NCBI RefSeq assembly: GCF_032854445.1
Contig: NC_088300.1
Coordinates: 76,933,966 to 76,997,965 of the forward strand
Reading direction: 5' to 3'
Origin: Liolophura sinensis
Taxonomy: Eukaryota > Mollusca > Polyplacophora > Chitonida > Chitonidae
Length of the DNA: 64,000 nucleotides
Shown here: positions 1-64,000 of the stretch, piece by piece
Position numbering within the stretch: position 1 is the first letter of the stretch
How the letters are laid out: every line of letters starts with the position of its first letter
Made by a program: the position numbers and the translations under genes
Notes under the pieces: generated by a model
What the model was told of the DNA's origin: nothing
The model's input: only the letters and a program-made list of their open reading frames with translations
The model's database searches: none

Positions 1-1038
1 ATACTTCTCCATAAGGTGACGTCACTTAGGAAGGAATATCTGGGTACCAAGTATGGTAAAAGTCGTCCATGCCTCTTCGTTATTTGCAGCATTATACATG
101 GATTAATTCAGCAATAAAGGGCCAAGCAGATGTGAAAGGAAACGTTTTCTTACCCTAATATCACCTTTGTTTCATCGAAAATACTAAACCGCTTCCTGTA
201 AATATTAATATGTTGATGGTTTGTTGGTATTTTAAAGACATATTTAAATACACACTCCTGAACGAGAGGAAATGTATGCAATTTACGATCTGTTAAAGCG
301 TTTGGCCACGTACACAAAGCACACTTCAGGTGGCCTGATTCGGAGAAGGCCTATAAATTAAAACGTTCGTTTCTTTTAAAGTCTGACATATTGGCTCTAA
401 TTTTAGACTTTGTGAAGCCATCAACTTTCTTTCATTATTTACACGCAAGTATTGATCCAGTATATCAAGAAAGATATATTGCTTATATTAAAAAATCAAT
501 ACTGAGCTTCATGCCTCGGTATCCTCAGAGTCCTGTATGTTCACGGTAAAATCACATCTTAATTATACAACGTCTTGATAACAGCATATCTTACTCCATT
601 TTCTTCCACCTTAAAACCTGACGACGGTCATATAACTGAAAAATTCGTTAGTAGCGCATAAAGCACACATTTCTCAAACTATACATATATAAGATATGTA
701 TAGTCTCGAGGTAGGTTTTCTTTCCAACTAACCTCTAGCCTTGGCGCCCATCGTTCGCTAGAATGGGGCCGCCAGCCAAGCAAATCGTCATCATTCTTTT
801 CAGCTTAAGAAGGACAGAAGTAAGACCGAATTGTTCTTGGAAGCTTTAATTATTTTGAAATATTAGGTTCAGGTTTCTTCTCAGGCTCAGATTATGTTTC
901 CTTTATAGCTGAATTATGGTCAACAGAAATTCTATAAATTAAGATAGGCCCATGTATACTGCTCCATAAGCATTGAGTATAGATTCGGCCGACTCATCAT
1001 TGTATACTGTCTCTAACGTGTTGATATTCTGCCCACAG
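1..1038. other. intron sequence of the SLC17 gene, no exon found
   Basis: I find no exon here. The next downstream exon (1039) opens in the middle of the transporter, so this stretch should be intron, with the earlier exons left of the window. About 600-665 resembles a degraded short interspersed element also seen near 3115-3165, with a shared core around 'gtcatatgactgaaaa'. The segment ends in a plausible acceptor, 'ctgcccacag', at 1029-1038. Confidence 0.6.
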
Positions 1039-4000
1039 GGCGTGGCTTTCCCCGCTATGCACGCCATATGGGGTCATTGGTCGCCAGTCATGGAGCGCAG
1101 CAAACTGACCTCCTTCACTTACGCTGGTTAGTATACCAACAGTAGCTCTCTTACTGGCCTCTGATCATCACTGGTTCTGTGGGAGAACGAGTTATGAAAC
1201 GACCTAATTCTTCTTCCTGAAATATTGTAAATACTGTATACTGGTCGATTGGGTATTGTGAATTCCACAATTCTTCTCAGTTTTGGATTCTATTGTAGAA
1301 TCTCAAATCTTGTTCTGTTTGTATTTGTATTATTTTTATTCAGGAATAAAAGTGATAGAAAGATCCAAGACCATCCTGCGGCTCTGCCTGGTTTCCTCCC
1401 TTCGTAATGCTAGTCGCCATGGTGTAAGTGAAATATTCTTGAGAACGACAGAAAATACAAATCAGAAAAAAAAAATAAATAAATAAAGCACAGTTACTAA
1501 GTTACTTTTGTTCCATGTTGTGTTTCCAGTACTTATTCAACTAGTAGTGTTAGTTGTGAACTTATCACTCAGATGGGATGGAACATTCCATTAGCGACTC
1601 GGGTCCAAGCCAGATTAAACTTTGTTCCCTGGTAATGTAGGAGTACTTTAGTACCATTTTGCCCACAAATCATCATCGCAAATGCAGGGCTGAACTACAT
1701 ACAGTTTAGGTATGAATTACTTCAGGGCGGCAAGGTTTGTTAAGGTATCTCTTGAAAAGAGGTATATAGGGCCTACTTATGTTTAAAATGACCTGGTAAC
1801 GTGGAATGATTTCCTCACTGGGTTCACTTTTTGTATCATGCCTATGAAGCGTTCAGTGTTTCACTTTATCGCCCATTTTGCAGGAAACCCCTGTAAATCA
1901 TACCAACCTCTCACCATTATCGCATCTCTCTGTAAAGAGAACAAGATTTACGAGTTCAAGTTTACTCCTCCATTTCAGTTGTCGTGAAGCTGTCCAAGTG
2001 ATTGCCGTGTTTATTTATTGTATTTATTTGATCCGTGTTTCACGCCGTGCTGAAGAATATTGCATTTATACGACGGAGGTCAGCAATTTGGTGGGAGGAA
2101 ACAGGGCAGAGCATGGGGGAAACCCACGACTATCCGCAGATTGCTTGCAGACTTTCCCACGTATTGCCGGAGAGGAAGCCAGCATGAGCTGGACTTGAAC
2201 TCATAGCGGCCACATTGGTAGGAGGCGCTTAGTCGTCCACTTACGACCACGTCGTCAGTTAGTTCATGTCTGTAACTGTTTTCCTTCTCTTACACGGACA
2301 GGTGCTCAGATTGGTAACGTGATCACGTTTCCTCTGGCCGGAATGCTCTGTCAGTATGGGTTCGCTGGGGGCTGGCCGTCTATATTTTACGTCCTGGGTA
2401 AGTAGTCTCTTACTTCTCCGATTCTTCCGTAAATGGAAAACATGTCAATTTTTATATTCAACCTACCTACATCATATAGATATACCCAGCGTATGTAATC
2501 TTCTGGCATGGTGCATTGTCATATAGGAAGCAAGATAGAATGTCTTTGGTCGTATATTCTCATTTTCGTCAAGAAGCATTTTAATTTAAAGATTCCAAAT
2601 AATACAGCTGCGCCTTCCGTAATGACCTGCTTGGTAGCATCCTGCACATATGCTCAAATGTAAATCTCCAGCCTCGGTAATCGCGACTTCCGACAACGTG
2701 TAACGCTGTACATGAGTAAAAGCTGTAAGCTTGTCTTCACGTCAGTGCTAACGCTCTATACAAATGCCGGCACCATTGTCTGGTGTGACACTGTATATAA
2801 GTATAACATTAAGCGTCATGTCCGACATTCATATACCATTCGTAGTCCGTAAAAGGCGTTCCAAGTCGATAATCGCAAGATCCATTTCCAAAACAACGTT
2901 TAACACTAACTCCCAAAAGCAAAGGTATGTAAGAAATTATACAAATAATTGACCAAACATTTATACAAACATTGACCAAGCACTGTTTCTGTAAGTTTGT
3001 CTTCATGTCTGTGTTAACCCTGCATACAGTAGCGGGTACCATTATCTGGTGTGACACTGTAAATGAGTAAAAGAGCGGTAGAAATCCGTACTACAACAAT
3101 GCACTCTGTGGATTCTATAGTCGTCATATGACTGAAAAGTTATTAAGAACCACCTTAAACCCTAACCCAGTGACTGTTTCTGTAAGCTTGTCTTCATGTC
3201 TGTGCTAACCCTGGTTACAGGAGCCGGCACCATTGTCTGGTTCATCGCCTGGATGCTTCTAGTCACCGACTACCCGCAGGACCATAAGAGAATCTCGGAC
3301 ATCGAGCGTAGATACATTCTTCAGGGATTGAAAGACTCTGTCCAGACTCATAAAAAACACAAGGTACAGTGTTAAGGCTTACATGGCCCATTTAACATAC
3401 ATTATGATTTTGATCTGCCTGATGGGATGGCCTCCATGGCCTATTTGCCATATATCATGATTTTGGTTTACGTGGTGGGTTTGGCCAACATAGCCCATTT
3501 GACATACGTCATGAATTTGGTCTACGTGATGGGTTTGTCCTACATAGCCCATTTGACATACATCATAATTTTGGTCTACGTGATGGGTTTGACCAACATG
3601 GCCCATTTGACATACATCATGCTTTTGGTCTACGTGGTGGGTTTGGCCTGCATGGCCCATTTGACATACATCATGATTTTGGTCTACGTGATGGGTTGGG
3701 CCAACATGGCCCATTTGACATACATCATGCTTTTGGTCTAAGAGTTGGGTTTGTCCTACATAGCCGATTTGGCACACATGGTGGTTTTGCTCACGAAAAA
3801 TGGATTATCCTTTGACCTCTTAACTCAGTTCACAAAAAAACCATAGGCAATGAAACAAACCCATTAAGGAGAACGATCTCGTCTATTCAAAACTCCTCTT
3901 AACAGAAATATTTCACTCCTGAATTTGGACAAGCTTACATTCAGCTCCAGTTATTTATACAGCTTCCACCTTTTGCTGGATATAACAAACAGTCTGTGAC

Positions 4001-7000
4001 ACAAAATACATCACAAAGATGCTGGGTAGAAAATAATGTTTACCATTGAGCACTTCTCGTAAGTTAACTTACGATTTGGCTACAGAGCTTCAGTGCTGTA
4101 CCTTTCGGCACTTTTACGCCCCAGATTCGGAAATACAAAGACGAAAGACGTAATCGTTCAAGTACAATCTTCTTGAGCTTACGGGAGTGACCAGGAGACC
4201 AAGCTCAATCGTGACAGTACAGGAAGGTTATATAGTTGACACAGGCTTGACCTGTAGGAATCTTTGCCTAACAGGGGAAACCCTGTTATGGGTGGTACCG
4301 AATTCCGTGTACTCTATCCGCATTTTGCTGTCCAGTTGCCACATAAGTTTCGAAAGATAAGATATTTTAGACTCCAAGAAGAAGGTGATCCCACAAAAGT
4401 ACAAGCGAAGAAAAGCTCAGTAACCATGACGGGAAAATCCACAACGGAGAATCCTTCCCTTTGTGATTTGCAGAGCTCAAGAAACATTGCCTGAACATTA
4501 AATTCATAGACTAAAACTTGAGTGAGTGAGTGCTTGGGGTTTAACGTCGTACTCCTGAAACTTGATGTGATGGCGATATCCAATCAACTTCCGTGTAATC
4601 AGCCTGTGTATCCTCTCGAGGTAGGAGACAGACAGTCGGTTGGCGTGTTGACCATCATTCTTAGACTGATTCATTAAGATGAAGAAATACATTATGTTGC
4701 CCAGCCCTACATGTTTTCCTGTTGTATGATCAGTAATGGTATTCTGCAGGTGCCTTGGGTGCGGATGTTCACGTCACTTCCGGTTTGGGCGATCGTTGTT
4801 TCTAACACGTGCTCCGACTGGGGTAACTACACGCTGCTGACCGGCATACCGACATATATGAATGAAGTCCTGAAATTCGATATCACATCGGTAAGTCATA
4901 TTGCGCCACAATAAATGGGGCAAGAGTGAATATGTATAAAAAAAAAATTTTAAAATGTTAATTCTTAAGAAAAGTCCTGAATGTAGCTGTTAAAAACTGT
5001 CTATAAAAGCAAAGATGAAATGCCTGCTTAGCTATTACGTAAATGGTTTGTTGTGTTTTGTGTGCAGAACGGGTTGTATTCGGCGCTTCCATACATCGGC
5101 TTTTGGCTAGGTATTAATGTATCTGGTTATCTGGCTGACCTGGTCCGAACGCGTGGAATTCTCTCAACAACGTGGACAAGAAAACTTTGGGATGCCTTTG
5201 GTGAGTTTATCTTAGGTCTGCCTCTTGCACCTGCTGTATAAGATTTAAGCTCAACAGACTGAATTTTTTTGGTTGGCGATCCAGTCCTCTATTGGTTATC
5301 TAATCAGCAAAGAGCGGTAGTGGTTTAGCGACCATTGGACGGTATGGGGGCATTTATTATCAGCAGGCGGAAGAAGGTGAGAGGTTACATGCAGAACACG
5401 GATGATAACCTTACAATGGGGCATGAAGGTTGGGCATATGCTGAGCTCAGATTTTGTATACATGTAAAGCACAATATCAGTAACTCGGGGGAGGTGTTGA
5501 ATTGGTTATGATCTCCATATTTATTAATTACTGTAACATCAAAATTAATAACCTTCACGTCTATTTTTTCAAATTTTTCCATATTAATGTATATACCTCT
5601 TTCTGTACTTTATGTAGTGAACTGAGGTTTTGCAAAGCTTCAGGTAACTTTGCTAACAAGTTGAAGTTTGTTTCTGTGCTTAAATCAGTTCAGGGCTTAC
5701 TGGATGGCGATGTCTTCTCGCCATTGTTTTCATATGCCTTGATCAGTACCTTCGTGTATCCTGCTAGATGTAGATAGCTGGCTCTCGCTATCTGCAGATA
5801 AAATGGAGAATTTCATCGTCCGCATGCATAGGCTCTTTCCTCATGAACCTTGTCAAGGTTTATCTGTTTGGCACTTGCGCATTAGAGCGTCTCACGATTA
5901 GGAATTCGGCTAATTTCGTCCGACACAAGACACGATTACTACTATGTTTTGCCAGCAATTTCACTGTACTCTGTGAGTATAGATGTTATACGAGACTTGA
6001 CCCACAGGGCCAGTGTATCATGTTACCGTCCATCTTCACCAACGGCGCATGCTCTGTACAACAAACTTTATAACATTGCAGTCACGATGAACGCTGGTGG
6101 GGTGACGGTTTGTAGACTTGAAGTGGTGTCATGTCACAAACATCGATAAACAGAAATCTGGTAAAACTCTTGTAATTAGATCACCTTATACTGAGACAGG
6201 AAATGGTGTTAGAACAAAGATGTAGGGATGTGGGTGATGGGTTTGTCCTTTGAGAGGGTATGGTTGTAGGGGAGGGGGTTTGCTCTTTTAGGGTATATGA
6301 ATGTAGGGGAGTGGTTTATTCTTTTAGTGGGTATGTATGCAGGGGAGAGGTTTGTTCCTTTAGCGGGTATGAATGTAGGAAGCGGTTTGTTCTTTGAGTG
6401 GGTATGAATGTTAAAGATGGGGTTTGTGCTTTCAGGAGGTATGAATGTAGGGGACGGGGTTAGACTAAAGTGTATTGCAGACTGGCCGAAACGTTGATAC
6501 TTGATATATCAGAAGTCTTTTCGGGAAGGTCATGATGGCGGTGTTGTTGGCAGATTTCAGGAGTGGGCCAATGATGTCCGTGCTTGGCATACCATAGCGT
6601 CGGAAAAGCTGTCGGTAGGCTGTGGTACATATTACGATAAAGTGGATGTGTGCGTAGGTGTATCCGGCAGTGAGAAAACAAAGTCAATTCCCTTTCTGAA
6701 AATGTACTATCACAAGATTTACCTTGGGGTAAAAAGGTTTCTCTAAAACATTTATAGGCCTTCGTTACCGTGTGACAGGAAAAATGCCCGTTTGAAGGAT
6801 ATGAAGCCTCATCACCGGTGAAAATTTAATCATGTAAAGAGTCTGGAATTAAAATTATCGCCACCAATAACGTTCATTGAGAAATCTAAGAATGCTCTGC
6901 CCGAAGCTGGAATTGAAGTAACGCCTCGTGTGTGCGAGCAATTGTAGCAAGCCTCATTTTTCACTGCCATTGAAAGGCAGGTCCATAGAAAGGACGACGT

Positions 7001-9602
7001 CTTTCTCACACTATAGTTCGCTGGCTTAAAATACTCATGTTGTTATGTCAAAACCCAAAGACGGCCGGTTTTCAGATCAAACGCACAGACTGCTACCGAT
7101 ACCGGTATATTTACATTGAAATCTGACATCTTCACACCGTGGGCAGCACAGAATTTCTATCGTAATAACGGCGATCAGGATGCTGGATGGAAGAATCGGT
7201 AATGTTCAGAGTAAAGACGCCTGCCAGTTACTTGTGCAAGCGTAAAGCTTACACAAACCTCTTGAGCTAAGGGCGCAGCGAAAATCTGGATCGATGAGTC
7301 AGAAGGCGATAACCCCAATCATCAAAGTAGAGATCTTACAAGACATTATGGTTACATTATGTTGTCCATGATCTCCCAAGTGAAGAATCATCAGTACTGC
7401 CAGCAAACATCCGTCTATCCATCCATTGATCAATCAATCACCTGTACTGCCAACAGACATGCTTCCATCCATCCATCCATCGATCAATCAGTCACCAGTA
7501 ATGCCAACAATCATCCGTCCGTCCATCCATCCATCCATCCATCCATCGATCAATCAATCACCAGTACTGCCAACATACATCCGTCCATCCATCCATCGAT
7601 CAATCAGTCACCAGTAATGCCAACAATCATCCGTCCGTCCATCCATCCATGGATCAATCAATCACCAGTAATGCCAACAATCATCCGTCAATCCATCCAT
7701 CGATCAATCAATCACCAGTAATGCCAACAATCATCCGTCCGTCCATCCATCCATCAATCAATCGATCGACCACTCTCCACATATTTGAATATATGTTTTG
7801 CTGTGTGTGTTCTAGGTAAGGTCATCCCTGCCATCATGCTCATCGCTTTGGGGTATCTGGAATGTACCCAGTCAGCAACTGCAGTCGGCCTCCTCGTCCT
7901 GGCTGTGGCCCTGACCGCCCCTATCTTCAGCGGTTACACCGTCAACCACGTGGACATTGCCCCTGCTTACGCGGGTGTCCTGTTCGGAATCTCCAACTCG
8001 GTGGCCGCTTTGACCGGATTTGTCTCGCCTGTCGTGACCGGCATTCTCACACCAGATGTAAGTTGGAACATTGCTTGGATATGAATACATATAGCTTTAA
8101 GGTACCGAAATATATTAAGAAAGTGTCTCCGAAACAAATAAGGAGCCTTGGAAACTATTGAGGTTGACAAGTAGTAACGACTGACCTCTTGTTTGCCGTG
8201 GTGTCTGCCTATTATTATCATTTTGCGTTATTTACGTAATTCATTTTTCTGATTTTCGTTTCACATTTTACTTAAAGGCTGCAAATCAACCAGCGCCGAA
8301 AAGGGCGCCTATTCAAAGTTGTAATAACATGTATTAAATACAAGACCTACAAACAAAAACGATGTAATGTTCCCCATGTCATACTTATATCACAAACTGT
8401 GCGCAAACTCGAAAAGAAAGGCAGATCTAGAACTGGTACTGACTGCCTGTAGAAGAGTGGCGACGTATTTCTCAGTTTCATTGTATATATTTACTGATGA
8501 ATAGACATCATATTGAAAGGAGGTTCATAGTAAGAGCCTTGATAGTTTGCACCCGTGTTGTCATGCTCATCCCCTTATGGTACAAATACACCGCTGTGCT
8601 AAGGTGCCTTTTCAGTTGATAGATCGAAAGTAAAATTGTCCCGAATCTGTAGTGATTGTTGGCTCGGTCTAGACATAGACGTTACGTGGTGTTTTATGTA
8701 ACTTTTTAAACATATAAGTGATTTATGCATGCATACTGCGCCCCTGTAAACAACATGAAAAAGCTGTGCGGTGCATATTTGTTGCATTTCTTATTGATTT
8801 GATTTGTGTTTTACATTATGCTGGGATGAAACCCGGCAGAGCCTTTGGGAAATCCACAACTATCCGCTGGTTGGTGACAGACTTTCCCATGTACAGGTGG
8901 AGAGCATCTGTGTTAGATGCAGACAGTTGTGTTAGATGTAGATAGCTGCGTTAGATATAGACAGCTGTGTTAGATACAGACTGTACATTAAGCACATGTA
9001 TGTAAATGTATTATAAAATCTGCTCTGCCTTTTGAGTAACTGTAATTTTTGAAATAGTATGGTGCATATCTCACACGGAAGTTCAAACGGTGTGATGTAT
9101 CGCTCGGATGTCATTTGTTTCTTTGATGCTTATGCCCTGCTCCATTATTTCTCCATTTTATGACGGCGGTGACGTTGACGGATGCATGAAACCAGGGTAC
9201 CCTAGATAAACCATCGTCTGGTACCGGGGTATCGAGAGCTGGCTTCGAACACACGACTTCATTGACCGTGGGCCCGACAGCCTAAGCGTACTAACGCTAT
9301 AACCAGCTGAGCCAGCCACGGCCACTGGTGGCATTCATAAAAACTCCACCTTATTTGTTATTAGTTATAATAGTATATGAAGTCAATTGAATTCGTTTCT
9401 CTTGCAGCAAACCCGTGAGCAGTGGCTATCTGTATTTTACATCAGTGCAGCCATCTATATCGTGGGTGCCATTTTCTACCTGCTTTTTGCCTCCGGAGAG
9501 CTTCAGGAATGGGCAAGGGACAAAGATTCACCCGAAGTGGAGGAAATGATTGACAAAGATGGCGTAGAACTCGTAGACATGAAGAGACAAGTAGTCGCTT
9601 GA
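1039..9602 (+). CDS. SLC17A5-like: SLC17-family anion transporter (sialin-like), 3' seven exons, 5' end outside window
   Basis: Proton- or sodium-driven organic anion carrier of the major facilitator superfamily; sialin itself exports sialic acid from lysosomes. Exons: 1039-1126, 2302-2397, 3221-3363, 4750-4890, 5068-5200, 7816-8057, 9408-9602 (stop 9600-9602). Together they give 345 codons plus stop in one frame, with GT-AG at every junction. Recognisable family segments in order: '[20 protein letters not shown]' (exon 1 here), 'PQDHKRIS' (exon 3), 'PVWAIVVSN' and 'LLTGIPTYM' (exon 4), 'SALPYIGFW' (exon 5), '[15 protein letters not shown]' (exon 6) and '[16 protein letters not shown]' at the C-terminus. 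The family is about 500 residues, so roughly the first 150, including the first membrane spans, lie upstream. The tail is acidic, then basic. Subtype within SLC17 (sialin, phosphate or vesicular transporter) is not certain. Confidence 0.9.
1335..1480 (+). mobile_element. tRNA-derived SINE, 3' part
   Basis: Body sequence 'ctgcctggtttcctcccttc' followed by 'gtgtaagtgaaatattcttg' and an A-rich tail ending in 'aataaataaat'. The same body and tail recur at many other places in the window. The tRNA-like head is missing, as expected for a 5'-truncated insertion. It lies in an intron of the SLC17 gene. Confidence 0.7.
1990..2265 (-). mobile_element. tRNA-derived SINE, near full length
   Basis: Read on the minus strand, the element runs from a degenerate tRNA-like head (box B region complementary to 'ctggacttgaactcat') through the body (complement of 'gtgggaggaaacagggcaga') to an (AAAT)n tail seen here as 'tttatttattgtatttattt'. 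It sits between two SLC17 exons and ends about 35 bp before the exon at 2302. Confidence 0.75.
2690..3075 (+). repeat. two diverged copies of the SLC17 exon-3 splice acceptor region
   Basis: The true acceptor and exon start at about 3175-3240 read 'ctgtaagcttgtcttcatgt', then '..aaccctggttacag', then 'gagccggcaccattgtctgg'. Near copies occur at about 2727-2790 and 2988-3045, including 'gccggcaccattgtctggt' and 'tagcgggtaccattatctgg'. Both copies are followed by 'tgtgacactgta..gagtaaaag', not by the rest of the exon. The copy at 2727 has lost its AG; the copy at 2988 keeps 'catacag'. They are pseudo-exon edges inside the intron. Confidence 0.75.
3375..3770 (+). repeat. 54-bp minisatellite in SLC17 intron
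   Basis: About seven units of 54 bp built on 'gcccatttgacatacatcat', 'gattttggtctacgtgatgg' and 'gtttggccaacatg'. The array begins about 12 bp after the donor at 3364. Because 54 is a multiple of three, both strands hold long open frames; I do not regard these as genes. Confidence 0.9.
4522..4690. mobile_element. short interspersed element, second family
   Basis: Starts with 'gagtgagtgagtgcttgggg' and 'tttaacgtcgtactc', a sequence I recognise as the edge of a widespread molluscan dispersed repeat. It is followed by unfamiliar sequence containing 'ctcgaggtaggagacagaca'. It sits just before the SLC17 exon at 4750. Confidence 0.5.
6225..6470 (+). repeat. degenerate minisatellite, roughly 40-45 bp period
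   Basis: Five to six imperfect copies of a segment like 'gtatgaatgtaggggagtgg' followed by 'tttgttcttttagtgg'. Unit length varies. It lies in the long SLC17 intron between 5200 and 7816; the rest of that intron has no exon that I can see. Confidence 0.7.
7410..7775 (+). repeat. compound ATCC-rich minisatellite
   Basis: Six or so units made of 'ccatccatccatcgatcaat', 'caatcaccagtaatgccaac' and 'aatcatccgtccgt', with variable numbers of the tetramer atcc. It ends about 40 bp before the acceptor of the SLC17 exon at 7816, so it lies where branch point and pyrimidine tract would be. The open frames it creates are repeat artefacts. Confidence 0.9.
8770..9000 (-). mobile_element. partial SINE followed by a short degenerate tandem repeat
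   Basis: About 8790-8905 matches the SINE body ('cggcagagcctttgggaaat', 'ccacaactatccgctggttg'). Directly after it, about 8905-8985 holds four copies of a 22-bp motif, 'gtgttagatgtagatagctg' and variants. Neither appears coding. Confidence 0.6.
9120..9330 (-). mobile_element. tRNA-headed SINE
   Basis: On the minus strand, 9330 to about 9235 folds as a tRNA-like head: A box 'tggctcagctggtt' and B box 'gtgttcgaagcc' are both clear, with pol III spacing. The body runs on to about 9120 and differs from the commoner SINE here. It ends about 75 bp before the last SLC17 exon. It is not a functional tRNA gene: the acceptor stem does not pair and the body continues past the T arm. Confidence 0.7.
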
Positions 9603-9993
9603 TTCAGTCGTATTGCTAAAAGAGATAAAAACGTTGTTAAGAATTGTATACGGTGACAAGCAAAATGATCCTAGCCGTAGCTGGTAGAAAACCAACCAAA
9701 GAGTTACACGAGTGCCGTCTGCACTAGTTACCACTGGTGGATGCAAGTCGCTGGCGATATCAAGGAGCAGACTAGAAGACAGGAAGTTGAAAACTCCCGG
9801 TTTAATGTGAACTTTTTGTGGGACATTTGGCTCACGTTCCACTTTGAGGAGCCTAGTCATGGAGTTGGGGACAAAGTAGACATCTGAAGCGTGTGCTGTG
9901 GAGTTAACATTGAATTGCTAAGCCACATATGTTGATACAGGGTTAAGACAAGTACTTTTTAGCTGAGAATGATGTTTATTTTTAGCTGGATAA

Positions 9994-9999
9994 AATAAA
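9994..9999 (+). terminator. candidate poly(A) signal of the SLC17 gene
   Basis: A canonical aataaa hexamer 392 bases after the stop codon at 9602. It is the first canonical hexamer I noticed downstream of the stop. Confidence 0.45.
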
Positions 10000-12900
10000 C
10001 AGCGAATTGTTGCGAAGCAAACATTAATACATGTAGACCGTTTATTTTTAGCTAGATACAAAAAAGAGAAGCTTGGGGCAAATTTGATAAGAATGTGACC
10101 GTCTTTAACACATATCGTCGAAATAACTTGTTACATGGATGTCTGTAAAGATCTCGATGGCTACAGTTTATCAGCAATGAGCCATTTGCATGAGGCAGCG
10201 TTGTATACTGTTCAGCATTCAGGGATATTCCCACGGAATATTGTACGACGGGTTGGAGTGTATATACAACATGAAAGTTTTCATAAGAAACAAGAAATGA
10301 ACAATTTATATAAGGCTGTGAATAAGACAGGATACTTTGAAGGGTATGTAGTGTACATACAAAATGTACAATTTCATGCAAATGTATAAAAGCTTTCAAA
10401 TGAAAATGAAAAATGAGCCATTTAAACGACCCCTATATAAGGTTGTGTTTAAAAATAGTTAGCTTTCTGGACTACTGAGATTAAGAAACTGATATTTGGC
10501 CCATGCTTTAGCTGTCGTACGAAGGCCGTATCAGGGTTTTGAAGCGTCAATCTTTAGGCCTATAAATGAAGAATACTAGCCGGCTTGCCGGTCCATTGCT
10601 AGATCACAACCAAGCATTGGAACTAGACTGTTACAAGTACCAGGTTGTATGGTCGCAGATAGCCAGTACATGCTTGCATCATCTACAAAAATGTCCCAAA
10701 ACTTTGTATACGGTCAGCTCCCCCCCCCCCCCCTCCACCCTTCCAAATTTTATCCAATACCACTACAGGCCAACCACCGTTCCCCTCATCTCGAATCTCC
10801 AAGTCTATATGTGCCTTAGCAACAAAACCACAGAACATCCTCCCAAATTAAACTTCAGGGAAATCTTTGGTTGAATACAAAAGGGAAATTGAAGCAGGGA
10901 ATTTGGCCGCAGGCATCAGTTCACCACATTGCATTAAAATCGTCTATTTTGTTCTGTTTTTCTGTTTTTAGCTCGCCTGCACGAAGTAAGTATTGTGAGA
11001 GGGGGCTATGTGGGAGGGGGGGGGGGAGAGAGAATGCTCCCTACTCTAAGGTATGATGTCTAAATGCACATTCTCAGATGGCAGGTTAAGCTTTTTTTAG
11101 CTCCTGTATAATGGCAGTCATATGTGGATCTCCAACATACAAGAGAAAGTTATGTTATGTTTGTGTTTTTTATATTTCTTTTCGGCTGTGTACATCTACA
11201 AAAGGGCCTTCTGATGGAAGGTTGATCTGTTTTATTGGGTTTAGTTTTATAGACTTCGTGAATGTTTTTAATGACTTTATTTTTAGATTTTCAATTAAAA
11301 AATTTACCAGTTATATGAACTTTCTGTTTGTTTTCTGTAGTAAACACGGTTCTCTAGAAATTAAGCCTCCTTGTAGGGTAACGGTTTCTTGCATACACGG
11401 TTTCTGTGACTTTATTGGTTATGAGATTTATGGATTTTGCCAGATCCAGTACCATCTGGGAAATTTTTAATTTGAAAGTGGGTGTCACGTGGTAAAGTGA
11501 TGTCAATTCATTGAAGAAGCCGCTTTTCACAATAAACATCTGAAGCGGAGATCAATGACTAACAATATGGTCACCCTAGTTTTTACAACTGCCCAAGAAG
11601 GATATTGGGTTCCTCTGGTGACTTAACCATTTTCTTCTTTTGTGGACACACATTCAGATTTTACTTTCATTCTGTTCTCTTGTAAACATGGATTTCCACA
11701 AGCCATTCATGTAGGGTTACAGTCGAATTTTGAGGTTAACTTACTGCACTTTGAGTGTGGTTTAATAATATTTAATATCCATACGAGGGTATGAACATAA
11801 ATTCACCACATTCCATTATTTATGACACCCTATCTATGTCAATTCAACTCTCTTTGTTTACTCATGTAAATAGTTTAGCTGCCAATAAAAGTTTGTTTTT
11901 AGCAGGCCATTGGTTTCTACCTATTACTGTTAGTGTAGTCTCGGTTTTGTAGGGCCGCATTATGTGGCAAAAAGCAGGGTTTAACTTTCCATTATGTTTC
12001 AGTCTTACGCCCAATGTTTTATATTAAGCCCTGTCCCTTTGTTACCTGTGTATATCATGCGGCACATTCCCCTGTGACAGTGTATCATGTGGCACTTTTT
12101 TCTTGTGACCTTGTGCCATCCGGCGCATTCCCTTGTGGCAGGTGTACCATGCTGCACGTTCCGTCGTGGCACAGTGTCCACACACCATTCTGGAATAACC
12201 CTGTACTGTGAAGCGGGTGTACTTGCTTTGGCAGTTGCAATGGATGTTAGCGTCTCGGTATTACTCTAGAAATTCCTGGAGGTTGCTGTACAATGTATGT
12301 ACATCTTCTTTATGACTACCACAAATTTCCGTATCACACACATATATTTCATTTATTTATTTGATTAGTCTTTTACACCATACTTAAGAATACTTCATTT
12401 ATACAATGACGGCCAACATTATGGTGGGAGGAACTCTTCAGTTAAGATGTTCTCCAATTCTTGCTTGGAAGCATACAAGGTGATCGATATGGGCTTCAGA
12501 TCGGAACTAATCGTTTTGCCACAAGACCTTCATAATTTTGATTTTGGGAGGAATAGAAGTGCGTCTGTCTACGTCAAGCGTGGTACATGTACTATTATTC
12601 CACGAGTGAAGTTCACCAATCGATGCGCAGACAATTCCTTGGTCTATTTTGATTATTTTATGTCTTTGTCTATAATATTCCATCATTCTATGCCTTACTG
12701 AGGATGTTATGCTGGCACCTGACAAATGGCTGTGGCAATACCTTGTCAATGCATGATATTATAGTTATGGTCATTTCAAAATATAATCAAAGTTAAACAA
12801 CCAACTGATCCCATCTGAATTATTTGATGCTTAAGTCGCCCTTTATAACAATCATCCACATTTTACAGACTGAAGTTATCCACCTCTTCTGAAATGAACG

Positions 12901-13140
12901 AAATGTATGAAATATTCGAATGGATTATTCTTTCCCTTTTGTAGGTCAATTTATCGGAATTATTCTGTCAAAACAATCGTCTTCCGTGCGCTTCAGAATA
13001 GGTGGATCTCTCGACCTGGTTTCAGGTTTTTGTTAATAAATGGGGTAAATATTAGGCACGTTTGTTGGGGTAATGGATACAGGTGTGTTCAGGTGAATGA
13101 AGTGCCATGCCTTCTACCCTTTTGAATATGCCCTAAACCT
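10000..13140. other. intergenic, no gene recognised
   Basis: Between the SLC17 3' end and the 42-bp array I find no conserved coding segment on either strand; open frames here are short and unrelated to anything I know. Contents that can be named: a C run at 10720-10733, a G run at about 11015-11026, a piece like a bivalve dispersed repeat around 10965-10985 ('ttttagctcgcctgcacgaa'), a degenerate 35-bp repeat at about 12055-12180 built on 'gtgtatcatgtggcac', and a SINE fragment at about 12350-12440. Confidence 0.5.
12350..12440 (-). mobile_element. SINE fragment (3' end)
   Basis: Tail 'atttatttatttgattagtc' and body 'ttaagaatacttcatttata' then 'ccaacattatggtgggagga' match the other SINE copies read on the minus strand. 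The head and most of the body are absent. Confidence 0.65.
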
Positions 13141-13990
13141 TTGTACTGATGTATCCATACAGTGTGTGGCAGACATACACCTTTGGTAATGATGTATCCA
13201 TACAGTGTGTGGCAGACATACACCTTCATACAGAGTGTGGCAGACATACACCTTTGTACTGATGTATCCATACAGTGTGTGGCAGACATACACCTTTGTA
13301 ATGATGTAGCCATACAGAGTGTGGCAGATATACACCTTTGTAATGATGTATCCATACAGTGTGTGGCAGACATACACCTTTGTAATGATGTATCCATACA
13401 GTGTGTGGCAGACATACACCTTTGTAATGATGTAGCCATACAGAGTGTGGCAGACATACACCTTTGTAATGATGTATCCATACAGTGTGTGGCAGACATA
13501 CACCTTTGTAATGATGTATCCATACAGAGTGTGGCAGATATACACCTTTGTAATGATGTATCCATACAGTGTGTGGCAGACATACACCTTTGTAATGATG
13601 TAGCCATACAGAGTGTGGCAGACATACACCTTTGTAATGATGTATCCATACAGTGTGTGGCAGACATACACCTTTGTAATGATGTATCCATACAGTGTGT
13701 GGCAGACATACACCTTTGTAATGATGTATCCATACAGTGTGTGGCAGACATACACCTTTGTAATGATGTAGCCATACAGAGTGTGGCAGACATACACCTT
13801 TGTAATGATGTATCCATACAGTGTGTGGCAGACATACACCTTTGTAATGATGTAGCCATACAGAGTGTGGCAGATATACACCTTTGTAATGATGTATCCA
13901 TACAGTGTGTGGCAGACATACACCTTTGTAATGATGTATCCATACAGTGTGTGGCAGATTTACCTGTCCCATACAGAGTGTGGCAGATTT
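13140..13990 (+). repeat. 42-bp minisatellite, about 19 units
   Basis: Unit: 'gatgtatccatacagtgtgt', 'ggcagacatacacctttgta', 'at'. Two linked variants alternate irregularly: 'tatccatacagtgtg' and 'tagccatacagagtg'. One truncated unit occurs near 13228 and shortened units end the array at about 13960-13990. Because 42 is divisible by three, several frames on both strands stay open for 250-280 codons; the peptides are perfect short repeats in every frame and none looks like a protein. Confidence 0.95.
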
Positions 13991-14114
13991 ACCTGTTCTG
14001 ACTTTACCTGCAGCATTTGTAAAACATGAAATAAAGTGGATGTTTGTGACAGATAAGGTGTTTTGTCTGTGCTTATTGTCTTAATTGCAGGCAAGGTCTG
14101 GGGCCTACATTTGT

Positions 14115-14472
14115 ATAACACATCAACAAAACATCATCCACCAACGAAAGATCATCCACCAACAAAACATAATCTACCAACAAGACAATCTACCAACGAA
14201 ACATCCACCAACAAAGCATCATCCACCCACAAAACACCATCCACAACAAAACACCGTCCACCAACAAAACTCCATCCACCAACAAAACACCATCTCAACA
14301 AAACACCATCCACCAACAAAACATCATCCACCAACAAAACATCATCCACCCACAAAACATCATCCAACGAAACATCCACCAACAAAACATCATCCACCCA
14401 CAAAACACCGTCCACCAACAAAACACCGTCCACCAACAAAACACCATCCACCAACAAAACATTCCCGAACAC
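14115..14472 (+). repeat. 18-bp minisatellite
   Basis: About 19 units of 'aacaaaacatcatccacc' with variants (cac, cgt, 9- and 15-bp units). It lies 0.2 kb after the 42-bp array. Open frames on both strands come from the 18-bp period. Confidence 0.95.
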
Positions 14473-14474
14473 TG

Positions 14475-15552
14475 TCTCTTGTAGGCGGACATGGATGTTG
14501 TATATACCAGGTCAGATGCTGATACTTCAGTACTAAATCTTAGTGAATGAGAACAAAACTACAGAACAGTGTAATCTTGAAGTCAGAGTTTTGACACTGT
14601 CCAGCACTGATTTTGATATATCCCATTAAAAAGCAAGTTATATTTTGCTGCTGTATATCTTTACGATGGAACGAGACTGAAGAGACTGTTTTCAGAATTC
14701 AAAAAAAAGAGAGCCAAATGTAATTAAAATCAGATTTATTTACAAATAGTACATGTTTACCTAGTTAAAATGGTATGGTAAGACACCATCTGTTGTCCAT
14801 GTGTGCAGTGACACCCCATTTATTTCATCTTTGAAAAATACAATCTGTAATCAGCATGATCGAAGGAATCCCAAAATAAGCACACATTTATGAAAAGTCT
14901 GAATTATTTATCTACATGCCATTGAGTTAATTACATGTAAAAATAAATTCTCTCGGTGATTAACATACGACTGATAATGTCCATTACAGTACCCTTTCAA
15001 GGATTGTCAGATTTACGCCATTCTCCCGCTAAAGCTGTGATTTCATATCACAAAGGGACGTAACTGTGCTGTCCAATCTGTGCATGTGACAAAGTCAGTG
15101 AAGTCTCTTGCACACAGTTCTGCTTCTGCGCTGGTATCTTAACCTCTTGCATGTCCTAACTGCATCAGGTGTTCCCTGTGTTCAGACTATCTGGGGTTGT
15201 AGTTAGCACAGACTCCATCATCATGCCTAGGTCCTCCTGTTGCCAACCTTTTAACTTCACCTTGAGAAAAGCAGCAAAAGACTGACAAAATCACTGCTTA
15301 TTCTAATAAAATTTCTACTTCTTGACTTCTCTCATATCTGTAATGGAATATTATAGAACAGATGATATTTTGACAGTATAACAATGAACAGGAGAACTTT
15401 TTAACTTGATAGCTTAAATTTCACGGCAAGTAGGTGAGAAAACCTGCAGATGATATTAATGTACCCATGACAGTAAATATGTCACTACAGAGACAGCCAG
15501 TATTGTAAACTGCGATGCACATGTAGTGGTCAAATTCATCCTGAATGACAGT
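14475..15552. other. AT-rich sequence downstream of NOC3L
   Basis: No coding segment found. On the minus strand it follows the NOC3L stop and probably holds its 3' untranslated region and flank. Further minus-strand aataaa hexamers at 14735-14740 and about 14818 could be alternative cleavage signals. Confidence 0.5.
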
Positions 15553-15558
15553 TTTATT
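15553..15558 (-). terminator. candidate poly(A) signal of NOC3L
   Basis: The plus strand reads tttatt, that is aataaa on the NOC3L strand, 195 bases after the stop codon at 15753-15755. Confidence 0.5.
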
Positions 15559-15752
15559 GCTTCACATTTTCAATAAATCTTTCTTTTCTTTTTTATAAAC
15601 AAAACTACCAAAAATGACCTAGACAACTTTTATATGTCTGGCTAACCTGACAGAAGAAAGCTGGTATCTAACTCAATCCACCATAGAATGACATCTCTAC
15701 TGCTGTAGCTTACTGCTACAAAAGTAAACTCGCAAAACCTTTCTAAATACTT

Positions 15753-18700
15753 TTATTTTACCGCTTTTTTGCTTTGTTTCACTTTTTCCGGCAAACTGGT
15801 AGCCACTTCCACTGGTCCTAAATTAAACTCTTTGAGAAGTTCCCTGTGAGTTCTGAAAGAAAGATATTTTCGTCATTGTTTCAATTCACAGTTACAAATA
15901 ATCTCAAGTAGAACAGGAATGAACTGTCTATTTATTAATTTGCTTGATGTTTAATGCTATACTCAAGAGAATTTCAGTTCACTTATATGGTTTTAATGAT
16001 CTGTTGGATGAAAACGCAGTGCCCAGAGTGACGGGTACAACTTAGCCATATATCTGACAAACCTCTTAGCCTCAAACCCTAGTCCCCACAACACGGCTGA
16101 AATATAGCCAGGTATATGACAAACCTCTCAGCCTCAAACCCTAGTCCCCACATCACGGCTGAAATATAACCAGATATATGACAAATCTCTCAGCCTCAAA
16201 CCCTAGTCCCCACAACACGGCTGAAATATAACCAGATATATGACAAACCTCTCAGCCTCAAACCCTAGTCCCCACAACACGGCTGAAATATAGCCAGGTA
16301 TCTGACAAACCTCTCAGCCTCAAACCCTAGTCCCCACAACACGGCTGAAATATAACCAGATATATGACAAACCTCTCAGCCTCAAACCCTAGTCCCCACA
16401 ACACGGCTGAAATATAACCAGATATATGACAAACCTCTCAGCCTCAAACCCTAGTCCCCACAACACGGCTGAAATATAACCAGATATATGACAAACCTCT
16501 CAGCCTCAAACCCTAGTCCCCACAACACGGCTGAAATATAACCAGATATATGACAAACCTCTCAGCCTCAAACCCTAATCCCCACAACACGGCTGAAATA
16601 TAACCAGATATATGACAAACCTCTCAGCCTCAAACCCTAGTCCCCACAACACGGCTGAAATATAACCAGATATATGACAAACCTCTCAGCCTCAAACCCT
16701 AGTCCCCACAACACGGCTGAAATATAGCCAGATATATGACAAACCTCTCAGCCGCAAACCCTAGTCCCCACAACATGGCTGAAATATAACCAGATATATG
16801 ACAAACCTCTCAGTCTCAAACCCTAGTCCCCACAACATGGCTGAAATATAGCCAGATATATGACAAACCTCTCAGCCTCAAACCCTAGTCCCCACAACAT
16901 GGCTGAAATATAACCAGATATATGACAAACCTCTCAGCCTCAAACCCTAGACCCACAACACGGCTGAAATATAGCCAGATATATGACAAACCTCTCAGCC
17001 TCAAACCCTAGTCCCCACAACACGGCTGAAATATAACCAGATATATGACAAACCTCTCAGCCTCAAACCCTAGTCCCCACAACACGGCTGAAATATAGCC
17101 AGATATATGACAAACCTCTCAGCCGCAAACCCTAGTCCCCACAACACGGCTGAAATATAACCAGATATATGACAAACCTCTCAGTCTCAAACCCTAGTCC
17201 CCACAACATGGCTGAAATATAGCCAGGTATATGACAAACCTATCAGCCTCAAACCCTAGTCCCCACAACATGGATGAAATATAACCAGATATATGACAAA
17301 CTTCTCAGCCTCAAACCCTAGTCCCCACAACATGGCTGAAATATAGCCAGGTATATGACAAACCCTTAGCCTCAAACCCTTAGCCTCAAACCCTAGTCTC
17401 CACATCACGGCTGAAATATAACCAGATATATGACAAACCTCTCAGCCTCAAACCCTAGTCCCCACAACACGGCTGAAATATAACCAGATATATGACAAAC
17501 CTCTCAGCCTCAAACCCTAGTCCCCACAACAGGGCTGAAATATAGCCAGGTATATGACAAACCTCTCAGCCTCAAACCCTAGTCCCCACAACACGGCTGA
17601 AATATAACCAGATATATGACAAACCTCTCAGCCTCAAACCCTAGTCCCCACATCACGGCTGAAATATAACCAGGTATATGACAAACCTCTCAGCCTCAAA
17701 CCCTAGTCCCCACAACACGGCTGAAATATAGCCAGGTATATGACAAACCTCTCAGCCTCAAACCCTAGTCCCCACAACATGGCTGAAATATAGCCAGGTA
17801 TATGACAAACCTCTCAGCCTCAAACCCTAGTCCCCACATCACGGCTGAAATATAACCAGATATATGACAAACCTCTCAGCCTCAAACCCTAGTCCCCACA
17901 ACATGGCTGAAATATAGCCAGGTATATGACAAACCTCTCAGCCTCAAACCCTAGTCCCCACAACATGGCTGAAATATAGCCAGGTATATGACAAACCTCT
18001 CAGCCTCAAACCCTAGTCCCCACAACACGGCTGAAATATTGCCAGATATATGACAAACCTCTCAGCCTCAAACCCTAGTCCCCACAACATGGCTGAAATA
18101 TAGCCAGGTATATGACAAACCTCTCAGCCTCAAACCCTAGTCCCCACAACACGGCTGAAATATAACCAGATATATGACAAACCTCTCAGCCTCAAACCCT
18201 CGTCCCCACAACACGGCTGAAATATAGCCAGATATATGACAAACCTCTCAGCCTCAAACCCTAGTCCCCACAACATGGCTGAAATATAGCCAGATATATG
18301 ACAAACCTCTCAGCCTCAAACCCTAGTCCCCACAACATGGCTGAAATACAGCCAGGTATCTGACAAACCCTTAGCCTCAAACCTTAGTCCCCACAACACG
18401 GCTGAAATATAACCAGATATATGACAAACCTCTCAGCCTCAAACCCTAGTCCCCACAACATGGTTGAAATATAACCAGATATATGACAAACCTCTCAGCC
18501 TCAAACCCTAGTCCCCACAACACGGCTGAAATATAACCAGATATATGACAAACCTCTCAGCCTCAAACCCTAGTCCCCACAACATGGCTGAAATATAGCC
18601 AGGTATATGACAAACCCTTAGCCTCAAACCCTAGTCCCCACAACACGGCTGAAATATAACCAGATATATGACAAACCTCTCAGCCTCAAACCCTAGTCCC

Positions 18701-21700
18701 CACAACACGGCTGAAATATAGCCAGGTATCTGACAAACCTCTCAGCCTCAAACCCTAATCCCCACAACACGGCTGAAATATAACCAGATATATGACAAAC
18801 CTCTCAGCCTCAAAGCCTCACAACATGGATGAAATATATCTGACAAACCTCTTAGCCTCAAAGCCTCACAACATGGATGAAATATATCTGACAAACCTCT
18901 TAACCTCAAAGCCTCACAACACGGCTGAAATATATCTGACAAACCTCTTAGCCTCAAAGCCTCACAACGCGGCTGAAATACATCTGACAAACCTCAAAGC
19001 CTCACAACATGGATGAAATATATCTGACAAACCTCTTAGCCTCAAAGCTTCACAACATGGCTGAAATATCTGACAAACCTCTTAGCCTCAAAGCCTCGCA
19101 ACACGGCTGAAATATATCTGACAAACCTCTAGCCTCACAAGATGGCTGAAATATAAGAAAAAACCCTTAGCCTCAAAGCCTCACAACATGCTTGAAATAT
19201 ATCTGACAAACCCCTTAGCCTCAAAAGCCTCACAACATGGCTGAAATATATCTGACAAACCTCTTAGCTTCACAACATGGCTGAAATATATCTGACAAAC
19301 CTCTTAGCCTCAAAGCCTCACAACACGGCTGAAATATATCTGACAAACCTCTTAGCCTCAAAGCCTCACAACATGGTTGAAACATAGTCAAAGTGGCATC
19401 CAAGCATAATCATTAAATTAAAGCTGTAGCAAAACTAGCAGGAGTTGTATTTGAGTCTGGAGCCTCAATCGTCATGGGATAATTGGTCATGACAAGTACC
19501 ACAACGCTTTAAGAGAATTAGCTAACAAAGACCAGAGTTGTACGGGAGACCTAGTGCCAAACAAACTACCATATCCCAAATAATTACTACTGTAGACATC
19601 AATTACTTTAAGCAGAGCAAACATAAGCTTCAACACTAATACATGTCACTCCTCAATCAAAACCCATTTCTGCTAAATATGTAATCCAGTTTTATAAATA
19701 ACATAATATTTTATCAAATTCATACCTGTCACTATCTAGGACTGAGTAAAGGCTACATCAAGCATGTTTAAACTTTTATATACATGTAATATAATAAATT
19801 AATAAAAGAGTATTAATATCTTGCTTTCTGGTTAGCTCCACTGTCAACTGGCCTTCCCCTGTGGTAGGTGCCTGGCGAACAACATGACTGCTGTACTTCC
19901 TCACTGTGGGATGGTAGTGCTTCTACAAGAGAGAGTCATGTGGTGTGTTCACCAAATCATCATCATGAAACTCAATCATGGGTTGCTTCAGGGCAGAAAT
20001 AAAGCTTGTAACACTTTAAAGTGATCAACAAACTGAATTAAATTTTGAGTAAGTAAATTGCTTGGCGTAGTGACAAAAGAAAACCTATTAAACTTCTTGG
20101 CAAAACATTTCTTTTGATGACATTGTCAACATGTTTAACTGGTACACAAATATCAATCAATCAATAAATCACCATTCCTATTACCGTTAACATGTTGAGC
20201 TCCCAGAGGGCGGTGTTTTGGGCGTGGCAATGTTCAGGGTCATCCAGTTCTGGCAGGTACACACCACTTCCTTGCATCTCATTATCATAGAGCAAGTCAC
20301 TCCTGGAATATGTCTATGCATGCAGAAAAAGATACAAACACACAGCACCTGTAATTTTTATTTGGGGTTTATTGTCCTGAGTATACATTTGTATTCAAGG
20401 CTACTGTAAATCTTCATACTTTTCACCCACTAAAGCGCTTTTTCAGGGGAAATTATGCCTGCAAATATCATGAAAATCACACCAAAATTGATTTGTTTGT
20501 GTCATTAATGGTGCAAACTTCATAAAACTTATTATTTCTCTACACTCCATAGTTCTCCCAGAATGTTTCTAATGTGGTTACACACATGGTTGAACAGGTA
20601 GAAAAATCAGTTTTTCTCTTTAGAGTGGATATAACTTACATCTACAAAAAAAAATACATAATATACTACAGCGATCTCTTTATAACATGATTTTTAAATT
20701 ATGCTTTGCAAATTTACACGGTTCAGATTTACAAGAACTTCATCAGGGCTAGCATACCTCCACTCCCTTACCTGTATCAATGTTTTACACATGGCTAGTG
20801 TAGCAATGGAACCGTGAGGTAGAAGCTGAAGACATAATGTACACAGCCTTTTGATGTATGCCAAGATTCTGTGTTCTGATATCTGAAAACAGAACCATTC
20901 AAGACTATATATGCACACTTATACAAAGTACAGAAATTAATGCTTTGCAATGTTACCTTACAAAATGAGAACTGTGCTTTCATGACATTTTATTCTGATT
21001 TTTGCCCTGGGATTTATGACAAAAAAACACTGCATAGAGTTTATGATGGTGATCACCTATGTTCACACTGACACCCATATTAGACTTGAAGAAATCCTTT
21101 CACTCTGGTTTTTACCTTTCATGCACATTAAGGCACAGACTCACCTGTCTCTTCCTTCTGCTGACAACAACATCTAAGCAGTCGAGTATAAGAGCAATAT
21201 CCTCAATGCTGCTACCTGCAACAAGAAAAACATATCAGCAGTCAGCAAGTCAGCAAGTGGAATATATTTTTTTCCTGGACCCCATTAGGACCCCATGTGG
21301 TCTATATTAAATGCAGATTGGTCCTTTGCTGATGTTTATTGAACCTAATAGGTTCTACACCTGGTATTGTTTCCTGTCCTATCATATGATTTACCTGCAT
21401 GAACCCTGAGTAACACATTGTACAGGTGTTTATTGAAACTAATAGGTTCTACACTTGGTACTGTTTCTTATCCTATCATGTCATTTACCTGCATGAACCC
21501 TGAGTATCACATTGTACAGGTGTTTATTAAAACTAATAGGTTCTACACTTGGTACTGTTTCTTATCCTATCATGTCATTTACCTGCATGAACCCTGAGTA
21601 TCACATTGGACAGGTGTTTATTAAACCTAATAGGTTCTACACTTGGTACTGTTTCTTATCCTATCATGTCATTTACCTGCATGAACCCTGAGTATCACAT

Positions 21701-24700
21701 TGGACAGGTGTTTATTAAAACTAATAGGTTCTACACTTGGTACTGTTTCTTATCCTATCATGTCATTTACCTGCATGAACTCCGAGTAGCACCATGTACA
21801 GGTGTTTATTAAAACTAATAGGTTCTACACTTGGTACTGTTTCTTATTCTACCATGTGATTTACCTGCAGGAACCTTGAGTAACACATTGTACAGGTGTT
21901 TATTGAACCTAACAGGTTCTACACTTGGTACTGTTTCTTATCCTACCATGTGATTTACCTGCAGGAACCCTGAGTAACACATTGTACAGGTGTTTATTAA
22001 AACTAATAGGTTCTACACTTGGTACTGTTTCTTATCCTACCATGTGATTTACCTGCATGAACCTTGAGTAACACATTGGACAGGTGTTTATTAAACCCAA
22101 TAGGTTCTACACTTGGTACTGTTTATTATCCTATCATGTCATTTACCTGCAGGAACCCTGAGTAACACCTTGTACAGGTGTTTATTGAAACCAATAGGTT
22201 CTACACCTGGTACTGTTCCTTATCCTACCATGTGATTTACCTGTATGAACCTTGAGTAACACATTGGACAGGTGTTTATTAAACCTAATAGGTTCTATAC
22301 TTGATACTGTTTCTTATCCTACCATGTGATTTACCTGTATGAACCTTGAGTAACACATTGGACAGGTGTTTATTAAACCTAATAGGTTCTACACTTGGTA
22401 CTGTTTCTTATCCTACCATGTGATTTACCTGTATGAACCTTGAGTAACACATTGGACAGGTGTTTATTAAACCTAATAGGTTCTATACTTGATACTGTTT
22501 CTTATCCTACCATGTGATTTACCTGTATGAACCTTGAGTAACACATTGGACAGGTGTTTATTAAACCCAATAGGTTCTACACTTGGTACTGTTTATTATC
22601 CTATCATGTCATTTACCTGCAGGAACCCTGAGTAACACATTGTACAGGTGTTTATTGAAACCAATAGGTTCTACACCTGGTACTGTTTCTTATCCTACCA
22701 TGTGATTTACCTGCATGAACCTTGAGTAATACGCCGTACAGGTGCTTGTAGAACCTAATGGGGTCTATATTAAGAGCAGATCCCTGCCCAGTCAGGATGG
22801 TGAATGCTGTCAGTACGCAGTGAAGTGTCTCTCGATAACTCAGTCTCTGAAAGACATGTATCAAATAATTGCTCCGAATTGAGTTGCTCTGAATACTTGA
22901 ATCTATGAAGAATAAGGAGATTCACTATAAACATGTTACACAATTAACTCTTGGAAATTGACTCATGTCTCATGAGTTGATCGCCCACAATATTACTTCA
23001 CAACACTTTATTGTTGAAACAGTGCAATCATCTGGGATAGTAAAATATAGATTTAATTTCTCGAGGCTTGGACATCAGTGAAACCAGTGCAATTTGTTTC
23101 ATACACAAACTTCCCAGCCCAGCTATTACACCTTCACACTGAAACCATGTACATCAGATTCCACTGCATCAGGATGTTAACCTACCTCTGAGTCTATCAG
23201 CTGATTAAGAACTTCAAAGAGGTCATCAAAGAATTCTACATTTATCAGATGTGAAAACCTGTAAAAAAAATATTAATAATATGAATAATTTGCATTTGTG
23301 CACATATTTATCAAATCCACAAAACAGATTAAAATTGCATCTAAGAGTAGACATGACCATTATCTTAAAAATGTTCAAACTTTCATTATAACTTTATATG
23401 AAAACATCTGAACAATGTGCTTACCAAAGATTTGAGAGAAAAAGATATACATGAAACAAGAGCACATAACGGAGGGTGGTTCAGCCAGACAATCCAAAGG
23501 GGAGGGTAAATAACTCACTTAGCAAGTCCCTCTAACACTGACGGGAGCAATGGAGGTTTCTTCTCAGATTTCAATATTCTAAAGTATGTCAAGAAGACTG
23601 CCTGGATGACTTCTGTATGCTGAGAAGAAAACGAAGAAAGTGTTATGAACTTTATACCAGAAACAATACCTCAGTTGATGAGTAGCAGAGTTTTGAGTTC
23701 ACACTCTTTTATCACTGAAGGTAAAAAACACCCTACTGTACCATGTGACCTATCAGAAATGTTAGGAAACTATATTTGATTACATGTACTGTAACATGGT
23801 CAATTGAAAAAAGTTTCACAAAAAATTATTTGGAGAAGATGAATGCCGGAGGTAAGTGGTGTCATTTGTTTATCCAGAACATGGTGAGATGGTGATCACT
23901 TTTTGACAAGTCACAAGATAAAGAATGATTCTTTTTACCTTTTGCAACAAAAGAGTTCGAACTCAAAAGTATTGAAAATGAAAGACTTTGTCTAACTTTT
24001 TCTCCTTCCTGATGACTCAAATTTTTCTCATAACATGGATCTGTCAGTTCATACAGGCACTTTTAATCGAATAATTGAAAACTGTTTCTCAAGTGTTTGA
24101 TTGATATGAAACTTTTCACCCTTGAATGGAACTGACGACTGTTCATGCCTCTCATTTCCATACAGTACCATGTGCAAGGAGGAAATCATTTTAGTACCAG
24201 TATGTGACTAAATACCATAAAGATTGGAAAACATCAATGCTTAAACAACTTACTTCTCTTCAATTTTCAAAAAATGGTATAAGGTTGTTTTTGTGTTGTT
24301 TGGTATTTCATACTTTTTGACAGGAGATTATCATACTCTTAATATGATAAGGCCATGTTGATTAAGTCATCCCTGACTTACCAGCTTTAACTGTGCCTTT
24401 TTATTCTCTGTGGCTTTGGTTTCTAACAGTTCCTTCTCCAGCTTTTCCATCTGTTTTTGTCTCTAAGGAATTAAACATGTGTGAAAAAAAGATAGTCTTT
24501 TCCATTTCTGAAAGTGAAACTCCACTGAATTTATTATTATGATTGGTTGTTTCTCAGGAATATTATATTTACATGATGGTAGTCTTGATTAATAAGTAAA
24601 AGATACCCAGCAAAGCCGAGAGGGAATCTGCAACGTTGACGAGGAGGGGATACCTTGCAGAACTAACAGGAAATCTCCAAACTTTGCCAGGTGGAAGATA

Positions 24701-27700
24701 CCGGACAGGGCTTAGAAGAAATCTGCAGTCTTGGTTGGGTGGAGGATATCTGGCAGAGCTAAGAAGAAATCCGCAGTCTTAGTCAGGTGGAGGATACCTG
24801 GCCAAGCTAAGAGGAAATCTGCAGTCTTGGTCAGGTGGAGGACACCTGGCAGAGTTAAGAAGAAATCTGCAGTCTTGGTAAGGTGGAGGACACCTGGCAG
24901 AGCTAAGAAAAAATCTGCAGTCTTGGTCAGGTGGAGGATACCTGATAGAGCTAAGAAGAAATCTGCAGTCTTGGTTAGGTGGAGGATACCTGGCAGACCT
25001 AAGAAAAAATCTGCAGTCTTAGTCAGGTGGAGGATACCTGGCAAAGCTAAGAGGAAATCTACAGTCTTGGTAAGGTGGAGGATACCTGGAACAGCTCACA
25101 TGCATCAAAATACAGACACCAGAACATTCCCTACAATATGTAAGGTGATCTTTTCTGCGGACACTGCATGGCAAACCTTCTCTCTCGCCTTTATCCACTC
25201 TAATGCATGATTAGACATACATTTCTAGCAACTTTCATTTCATGACACAGTAACACATGACCATCTACCTTCCTTTCTCGTCTGGACCATTTTAACATTT
25301 TTTCCTTTCTCATCAGCTTCTTCTGTGTATCATCTTCCCCTTTGAACACTTCTTTGATTCTCAGTGACAGGAATGTATCCAACACCTGACAAACAGAAAG
25401 GCTCTGACAAATATACTTACAAAGGTATGTCATTTTGATTGGGATCTCCTTGGCTCAGGGGGTTAAACCTCTGGCTCGCAGGGACTATCAGATTGCATGT
25501 TCAATCCTGCTCCATGTGCATCATCAACAGCACGTTAAAGTCAGGAATCTAGTACTTCAGTCCAGGCACTCCAGTTTGTTACACACACAAACCTGGCCCA
25601 CAACAACTTCAGTCCAGGCACTCCAGTTTGTTACACACATAAACCTGACCCACAACAACTTCAGTCCAGGCACTCCAGTTTGTTACACACACAAACCTGG
25701 CCCACAACAACTTCAGTCCAGGCACTCCAGTTTGTTACACACACAAACCTGGCCCACAATAACTTCAGTCCAGGCACTCCAGTCTGTTACACACACAAAC
25801 CTGGCCTACAACAACTTCAGTCCAGGCAATCTAGTTTGTTACACACACAAACCTGGCCCACAACAACTTCAGTCCAGGCAATCTAGTTTGTTACACGCAC
25901 AAACCTGGCCCACAACAACTTCAGTCCATGCACTCCAGTTTGTTACACACACAAACCTGGCCCACAATAACTTCAGTCCAGGCAATCCAGTTTGTTACAC
26001 GCACAAACCTGGCCCACAACAACTTCAGTCCAGGCACTCTAGTTTGTTACACACACAAACCTGGCCCACAACGTCATGAGTGAAACATTCTTTAGAACAG
26101 CAACAATCAAATAAATAAAGAAAAAAAGTTTACGTTCACTTATTTGCAAACAGTACATTACACCACAAGAAATTTCTGGAAAGAGTTTCATACCTTTCTA
26201 TCAACGTTGTTGTCTCTGTTTTTCAAAAGTCTCGAAATTAATCGCACAATCTGCAAAGATGAAGAAAATCAAGACCAAAAGTAATGCACCTCCCACACTA
26301 TTTTCAAAAATTCAATTTTAAGCAAATAATTACCAGTTCTACCTGTTGTTACTACATGTACTGATAAAATTTAACTTTAGGGCCATACTGTGAAAATTAC
26401 ATGTACATGTATTTCGCTCAGATCATTTTTTTCACATTAAGCATTCACATGTATATATGATGTCTTGTATGCATGCTTACTTCCTATGCATACTTCCTGT
26501 GTAAGTGGGGTCTATTGACAGCAGCTTAGCATCACACAGGCCATAGCAGAGATTTTTGGCAAAAATCTATACTTGCAAAGCAAGAAAAGCTTAAATTATG
26601 CCTTTCAGTACTCATACCTGTACTATTTATGGCCTGTTTTATGATTCTAAAGTTTTTTGGAACTTTTATTACCCATTTTGAACAGGAACATGTGCACAGA
26701 CGAGGCTGATATTTTGTGTAAGGTCATTATTTGGGTTAATATAAAATAATACCAAAAAAAATTGCTTTGTTTTGGGATGGTCAGTTTCTTGCCAAAAATC
26801 CCTGATGAAGCATATTTAACTACACTGTACAAACAATCTGTAAGTGCTTAGCCATTAAAGCCAAATGCTTATGCAGCACCAATCAAAATGCAAAGTAACC
26901 CTTTGCTGATAGTCTACCTCTAAAGACAACTCTCCTGATTTGTCTGTTTTAAACACAGTCTTCACGGCTTCACATATGGGATCAGAGATCTGGGCAAACA
27001 AGAAAGGAGACCTAACACATAATCATATAATGATCGGTGTTTTATGCTATACTCAAGAATATTTCGCTAATAAAACGGCAGGCCGCATCATGGTGGGAGG
27101 AAGCAGGAGAGAGCCCGTGGGAAATCCACGACCATCTGCAAGTGGCTGACAGACCTTCCCACATACAGCCAAAGAGGAAGCCAGTAGTCACAGATAGTCT
27201 GGTTCACAATAGTTACAAACACATAGTTATTGCTGAAGATATACATCTGATATACTAGAACTAACATACGCAGAAAATCCAAGGTCTTTACATACTATAA
27301 AGATTGAATTATCATCTTTAATCTTAAAGAAAAGTGAACAAGCATAAGGTCTACATAAGCAGCTTCCGTGAAGAGAACAGATTTGAATTACAAATATTTC
27401 ACATATGAGTGGCACAATGTAAAGCAACTCAAAAAGCTACAGTATGATCTCATTATGTGGTCTGACAACTTACACATAAGTGAAATTATAAGAGTTATGA
27501 TATAACTACATGGTTAAATCTTTTACAGATCAGGGGAATACAAACAGCTGTGACATTATTACCTGGTCTGATTTCTTACAGATCAGGGGATAAGGACAGC
27601 TTTGACATTATTACCTGGTCTGATTTCTTACAGATCAGGGGAATACGAACAGCTGTGACATTATTACCTGGCCTGATTTCTTACAGATCAGGGGATAAGG

Positions 27701-30700
27701 ACAGCTTTGACATTATTACCTGGCCTGATTTCTTACAGATCAGGGGAATACGAACAGCTGTGACATTATTACCTGGTCTGATTTCTTACAGATCAGGGGA
27801 ATACGAACAGCTGTGACATTATTACCTGGTCTGATTTCTTACAGATCAGGGGAATACGAACAGCTGTGACATTATTACCTGGCCTGATTTCTTACAGATC
27901 AGGGGAATACGAACAGCTGTGACATTATTACCTGGTCTGATTTCTTACACATCAGGGGGATAAGAACAGCTATGATGTTCTTACCTGGTCTGATTTCTTA
28001 CACATCAGGGGGATAAGAACAGCTATGATGTTATTTCTGTAGTTGAAGTGAGGATGGTTAACCAGCATCTGACACAAGCACTGAACAGCAATTTCTGACA
28101 TGGCCTGCAACAACACATTAGCCCAAGCTCTAATAGATATTTTTGATTACCAAATTTGTAAACTGACCTAGTACAGATAACATGAATTTCTATCCATCTA
28201 TAAACAGCCTACTGCAAAGATTTTGTGCAATTTTAATGGCCCAAATTTTGGCTGATATTACATATAAAGTTTATAAGTTTATCCCATCAATCTGGTGATC
28301 TCTGGTCAATCATGATCTCTGGTTTGAAAGCATTACAAATTTGTTACAGGACTGTGAAACCAGCATCAACCTATTGAATATTTCAATGTCTATTATGATT
28401 TATCACCCAATTTGAATAAATGCAATGATGTTGCATTGAGTGTTTCTTTCCTTGAAAGAAGATATTTATAAATTGTAAAATGACTCACCTTGGATGTGTC
28501 CTCTGTCATATCAACACTGGCCCCATTCTCTCTCTTCCGACCGTGTTTCTGACGACCTTTCACCTGACCTTTCCCACCTGCGTCAACCAGAATACAATGT
28601 TCTTTGATACACTTCAGTAATCCTAGCTGAAGATCTGTAAGTTGCTGGATAGAAGGCAAGAGGGCATGGACAGATAGCTTCACTCCTCAACTACCCAGAA
28701 AATATTTTACACATGAATTTGCAAACTGATAATTCAAACTCAGATAATAAGAATTAAGAATGGAATTAATGTAATTGTATTCTCACATGAATTTCGTTAA
28801 AAATATACGTTAAAGAGATTTGGCAAATTCTGCTCAATCCATTGTGTACTTTCTTTAAAATGGACCAACATCACCCTGGGTGTAGTTGCACACAATACAG
28901 AAACCCAAGTAGTGTTAAACAACAATCAAATAAATAAATAAAGTACTACAAAAACCCAAGAGGATTGCACATTCAGCATTTACCATGCAAAGTGCTCCAA
29001 AACATCAAATTTTTACCTTTAGCTACCGATTCCAAATATTCCAGATAAAGCCTGTAGTTGTTCAGTAAAGACGTTTCATAGTCCTGCAAACTCCTCGTCT
29101 CTTGTTTCAGCTGCTCCAAAAAGTTGAATACAAAGGCTTTCATACATGAAGATGCAAACACTACACATGCTCTCACTGACCATACATTATTAAGGTTAGA
29201 GGAGCCAGCAGGTCCTAACACTGGTCACACTCAGCTAACTGTAGACCAGCCAGTAGGTCCTAACACTGGTCACACTCAGCTAACTGTAGACCAGCCAGCA
29301 GGACCTAACACTGGTCACACTCTGCTAACTGTAGACCAGCCAGCAGGACTTAACACTGGTCACACTCAGCTAACTGTAGACCAGCCAGCAGGACCTAACA
29401 CTGGTCACACTCAGCTAACTGTAGAAGAGCCAGCAGGACTTAACACTGGTCACACTCAGCTAACTGTAGACCAGCCAGCAGGACCTAACACTGGTCACAC
29501 TCAGCTAACTGTGGACCAGCCAGCAGGTCCTAACACTGGTCACACACTCAGCTAACTGTAGACCAGCCAGCAGGACCTAACACTGGTCACACTCAGCTAA
29601 CTGTAGAAGAGCCAGCAGGACCAAACACTGGTCACACTCAGCTAACTGTAGACCAGCCAGCAGGACCTAACACTGGTCACACTCAGCTAACTGTAGACCA
29701 GCCAGCAGGTCCTAACACTGGTCACACACTCAGCTAACTGTAGACCAGCCAGCAGGACCTAACACTGGTCACACTCAGCTAACTGTAGAAGAGCCAGCAG
29801 GACCTAACACTGGTAACACACTCAGCTAACTGTAGACCAGCCAGCAGGTCCTAAAACTGGTCACACTCAGCTAACTGTAGACCAGCCAGCAGGACCCAAC
29901 ACTGGTCACACTCAGCTAACTGTAGACCAGCCAGCAGGACCAAACGCTGGTCACACTCAGCTAAAATGTAGACCAGCCAGCAGGACCTAACACTGGTCAC
30001 ACTCAGCTAAAATGTAGACCAGCCAGCAGGACCTAACACTGGTCACACTCAGCTAACTGTAGACCAGCCAGCAGGACCTAACACTGGTCACACTCAGCTA
30101 ACTGTAGACCAGCCAGCAGGACCTAACACTGGTCACACTCAGCTAACTGTAGACCAGCCAGCAGGACCTAACACTGGTCATACTCAGCTAACTTTAGACC
30201 AGCAAGCAGGTCCTAACACTGGTCACACACTCAGCTAACTGTAGACCAGCCAGCAGGACCTAACACTGGTCACACTCAGCTAACTGTAGACCAGCCAGCA
30301 GGACCTAACACTGGTCACACTCAGCTAACTGTAGACCAGCCAGCAGGACCTAACACTGGTCAAACTCAGCTGTAGAGGAGCCAGCAGGACCTAACACTGG
30401 TCACACTCAGCTAACTGTAGACCAGCCAGCAGGACCTAACACCGGTCAGACTCAGCTAACTGTAGACAAGGGAGATCATCTCCTGTTGTGGCCTTTGTTG
30501 AAAGAGAACCTCAAAAGTTGAAACTATCATACTTCATGAGATACAGGTTTTAACTGACAGCATATTAAGGTCTCAGATTTGGAGCTGACGTGGTGTCCAT
30601 TATATATCTTCTTACAGAACATCTTATCACATCTATTATGAAGAATGGATAAAATACCTTGGTTTCATTGGGTTTACAATTAATAAGGTAGCAAGAGTTT

Positions 30701-33700
30701 ATTGCTATATGACTTGTCCAACTTTTAATAGACTAGGCATAAGTCTCACATGAGAGCTCAAACTTAAATGATGACCTCAAGTTGCAGAGCCCATGTCCTC
30801 ACAAAAATAATCTTACATATTTTGTAAATATTCATAATTTCCCAGCAACACTTAAATGATAGTTTGTTGTATTTTACCTAATTCCAAGTTGTTTAGCAAA
30901 GATATAATTAGAATATAATACATTTCCACAAGTAGACTGGATGACATCAAATTGTGTTGAGGTCATCCCTCTGACTAGCTTGGGCTATCATTTTGACCCT
31001 GGACAAACAACTGTACCTTGACGAGTTTAACATCCATGTGAGGTCTTATCCTGTAGCCAGGTATGATGTCCTTGAAGAGTTCCATCATGGACACCATTGC
31101 CAGCTTCCGTACAGTAATGAAAACATCTGAATCTTCCTCATGTAGCATCAGGCGTAACTCTTTTAACTTTTTCATCTATAAAAGAAACCATCTTTTTGAA
31201 GACATAATATCTTAAAGGAAAAATAAGATAAATTTCCATCACCGCTTTGAGATTTCAAACTTTTAATGACAAGTATACTGTGAAATTGACCATGGAATTA
31301 TATAATGCAGTCAAACCTGACCTACTGTAGATACATACATGTAGGTTGCATAGTTAACTTCCATTTTAATTAATAATTACAAACATTTCCATTCTTCACA
31401 TGTCTGTTTAATAGACATATGTTTGATTGTTACTTTAGAGCAGGCTCCTCCACTAAAGTCTCACTCATCCAGGTTCAAGACACTTATTTTTTTTTTAATT
31501 CCTTTTGGAGTTACGATTCCCCATTTTACAACACACTTTCAATTTCTTGTCGTTTAATGTGTCCAAGAGAATTGTAAACATCAAAACAGCTACATGTTCA
31601 TGTAGGTAACAGAATAAAACACCAAGGCTACTCCTCCTTCAATATGAATGGGAATACATATCGCTGATGCCTATGTTTGAACAAATATATATCTAGGCCT
31701 ACATGTTACTGAACTACAAGACATGCAGATTTCAATACTTTTTTTTCAATACAGATTTTCAAGACTGTAATGGTACTAACATTGTCCTCTGGATTCTGCA
31801 TGACAGCACTGGCCAGACAAGCTATTGTCTGCTTTCTCTCCAGCAGTTTCTCCCTCCTTTGCATAGAGAGTTCTTCGTTACTTAGAGGGGGAGGTGGTTC
31901 AGCAGGTGTCTGATCTGATGTGTCTACCTCCATTGGTGTGACTTCTTTGACTGTTACAAATGAGAACACATAAATAACACTGACACAAAATCTGCACCAG
32001 TATAACACCTAAATAAAAGCAAGGCACATTTTCTTGTCTGGGATTAAATTAAATTGTTCTAATACCTTTCAGCTAGACACAAAACACATTTAATATCATG
32101 TAATGTTGACATTACATGCAGTTTGGTGAGCAAGTACTTTTTTTAACCATCCTTGGTCTTAAGTAAGAAAAGTCTATTTCATTTTAGGTCCACATGATCA
32201 CAAAAACAGTCACATCATCTTCAGAACAAAATTTTGAATGTCTGTTAGCTGAATGTTAATTTGTATTTGTATCCAGCAGAAAATTTTCATGAACTTCGGA
32301 AGGTATGAACGTTTGCCAACATTATGGTGGGGAGCCCGGGAGAAACCCACAAACATCCACCTGTTGTTGGCAGGCCTTCCCGTATGGCAGGAGAGTAAGC
32401 CAGCATGAGTTGGACTTGAACTCACAGTGAGAGGCTCCCGAGTCATTGCCCCGTACTGATGTGCTAACCACTATGGCCCCAGAGGCCCCCAGAAGGTATG
32501 AGGCCAATAGGACAACTCACCTGTCTCCTCGTTTTCTTGTGATCGCTCAATTGTCTGCAGGATCAATTTGCCCTTTGTTTTTATAGGTAACAGATGTTTC
32601 ACATTTTTCTCAGCAAACACTTTGCGGGGTGTATGTTCATAACGGGTCTCCACATCATTGTCATCATCTTGCTTCTTTCGTTTCTTTTTTCTGCTCTTCT
32701 GTCTTTCACTGTCCCCAGCGCTGATTAAAGACAACACAGATTTGTAGACAATTCCTGAAATTCTGAATAAAGTAGACGGAAGCTCTCGCCTAACCACACC
32801 CACCTCTAGCCACTCTGGGTTTCATGGAAAGTCAGTAATATATGTATATCTAATCTTCTATCAGCAACAGTCCATGACATATACTTCAATACTGTTCTAC
32901 AACAAACATGACATCAACACTTGTTGAATGTGTAGAAGAAAACCAAATGTAGGTGCATTATTTTCAGTGCCATATCTAGAAAATCCCAACCTTGTGACAC
33001 TATATCTGCGCCCAAATACATTTTATAAAATGCAACTCGACATGATGCTTTCTGAGAGATTTTAAGTCTTTGAATAAGAAATTAGTATGAAAACTTATCT
33101 TTTCATTGGTAAATTATCATATATTTGTTCAGTTTACTCGTTAGTTTTACTACATTTTGAAAGGGTTTAAGAGCCCATACATCTTCCCAAACTGGCATGG
33201 CTCTAGATATAGCCCTGACCTCCACTGAACAAGGCTGTCTAACCCACTCACTTCCATAAAGATTTCATTCGAGGTCACCAGCATACATGCATCCAAACCG
33301 CCACTAAAACACCAGCACAACCCCATAATTGATTCATTAGGATGACACCATAATTGATGACACTCACCTCCTGCCAATGCTACGAGTGAAACTGATGTCA
33401 GTACCAGACTCCCCGTAATATTCCAAGTCTTCAGGATCCAACGGGTCATCCACAGAGGGCAAACTGGTTTGGATACCATTGCTCAATTTTTTTGACCCAT
33501 TCTTATCAGAGTATTTCTTTAACAAAGCCTTTTTTCTTTGTTTCTCCTTCTTCAATTTCCCTTGTTTCCCAAGCTTGCTGAGCCTCTTGTTGGACAGTTT
33601 AGAAAAACTGGCCTTGGCTCTGGCTTTCACTGCTTTACGCTTCTAGATAGAGAGGAAAATAATACATATACAAACAGGGTTTTATTTTATGCACAGAATG

Positions 33701-36296
33701 TGAGTTACTTCATGGTATTGTTCAAAAATGACTGTCAAATTCTGCTGGTTATAATTCTATAAGCTTGAATAACTACAATTTATGTGTTATTTATTCAGGA
33801 TGTCTTACAAGCATTATTATCTCTGAACATATTTTTAATAGTGAAGACATCAACTTGGAAGGTATTCAAGGAATAACCAGCTTTTCACAATGAGCACCTG
33901 ATGACTCATCAGTTGGCTAACAAAAGGACAAACCAAGTCTTACAATTGCCTATTGTTCAAAATGAACTTGCCAGACAAATAACTAGATGTGGACGAGGAG
34001 AGAATGACTGTAAGTATTTGGATGTAGGTGAAACAAGCTGATAAGGTGGGTAATGTTGTGTTAGCAATATTGTTTTGAAACTATTTTATTTCTTTTAAAG
34101 GAGAATTCTGTCTAGAACTGCAGCCATGTCATCAAGCTTTTCACAATATCTGCTTCATGTTAGAAATTCAGACTATTTCAACCCCGTGTTTCTATGCCTG
34201 CTCACTGGTCCACGTGCACCTTAAGTCAGAGAGGTTGGTCAGGTGTCTGGTGAGTCGCACCGATTCTATGTTGGTTTCTTTAACCAATAAACCTGATGCC
34301 ATCATATGAAAGAATATTCCAGAATTTTTGATATGATTATTTAATATAATTATTTATTCGATTAATGTTTCAGCTGTACTCAAGAATTGTTCACTTATAT
34401 GATGGTGGCCAGTATTATGGTGGGAGGAAATCAGGCAGAGCCCAGGGGAACCCACCACCATCTAGAGGTTGTTGGCAGACCTTTACTCTTTTGGCCAGAG
34501 AGGAAGCCAGCATGAGATGGACGAACTCACAGCAACTACATTGATGAGAGGCACATGGGTCATTATGTTGTACTAGCCCTCTCGGCCAAACAGGCCCCTC
34601 AACATAATTAATACATCAATCTAACATATACATTACACAGATTCAAGAGACGTGCAGTGGCATACAATGGCATACAATGGGAGGAGATATGAACACAAAA
34701 TGGTTAGGGCAGCTTGCCAGGAATAGCCATGCCCAGCTTTGTTTGTGGCAGAGGACTGACTGATGACCAAATCAGTCCCAAGTAAGATACGGGTTTACGA
34801 GAGTTCCGCAAGGGTTACTCGCGTACATACCGAAAGTTGGGGTTAGAAAACGCTCCATTAACCCGACGCTCATGCGTAAAGGCTGTGTACCTCCATGATT
34901 TTAACCCCAACATCCTGTATAATTGCGAGCGCTCCCCCCCCCCCCCCCCCACGGAACTCCCATGAACTCCCATGAACTCGTCATAACACATGTCTTACTA
35001 TATGAAAAATCGAAGAGTTCTTAACCCATGAGTTGCACTCATTCAAATCCCAACATGATTTGGATTCAGATTTTGCACAGTAATAGCTGGTACATGCAGA
35101 AAATGTTTTAAACCCCACTCCTGTTTTTCTCTTCCCCATTACGATATACAGCATCATAACATGCATGTCTGATTTATCAGTGAATAGGCAACACTTTAGA
35201 ATGTGAAAAATCGAAAAGCTCTCACTCCACATGCTGCGCTCACCAAAATCCCAACAAGAAGATTCAGATTTTGTATAGCAATAGCTGGTACAAACTAGAA
35301 AATGTTTTTAAACCCCATTTCTTTTCTTTTACACATTGTGACATATGACGTTATATATAAAAAGTCAAAGTATCCTTAATTCAGGTGTTGTGCTCACCTA
35401 AACCCCAACAAGTAGATTCAGATTTCACATGACAGCATTTAAGTGTACATCCAGACCATTAATGTAAAAACCATTTCTTTCTGTTAACCACTGGGTGCAG
35501 CAAGTAAATGAATAAACGTAAAACCCAAATACAGTCTCTTAATATAAATTATTTACACTTTATGTGTCATACATCGTCGTGTTCTTAACCCATGTGTTTC
35601 GCTTCCCTAATACATACTCAGCTTGCAGATTTCTTCTCCATTGTTTCAAATTTTTTTGGCAAAATGAAATGACAGACAGGTATATATGTATTTAATAAAG
35701 AAGATATTTTTACATTACTTGTATTTTCTCACGACCTGGGCTTTTATGCTACGCAATGTTATTATGTTACTTCGCATGTTTATGCTACCAAACCAGTCAG
35801 ATAACTCCACATCTGTTCTCGAATCGAATCAGTAATTGAAAAATAATTTAAATCTGACACAGCAATAATTTAATTGTTTTGTACAGGTATCATGATAAAG
35901 CAGTTGAAAACACGACATGGCCTACTTTACACACCCAACGAACGGATAAAAAATGATCAGTTATGGGCTTCCCTCACGATGTGTACTCTCATTAGGTAAT
36001 ACAAAGAGGCATTCGTGGGCCTCCTTTTGACCTGCACATCATTAAAAGCAAATCTAAACCGACGTTTTCCGATGCTGATAGCACCAACTTGAATAGTTGA
36101 AGGTTTTGTTGTTGTTGTTACTACTGTATCAAGTATCTCTCCGATTTCATTACTTTCACAGCAAGCACCTGGCAGTATAACGGTCTAAGTTGACATTTAA
36201 GACATAGTAACACCCTTTAAAATATTTTGACCTGTCACGGAAATAACAGAATCGACATGGCAAAACATATTACACACGTGGTCTTACCGCTGCCAT
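15753..36296 (-). CDS. NOC3L: NOC3L, nucleolar complex protein 3 (complete, 20 exons)
   Basis: Nucleolar pre-60S assembly factor; Noc3 is also linked to replication licensing in yeast. Minus-strand exons in order: 36296-36288, 33642-33368, 32720-32521, 31950-31781, 31175-31017, 29110-29017, 28634-28489, 28104-27985, 26989-26918, 26250-26194, 25385-25269, 24462-24382, 23619-23519, 23258-23186, 22846-22711, 21215-21145, 20882-20772, 20313-20185, 19922-19825, 15852-15753. They join in frame to 772 codons plus stop (family about 800). A lysine-rich N-terminus (residues 4-40) is followed by the NOC3p region at about 195-300 ('[15 protein letters not shown]', '[18 protein letters not shown]'), then 'FLSLRIKEV' near 440, and the CBF/Mak21-type domain at about 500-720 ('[17 protein letters not shown]', '[11 protein letters not shown]', '[16 protein letters not shown]', '[12 protein letters not shown]', 'KHYHPTV'). 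Intron 19 uses a GC donor (AA|GCAAGA). The start ATG is in the context AAAATGGCAGC. Confidence 0.95.
16010..18795 (-). repeat. 62-bp satellite array in NOC3L intron 19, about 45 units
   Basis: Unit on the plus strand: 'acaaacctctcagcctcaaa', 'ccctagtccccacaacacgg', 'ctgaaatataaccagatata', 'tg'. Units fall into 'ataaccagatata' and 'atagccaggtata' subtypes, and into 'cacggctg', 'catggctg' and 'catcacgg' subtypes. Blocks of neighbouring subtypes recur, which suggests local multi-unit duplication. On the gene strand every unit contains 'tggttatatttcag', which looks like a splice acceptor. Confidence 0.95.
18796..19385 (-). repeat. 48-bp derivative of the 62-bp array
   Basis: Continuous with the 62-bp array but with shorter units: 'acaaacctcttagcctcaaa', 'gcctcacaacatggatgaaa', 'tatatctg'. 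The 'ccctagtcccc' and 'accagata' parts have been lost. Units are more diverged (36-50 bp), as is usual at the edge of an array. Confidence 0.9.
21270..22710 (-). repeat. 94-bp minisatellite made from the NOC3L exon 15 / intron 15 junction
   Basis: About 15 units of 94 bp. On the gene strand each contains 'cacctgtac', 'tgttactcaaggttcatgca' and then 'ggtaaatcacatgg'. The same run forms the end of exon 15 and its donor ('tattactcaaggttcatgca' | 'ggtaaatcacatgg'). The array directly abuts the exon end at 22711. Its far end (about 21270-21330) carries a second exon-like stretch, plus strand 'ggtctatattaaatgcagat', matching 'ggtctatattaagagcagat' inside exon 15. Confidence 0.9.
24600..25090 (-). 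repeat. 48-bp minisatellite in NOC3L intron 11
   Basis: About ten units: 'aagaagaaatctgcagtctt', 'ggtcaggtggaggatacctg', 'gcagagct' on the plus strand. On the gene strand each holds 'gccaggtatcc', a donor-like string. I see no similarity to exon 11 or 12. Open frames on both strands come from the 48-bp period. Confidence 0.9.
25433..25540 (+). mobile_element. tRNA-derived SINE head
   Basis: 'ccttggctcagggggttaaa' resembles an A box and 'gcatgttcaatcctgctcc' a B box, with tRNA-like spacing. It directly precedes the 52-bp minisatellite, which may have expanded from its tail. The T-loop and acceptor stem do not form a sound tRNA. Confidence 0.55.
25548..26072 (-). repeat. 52-bp minisatellite in NOC3L intron 10
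   Basis: About ten units: 'aacttcagtccaggcactcc', 'agtttgttacacacacaaac', 'ctggcccacaac'. On the gene strand each unit has 'ccaggtttgt', weakly donor-like. I see no match to the flanking exons. Confidence 0.9.
27025..27200 (-). mobile_element. SINE, 5'-truncated
   Basis: Plus strand shows 'gtgttttatgctatactcaa', 'catcatggtgggaggaagca' and 'cttcccacatacagccaaag', the body and tail junction of the common SINE in inverse orientation. It starts about 35 bp from NOC3L exon 9 within intron 8. Confidence 0.75.
27527..27984 (-). repeat. 53-bp minisatellite made from the NOC3L exon 8 / intron 8 junction
   Basis: About nine units. On the gene strand each reads 'agctgttcgtattcccctga', 'tctgtaagaaatcagaccag', then 'gtaataatgtcac'. 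The exon 8 end reads 'agctgttcttatccccctga', 'tgtgtaagaaatcagaccag' and the donor 'gtaagaac'. The first intronic unit is almost identical to the exon end, so an extra donor lies exactly 53 bp downstream (exon-like end at 27932). Two unit types alternate ('gaatacgaacagctgtgac' and 'ggataaggacagctttgac'). Confidence 0.95.
29195..30475 (-). repeat. 45-bp minisatellite in NOC3L intron 5, about 28 units
   Basis: Unit on the plus strand: 'agaccagccagcaggaccta', 'acactggtcacactcagcta', 'actgt'. Variants (agaagagcc, an extra 'ca' dinucleotide, aatgt) recur in the same order, pointing to duplication of several units at once. It ends about 85 bp before exon 6. I see no exon similarity. Confidence 0.95.
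32285..32495 (-). mobile_element. tRNA-derived SINE
   Basis: Read on the minus strand: tRNA-like head (complement of 'tggacttgaactcacagtga' and 'gtgctaaccactatggcccc'), then the body (complement of 'caacattatggtggggagcc'). The tail is degraded. It ends about 25 bp from NOC3L exon 3 within intron 3. Confidence 0.8.
34340..34605 (-). mobile_element. tRNA-derived SINE, near full length
   Basis: Plus strand runs from 'attatttattcgattaatgt' (tail) through 'ggtggccagtattatggtgg' and 'gaggaagccagcatgagatg' to 'tgtactagccctctcggcca' (head). It sits in NOC3L intron 1 in the same orientation as the gene. Confidence 0.8.
34934..34950. repeat. C homopolymer (17)
   Basis: Uninterrupted run of 17 C in NOC3L intron 1. 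Similar runs occur at 10720-10733 and 37480-37492. Length in the assembly may be unreliable. Confidence 0.9.
34995..35640. repeat. diverged tandem repeat of about 200 bp, three copies
   Basis: Copies begin near 35000, 35200 and 35350. Shared landmarks in order are 'tgaaaaatcgaa', 'caaatcccaac', 'gattcagattttg', 'aatagctggtaca', 'gaaaatgttttaaacccca'. The last copy is partial. It lies in NOC3L intron 1; no coding frame is kept between copies. Confidence 0.75.
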
Positions 36297-36595
36297 TTTC
36301 CAACACTGCCATCTGTAAATAATCTCCCAATCAGGGGGAATAACTCCTGTTAGAAGACAAGGCTCCACCAGAGGTCTTTTCTCTATCTGTATCTGCGGTT
36401 AAGAATACGTGTACAAATTTTAAGCTTCTTAGAGCAAAATGTGTTTCAAATTTTGGCTTAAGTCTGAAAACGTTTGAGTTGGGCCCTGCAATTGTGCTTG
36501 CCTTAAACACTTCCGGTCTAGCTTCGCACTCCCGTCAATGACGTCCCCAGACAAGAGGTGCCAGAGACACGAGCGTGTGGTGTAGTGGCGAGAAA
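36297..36595. promoter_or_regulatory. shared divergent promoter of NOC3L and DDX51
   Basis: The two start codons are 300 bp apart on opposite strands, with no gene between them. Visible elements: CCAAT box at 36327-36331, ETS-type acttccgg at 36509-36516, CRE-like tgacgtcc at 36539-36546. Both ATGs sit in AAAATGGC(A/G)(G/C), a YY1-like context often found at starts of ribosome and nucleolar genes. No TATA box is evident near either start. Joint control of two 60S-assembly genes is an inference from the layout. Confidence 0.75.
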
Positions 36596-37284
36596 ATGGC
36601 GCTGTTTTCCGTGAACAGGTATAGTAGCAAGTGTAATTAATGTGTGTGACAACAGTTAAATTATCCAGAGAATATAGTTTTTCTCCCCATGTATGCCACT
36701 AGGGATGGTAGATTTGCTGTCAAATAGGGCAGAATAAACAGCTTCTTCAAGTGTTCCCAGTTGTTAGTATTGTATTACGACTACCACGTGTAGAGTTTTG
36801 CGTTACAAACAGGTGACAAATACTATCACAAGACAGGGTTGTGCCCTGCAGAGCTATAGGCCTCTCTTTCTCAGTACATACTATAATATGTACGTGGAAA
36901 ACAGGTCAATGACAATTGGTGAACAGCAACCTTAGCTTTACAACTCGCCCTGGATGAAAGTATGCCTAAGTGTTACACAGTAGAGGAGTTTTGAATTACT
37001 CTGTATCATGTGAAATGTTACTGATCACATTTACTATAACATGGGTAAGGGCCTACAGGTTTAGCACGCCAGCACGGCGCAATTACCAAGAAGCCTCCCA
37101 CCAGTGTGGTTGCTCTGAATCAAGTCCAGCTCAAGCTGGCCTCCTCTCCTGCCGTATGTGAGAAGGTCTGCCAGCAACATGCAGATTATTGCAGGTTTCC
37201 CTCTGGTCTATGCCCCATTTCCTCCCACCATAATGCTGGCTTCTGTCGTATAAGTGAAATATTCTTGAGTAATCAAATAAATAA

Positions 37285-37324
<40 letters not shown>

Positions 37325-40300
37325 CATGGGTATCAAAACATGGAGAAAACATTTCAGAACTTGAAAAGTGTCTGAAGAAAACAGATGTCATTTGTGTCTC
37401 TGGAACACAGTGAGATAGGTGATCTATTCATAAGTCACATGATTCACTGAGACTGTCCTTACCGTTAATGCGAAAACTGCCCCCCCCCCCCCTAACTCTA
37501 TTGTTGAAGATCACTTGTCATCCACACCTGTGTGGTGTGCATGTCTATATTGTACGTCCAATATGGGATGTAACTTGCCAAATTTCAAAGGTTTATCTGT
37601 CCATTACTGTTTCTTCCATCCATAAAAGTGACTGTCATTGTTTAAGTGACAAGAAATATATGACAAGAGATCAGTAAAAACAGGTGATGATTTTACTTCA
37701 TTCTGGCTGATGTTCTTTTTCAGGTACTTGGGTACAGATGAGTCTGAAGGTACTTGTCAATCAGATAGAACCAATTCTATTCTACAGAAGCTGAAAGCTG
37801 ATGCAGAAAGGAGAAAACGAAAAAAGGAAGTATTGTCTCCTAACAACAATGACCAGAGCTTTTCAGAAAACAATAATGTTGAAAAAGCAATTAAAAACCT
37901 AAACAAATCAAAGACACCCAAGAATTTACATTGTTTTCCATTAGAGGATACCCCAAAGAAGCTAAAAAGAACAAGAACTGAACATAGTGAATGTGATCTT
38001 AATCCATCCCCAGAAAAGGTTAAGAGAAAGCATAAAAATGATAAAAGGAAAAACAAGAAATATGATACAGATTGCACTGCTCGAAAGGATGAAGATAGTT
38101 CATTGCTGTCTGTATCTATGGAGACTGAAGGACAAACAACAGAGTTATCTGATGCTGAGGATAGACTGGAAAGTCAGGACTCTGGCAACGACACTGAAGG
38201 CACTGATTTAAGTGGGGTGGCTCCAGAGGAAAGAGATTCATCCAAAACAGGTCCTCACGAAATTGGAGGGTATACAGTGTTAGGAGACGTCAAACCAAAA
38301 CATGTTGAAAAGGTAAAAATAGCTCCAACTTTTAGGACAAATTCTCTTTGATTTAAACCAGCCCAAAAGTGTTCTGTAAGATTGTATTAATTTACTTACT
38401 TAATTACTTTTCATCATTTTGTTCCTGCCCTTGTGAAAAGATATGAAATCTTCAAAGAAGTGTCTGTAATGAAGATATTTGCCATCAGTATTATAAAACA
38501 AACCTTCACAAAGGATGCAACTCAAGTCTGGAAGTTTCTCAGGTACCTGGCAAAGGGCTGTAATTTATTACAGGTGCTCCAATTTCCTCAACCCATAGAC
38601 CTGACAGCTGTCATCAGGGGAATATTTGTAAATATTGTGTTAAACACCAAGTTATTGAGTTTAATATATCACTGCAGAGAAGCTGGAAACATAAGTTGAT
38701 GAATCATTTCTGCCAGCCGTTTGACAGCACATTTAATTTCTGATAACTAGGTGAAGCGTGTTTTACCCGAGTGGCTGGCCAAACCTAGCATGGTGAGCGC
38801 TGATATAAACAAGGATCAGACTCCAGTTAGTCAGGTATCCGGCATCCACCAGCATATTCTAGACAAGTTACAGGAAAATGGAATTACTCACTTTTTTCCT
38901 GGTAAGGCTGAAACGGTTTTTGTACTTACATGTATCTTACATACAACAGCGCACATTTGTGTATTAGTGCATGAATTTTGTCAAAATTTAGCAAACCATG
39001 ACAGGTAAAGCAAATTTGTACACAAACGTTTTTCCTAATTGGGAAGTGTGTAGCTTTTATTAGAGAGGAATTTGTGCATCCTGTAGCTCTTGTGATCATA
39101 GTGAGGATTTCTAATCCCATACTCTCCAGGCTGTATTTTTCATATCTTCACAATTGCAAGTGTACTTATTTTCAGGGATGCAATATTTTGTTGTATGTAT
39201 ATATCAGAATCATAAGACAATTTAGGGTGCACATGTTTTAGCAGAGACATTAGACTTGCTAATTTATATCAAGAATTTATTGAGACTGTCCACGGTGAAA
39301 TATTTTTGACAGAATTTCTGTCGTTATATATCAGTAATTGGCAGTAATATCCCCTGATGTATGTTCCTTACAGTCCAGGCACAGATCATTCCTTTCATGT
39401 TATCCTGTGTGAGGTCTGGGTATCACATAGGCCCCGGGGGATACCAACCCCCAGACGTCTGCTGCTCAGCACCCACAGGTAGTGGCAAAACACTGGCTTT
39501 TGCACTTCCTATAGTACAGGTAATGAATTAATTTATAGTTATCATCTAAACTGTTCAGAAGTTGTGTGGCACTCACCATGTTAGGATTCCATTGTATACA
39601 TGTGGTGCTGCGTATAGCTCCAGATAGATAGATAGGTGTGATCAACAGGGAAGTTACTCATTTGCCTGGTGCATGAAGACACAGGTAATAAATTTATACT
39701 CTGTACTGAAGTTGTCGATGTGGCAGTTTGCATTACAAGTTTGTAGTTATGAGCTTTAACATGTATAAACTCCTAAACAGTTACCTAGAGGCCTCCATGG
39801 CAGAGGTTGATAGATCTGCCAGTTGTGGGTTTCCCCCCAAACCCTGCTCGGTTTTCTTCCACCATAATGCTGGCTGCCGTCGTATGAGTGAAATATTGTG
39901 GAGTAAATGAATAAATAAACAAATAAATGAATAAATAAACAGTTACCTCGATACATCACTTAACCAAAGCACATAAATAAACATGTATGGATGTTTGTAT
40001 TTTACCTTTAGGCTCTGGTGGGACGGACAGTCTGTCAGATAAGAGCACTCATTGTCTTACCTGTGCAGGATTTAGCCAGACAGGTGTTCAGAGTTTTTCA
40101 CACATACTGCCAAGGAACAAATGTGAAGGTAGGAGTTTGATGGAATGAGTTGATATGTTTATGTACTTTCTGTCCAGTCCTGTTGTAAACAGATATTTTA
40201 TGCGTCAATATCATGAACATCAGTATCTGGCTTTATAAAAAAAAACTTTGTATTTAGTTATGATGGGTCTGTTGCAATATTTACTCAAGCAGGGATGTAA

Positions 40301-43300
40301 AGCATATAGTGTGATAAACGTGACTGTGGCAATGTAGCTGCAATCTTAATACATTTGGTAAGATTTTAGTACAATTCATCAGTTGTTTGTTTTCAGGTTG
40401 GGCTAATAATTGGTCAGAAAACCTTTCAGAATGAACAACAATCTTTGGTGAAATACAGGTATGCTCAACCATTCATTATTTTTAAAGATCTTACTCATTC
40501 ATGGTAAATTTACAAAAAATCATAGGTAGGTGTGGATCAACAAGGTGTATGGATGTTGTCAAGGAAAAACAAGTTGTAAATTTTTGTAATGTCTCTTCTC
40601 TGTGAACTGCTAATTATGAAACATACATGTACCTGTATAAAATATAATGTTAATGATCATTTAATTTCTGTTGAAGACACAGTGGCTACCATAGTCAGGT
40701 GGACATCATTGTAGCCACCCCAGGGCGACTTGTTGACCACATCAATAAAACAGAGGGCTTTGACCTCAGACACCTAAGGTTTCTGGTGAGTTGTCTACAT
40801 CAGACAGCTAAACAGGTCTGGTCTCAAATGATATCACATTTTGCCTTGAAAAGATCTTCAGGTGTTAAGAGATTATAATCTAACTAGCTTATTCCACACC
40901 CTTGGGTTTGGGTAGGAATCCTCAAGAGAGGGTCCCAGCCTTGGCCAGGGATTTGTAGATTAACCCTGTCTAACTGTTCACAGCACTTTGGTGAGGATAA
41001 GAAGTCTAATGTTCATTGATGACCACTAGTCTTCCACCAGTATTGCACGCACATCTGTATTTCACACTTGGCAGATTTGTCACTGACTTGATTTTACCTC
41101 GTGCACTAGAAGATTTAACAGCTCATCTGTGTCATCAATTCAGGAAATGTTAGTATTCAGTGTAGGAGATAGCTTCCACAACTTGAGGTCCCACAACAAC
41201 CAGTCCTTTTTGCCCTGTGGCAGGGATTACCCTAATTCCTCAGTCTTTTTGCATATGAAAATATGAAAGAGCAACTGTCAGTGCAATTTATGCATGTTTT
41301 TAATTTGATTTTGGAGACAAAACTATATTGGTTGTATTGACCAATTCCAGCACTTCAAAAAAAGATTAATTTTATTAGTCTACACAGAATAATGTTCTCA
41401 GAAATTGCTTAAATAAACACCTTGCAAAGAGGTTGAAGAATTACAGTAAACAGATTTCTGTTATTCCCTAATAGCTGTTACTTGTGTTGCAACTTGGGAT
41501 AAAGTGAGAGTTGTTATTCATGGGTGTAACCAAAATATGAAGTTATACTATGTGGATAATTTGGTTTATTATATTTTGCCAGGTGATTGATGAAGCTGAC
41601 AGGATGATGGCTGAGATCAAACAGGAATGGCTGACACAAGTAGAGGAGGCAGTATACACTACCAGATATGGGCATGGGCTGTACCCAGGGTACATCAGGC
41701 CCCGCCCAGGACATATTACTGTGGAGAGGTAAATTCCTTTGCCAAGCAACACTTGCTGCTAATGTTAAACTGGCTCAATGTTTCACAATGTGAGGTGACT
41801 TTACTCAGTTTTCAGAGGGCGTTTAAATGTCAGTGGTAATACTATTTAACACTGAAAGTTTGTTTTTTTTCTTCAGAATTTTTTAACAGAAAAAAATGCA
41901 TTTGAAATACTGCATTTTGCAGTAATTTTTTCGCACATATTGTGGCGAGTGACATCGCATTATTCTTTGCTGAAAACAAATTATTTTTGGACCTTACTAT
42001 ACACAGATCTCTAGACTGCTAGATTAATGAAGTAGCCACAGGATTTAATGAGTTCCTAGGAGTCACTTGTTAGCCACTCTTTACAGGCTCTCAAGAAAAG
42101 TTTGAATGAAAACATGTAGTAAGTGAACTTAATTACAATTGAGTAAACAGTTCCATACATTGGATTAATGACCTCCAAATGGCCACTCTTGTGTGTGCTC
42201 CAGTGATATTTGCCCCATGCAATGCATTCTGCTGGCCACATTCATGATATAAATGTGAATCTTGAAGGAGTACAGAGAAATTTAATGAGATCGGGTGGAA
42301 ATGTTTCTAATAAAATTGTTTTATTAGCTTTAGCTGCCCAACATTTTAGTGTAGAATCAAAAAAAATTAACATCTGACTTGAGGTATTTTAAGATAGAGT
42401 GACTGAGTGTTGATGATCATTATAATGAGAAATATTGGCATAGGTGTGACACCTCTTTGATCATTTCTGTCATAATGAATGTATACAAAACCTTACACAT
42501 TTCTTTCATTTCATTTCAGTGCTGCTAAAATACAAATGCCGGTAGGTTCCAAATGTTTATCAAATGTCATTGGAAATTTGAATTTGCTCGTAACTGAGTA
42601 AATGTAGACTTGGATATCGTATAGATCTGTATACAGTTTCATGCAATTAACAATACAAGCATTAATTAATAAAACATGGACTAAAAAAGCAAAGGAATGA
42701 GGTTGAGGTAGGATCACCATTATAAGTGCCTGAAATGTACAAATGTATGACTCTGCCCGAGACCTTATGTAATGACAGTGAAAGGTATATACAGGTGAAA
42801 CTATTTGAATCCGATATGTGTCAGTTCAATCCCAGCCTGAGGCAGCCTCTAGATTTGCCTGAACTTTTTCAGGTGTCTTGGCTGCAGTAAACATTAGGCA
42901 GCTGTCATCCTTCTGTCTAAGTCATCATTATTAGAGAGTGTTGGAGACTACTTTCTCACCCAGTTTGGCATAATGATACACATGTCCTCACTCTTGTTGG
43001 CCTGTATCATCTGTAGAAATGTTAATACGTCAGTTGCCAAAGGCAGCCCTGGTCCTACAGTTTCTCTACATGAAACCTGTCACTGTCGTAAGCGTGAAAT
43101 GCTTATGACAGTTCACCAAACATTAAAATTCATCCTATTTTATGCAGACTATGTTAGGAACTTGCACTTGGTGGATTTCTACAGTTCCATTCACTTCAGT
43201 ATGCCCTCATCATGTACATCAGACTGTTTACCTTCTTTCCTAATATGTGTTGCAGCTCCAGAAACTCTTGTTTTCTGCCACATTATCTCAGAACCCAGAG

Positions 43301-46300
43301 AAATTGCAGCAGTTGAAGTTGTACCAGCCAAGATTGTTTACATCTGTAGGGGGAGAGTCTCGATGCTTGGGCCCAGCTAAAATAAACACCAAGGCAGACC
43401 CAAGAGATTTGACTCCGGCTAAAGCAAAAAGCAAGACAGAATCTCGAGGTTTGACTCCAGCTAAAGTAAACTCCAAGGCAGAGTCACAAGAGTTGACTTC
43501 AGAAAAAGTAAACACCAAGGAGGTACTGGGTATGACACCAGGTATTTACAGTGACACAAAGCTGTTCAATTCATGGAATATGGACCCATTTATTTGTTTA
43601 ACATTTAACATTAGGATTACAGTATACCAGTCCAGAAAAAGTTTTCAAGTCATTCCCACCAGGTGTTGTCCAGTAGTCTTCATCAATTGTTGTAGTCCTC
43701 CACGTTCTGGTGGTTAGCATTCTAGCACAGTGCAAGGACCTAGAAGCCTCTCACTAATTAGATTGCTGTGAGTTTAAGTCCAGTTCGTATGTGAGAGAGG
43801 GTCTGTTAGCAACCTGCAGATGGTCGTGGGTTTCCCTCAGGCTTTGCCCAGTTTCCTCCATACCATAATGCTGGCCGCCATCATATAAGTGAAAAATAAA
43901 TCAGTTGTTGAATGAAGAAATAATTGACAGACTAGTATATTTCTATGGAATGAAATAAAACAAAAAACTTGTGGTTTTAGCACCCAAAGAAGTCTCTGGA
44001 ATGGAAGATCGAACAAGGGCTGAGTTTGCTGGGAAATACACCACTCCAATAGGGCTAATGGTAAGTCAGTATGTGTACACTGGTGATAACTTGTAACACC
44101 TCGTCAGATTTTGTACAACAAAATTGCGTAAATCAGATCAAAGGGTTAATTATAAGAAGTTGTGAATTATCGACAGTACACAGTAGACAGACATGAAGAC
44201 TTTGCTTGGGAAGCAGTCGCAGTGGTCTTTCTCCAACCCTACACATATCACTGATTTCCTTTTCATGAGCAGGGCATACAATCATAAACCACATCACTCT
44301 GATTTTTGGAGGTGAACAATTCCCACAACCAAAAGGGTTCATCATCTGTCTTTTCCTCAATCTTACAGGAATACTTTGTGGAATCTCCCATGCAAGAAAA
44401 GCCCCTGATGGTTTTGCACCTAATTCATAACCTTGGTTACCGTCAGGTGCTCTGCTTTACCAATTCCGTGGAGGCAACTCACAGGTAATTGTTTATACAT
44501 TGATAATCAACATGGTTCAACGTGTTCTCTTTGTAATGATTGATTTGAATATTTATGTAAGATGTTATAGTGTGTATATTCCCCTGTTACCATACACGCA
44601 ACGAATAGAATCACAGCTGTGGGCAAACGGTCAGTTTCTGCTGGCTCGTGGCAATGATTGACTTGCATGTTGACCCAAGCCTCCTTCACAGAATATGCAT
44701 GTAATATTCATGTAACATGTGCATGTAATGAGTTGTGTTATAGAGTCAGTGAAATGATTTACAGCTCATGTACTATCAGACTTGCATCACCTAATTGTCC
44801 TCTCTAGGTTGTACCTTTTGATGAAGATGACGGGTGGGATACAGGTCAAGGAATTCTCTTCCAAACTTCATGTCTCCAAACGCAAAAGGATTCTCGAACA
44901 GTTTAAAGCAGGCAAAATAGACTTGTGAGTACAAAGTTGTCATTTGTGTTCTTAACATTAGGTGTACCAAAATAGGGTACATCAAAATGAGCATGAGCGA
45001 ACTGTGAGAACTGCCATGTATATTAAGGTGGTTGCCCTTTGGTGACAAGGTCATACACGGTCTTGTGTTTAATCCCATTCTCAGGCAAGGATTTTCTAGA
45101 TTCCTCCGCTTCCAATACTCTGTGCCTCCTGTCAACAGTGTATTTTTGTGTGGTCTTAAACGTAAACTTGGCCCTCTCTAGTATGACCTGAATGGTTTTC
45201 TCCAAACTCCACCACCCACAAAACAGGCTGCCATGGCATAAGTGAGAAGTCCTTGAGAATGGCATTAATGAACAGTCAAGCAAATAATTGTTATTGCTGC
45301 CATTTTTTTAGCCATCATGGGATACTGTTGTTTCAGACTGATTTGCTCAGATGCCATGGCAAGAGGCATGGATGTGGAGAATGTAAAGTATGTGATCTCA
45401 TACGACTCTCCTCTCTTCATCAAGACTTACATCCACAGAGTTGGCAGGACAGCTAGGGCTGGCAAGCTGGGTACAGCCTTCACCCTGTTACAGAAGAAAG
45501 AGGTAAGCGGTCACTACCATAGCCCGAGGCATCGGTCTAAGGATTGCTTATGTATACTGAAACGAGGGGACCGCTAGCTACCCTTAGCTCCAGAGTTATG
45601 TGGACCCGATTCCTGTATAATGCTTACAAAGAGCTACTCTCTCGTTCAATTCCGATGCATGCACGTTAGATTTGTCCATATAGCATGGCAATTCTGCAAG
45701 CTAAAATATTTATGCACATTTTGCCACAATCGCTACTTGCCTTTACATCAGCATTCTCCTGTAAATCTTAGCCAGAGTTGAAAATAGGCTTGTATTTAGC
45801 ACATCGTTGCGCGCTGCCATGTTTTTAAAACCTGGGTCAGCCACAGTCGGCCTTTCCGTAAGACACACCCCCATGTAACGCGGCTAGTTGTCTGTCAGAA
45901 CTGACAGTCAGCTCATCAAAACATAGAGACATGAAAGGTCAACCACGCATGCACATCGAGCACCAACCCGATTTATTAGGTCACAATGTCTATATAACAT
46001 GTGAGCATAAGTCACAACTGTGAATTATCTTGGATTTACCGGCTTTAATGGCTACAGAATGTGGCAAAAACTGGCAGAGGAACAGACAATGACTTGGTGA
46101 ACATAATTTATTGGAGTTTTGCCCGGTAAATGCATGTATTGGTTCATTTTGCACACATTTTTCTAAGCTGTCTTTAAATACCACTATTTTAGCCTGGAAC
46201 ACTCCTCGGCTATGATCTGCGCCTAACCCCATATTAAAAGATCACAGCCAAGATCCTTGGCTGTCACTACCTATATAAATAGGGCTTTGAACAGACCTCA

Positions 46301-47389
46301 TTAGGAAGATGGAGACCTGGGATCATACTGGGTCAGGTCGTACAAAAGACTTAAAAAATGGTACTTGTTGCTGTCTCACTTGGCATTCAGCACTCAGCTT
46401 TGAGAGGTTCGCGCAAGGAAACAGGATTGTCAGAATAATGTGACTGAGTGGGGTGTCATGTCAGGTGACTTTGGCATGATACTTCATTGCAGCAGCACTT
46501 TGGCAGCATGGATCCTGCCACAGGAAGACACAGTGTATGTTCACACACCTAATGATGCCCCATCACAGATGGAATGTATGGTGACAAAAGTTTATGAACC
46601 AGAATAACCTTACACTGATTCCTGAGTAGTACACCAGAACAGGATGCATGACCTGTCATCTGAGCCTAGCGAATATCAGCTAATGTTTACAGATGGAGCA
46701 TGCATTAGTTACGTGCTTAAGGTCTCAATACTTTTATAGGTTTCATGTATCTTCGTTTGCCTTCTATGTCTGGCATATATTTCAAAAGGTGTTTCACTTC
46801 AAGAAAATGTTAAGAGAAGCCGGGAAATCCAGTATTAAAGAGATGAAGATATCCAAGTCTGATTTGGAACCACTGGTGCCAGAGTTCAAAGAAGCACTTC
46901 AAAAAGTACCAGAAACTTTGAAGGTAAAAGTTATAGAAATCCAAGCTGTTATTCAAGTACATTTGCATATATTCTTAATCAGTCAATATGATGCAGAAAT
47001 CTGCCATTATTAGAATGTAGTTGGTATCTGTAGATAGACATTCCTCCAGTACGAATCCTGCCAATGTTCACATGCGCCTTAATGTAGTCCTTTTTTAAGC
47101 GTTATGTTGAAGTCATCTTTATATATGAATGTCTTTTTACAGGAAGTCTTTAATGAGTATAATAATATTGGCACCGTTCATATGTGTACTATGACCTCTG
47201 TGTATAATTATTTAATACCAGGTTATGTACAGGTTTTAACTCAAAATTCACATACATTGTAAGATGTACTGTACATGCTTGGTATTATTCAGTATTTATT
47301 TAAATGTTAATGCTGAGAGAGAGAAACTGCCGTGTAAATTTATTCATTCATGCTTTACTTTTCAGTCTGAACGAAGGAGAACAAAGTGA
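36596..47389 (+). CDS. DDX51: DDX51-type DEAD-box RNA helicase (complete, 16 exons)
   Basis: ATP-dependent nucleolar RNA helicase; mammalian DDX51 acts in 28S rRNA 3'-end maturation. Exons: 36596-36618, 37724-38312, 38751-38901, 39374-39519, 40012-40128, 40397-40458, 40677-40785, 41583-41728, 42520-42541 (22-nt microexon), 43256-43529, 43981-44060, 44369-44484, 44808-44924, 45337-45502, 46789-46923, 47366-47389. All join in frame: 758 codons plus stop (human about 666). N-terminal 200 residues are charged and low in complexity with basic clusters. Motifs: Q near 256, I APTGSGKT 287-294, Ia as PVQDLA 320-325 (usually PTRELA-like), Ib TPGRL 377-381, II DEAD 402-405, III SAT 462-464, [10 protein letters not shown] 655-663, [12 protein letters not shown] 684-693. 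Opening '[11 protein letters not shown]' and closing 'SERRRTK' fit the family. Exon 10 carries a repeat insertion (separate entry). Confidence 0.95.
37050..37285 (+). mobile_element. tRNA-derived SINE, near full length
   Basis: Head region with 'tgaatcaagtccagctcaag', body 'tgtgagaaggtctgccagca' and 'catttcctcccaccataatg', then 'agtgaaatattcttgagtaa' and the tail 'tcaaataaataaataaat'. The tail runs directly into an AT dinucleotide array. It lies in DDX51 intron 1. Confidence 0.85.
37290..37323. repeat. AT dinucleotide microsatellite
   Basis: About 16 AT repeats directly following the SINE tail, probably grown from it. Confidence 0.95.
39775..39950 (+). mobile_element. SINE, 5'-truncated
   Basis: Body 'tctgccagttgtgggtttcc', 'ggttttcttccaccataatg', 'gtatgagtgaaatattgtgg' and tail 'gaataaataaacaaataaat'. 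It lies in DDX51 intron 4, about 60 bp before exon 5. Confidence 0.8.
43367..43528 (+). repeat. coding tandem repeat: four 14-residue units in DDX51 exon 10
   Basis: Residues 493-546 read as [42 protein letters not shown] and [12 protein letters not shown]. The 42-bp units are in frame and run to the exon's 3' end (donor at 43530). They sit after motif III (SAT, 462-464) and before the second RecA-like domain, in the linker region of the helicase core. I do not recall this insertion in human DDX51. Confidence 0.85.
43690..43925 (+). mobile_element. tRNA-derived SINE
   Basis: Head-like 'gattgctgtgagtttaagtc' then 'cagttcgtatgtgagagagg', body 'gcaacctgcagatggtcgtg', 'gtttcctccataccataatg', 'atataagtgaaaaataaatc'. 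It ends about 55 bp before DDX51 exon 11. Confidence 0.8.
45185..45290 (+). mobile_element. degenerate SINE 3' end
   Basis: 'aggctgccatggcataagtg' followed by 'agaagtccttgagaatggca' resembles the SINE body and tail junction, much diverged, in the intron just before DDX51 exon 14. Confidence 0.45.
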
Positions 47390-47975
47390 TGTTTCTGTAT
47401 CCAAGATTCAGGAGGTTCCAAGGTTTACCAGTTATGGCTTAGTAATGATAAAGCCAAACTACAAAATGTCAAATATGGATGTTGTCAGAAGTTGACTGTA
47501 TAAAGTTGTACAAAATACCGATTTGACCTTCATAGCATTTATTCAAGCATGTTTGCATGCCTCTGTGGCTACCTCATAGCCGACAATATGCCTGTAAAAA
47601 TATTTGCAATGAAATTATTTATATTAACTGCACATGATCCAAGATTTCACAATATTTATTCTCATTGAAAAAATTATTCATTTCATGGGATATACCAGTG
47701 TTGAAGATGTTTTTTCTTCACTTCTGACCACAGTAACAAATACTACAGAAACATTTATTGTCACATGAATCATTAATACATGCATTTATACAATACTGCA
47801 TTTGCAGCTCTGAGTGCTCATTCTTCCCAAGTTATCACATCCATCCCAATTCACCTGTATACAAGCAGTGCACATACCTAGACAGCGGCATGATTTCACG
47901 AGGGAACTTCCACCCAATCATTCACATCCACTGTGCAGAGGAAGAGAATCCATGTGTAGCCTAGGACACTGACTA
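47390..47975. other. convergent 3' ends of DDX51 and TAF8
   Basis: The two stop codons face each other 586 bases apart. No gene between them. I see no canonical aataaa on the DDX51 strand in this stretch, whereas the TAF8 strand has several, so the two 3' untranslated regions may overlap. Confidence 0.6.
47754..47759 (-). terminator. candidate poly(A) signal of TAF8
   Basis: Plus strand tttatt, that is aataaa on the TAF8 strand, 217 bases past the TAF8 stop. Further copies at about 47541 and 47657. Confidence 0.5.
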
Positions 47976-50900
47976 TCACCTTATAGACTTCTTCCTGACC
48001 TTGGGCATTTTAACAGGTCGGAGATAAGGGTTATCAATGTCCGTATCATTAGAGTCTGCTCCCGCGTCACCTTCCACTGTTGGGGGAGGAAGAGGGGTAA
48101 CTGTAGGTTCATGATTCTGTAAGTGCATCTTGGTGATCTCCTGAATGTCACTGTGTTCTAATGTATCCAGCTCCTGGTCCTTTGGAAGGAGGGCAGCTAA
48201 GTAAGGTCGTGGAGAAGGGCGGACGGCTATCACTACAACAGTAAAACAGGCCTTCACAAGCTGGACTGTCCTCAACTATAGCTCTGTCACTACACCACTA
48301 AAACAGGCCTTCACAAGCTGGACTGTCCTCAACTACAGCTCTGTCACTACAACACTAAAACAGGCCTTCACAAGCTGGACTGTCCTCAACTATAGCTCTG
48401 TCACTACAACACTACAACACTAAAACAGGCCTTCACAAGCTGGACTGTCCTCAACTATAGCTCTGTCACTACAACACTAAAACAGGCCTTCACAAGCTGG
48501 ACTGTCCTCAACTACAGCCCTGTCACTACACCACTAAAACAGGCCTTCACAAGCTGGACTGTCCTCAACTACAGCTCTGTCACTACAACACTAAAACAGG
48601 CCTTCACAAGCTGGACTGTCCTCAACCACAGCTCTGTCACTACAACACTAAAACAGACCTTCACAAGCTGGACTGTCCTCAACGACAGCTCTGTCACTAC
48701 ACCACTAAAACAGGCCTTCACAAGCTGGACTGTCCTCAACTACAGCTCTGTCACTACAACCCTTAAACAGGCCTTCACAAGCTGGACTGTCCTCAACGAC
48801 AGCTCTGTCACTACACCACTAAAACAGGCCTTCACAAGCTGGACTGTCCTCAACTACAGCTCTGTCACTACAACACTAAAACAGGCCTTCACAAGCTGGA
48901 CTGTCCTCAACCACAGCTCTGTCACTACAACACTAAAACAGACCTTCACAAGCTGGACTGTCCTCAACGACAGCTCTGTCACTACACCACTAAAACAGGC
49001 CTTCACAAGCTGGACTGTCCTAAACTACAGCTCTGTCACTACAACACCACTAAAACAGACCTTCACAAGCTGCACTGTCCTCAACTACAGCTCTGTCACT
49101 ACACCACTAAAACAGGCCTCCACAAGCTGGACTGTCCTCAACTACAGCTCTGTCACTACAACACTAAAACAGGCCTTCACAAGCTGGACTGTCCTCAACT
49201 ACAGCTCTGTCACTACACCACTAAAACAGGCCTTCACAAGCTTGACTGTCCTCAACTACAGCTCTGTCACTACACCACTAAAACAGGCCTTCACAAGCTT
49301 GACTGTCCTCAACTACAGCTCTGTCACTACACCACTCAAACAGACCTTCTCACAAGCTGGACTGTCCTCAACTACAGCTCTGTCACTACAACACTAAAAC
49401 AGGCCTTCTCACAAGCTGGACGGTCCTCAACTACAGCTCTGTCAATACAACACTAAACAGGCCTTCACAAGCTGGACTGTCCTCAACTACAGCTCTGTCA
49501 CTACACCACTAAAACAGGCCTTCACAGGCTGGACTGTCCTCAACTACAGCACTCAAACAGACCTTCTCACAAGCTGGACGGTCCTCAACAACAGCTCTGT
49601 CACTACACCACTAAAACAGGCCTTCACAAGCTTGACTGTCCTCAGCTACAGTTCTGTCACTACAACACTAAAACAGGCCTTCACAAGCTTGACTGTCCTC
49701 AACTACAGCTCTGTCACTACACCACTAAAACAGGCCTTCACAAGCTGAACTGTCCTCAACTACAGCTCTGTCACTACACCACTAAAACAGGCCTTCACAA
49801 GCTGGACTGTCCTCAACTACAGCTCTGTCACTACAACACTAAAACAGGCCTTCACAAGCTGGACTGTCCTCAACTATAGCTCTGTCACTACAACACTAAA
49901 ACACACCTTCACAAGCTGGACTGTCCTCAACTATAGCTCTGTCACTACAACACTAAAACAGGCCTTCACAAACTGGAATGTCCTCAACTACAGCTTTGTC
50001 ACTACAACACTTAAACAGGCCTTCACAAGCTGGACTGTCCTCAACTATAGCTCTGTCACTACACCACTAAAACAGGCCTTCACAAGCTGGACTGTCCTCA
50101 ACTATAGCTCTGTCACTACAACACTAAAACAGGCCTTCACAAGCTGGACTGTCCTCAACTACAGCCCTGTCACTACACCACTAAAACAGGCCTTCACAAG
50201 CTGGACTGTCCTCAACTACAGCTCTGTCACTACAACACTTAAACAGGCCTTCACAAGCTGGACTGTCCTCAACTATAGCTCTGTCACTACACCACTAAAA
50301 CAGGCCTTCACAAGCTGGACGGTCCTTAACTACAGCTCTGTCAATACACCACTAAAACAGGCCTTCACAAGCTGGACTGTCAACTACAGATCTGTCAACA
50401 ACACCACTAAAACAGAACTTCACAAGCTGGACTGTCCTCAACTACAGCTCTGTCACTACAACACTAAAACAGGCCTTCACAAGCTGGACTGTCCTCAACT
50501 ACAGCTCTGTCACTACAACACTAAAACAGGCCTTCACAAGCTGGACTGTCCTCAACTACAGCTCTGTCACTACACCACTAAAACAGGCCTTCACAAGCTT
50601 GACTGTCCTCAACTACAGCTCTGTCACTACACCACTAAAACAGGCCTTCACAAGCTGGACTGTCCTCAACAACAGCTCTGTCACTACAACACTAAAACAG
50701 GCCTTCACAAGCTGGACTGTCAACTACAGCTCTGTCACTACAACACTCAAACAGACCTTCTCACAAGCTGGACGGTCCTCAACTACAGCTCTGTCAATAC
50801 AACACTAAAACAGGCCTTCACAAGCTGGACTGTCCTCAACTACAGCTCTGTCACTACACCACTAAAACAGGCCTTCACAGGCTGGACTGTCCTCAACTAC

Positions 50901-53900
50901 AGCACTCAAACAGACCTTCTCACAAGCTGGACGGTCCTCAACAACAGCTCTGTCACTACACCACTAAAACAGGCCTTCACAAGCTTGACTGTCCTCAACT
51001 ACAGTTCTGTCACTACAACACTAAAACAGGCCTTCACAAGCTTGACTGTCCTCAACTACAGCTCTGTCACTACACCACTAAAACAGGCCTTCACAAGCTG
51101 GACTGTCCTCAACTACAGCTCTGTCACTACACCACTAAAACAGGCCTTCACAAGCTGGACTGTCCTCAACTATAGCTCTGTCACTACAACACTAAAACAC
51201 ACCTTCACAAGCTGGACTGTCCTCAACTATAGCTCTGTCACTACAACACTAAAACAGGCCTTCACAAACTGGACTGTCCTCAACTATAGCTCTGTTACTA
51301 CACCACTAAAACAGACCTTGTCACAAGCTGGACTCTGCTTTCTGAGCTGTAAAATTTCACAGCAAATAACTGCTGATATAATATTCGATTCTTGATATTT
51401 TTATGGTGCAGCTCCAGTTTCCTTCAAGCATGAACCAGATTGTCATCATACATAAAGTGAAAAATTCTTAAATATGGCATTAAATACCAAGAAAATATAT
51501 AAATATATTCTGGAAAACAAAATTAATTTAGAGGGCTTTGTTGGCCGTTTAAAGAAGTTGTTTGTAGCCCCACGAAGAATGAATGTATACTGTATTAAGT
51601 TTTTCAGGCCTAAATTGAACTTCAAAATTAAAGTCAAGATAGGAAAATTCTGAATCTGCAATGCTACAAGGTTACATGTCTTTTGTCAAGTAAGTTTTTA
51701 GCTGTGTCCTCGACATTAGATGAGCCTCAACTCCAGATTCTAAAAGTTCGTGCTCAGACTACCACCACCACAGGTGCACTGGACATGGATATACTCACAT
51801 GGATATAAGGACACGTCATCTTTACACAGACTCTGTGTTTCCCCGGTTTTAGCAATAAACCGTGTCAAGGCTCTCTCTACATCTCTCTTTTGTGAGGCTG
51901 CCTTCTCTCTGATAATCTGGTATTCATTCACTGGCTGTTTGTGGGTCTGAAACAGGCGTGAAAGTGGTAAAGGTATTCAACTTTTGCTCTAATATAGCCC
52001 ACAGCCAGTATCACCCATTAAACTGAATGTCTGACAAAGCAAAGAAACAGGCTCTATGAAATGTGTACTGGTGAACTGTAATAATGCTTTGTACAGCTAC
52101 TTGTAGCAAACATTTTTGCCTTGTTAACATACCCTACATCTGAGAAGATGCAGACATGCTCAAGAACATAAGCTATGCGCAGGTAATAAAAAAAAAACAC
52201 TTTTAATTCGTCTTATTTATTTGATTGTTGTTTTACTCCTGTTCTCGAGAATAGTTTCACTTATACGATGGTGGCCAGCATCCACACGATACTGGCAGAC
52301 TTTCTCACATATGACTGAAGAGGAAGCCAGCATAAGCTGGACAGCGACAACAATGGTGAGAGGCTCATAGGTCAATGTGCTACACTAGCATGCTAACCAC
52401 CAGGCCACATAGGCCCCCTAGGCTTGAAATCTGACTTACCAGGGGCCTGATATGGGTGCATATGTGTGTCAGGAAATCTGACCAACCAGAGGTCTGATAT
52501 AGGTGCATGCTGTATGTGGGTGTCTGGAATCTGATCTACCAGAGGTTTGATATAGGTGTGTGTGGGAATCTGACCTACAAGAGGCCTGATATGGGTGTGT
52601 GTGGGAATCTGACCTACAAGAGGCCTGATATAGGTGAGTGTGGTAATCTCACTCACCTACAAGAGGCTTTGATATAGGTATGTGTGGGAATCTAACCTAC
52701 CAGAGGCCTGATATAGGTGTGTGTGGTAATCTCACCTACCAGAGGCTTGATATAGGTATGTGTGGGAATCTGACCTACCAGAGCCTCAATATAGGTATGT
52801 TTGTGGGAATCTGACCTACCAGAGGCTTGATACAGGTGTACGTGGGAATCTGACCTACCAGAGGCCTGATATAGGTGTGTGTGGGAATCTGACCTACAAG
52901 AGGCCTGATATAGGTGAGTGTGGTAATCTCACCTACCAGAGGCTTTGATATAGGTATGTGTGGGAATCTAACCTATCAGAGGCCTGATATAGGTGTGTGT
53001 GGTAATCTCACCTACCAGAGGCTTGATATAGGTATGTGTGGGAATCTGACCTACCAGAGCCTTGATATAGGTATGTTTGTGGGAATCTGACCTACCAGAG
53101 GCTTGATACAGGTGTACGTGGGAATCTGACCTACCAGAGGCCTGATATAGGTGTGTGTGGGAATCTGACCTACAAGAGGCCTGATATAGGTGAGTGTGTT
53201 AATCTCACCTACCAGAGGCTTTGATATAGGTGTGTGTGGGAATCTGACCTACAAGAGGCCTGATATAGGTGTGTGTGGTAATCTCACCAACCAGAGGTTT
53301 GATATAGGTATGTGTGGTAATCTCACCTACCAGAGACTTTGATATAGGTGTACGTGGGAATCTAACCTACCAGAGGCCTGATATAGGTGTGTGTGGGAAT
53401 CTGACCTACCAGAGGCCTGATATAGGTGTGTGTGTGGGAATCTGACCTACCAGAGGCCTGATATAGGTGTATGTGTGGGAATCCTGACCTACCAGAGGCC
53501 TGATATAGGTGTGTGTGAGAATCTTATCTATCAGAGGCCTGATATCAAAGTTTGCACAAGGTTGAACCCAGATCGTTTGAGCTATATGTAACCATAAAGC
53601 GAAATTCTTAAATTTGCAAACTTATTTATTTCCTCAAAATGGCTGTTGAGGTGGTGGAAATCCCCGAGTGTACTAGTACTGCAGCAAAGTCCCCTGCTAA
53701 TACATACGCCCGCCATTATACAGGTCCAGGGGAATCCTCAAATAGCGCAACAATGGCTAACTAGGGAGGTGGGGGAGCACAGCATGAACAGTGATCAGAG
53801 GCATCAGGAAACCACTACTAAACGTATCTGTCATGCATATGCTGTGAATCACATTGTTTTCAAGGCTACACCACCATGTGTTCTATTCCTGAGTATTTTG

Positions 53901-56357
53901 GGATTTTTTGATGAATTTTGTAGTGTGGGTAATATCCAACTTTGGTTTATGAAGCCATCACCACCTCTGATAAAATGGTTTTGCCCTCAGGGTGAAATGA
54001 TACAACCCCTGACATAAGTGGATGTCAACAATAACCATTCCATGGAAAGTTGTAGACTAGTGAAGGTTTAAATTCAGTTCAAATTAATTGTCACCTTTCT
54101 CCGCTTACTGCTAGCCCACAATACATGACTGATGGATGCCGCAAGCTAGCATGCATTGTGTTCCTGACCTACCAGAGGATTGATATAGGTATATGTGGAA
54201 ATCTGACCTACCAGAGGCCTGATATAGGTGTATGTGTGGGAATCTGACCTACCAGAGGCCTGATATAGGTGTATGTGTGGGAATCTGACCTACCAGAGGC
54301 CTGATACAGGTGTGTATGGGAATCTGACCTACCAGAGGCCTCATATAGGTGTGTGTGTGGGAACCTGACCTACCAGGGACCTGGTATTAGTGAGAGTGTC
54401 CAGGAATCTGACATACGAGGCCCGATATACATATGTGCCTTGGAATCTAAAATACTATAGGTGTGTTAGTATGGAAACCCGACCTACCAGAGGCTTGATA
54501 TAGGTGTGTGTGGGAATCTGATCTACCAGAGACCGGATATATAGGTAGATGTGTGAGTTAAAATTTGACAGACCCTGGTGTGATCAAGTCCTGGCATAAG
54601 TGTACACATAAGTGTAAGAGGCTTGGCATCTGACATACAGATATACATTCATGCAGCTGTGGGAGACCAGAAATCTGACCTACAGAGTCCTAATGTATGT
54701 GTGGGAGTCTGGAAATGCTGGAAGATGATCAGGTATGTGTGATGATGAGATTTCTTCTCCCCAACCTGCAGGGTTTTAGGATTGCCACAGGTGGAAGCAT
54801 GAACAGCTGAAAATGCAAAAAAAAGTCACATTAACAAGTATAGGTAACAAACTTGGAGCAAGTCTTGCTCCTTAGCTCCTTGTTAAGTATCTGACAAAAC
54901 ATGACAGATCTGTCATATGTACATATACGTGACCTCTAATAACATCTGTTCATTGTATTAGTGCTAACAAGTAATCAACATATTTAGCTGATATACAGAA
55001 CATTGTATAATGTACTCACGTGGCAGAAAGACACTTTTGTTAGCCCTTTTAGCATGTGCAGCTATACCATCAATATTAATTCCTGAAATACAAAGTTGAA
55101 ACAAATGGTGTGCACACAAAAACTTGTCATCATTCATATACATGTAGCAAAATGCAAGTTTCACAAGGCAAATGAAGAGATGCCATGACACCAACCAATT
55201 TATTTCACAGGTTTACTTACCTGCCTAAAACAAAAGTTCATCATGTGCTACTTAATTGGTTTAGTATAATACTATTACCCATCACTAAATCAAAAACAGC
55301 CTTGCACATGTTTGGTACAGAGCAGATAAGGTTAGCAACTCGAATTCATCATTAAAACTGAAGATTACATGAGCCTGCAATTTGACCAGAGTAAACAGTA
55401 AGCATGGTGTGTCAACAAAAGTATAAATCTTACTAAATAAAAGTGAGTTCAATCTTTTGGGCCTGGGTACTATAGAGATGATGGTGAACTAAGTTTCAGG
55501 TTTAATACAAACCATACATGTTCATAATGCGTTTGCCAGAGAAGTTAACTCTGTAATATTTTGATATGTGTGACTGTTGTCCTTTTAAATCTTTCTTCTA
55601 AACAATATATTTTTTTTTTGAGAAATGAAAAAGATCTTTACTCTGGATAGGGTAAATCATGAATTAAAAGCCTACCATACCCATATCAATAAGTGCCAGC
55701 ACAACATCACTCAGCATCACACCTGTTCTCCCAGACAACTCGCTGTAACACCTTGAAGAAGCGCCCAGCCTCTGTCAGAACTAAACGCAGGTTTATTGTT
55801 AATCATAAGCACCAAAATATAATTACTGTCAACTGGATGTCACAAACATATTGAAAACATAATCACACTAGCCAACCCAATGACTTGTGGTCTGGTGAAA
55901 GTTGATTTTAGGGTGTAACTTTCCAGAGCTATGTTATACTTACTTCATTGAGAACATTTAAATACTAGTAAGCTACGTTTCCATTACTTCAAGTCTGCTC
56001 AATCCTGGGATACAATATGTTGCGCTGAAAACAAGGGCGAGCTTCATATCCCTGTCATATTGTATCCCAGCTTAACCATTTCACAAATGCCAACATGACC
56101 ATCACACTGGTTCTAAAAAAAAAAAACACCAGAAGCCTAATATAGGATAAGAATGCATCCATGAAATGTTGGCTGTCACTAAATGTAGGCTAACTTCAGA
56201 AAAAAAAATAAAACCTACAACTCTGAAGAGCTTCTGTCAACGTCTCCAGCACCGAGTCGTCCGCCGCTCCAAATCCTACTTCGGAACACAGCGCACCTAC
56301 GGCCACCTTCAGTGCCTTTCGACGGCTTGCAAAGTAGTTGTTGGTTTCTGTTGCCAT
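47976..56357 (-). CDS. TAF8: TAF8, TFIID subunit 8 (six exons, apparent frame breaks)
   Basis: TFIID component; its histone fold pairs with TAF10 and its C-terminus carries a nuclear import signal. Minus-strand exons: 56357-56219 (start MATETNNYFASRRKALKVAV), 55780-55681, 55082-55020, exon 4 from 54806 (or internal acceptor 54765) to 54684, 51946-51799, 48232-47976. Exon 2 encodes FLTEAGRFFK in one frame and CYSELSGRTGVMLSDVVLAL in another; one base too many near 55751 explains this. Exon 4 matches the family in two frames ('NPKTLQVGEKK', then 'HIPDHLPAFPDSHTYIR'), and its donor (CT|GTAGGT) is one base short of the frame of exon 5. Exons 1, 3, 5 and 6 are clean: exon 5 has 'EYQIIREKAASQKRDVERAL' and 'TRFIAKTGETQSLCKDDVS', exon 6 ends 'DNPYLRPVKMPKVRKKSIR'. 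Expected length is about 275 residues. Sequencing errors or a damaged gene are both possible. Confidence 0.88.
48233..51345 (-). repeat. 57-bp array made from the TAF8 intron 5 / exon 6 junction, about 54 units
   Basis: On the gene strand each unit reads 'cagcttgtgaaggcctgttt', 'tagtgttgtag', 'tgacagagctgtagttgagg', 'acagtc'. The real acceptor reads 'cagcttgtgaaggcctgttt', 'tactgttgtag' | 'tgatagccg'. So each unit repeats the pyrimidine stretch, the acceptor TTGTAG and the first exon bases, and the array abuts the real exon at 48232. Larger blocks are duplicated: about 49430-49960 recurs at about 50775-51290, and a five-unit block at about 48600-48700 recurs near 48890-48990. Open frames on the plus strand are artefacts of the 57-bp period. 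Confidence 0.95.
52205..52425 (-). mobile_element. tRNA-derived SINE
   Basis: Plus strand: tail 'cttatttatttgattgttgt', body 'tcacttatacgatggtggcc', head side 'gaagccagcataagctggac' and 'catgctaaccaccaggccac'. A central part of the body is deleted. It lies in TAF8 intron 4 and touches the start of the 39-bp array. Confidence 0.8.
52430..53545 (-). repeat. about 39-bp array made from the TAF8 exon 4 / intron 4 junction (block 1)
   Basis: On the gene strand each unit reads 'cacacacctatatcaggcct', 'ctggtaggtcagattccc'. The exon 4 end reads 'cacacatacattaggactct', 'gtaggtcagatttcc'. Every unit thus carries a copy of the last exon bases and the donor GTAGGT. A seven-unit block of about 275 bp is duplicated (52660-52935 and 52937-53215). 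Confidence 0.92.
53546..54160. other. about 600-bp unrelated insert splitting the TAF8 minisatellite
   Basis: Repeat units stop at 'gaggcctgatatcaaag' and resume at 'ctgacctaccagaggattga'. The insert is unique in the window, includes 'ggctgttgaggtggtggaaa' and 'ccccgagtgtactagtactg', and has a 123-codon open frame with no recognised domain. I could not find convincing terminal repeats or a target duplication. A non-autonomous transposon is one possibility. Confidence 0.5.
54161..54683 (-). repeat. about 39-bp array made from the TAF8 exon 4 junction (block 2)
   Basis: Continues block 1 with the same unit to about 54550, then decays through diverged copies ('gaaacccgacctaccagagg', 'atctgacatacagatataca') until the exon 4 end at 54684. 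The copy at the exon has 'ctacagagtcc' where the units have 'ctaccagaggcc', one C fewer. Confidence 0.88.
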
Positions 56358-56600
56358 TGTAAATTATTCAGGCACTACTGAAACAGCGTTGCAACTAAAA
56401 TCAGTTTCAAAACAAGCTTAGAGGCTACAGTTGTCTTCGTCCACGAGTATGGTGTTGTTGTTGCTTCGCAGGTAATTTACTGTAGGCGCCATCTACCGGA
56501 AACATGCAATACTACACAATACTTATTCCCCTTGTTCATGTCCCAGTCTTCGCACATGCGCACCCGAGATTATAGCAGCTTTTGACCCCATGGGTTCAAG
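56358..56600 (-). promoter_or_regulatory. probable TAF8 promoter
   Basis: Upstream of the TAF8 ATG. ETS-type accggaaa at 56495-56502, a YY1-like ggcgccatct at about 56485-56494, and an NRF1-like cgcacatgcgca at 56551-56562. No TATA box at a sensible place. The transcription start is not known. Confidence 0.5.
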
Positions 56601-57252
56601 GTACTCAGAAATAATCTAACATATAGGCCTATATTACAAACAGTTTTAATATATAAACGTTTTCATCGATTTAATAACTTTTTCATCAATTTATTAGTTT
56701 CCCTCCTGGTAACGGACAGGAATAAGTCTCCGCACATTTTCTTTTCATAGTGTTTCAATGCTGTGCATTGAAATTTGCTGCATTGTTTTACCGTGACATA
56801 CAAATCACGTTCGAATTTCCATGTGTTTCGTCTTCATTTTTCGACAAAAATGTCAGCTTTTATCCCATTTTGTCTGTATCACGATAATTTGAAGTACGTA
56901 TTTTGACATTATATCATTTCACCTGAAAACTCTTTGTAAAATTGGATAAAATATAGGCCTATCGGCCGATACTGTCAATCATGCAGAGAAAACTCAACTT
57001 CGTGTCGTTAATTCGAATTTCCGGTTATTAGATTTCACCATAAATGGTCATTTTTTTGGTAATCATAAAACAACATGCCGCCAATATATATATATATATA
57101 TATATATTATACCGGTGGAGTTTTAAACAAGGACGACATTCCCGTCGGATGGGAGTTGGATTTGCTTATACCGGTACTTCATTTCAGTGCACGAACGTTT
57201 ATTAACCCTACCAAGATGGTACGCCATAGAATGCTGCCCTTGCAAATGTCCT

Positions 57253-57274
57253 CGTGAACCAGCGGTGGTTCACG
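57253..57274. other. perfect 9-bp inverted repeat with 4-base loop
   Basis: cgtgaacca, gcgg, tggttcacg: the two arms are exact reverse complements. It could be a DNA-binding site or a short hairpin; nothing around it decides. Confidence 0.6.
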
Positions 57275-57381
57275 GGTTATATGGACAAACATTGACTGGA
57301 AGCTGACGTTCGGCGGAGGCGTGTATTCACATTAGGTAATGCCCTTCAGTTAGCTATACAAATTTGTTATATCAGTGGGGT

Positions 57382-57393
57382 TGCGCATGCGCA
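57382..57393. promoter_or_regulatory. NRF1-type palindrome
   Basis: tgcgcatgcgca is a full match to the NRF1 core palindrome, about 1 kb upstream of the TAF8 start. A second, weaker site lies at 56551-56562. Confidence 0.5.
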
Positions 57394-58919
57394 CCTGTGT
57401 CGACCAGCAGTGCTTTTCGAGAAATATAGGAATGTAGTGTTTACTAACGTCTAACTTGCTAAGAAACCATTTATGGCGCTCTAAATTGACACATGTGCAC
57501 ATTCAGTTAAGTATTTCCCCGATCTTATTTTTCTAAACTGTAGATTGTTAGCTGTGCGGAAATGAGAGTTTATGGCACTCAAACTAATTTTGGATATTTT
57601 TCAAAAAGGCTTGAGAAAGAATTTTTTCAGTTTCAATCATCATTTTAACAAAAATTGAGCTCCGGGTCCGACAATCCGTCCAGCACCCGGTAAAAGGCAC
57701 AAACCAATGCCACCTGCAAAACATAATTTTATCGCACGATGTACGCTAGAAAAAGTGAAGAAATAAAAAACGTTTTACAGCTCAATAAATACCGCTGTTC
57801 TTTACATACTATGTTTTCCGATACTATAGTCCAATAAATGTGATATAAATGCTCATGTAGAGGCACAAATATGATCTTACTACATCTTTGTTGTACGTAG
57901 AATTTGGAGTTGACGTTTTTTACTCAAAGTTAGTGCGCATGATGGAATCCCTATCCAGGCAGTTAACTCTAAGCCCCGATAGCGGACGCCTGTGAAGCGT
58001 GGTATCGTACGTTGAACATCAAAGGCTACCTGGCCGCGGTAGTTGAAAGGCACAGCGGGTATGTCTGGCCGGCTCGCTGAGCTGAGTGGGTGAGTTGTTC
58101 CTCCCTCCATATATACCTATATCCCATCACCGCATGACTCCTATGCACAGCACCTGACAGCACTCTCATAATATGGCATCCTCGTGGACTGGAGAAAAAT
58201 AATTAAATGATTGCCAGTTTCCTAATCAACATAGCATCATCTACATAATGGTATAAGTAATTGTCCAATACATTATGAAGAAAAACAGCTGTGTGTTGGT
58301 ACATTCGCGGTTTGTTCCAACAAACTGTTAAGTATGTTTCTCGATATCGAATTCCAGCTCGATTTAAGTCTAGTTTATGCCATGTCTCAGTTTCCTGTTA
58401 TGTAGCCAAAAGCATGGAATTATTGAAGTCAGAGCCATTAATTTTATCATTGATCATTACTCGTAAACTTCAAAGGCAACAATGTTTCCAAGGCAACTAG
58501 ACCGCAAACCATCTTCACCACTATACAAATATTTGCAATTATACGTGTACCGGAACGTGAAACTATAAATCACGGATCTTCGTACAAACGGCGTTAAACA
58601 CAAATCAAACAACTGACCAAATAAACATAACTATAAGCATGCAGAGGCTAGAAGCCGATTATAAGGCGATGTTTATTTTCCTCGAAACCCATAACACACG
58701 TGTAGGTGCTTAATGTACTCATATTGCACATCAGTGAAACTCGCTTTACTATTTTGATTTCCCGTCCATACCTGTCTACAGTTCACCGCGTTACATTTAC
58801 TTCGACCCTTACAGTGGTGAACATATATGTGACACTACCTTGGTTGGTGCTCTGGCTGGACATCACTACCGGTACAAATATATTACTAAAACTTATTGTA
58901 GATGCTTTGAGAACACTAT

Positions 58920-59385
58920 TTTTCTAGGTTCTGTCTAATACCCGTTGGCAGCCGTTGTGACTGGACTTCACCACTATACCATCTTACGTTTGTGGCTTGT
59001 TGTTGATTAAACTTAAAGATACCTTAGCCGTTTTGACAGGACGTCTTGATTGGACTTCACTACTACGAAGATATCTTGACAGATGTTTTGACAGGAATGT
59101 ACCACAACCTTAAGATACCCTGCCAGATGCTTACACAGGAGTTCACCCAACTATTATGCACTATGAACCACTACTATAAGATACCTTGTCAAATTCCTCC
59201 ACTGGACCATCAGTATACCACTACAGGTCTTCAAAATGCTTTGACTGCACATCACTACTATGTGATAACATGTCAAATGCTTGGACTAGACCAACACTAC
59301 CAAGACACCTTGTCAGTCCATAGACTAGACCGTTACTACCAAGATACTTTGTCAAATGTTTTGGCAGAACTTACACGATGGTGGT
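58920..59385 (+). repeat. degenerate tandem repeat, roughly 50-65 bp period
   Basis: Recurring pieces in order: 'cactactataagataccttg', 'tcaaatgctttgact', 'ggac' with many changes. Good examples begin near 59045, 59165, 59250 and 59330. An open frame of about 120 codons runs through it but the repeat structure explains it. Confidence 0.6.
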
Positions 59386-59399
59386 TAGGTGTATATGTG

Positions 59400-61950
59400 G
59401 AGCCTACTTAAGTCGGGCATAGAGTCACTTTGGGACTGAGCAACTGGGTTTTTGGCGACTGGAAGCAACTGTGAGCATAATCACAGAAGAATCTGATGGA
59501 AATCGCTGACCTGCATAAATGCTCACCCGCCGGATATAAAGCCACAGGCAAACCTCTGAGAGCTGATTTAACCTCTTGGTCAAAAGTTGGGCAATTTCTA
59601 GTCAGAAAAGGCCACTGAATGTGCTAAATTCTAGGCTTAGTGAAACACCAATTAGTACAAGTTGCCTCAGTACTTGATCAGATGAGAGAACGTCTGCTAT
59701 ATGCCAGGTTTATTTTTTGTGCTTTGACGCTGCCAGGTACTTGGCCTCGGCCGTAAGACATCACCTCCAAATTAAATATATGTTTCCTTTTTTCAAATGA
59801 AGAATAGAGCTGTGAATGGAAGCACAACAGGAGACATACTTTATCTATTATTTTATGTTCTAAAAGCAAAAGATTAAAAACATCTGAAATGGAATTGAGA
59901 TCAAAAATGTGTGAACAAGAACTGTGTAAACAATGCCAAGAAGTAACAAATTTCTAACATAGCTATTTAATATAACAATTAATTGACAATATATCACTGG
60001 GCACATCTATTATTTACAATCAGTACCTAGATATGATACCTTCTTAAGGTAAGACTAGAATGTCCTGGTAACAGGTTTTCATGAAGTAGGCCACAAAAAG
60101 AAATCCACAGTAACAACACTGTTAAAATTGAGCCTACATTCACAAATAAACCCAAAAGATAAAACCTCTTGAAAAACTGAAAACAGCAACGGGACATCAA
60201 AATGGAACAATTAATGTTTTATCACTTTGGATTTCTGAGAACTAGATGAGTATAAATGTTTGAGTATAAATGTTGTACATATGGACAGAAAGAAGTGGTT
60301 CAAGAAAAAAAAGAAGAAAGAAAAAACCCTTCATTTAAAATTAGGACACGGATTGTCCTGTGCAGAAGAATCCTTGTACATATTTTTCATGTCCTTCCAC
60401 CATATGTAGTAATGGACTACCGACAACACAATTATACATCAAAACTGTAACATATGTACATGGTCGAATATTAACATTGGCATTGGCACACCATGGATTT
60501 CAAGTTGCAAATGTAGACCAATGCCATTTGCTACTTGTGTTTAATACATCTTCAGATTTCAGCACTTGTGAGAAAAAGTTCAGAACAACAAGTACACAAT
60601 ACCTCCGATCCTAAATGGCAAATACAAGATTAAGTTGTTCGTGTTACCCTGGAAACATGGTTAACAATTCTGAATAGTCAGGGGTTCTTTTGTTTTGTTT
60701 TCCCCCTAACATTTTCACCTCGTTATTGAAATTGGAATATATTCCATATCATAAGAAAACCTCTGAAAAGAAGTGATGAACTGTAATGGACAACAGGCTG
60801 TTCCAAACATGTTTATGCTGCTGTTGATATACAGCAGCTATTCAAGAGGTTACAATAAGCCAGTCCTCCCTTCTCTGTAAGCAATACTGATAAACAGACA
60901 CCATTTGTGTCTTATGGGTAATTTATGTCCAGGCCAATAATTACATACCTGCAGCACATAGATTGCATTTATTATAATACATGAGTTTTCTTAGAATGTG
61001 TCATGAAAACACATGTGGCTAATGAAGGGAACACCATGAAATTGAAATTTTCAAAAATACAAAAATCAGTGTGAACTGTTAAAAGAAAAAAAAGAATATA
61101 AATGCATAATAATGCTTTCCAAAGGCAGGAAAGATGTTTGGATTTTTGTTTTTTTTTTTCTTTTTTTTTATATTATATATTTTAGCAGATTTGAAACTTT
61201 TTATGACACAAAATGATACTGTACCCTTCCCGGCTGTCACATACACTATACTTTATCATTGTGAAATGGCTTAACACCTAAAAAAGTATCTCCTGATAGG
61301 TGAGACTGTCATAAGAGAAAGATTTTGTAAACTCATGCTGTATGTAGTAGTGAACTTGAAGACAAAATATGACCATGAGACAGATCTATAATGTATACAG
61401 TTCAGGAGTAGGTTTCAAGGAGGGCACTTCATAGCTATGTAAACAATTGCCTATCATCACAATGAAAGTTATTAAAATGTAAAGCACGCTTTGCTAACGG
61501 CTACTTAACACTATGGAAGCTTCTTGAAACTGGTCCCAGATCTCTGGAATTGAAGTACAGTATTACATATCTTCCAACATGTTACACCTACCAAACCCCT
61601 TTTGTCCTTGGAATGGGGTTGATTTTGATGTATTCAATGTTTACCATCAACAACAAGGCATTCAGAGAAAGCCAGTAGCTCGCCTGATTGAGCAGTTTGT
61701 AAAACTGCATAATATTCAAGTCATGTGATACATTGAAATATTGACCTCTAAACCCCCACAAAAGTAGAGTGATCGACACTGTCATATACAGGCATTATCC
61801 TCTAATTATATAGTGCTAAGATCTTGCCATTAAATCAATAAGACCAAAATAATACTTTCACAACAATGACAGTTTACTGATGCGCAAGGCTTACAGAGCA
61901 GTGACTTCACATGTTATGGAATTGAAATCATTATGGTCGGAAAAGACACT
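59400..61950. other. AT-rich sequence without recognisable gene
   Basis: No exon or SINE found on either strand. A T-rich run with interruptions lies at about 61148-61170. The region could be the long 3' untranslated region of a gene on the minus strand whose coding part lies beyond the window, but nothing proves that. Confidence 0.4.
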
Positions 61951-61954
61951 GTGG

Positions 61955-62150
61955 GGAGATTTGCACAATTCATGCAAATCACGAACTGCATTTGCCAATC
62001 CATGTACTATGGGAGGCAATTGCAACCCTGTGGATAGTGCGGCAAAACGACCTATGAGAAAGACTTCCTTGGCTTTTGATATGCAAATCGCTACCGATGA
62101 CTGGCTATTTGTGTACTATGGGTGGCCAATGCAACCCTTTCATTGGCCAA
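61955..62150. promoter_or_regulatory. cluster of octamer and CCAAT motifs
   Basis: Two exact ATGCAAAT octamers (61972-61979 and 62081-62088), an inverted octamer-like ATTTGCA at 61959-61965, ATTTGCC at 61990-61996, and CCAAT boxes at 61995-61999, 62126-62130 and (inverted) 62142-62146. Two parts of the cluster look like diverged copies sharing 'tgtactatggg' and 'caatgcaaccct' or 'caattgcaaccct'. Octamers with CCAAT boxes are known from histone and snRNA promoters; no such gene is visible downstream. Confidence 0.35.
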
Positions 62151-62159
62151 AAACTTTTA

Positions 62160-64000
62160 ACCAAACTAGACACTGACACCAAAATCTGATCCTCCTCTCA
62201 CAAAAAAGAGAAAAATTTGCTATCACTGTTGGTTTAACAGTATATGACACACTTCTGGTTTGGTTAGATGCTTAGGTTATACATGATGTATATTAATTTC
62301 TATACTTTACCAGTAAAGAAGTATAACCGTGTTTAACAAATTATATGCCAATTTAAGGAAATAAGCACTTGCAGCTGGGAACAATATCAAGGGCGTAAGA
62401 AGCGGGGGGCCAAGGGGACCATGCCCCCCCTCCCCCCAGTTTCAAACGTGGGGGAAGGGGGGAGGGGAATATATCTTTTGACCACCCACCTACCCCCACC
62501 CCACCCCCTTTTCGGGTTCCAGAAATTTCCGTCCTTGGGCCTACATATTTATATATGTTTATATGTTAGCTCCCTTAGATGGGACTCGTCAGTTGATTGA
62601 AATGGAGCCGCCTGACAAACTTCGTCGAGTTCAACGGTCGATAGATTCCTTTTTATGACATCTGCAAATCGAACTTCGTTGTCTAGCAATACAAGCCCCT
62701 CCACAAGCAAACAAAATCAGGCACTAATATCAAGTGGCAATCTGTAATAATGGTTGGAGTGGTTTTCTTTCCTCAAAGTAGTTTGCAATGAGGATTGGTC
62801 TAAGAACGCATTTATAACTGCCGCTTTATGTAGTTTTGAATAAATATATTTACATGACAGAAACGTGCTGTGCACTGGCACCTATTGTGTCTGATGTATA
62901 CGTCTACATAGAATGCAATTTTTCTCATGCGTTTAGCTCGGCTCAAAATAATCTTCAAAATAAATCCAACCACCTTGACATTTTTCACGACAGGCTGTTC
63001 ATTTTATGGTTTTCCTTTCTTTTTAAGAGAATTACTCAGCGTAGTCAGTTTTTGAAGTACAAATGTTCATGCCACATATACTGAAATGAAAATCTTTTTT
63101 TAATAAAAATTTTTCTGCGTCGCTTTTGTATTTTCTGCATCCATGCAACTGTGGCTGCAATTGTCATAAGGTTGTAAATTTTGATTATTTCTCAAAGATT
63201 TTGCTTTTCCAGATCACATGATCTAGTGTCACCAAGTTATATATATATACCTGTTTATCCAAACTGATAATGTGCCAAAATTACATAGGTCTATGTAGGT
63301 TTGCTTGTTTTAACTTTCAGTACACATATAGAAGTAGCATATATTAATATATACAATTCTCCAATGGAAGGGCAAATCATGTACAGTGTAATCTGACAAA
63401 AAAGTGGAACTTCAAATTCTTTTTTTCTAATTTAGTGACTGTGTTTCAATGCGATGAAGTTGCAGTTCTATTCCGCCCACAAAGCAGAAGAATTAATATA
63501 TTCGTACAATATATGCACTCATCGGTGTTGAGTTAATTATTTCATTATGGTTTATCATCATTCCAAGATCATTTCACTTAGGAATGGTTGCAAGATTCAT
63601 CAGTGAAGGAAAGACAAGTAACCGTTGTAACCACCGACTTTGGCACATTACTGACAATTCCCCTAAATCAGATGCACGCCTTTTTTCTGAGCCAAAGGCC
63701 TGATCAAAAAGTATATGTATACATGTGAATGACATTGATTTCAATCGAAAGCAAGCCAGCGCAAATAAGCTGGCAAGTTTACCACCAAGGTCCAGTAAAA
63801 ACATGGATGTTTCTTTCTACCGATTCTCCTCCACACGACTTAAATGCTTGTATTAGTTAATCTACACCAACCTTTCTCCGACATGCATAAATTTAATGTT
63901 GAATTCTGGATAAATTGTTACAATGTTCTTTGTTGACCCTTGGTTCTCCAAGCCAAGCAAAACAATTGACCTTAACGTCTATTTCAATTTTTTCAGACTG
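62160..64000. other. intergenic, no gene recognised
   Basis: Contains a G/C-run element at about 62398-62520 (alternating runs of G and C such as 'gcggggggccaaggggacca'), probably a dispersed repeat, and a short ATG-started frame at about 62603-62659 (MEPPDKLRRVQRSIDSFL) that is too short to call. The rest is AT-rich with short open frames only. Confidence 0.4.

What the first reader, a model, noticed from the sequence alone, without database searches (positions are those of the whole stretch)
2690..54765. A general tendency: tandem growth seeded at exon-intron borders in three neighbouring genes
Five exon edges in SLC17, NOC3L and TAF8 are repeated next to themselves, three on the donor and two on the acceptor side. 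Minisatellites in introns are common, but units containing the exon edge with AG|GT or the acceptor are not what random seeding predicts. Tandem duplication of AGGT-containing exon pieces is a known proposal for intron gain; here it happens at existing introns. Repair slippage at R-loops or splicing-linked breaks is a possible cause (my inference).
Basis: inference. Interest (0 to 1): 0.85.

Follow-up and report, generated by a model that had tools for sequence, protein, structure and literature searches.

The report
Minisatellites born on exon edges
In this chiton genome, which is rich in short tandem repeats, some repeat arrays grew out of pieces of DNA that straddle an exon edge, leaving rows of intact-looking spare splice sites beside the real one; it recurs in other genes, but in the sample taken only about two to three times as often as random placement would give.

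Summary
Four of the five claimed edges are real. NOC3L exon 7 and exon 14 donors are repeated 9 and 14 times as exon tail plus donor. TAF8 exon 4 donor and SLC17 exon 3 acceptor have diverged copies. At TAF8 exon 6 the array merely stops at the acceptor. In the window alone this is no more than chance: 2 TRF arrays against 0.94 expected. I therefore fetched 28 further 10-kb pieces of the same genome, chosen by DEAD or WD40 exons and not by repeats. Of 68 arrays, 7 straddle an edge of 199 annotated exons against 3.16 expected (p 0.04); with 20 or more exonic bases, 7 against 2.34 (p 0.01). A local null gives 3.91 (p 0.10) and 2.93 (p 0.03). So the pattern extends to unrelated genes, with a suggestive two- to threefold excess. 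Best explanation: short tandem duplications arise everywhere in a minisatellite-rich genome; those across one exon edge are tolerated because an outer copy keeps one intact edge. In seven donor arrays, 78 of 80 spare donors keep GT, and in six a stop codon comes before the first spare donor. AGGT-driven seeding is not supported; R-loops are untestable here. Closest precedent: the human IFI6 minisatellite. The assembly matches the chiton Liolophura japonica.

The parts
27523..28035 (-). 53-bp array on the NOC3L exon 7 donor; unit = about 47 exonic bases plus GTAAGA/GTAATA; 9 intronic copies, all with GT
   Evidence: only the home array returned
27985..28104 (-). NOC3L exon 7 (40 codons), phase 0, proximal donor CAG|GTAAGA at 27985
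   Evidence: alignment to human NOC3L; position printed
21333..22767 (-). 94-bp array on the NOC3L exon 14 donor; unit = about 57 exonic plus 37 intronic bases; 14 intronic copies, all with GT
   Evidence: only the home array returned
22711..22846 (-). NOC3L exon 14, donor GCAG|GTAAATC
54683..54765 (-). TAF8 exon 4; its tail and donor region resemble the 39-41-bp array units
54164..54541 (-). 41-bp array related to the TAF8 exon 4 donor region (diverged)
   Evidence: score 49, best of 500 shuffles 28
52526..53545 (-). 39-bp array with a unit like that of 54164-54541, further into the intron
   Evidence: units compared by eye
3221..3363 (+). SLC17 exon 3
2723..2784 (+). first upstream copy of the SLC17 exon 3 acceptor with about 20 exonic bases
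2982..3050 (+). second upstream copy of the SLC17 exon 3 acceptor with about 20 exonic bases
3376..3779 (+). 54-bp array starting 12 bases after the SLC17 exon 3 donor; no exonic content (abuts only)
48230..51334 (-). 57-bp array that ends on the TAF8 exon 6 acceptor; 3 exonic bases by TRF, at most 6 by eye
47976..48232 (-). TAF8 exon 6 (last coding exon, with stop codon)
   Evidence: open frame, match, acceptor position; my scripts used 47983 as its low end, which is not a tested edge
43373..43520 (+). in-frame 42-bp repeat inside a coding exon of the DEAD-box helicase (contrast case, not an edge)

Best explanation
These are locally born minisatellites. Short tandem duplications of about 40-140 bp arise throughout this genome and then grow by copy-number change. 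When the duplicated segment spans an exon edge, one outer copy still has the whole exon edge with a working splice site, so the protein is unchanged and the array is tolerated in the intron as a ladder of spare splice sites. Splicing is expected to use the site next to the exon body; use of a downstream donor would usually add a stop codon. The rate at exon edges is at most two to three times the uniform expectation. Shown: the anatomy, recurrence in other genes, intact spare sites, stops on read-through, and the size of the excess in one sample; local origin as far as the genome search reaches. Inferred: neutrality, proximal-site use, and the growth mechanism.
For: Exon parts of the units belong to conserved proteins, so the exon gave rise to the repeat. 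Searches with NOC3L array pieces returned only the home locus. Arrays fill 14% of 280 kb of mostly genic sequence at 68 arrays, so hits on edges are expected. Edge arrays in the sample: donors L005, L010, L012, L013, L028; acceptors L002, L008, L021, L003/L029; whole exon L016. In seven donor arrays 78 of 80 intronic copies keep GT; read-through in the protein frame reaches a stop after 11-107 nt, in 6 of 7 before the first spare donor. Mean exon-to-copy identity runs from about 0.79 to 1.0 between arrays, so births look spread in time. Uniform seeding predicts 3.16 straddling arrays against 7 seen.
Against: The sample shows more edge arrays than uniform seeding predicts: p 0.04 or 0.01 with the whole-piece null, 0.10 or 0.03 with the local null, and 7 of 100 Pfam-defined edges against 0.98 expected. 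No RNA evidence that the proximal site is used. At TAF8 exon 4 I found no donor that keeps the frame in this assembly, so at one edge the real site may be damaged.
Confidence: 0.68

Rival explanations
1. Exon edges are true hot spots for tandem duplication, for example through R-loops, polymerase pausing or breaks linked to splicing, so arrays are seeded there several times more often than elsewhere.
For: Sample: 7 of 100 Pfam-defined edges (6 arrays) against 0.98 expected; none of 4000 permutations reached 7. All curated edges: 7 arrays against 2.34 with 20 or more exonic bases, p 0.010. Over 190 edges, 8 arrays straddle while 3 and 2 have their near end 0-49 and 50-99 bases into the intron.
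Against: With the local null p is 0.10 or 0.03. Outside the Pfam exons there is no excess (1 array on 298 edges, about 2.2 expected by subtraction). In one search the 100-199 base bin holds 11 and later 100-base bins 2 to 14, so arrays are not gathered near edges as such. The scan with candidate exons gave 11 against 8.4 at threshold 10, p 0.21, and 3 against 0.65 at threshold 20, p 0.03 (its null is inflated by false exons). The window alone: 2 against 0.94.
Confidence: 0.25
2. The spare splice sites are kept by selection, as buffers against splice-site mutation or as poison sites that tune expression.
For: Spare sites are intact: 78 of 80 donor copies keep GT; read-through in the protein frame meets a stop in all 7 donor arrays.
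Against: Array units stay alike through homogenisation alone, including in non-edge arrays. Copy sites are not consistently weaker or stronger than the real one.
Confidence: 0.05
3. Tandem duplication of AGGT-containing exonic DNA created these introns (Rogers model).
For: Donor units carry exonic sequence with AG|GT or a near match. By eye, the exonic breakpoints in L012 and L013 look somewhat donor-like.
Against: By eye, units carry 6 to about 65 bases of intron, arrays lie on one side of an intron, and breakpoint overlap in L005 and L010 is about 2 bases without AGGT.
Confidence: 0.02

Closest known systems
[quoted passage not shown] 1995, known here from a citing passage and reference in PMC4526556; the paper itself was not read)
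   Same: By its title and the citing passage, a minisatellite whose repeat units serve as splice donor sites; that it sits on the exon 2 edge is recalled.
   Different: There, use of downstream repeat units as donors in mRNA is reported; here no RNA was available. Here the pattern recurs in several genes and on the acceptor side too.
Variable internal tandem repeats at exon-intron boundaries of human genes in segmental duplications (De Grassi and Ciccarelli 2009, PMC2812944; passages including the abstract, and section 6)
   Same: Minisatellite-type units at exon-intron boundaries that change gene structure; also a systematic screen.
   Different: That work reports 27 intron modifications in duplicated human genes, with novel introns; here the exon keeps its edge and the array stays in an intron.
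[quoted passage not shown] passages read)
   Same: Tandem duplication places an extra splice site next to the old one.
   Different: Here the units contain intronic sequence and no new intron is evident.

Membership tests
Minisatellite providing multiple splice sites (IFI6 type) | Tandem units of minisatellite length that include an exon-intron boundary | tested here: met
   NOC3L exons 7 and 14 and sample cases
Minisatellite providing multiple splice sites (IFI6 type) | Units carry an intact splice site | tested here: met
   GT in 78 of 80 donor copies (seven arrays); AG in 28 of 33 acceptor copies of L002, L008, L021; SLC17 only 1 of 2
Minisatellite providing multiple splice sites (IFI6 type) | More than one unit is used as a splice site in mRNA | not testable with these tools
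   no RNA reads held
AGGT tandem-duplication intron gain | Duplicated segment is exonic and the new intron lies between the two copies | tested here: not met
   units hold intron sequence and the array is on one side of the intron (read)
AGGT tandem-duplication intron gain | Duplication junction at AGGT | tested here: inconclusive
   only two low-copy arrays readable, about 2 shared bases (AT, TG), not AGGT; no statistical test on the rest (by eye)
Dispersed satellite or mobile repeat inserted at the edge | Unit found at other places in the genome | tested here: not met
   only the home locus returned for both NOC3L arrays; other arrays not searched, and the tool can miss matches

The most novel reading that the evidence does not exclude
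In this chiton, exon-intron junctions are a recurrent mutational hot spot for minisatellite birth on both the donor and acceptor side, so that a few percent of all exon edges carry ladders of up to about thirty intact decoy splice sites, a natural experiment on how the spliceosome picks one site among many equals.
Probability: 0.27. Interest if true: 0.75.

Novelty: new variant of a known kind. Interest (0 to 1): 0.5.

Why it matters
In the sample 8 of 398 annotated edges are straddled by a TRF array (5 donors and 3 acceptors, one array counted in both). If that holds, this genome offers many independent rows of near-identical donor or acceptor sites next to one real exon. Proximal-site preference, decay of wrongly spliced messages, and the tolerance of coding genes to tandem duplication could then be measured directly. 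If the excess holds in the full genome it would also point to a mutational hot spot at exon edges, which bears on how introns grow and arise.

Tried and rejected
A codon-usage score alone found only 19 of 48 window exons and was replaced by a gene finder with splice-site matrices. With each gene left out of training it found 63 of 96 true edges while predicting 66 exons for 48 (penalty 7). Trained on all four genes, 38 of its 42 predicted exons overlap one of the 48 true ones (penalty 11), but that figure is in-sample. At that setting it predicts 242 exons on both strands of the sample and overlaps 45 of the 50 Pfam exons.

A scan of arrays against all candidate exons showed no clear excess in the sample (11 against 8.4 at threshold 10; 4 against 3.6 at 14; 3 against 0.65 at 20, p 0.03). 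I rate it low because random seeds inside exons meet false internal splice sites, but it stands against a large excess.

Polar growth from the exon end was considered because the first NOC3L exon 7 copy is nearest to the exon (0.98 against a mean of 0.88 for the rest); most other arrays do not show it, so it was dropped.

Donor-like sequence at the exonic breakpoint (seen by eye in L012, L013) was considered as a sign of AGGT pairing; the two low-copy arrays do not show it, and I made no statistical test.

L008 exon 5490-5570 was added by hand because an array straddles it; counts with it (8 against 3.17, p 0.016) are biased, and the counts I rely on leave it out. Its PDB match is only E 0.99, so its identity rests on the open frame, its place in a DEAD-box gene and recall. 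L028 (TRF stops 7 bases short of the edge) and L003/L029 (the exon lies beyond the piece) are real by sequence but not in the counts. L029's protein match is weak (E 0.012; the name DDX47 is recalled). L016 is a threefold tandem copy of a whole exon and counts as one array; its acceptor was moved by hand. One of 51 Pfam hits inside the pieces (in L009) gave no acceptor and was left out. The 200 exons are 50 Pfam exons, the hand-added one, and gene-finder exons on the anchor gene's strand with at least 45 bases and score of at least -1; other predictions were dropped.

Full report
WHAT WAS CHECKED. The finding says that five exon edges in SLC17, NOC3L and TAF8 are repeated next to themselves and that this is more than random. 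I built gene models first. PDB sequence searches with translations identify NOC3L (E 2.9e-74), TAF8 (E 4e-40), a sialin-like SLC17 transporter (E 1.2e-90 over 321 of 324 letters) and a DEAD-box helicase (DDX51 is a recalled name). Exon borders were placed by splice motifs and reading frame: 48 exons, 90 internal edges.

THE FIVE EDGES. Comparing the last or first 45 exonic bases of all 90 edges with 2.5 kb on either side gives five edges at score 30 or more. At that score 97 of 300 random non-exonic 45-mers also have a nearby copy, because the window is full of arrays, and 2 of 38 exon-interior windows do. Two edges are clear: NOC3L exon 7 donor (27985; 45 of 45 identical; 53-bp array 27523-28035) and NOC3L exon 14 donor (22711; 94-bp array 21333-22767). 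Two are weaker but real: SLC17 exon 3 acceptor (3221), with copies at 2723-2784 and 2982-3050, and TAF8 exon 4 donor (54683), whose tail plus donor matches the 54164-54541 array with score 49 against a maximum of 28 in 500 shuffles. The fifth high scorer is a 42-bp in-frame repeat inside a helicase coding exon. So four of five stand.

LOCAL ORIGIN. Genome searches with pieces of the two NOC3L arrays returned only the home array; the tool warns that it skips common words and that a missing match does not show absence. The exonic parts belong to an exon that aligns to human NOC3L, so the exon is the source and the repeat the product.

IS IT MORE THAN CHANCE? The rows (score 80 or more, period 15 or more) add up to about 14.6 kb of the 64-kb window. 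Collapsing each array to one unit and placing it anywhere not wholly inside an exon, 0.94 straddling arrays are expected among 90 edges and 2 are seen by TRF, p 0.24. The window alone does not show an excess.

INDEPENDENT SAMPLE. Pfam DEAD and WD40 hits were listed. Going down each list I took 14 DEAD and 14 WD40 loci, skipping hits in long open frames (over about 200 residues for DEAD, about 130 for WD40) and second hits of one locus, and fetched 10 kb around each before seeing any of the sequence (280,000 letters). TRF finds 68 arrays covering 39,279 bp, 14%. Of 51 Pfam hits inside the pieces, 50 exons were delimited automatically, one acceptor corrected by hand: 100 edges. A gene finder trained on the window added others on the anchor strand, 200 exons with one added by hand, 199 without it.

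RESULT. On the 100 Pfam-defined edges, 7 edges (6 arrays) are straddled with at least 12 exonic and 6 intronic bases; 0.98 are expected and none of 4000 permutations reached 7. On all 398 edges, 7 arrays are seen against 3.16 expected (Poisson p 0.042); asking 20 exonic bases, 7 against 2.34 (p 0.010); restricting random places to 1.5 kb around each array, 3.91 (p 0.10) and 2.93 (p 0.03). Other TRF thresholds give similar ratios. Donor and acceptor edges give 5 and 3 arrays against 1.60 each, the whole-exon array counted in both. The Pfam exons thus carry the excess; the other 298 edges carry one array, where about 2.2 would be expected by subtraction. Over 190 edges (window plus Pfam exons) 8 arrays straddle, 3 have their near end 0-49 and 2 have it 50-99 bases into the intron, 11 at 100-199 and 2 to 14 per later 100-base bin up to 1.5 kb. 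A different scan, against all candidate exons, gave no clear excess. I read this as a suggestive two- to threefold excess, not as proof.

ANATOMY OF THE SAMPLE CASES. Donor side: L005 (eIF4A-like, E 1.8e-11; 45-bp unit, two intronic copies), L010 (98 bp, one intronic copy), L012 (39 bp; the unit is about 33 exonic bases plus GTGAGT), L013 (65 bp, 32 intronic copies), L028 (WD40 exon; dynein assembly factor with WDR repeats is the second match, E 1.7e-79; 88 bp). Acceptor side: L002 (47 bp), L008 (85 bp), L021 (98 bp), L003/L029 (81 bp; the exon was seen after fetching 2 kb more). L016 is a 141-bp unit with a whole WD40 exon and both its splice sites, three times. Names of genes beyond the cited matches are recalled.

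WHAT THE COPIES CARRY. In seven donor arrays (two in the window, five in the sample) 78 of 80 intronic copies have GT. By the splice matrix (trained on window donors, the two NOC3L ones included) the copies average within about one unit of the real donor in five arrays and about two units weaker in NOC3L exon 7 and L028. Reading on past the real donor in the protein frame meets a stop after 11 to 107 nt, in six of seven before the first spare donor; L005 has a second open frame, not the protein's, in which two spare donors come first. In the acceptor arrays L002, L008 and L021, 28 of 33 copies have AG; in SLC17 1 of 2. Of the units I read by eye, donors hold at least 6 intronic bases and acceptors about 20 or more, enough for a working site; with so few cases this is consistent with a filter by splicing but does not prove one. 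Exon-to-copy identity differs between arrays (means about 0.79 in NOC3L exon 14 and 0.97-1.0 in L005), so births look to be of different ages.

HOW IT MOST LIKELY WORKS. A tandem duplication of some 40-140 bp that spans one exon edge leaves exon body, working edge, then one extra edge in the intron. The protein is unchanged if the edge next to the exon body is used. The array then grows like any other minisatellite here. Shown: structure, intact copies, stops on read-through, counts in one sample. Inferred: neutral tolerance, use of the proximal site, slippage or unequal exchange as growth. The AGGT proposal is not supported by the two readable junctions, and the units contain intron; R-loops remain untested.

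ORGANISM. The paper on the chiton Liolophura japonica (PMC11068029, passages read) gives 632 scaffolds, a longest of 96,433,062 and one of 19,479,325 bases; the held assembly has 632 contigs, and its C1 and C5 have exactly these lengths. The total is 609,495,693 in the paper and 609,464,459 here. That assembly used HiFi reads (mean 8.3 kb), longer than these arrays, so an assembly artefact is unlikely. The word tandem does not occur in that paper's main text.

PRIOR WORK. A human IFI6 minisatellite provides several splice donors (Turri et al. 1995, seen only as cited in PMC4526556). Tandem repeats at exon-intron boundaries of duplicated human genes were screened in PMC2812944 (passages and section 6). 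AGGT duplication as intron source is discussed in PMC4974935 (passages). Apart from these, the listings of nine literature searches (the longer lists were cut) showed no genome-wide count of exon-edge minisatellites and nothing on them in chitons; the library holds only open-licence papers.

Noticed in passing
window 54660-54700 (minus strand): TAF8 exon 4 reads ACTCTGTAGGTCAG where array units read CTCTGGTAGGTCAG; I found no donor there that keeps the frame into exon 5 in this assembly. Assembly error, allele or real damage is open.
   Followed up: partly
window 43373-43520: A DEAD-box helicase coding exon holds an in-frame 42-bp repeat (14 residues, about 3.5 copies).
   Followed up: no
L016 1632-2069: A whole WD40 exon with both splice sites stands three times in tandem (141-bp unit); by eye the second copy also looks open.
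   Followed up: partly
L001-L028 and window: Minisatellite-like arrays cover 14% of the sample and about 23% of the window, while the genome paper's repeat table gives 0.08% for simple repeats, microsatellites and RNA together and 14.04% unclassified.
   Followed up: partly
window 19825-19922 (minus strand): NOC3L exon 18 seems to end in a GC donor (AAA|GCAAGA); placed by eye, not tested.
   Followed up: no
window 4520-4680: A stretch resembling a SINE-like repeat (recalled as common in molluscs) lies in an SLC17 intron.
   Followed up: no
L015 5120, L013 8759-9122, L009 2378-2501: Arrays that abut a splice site within a few bases without holding exon sequence, like the TAF8 exon 6 case.
   Followed up: partly
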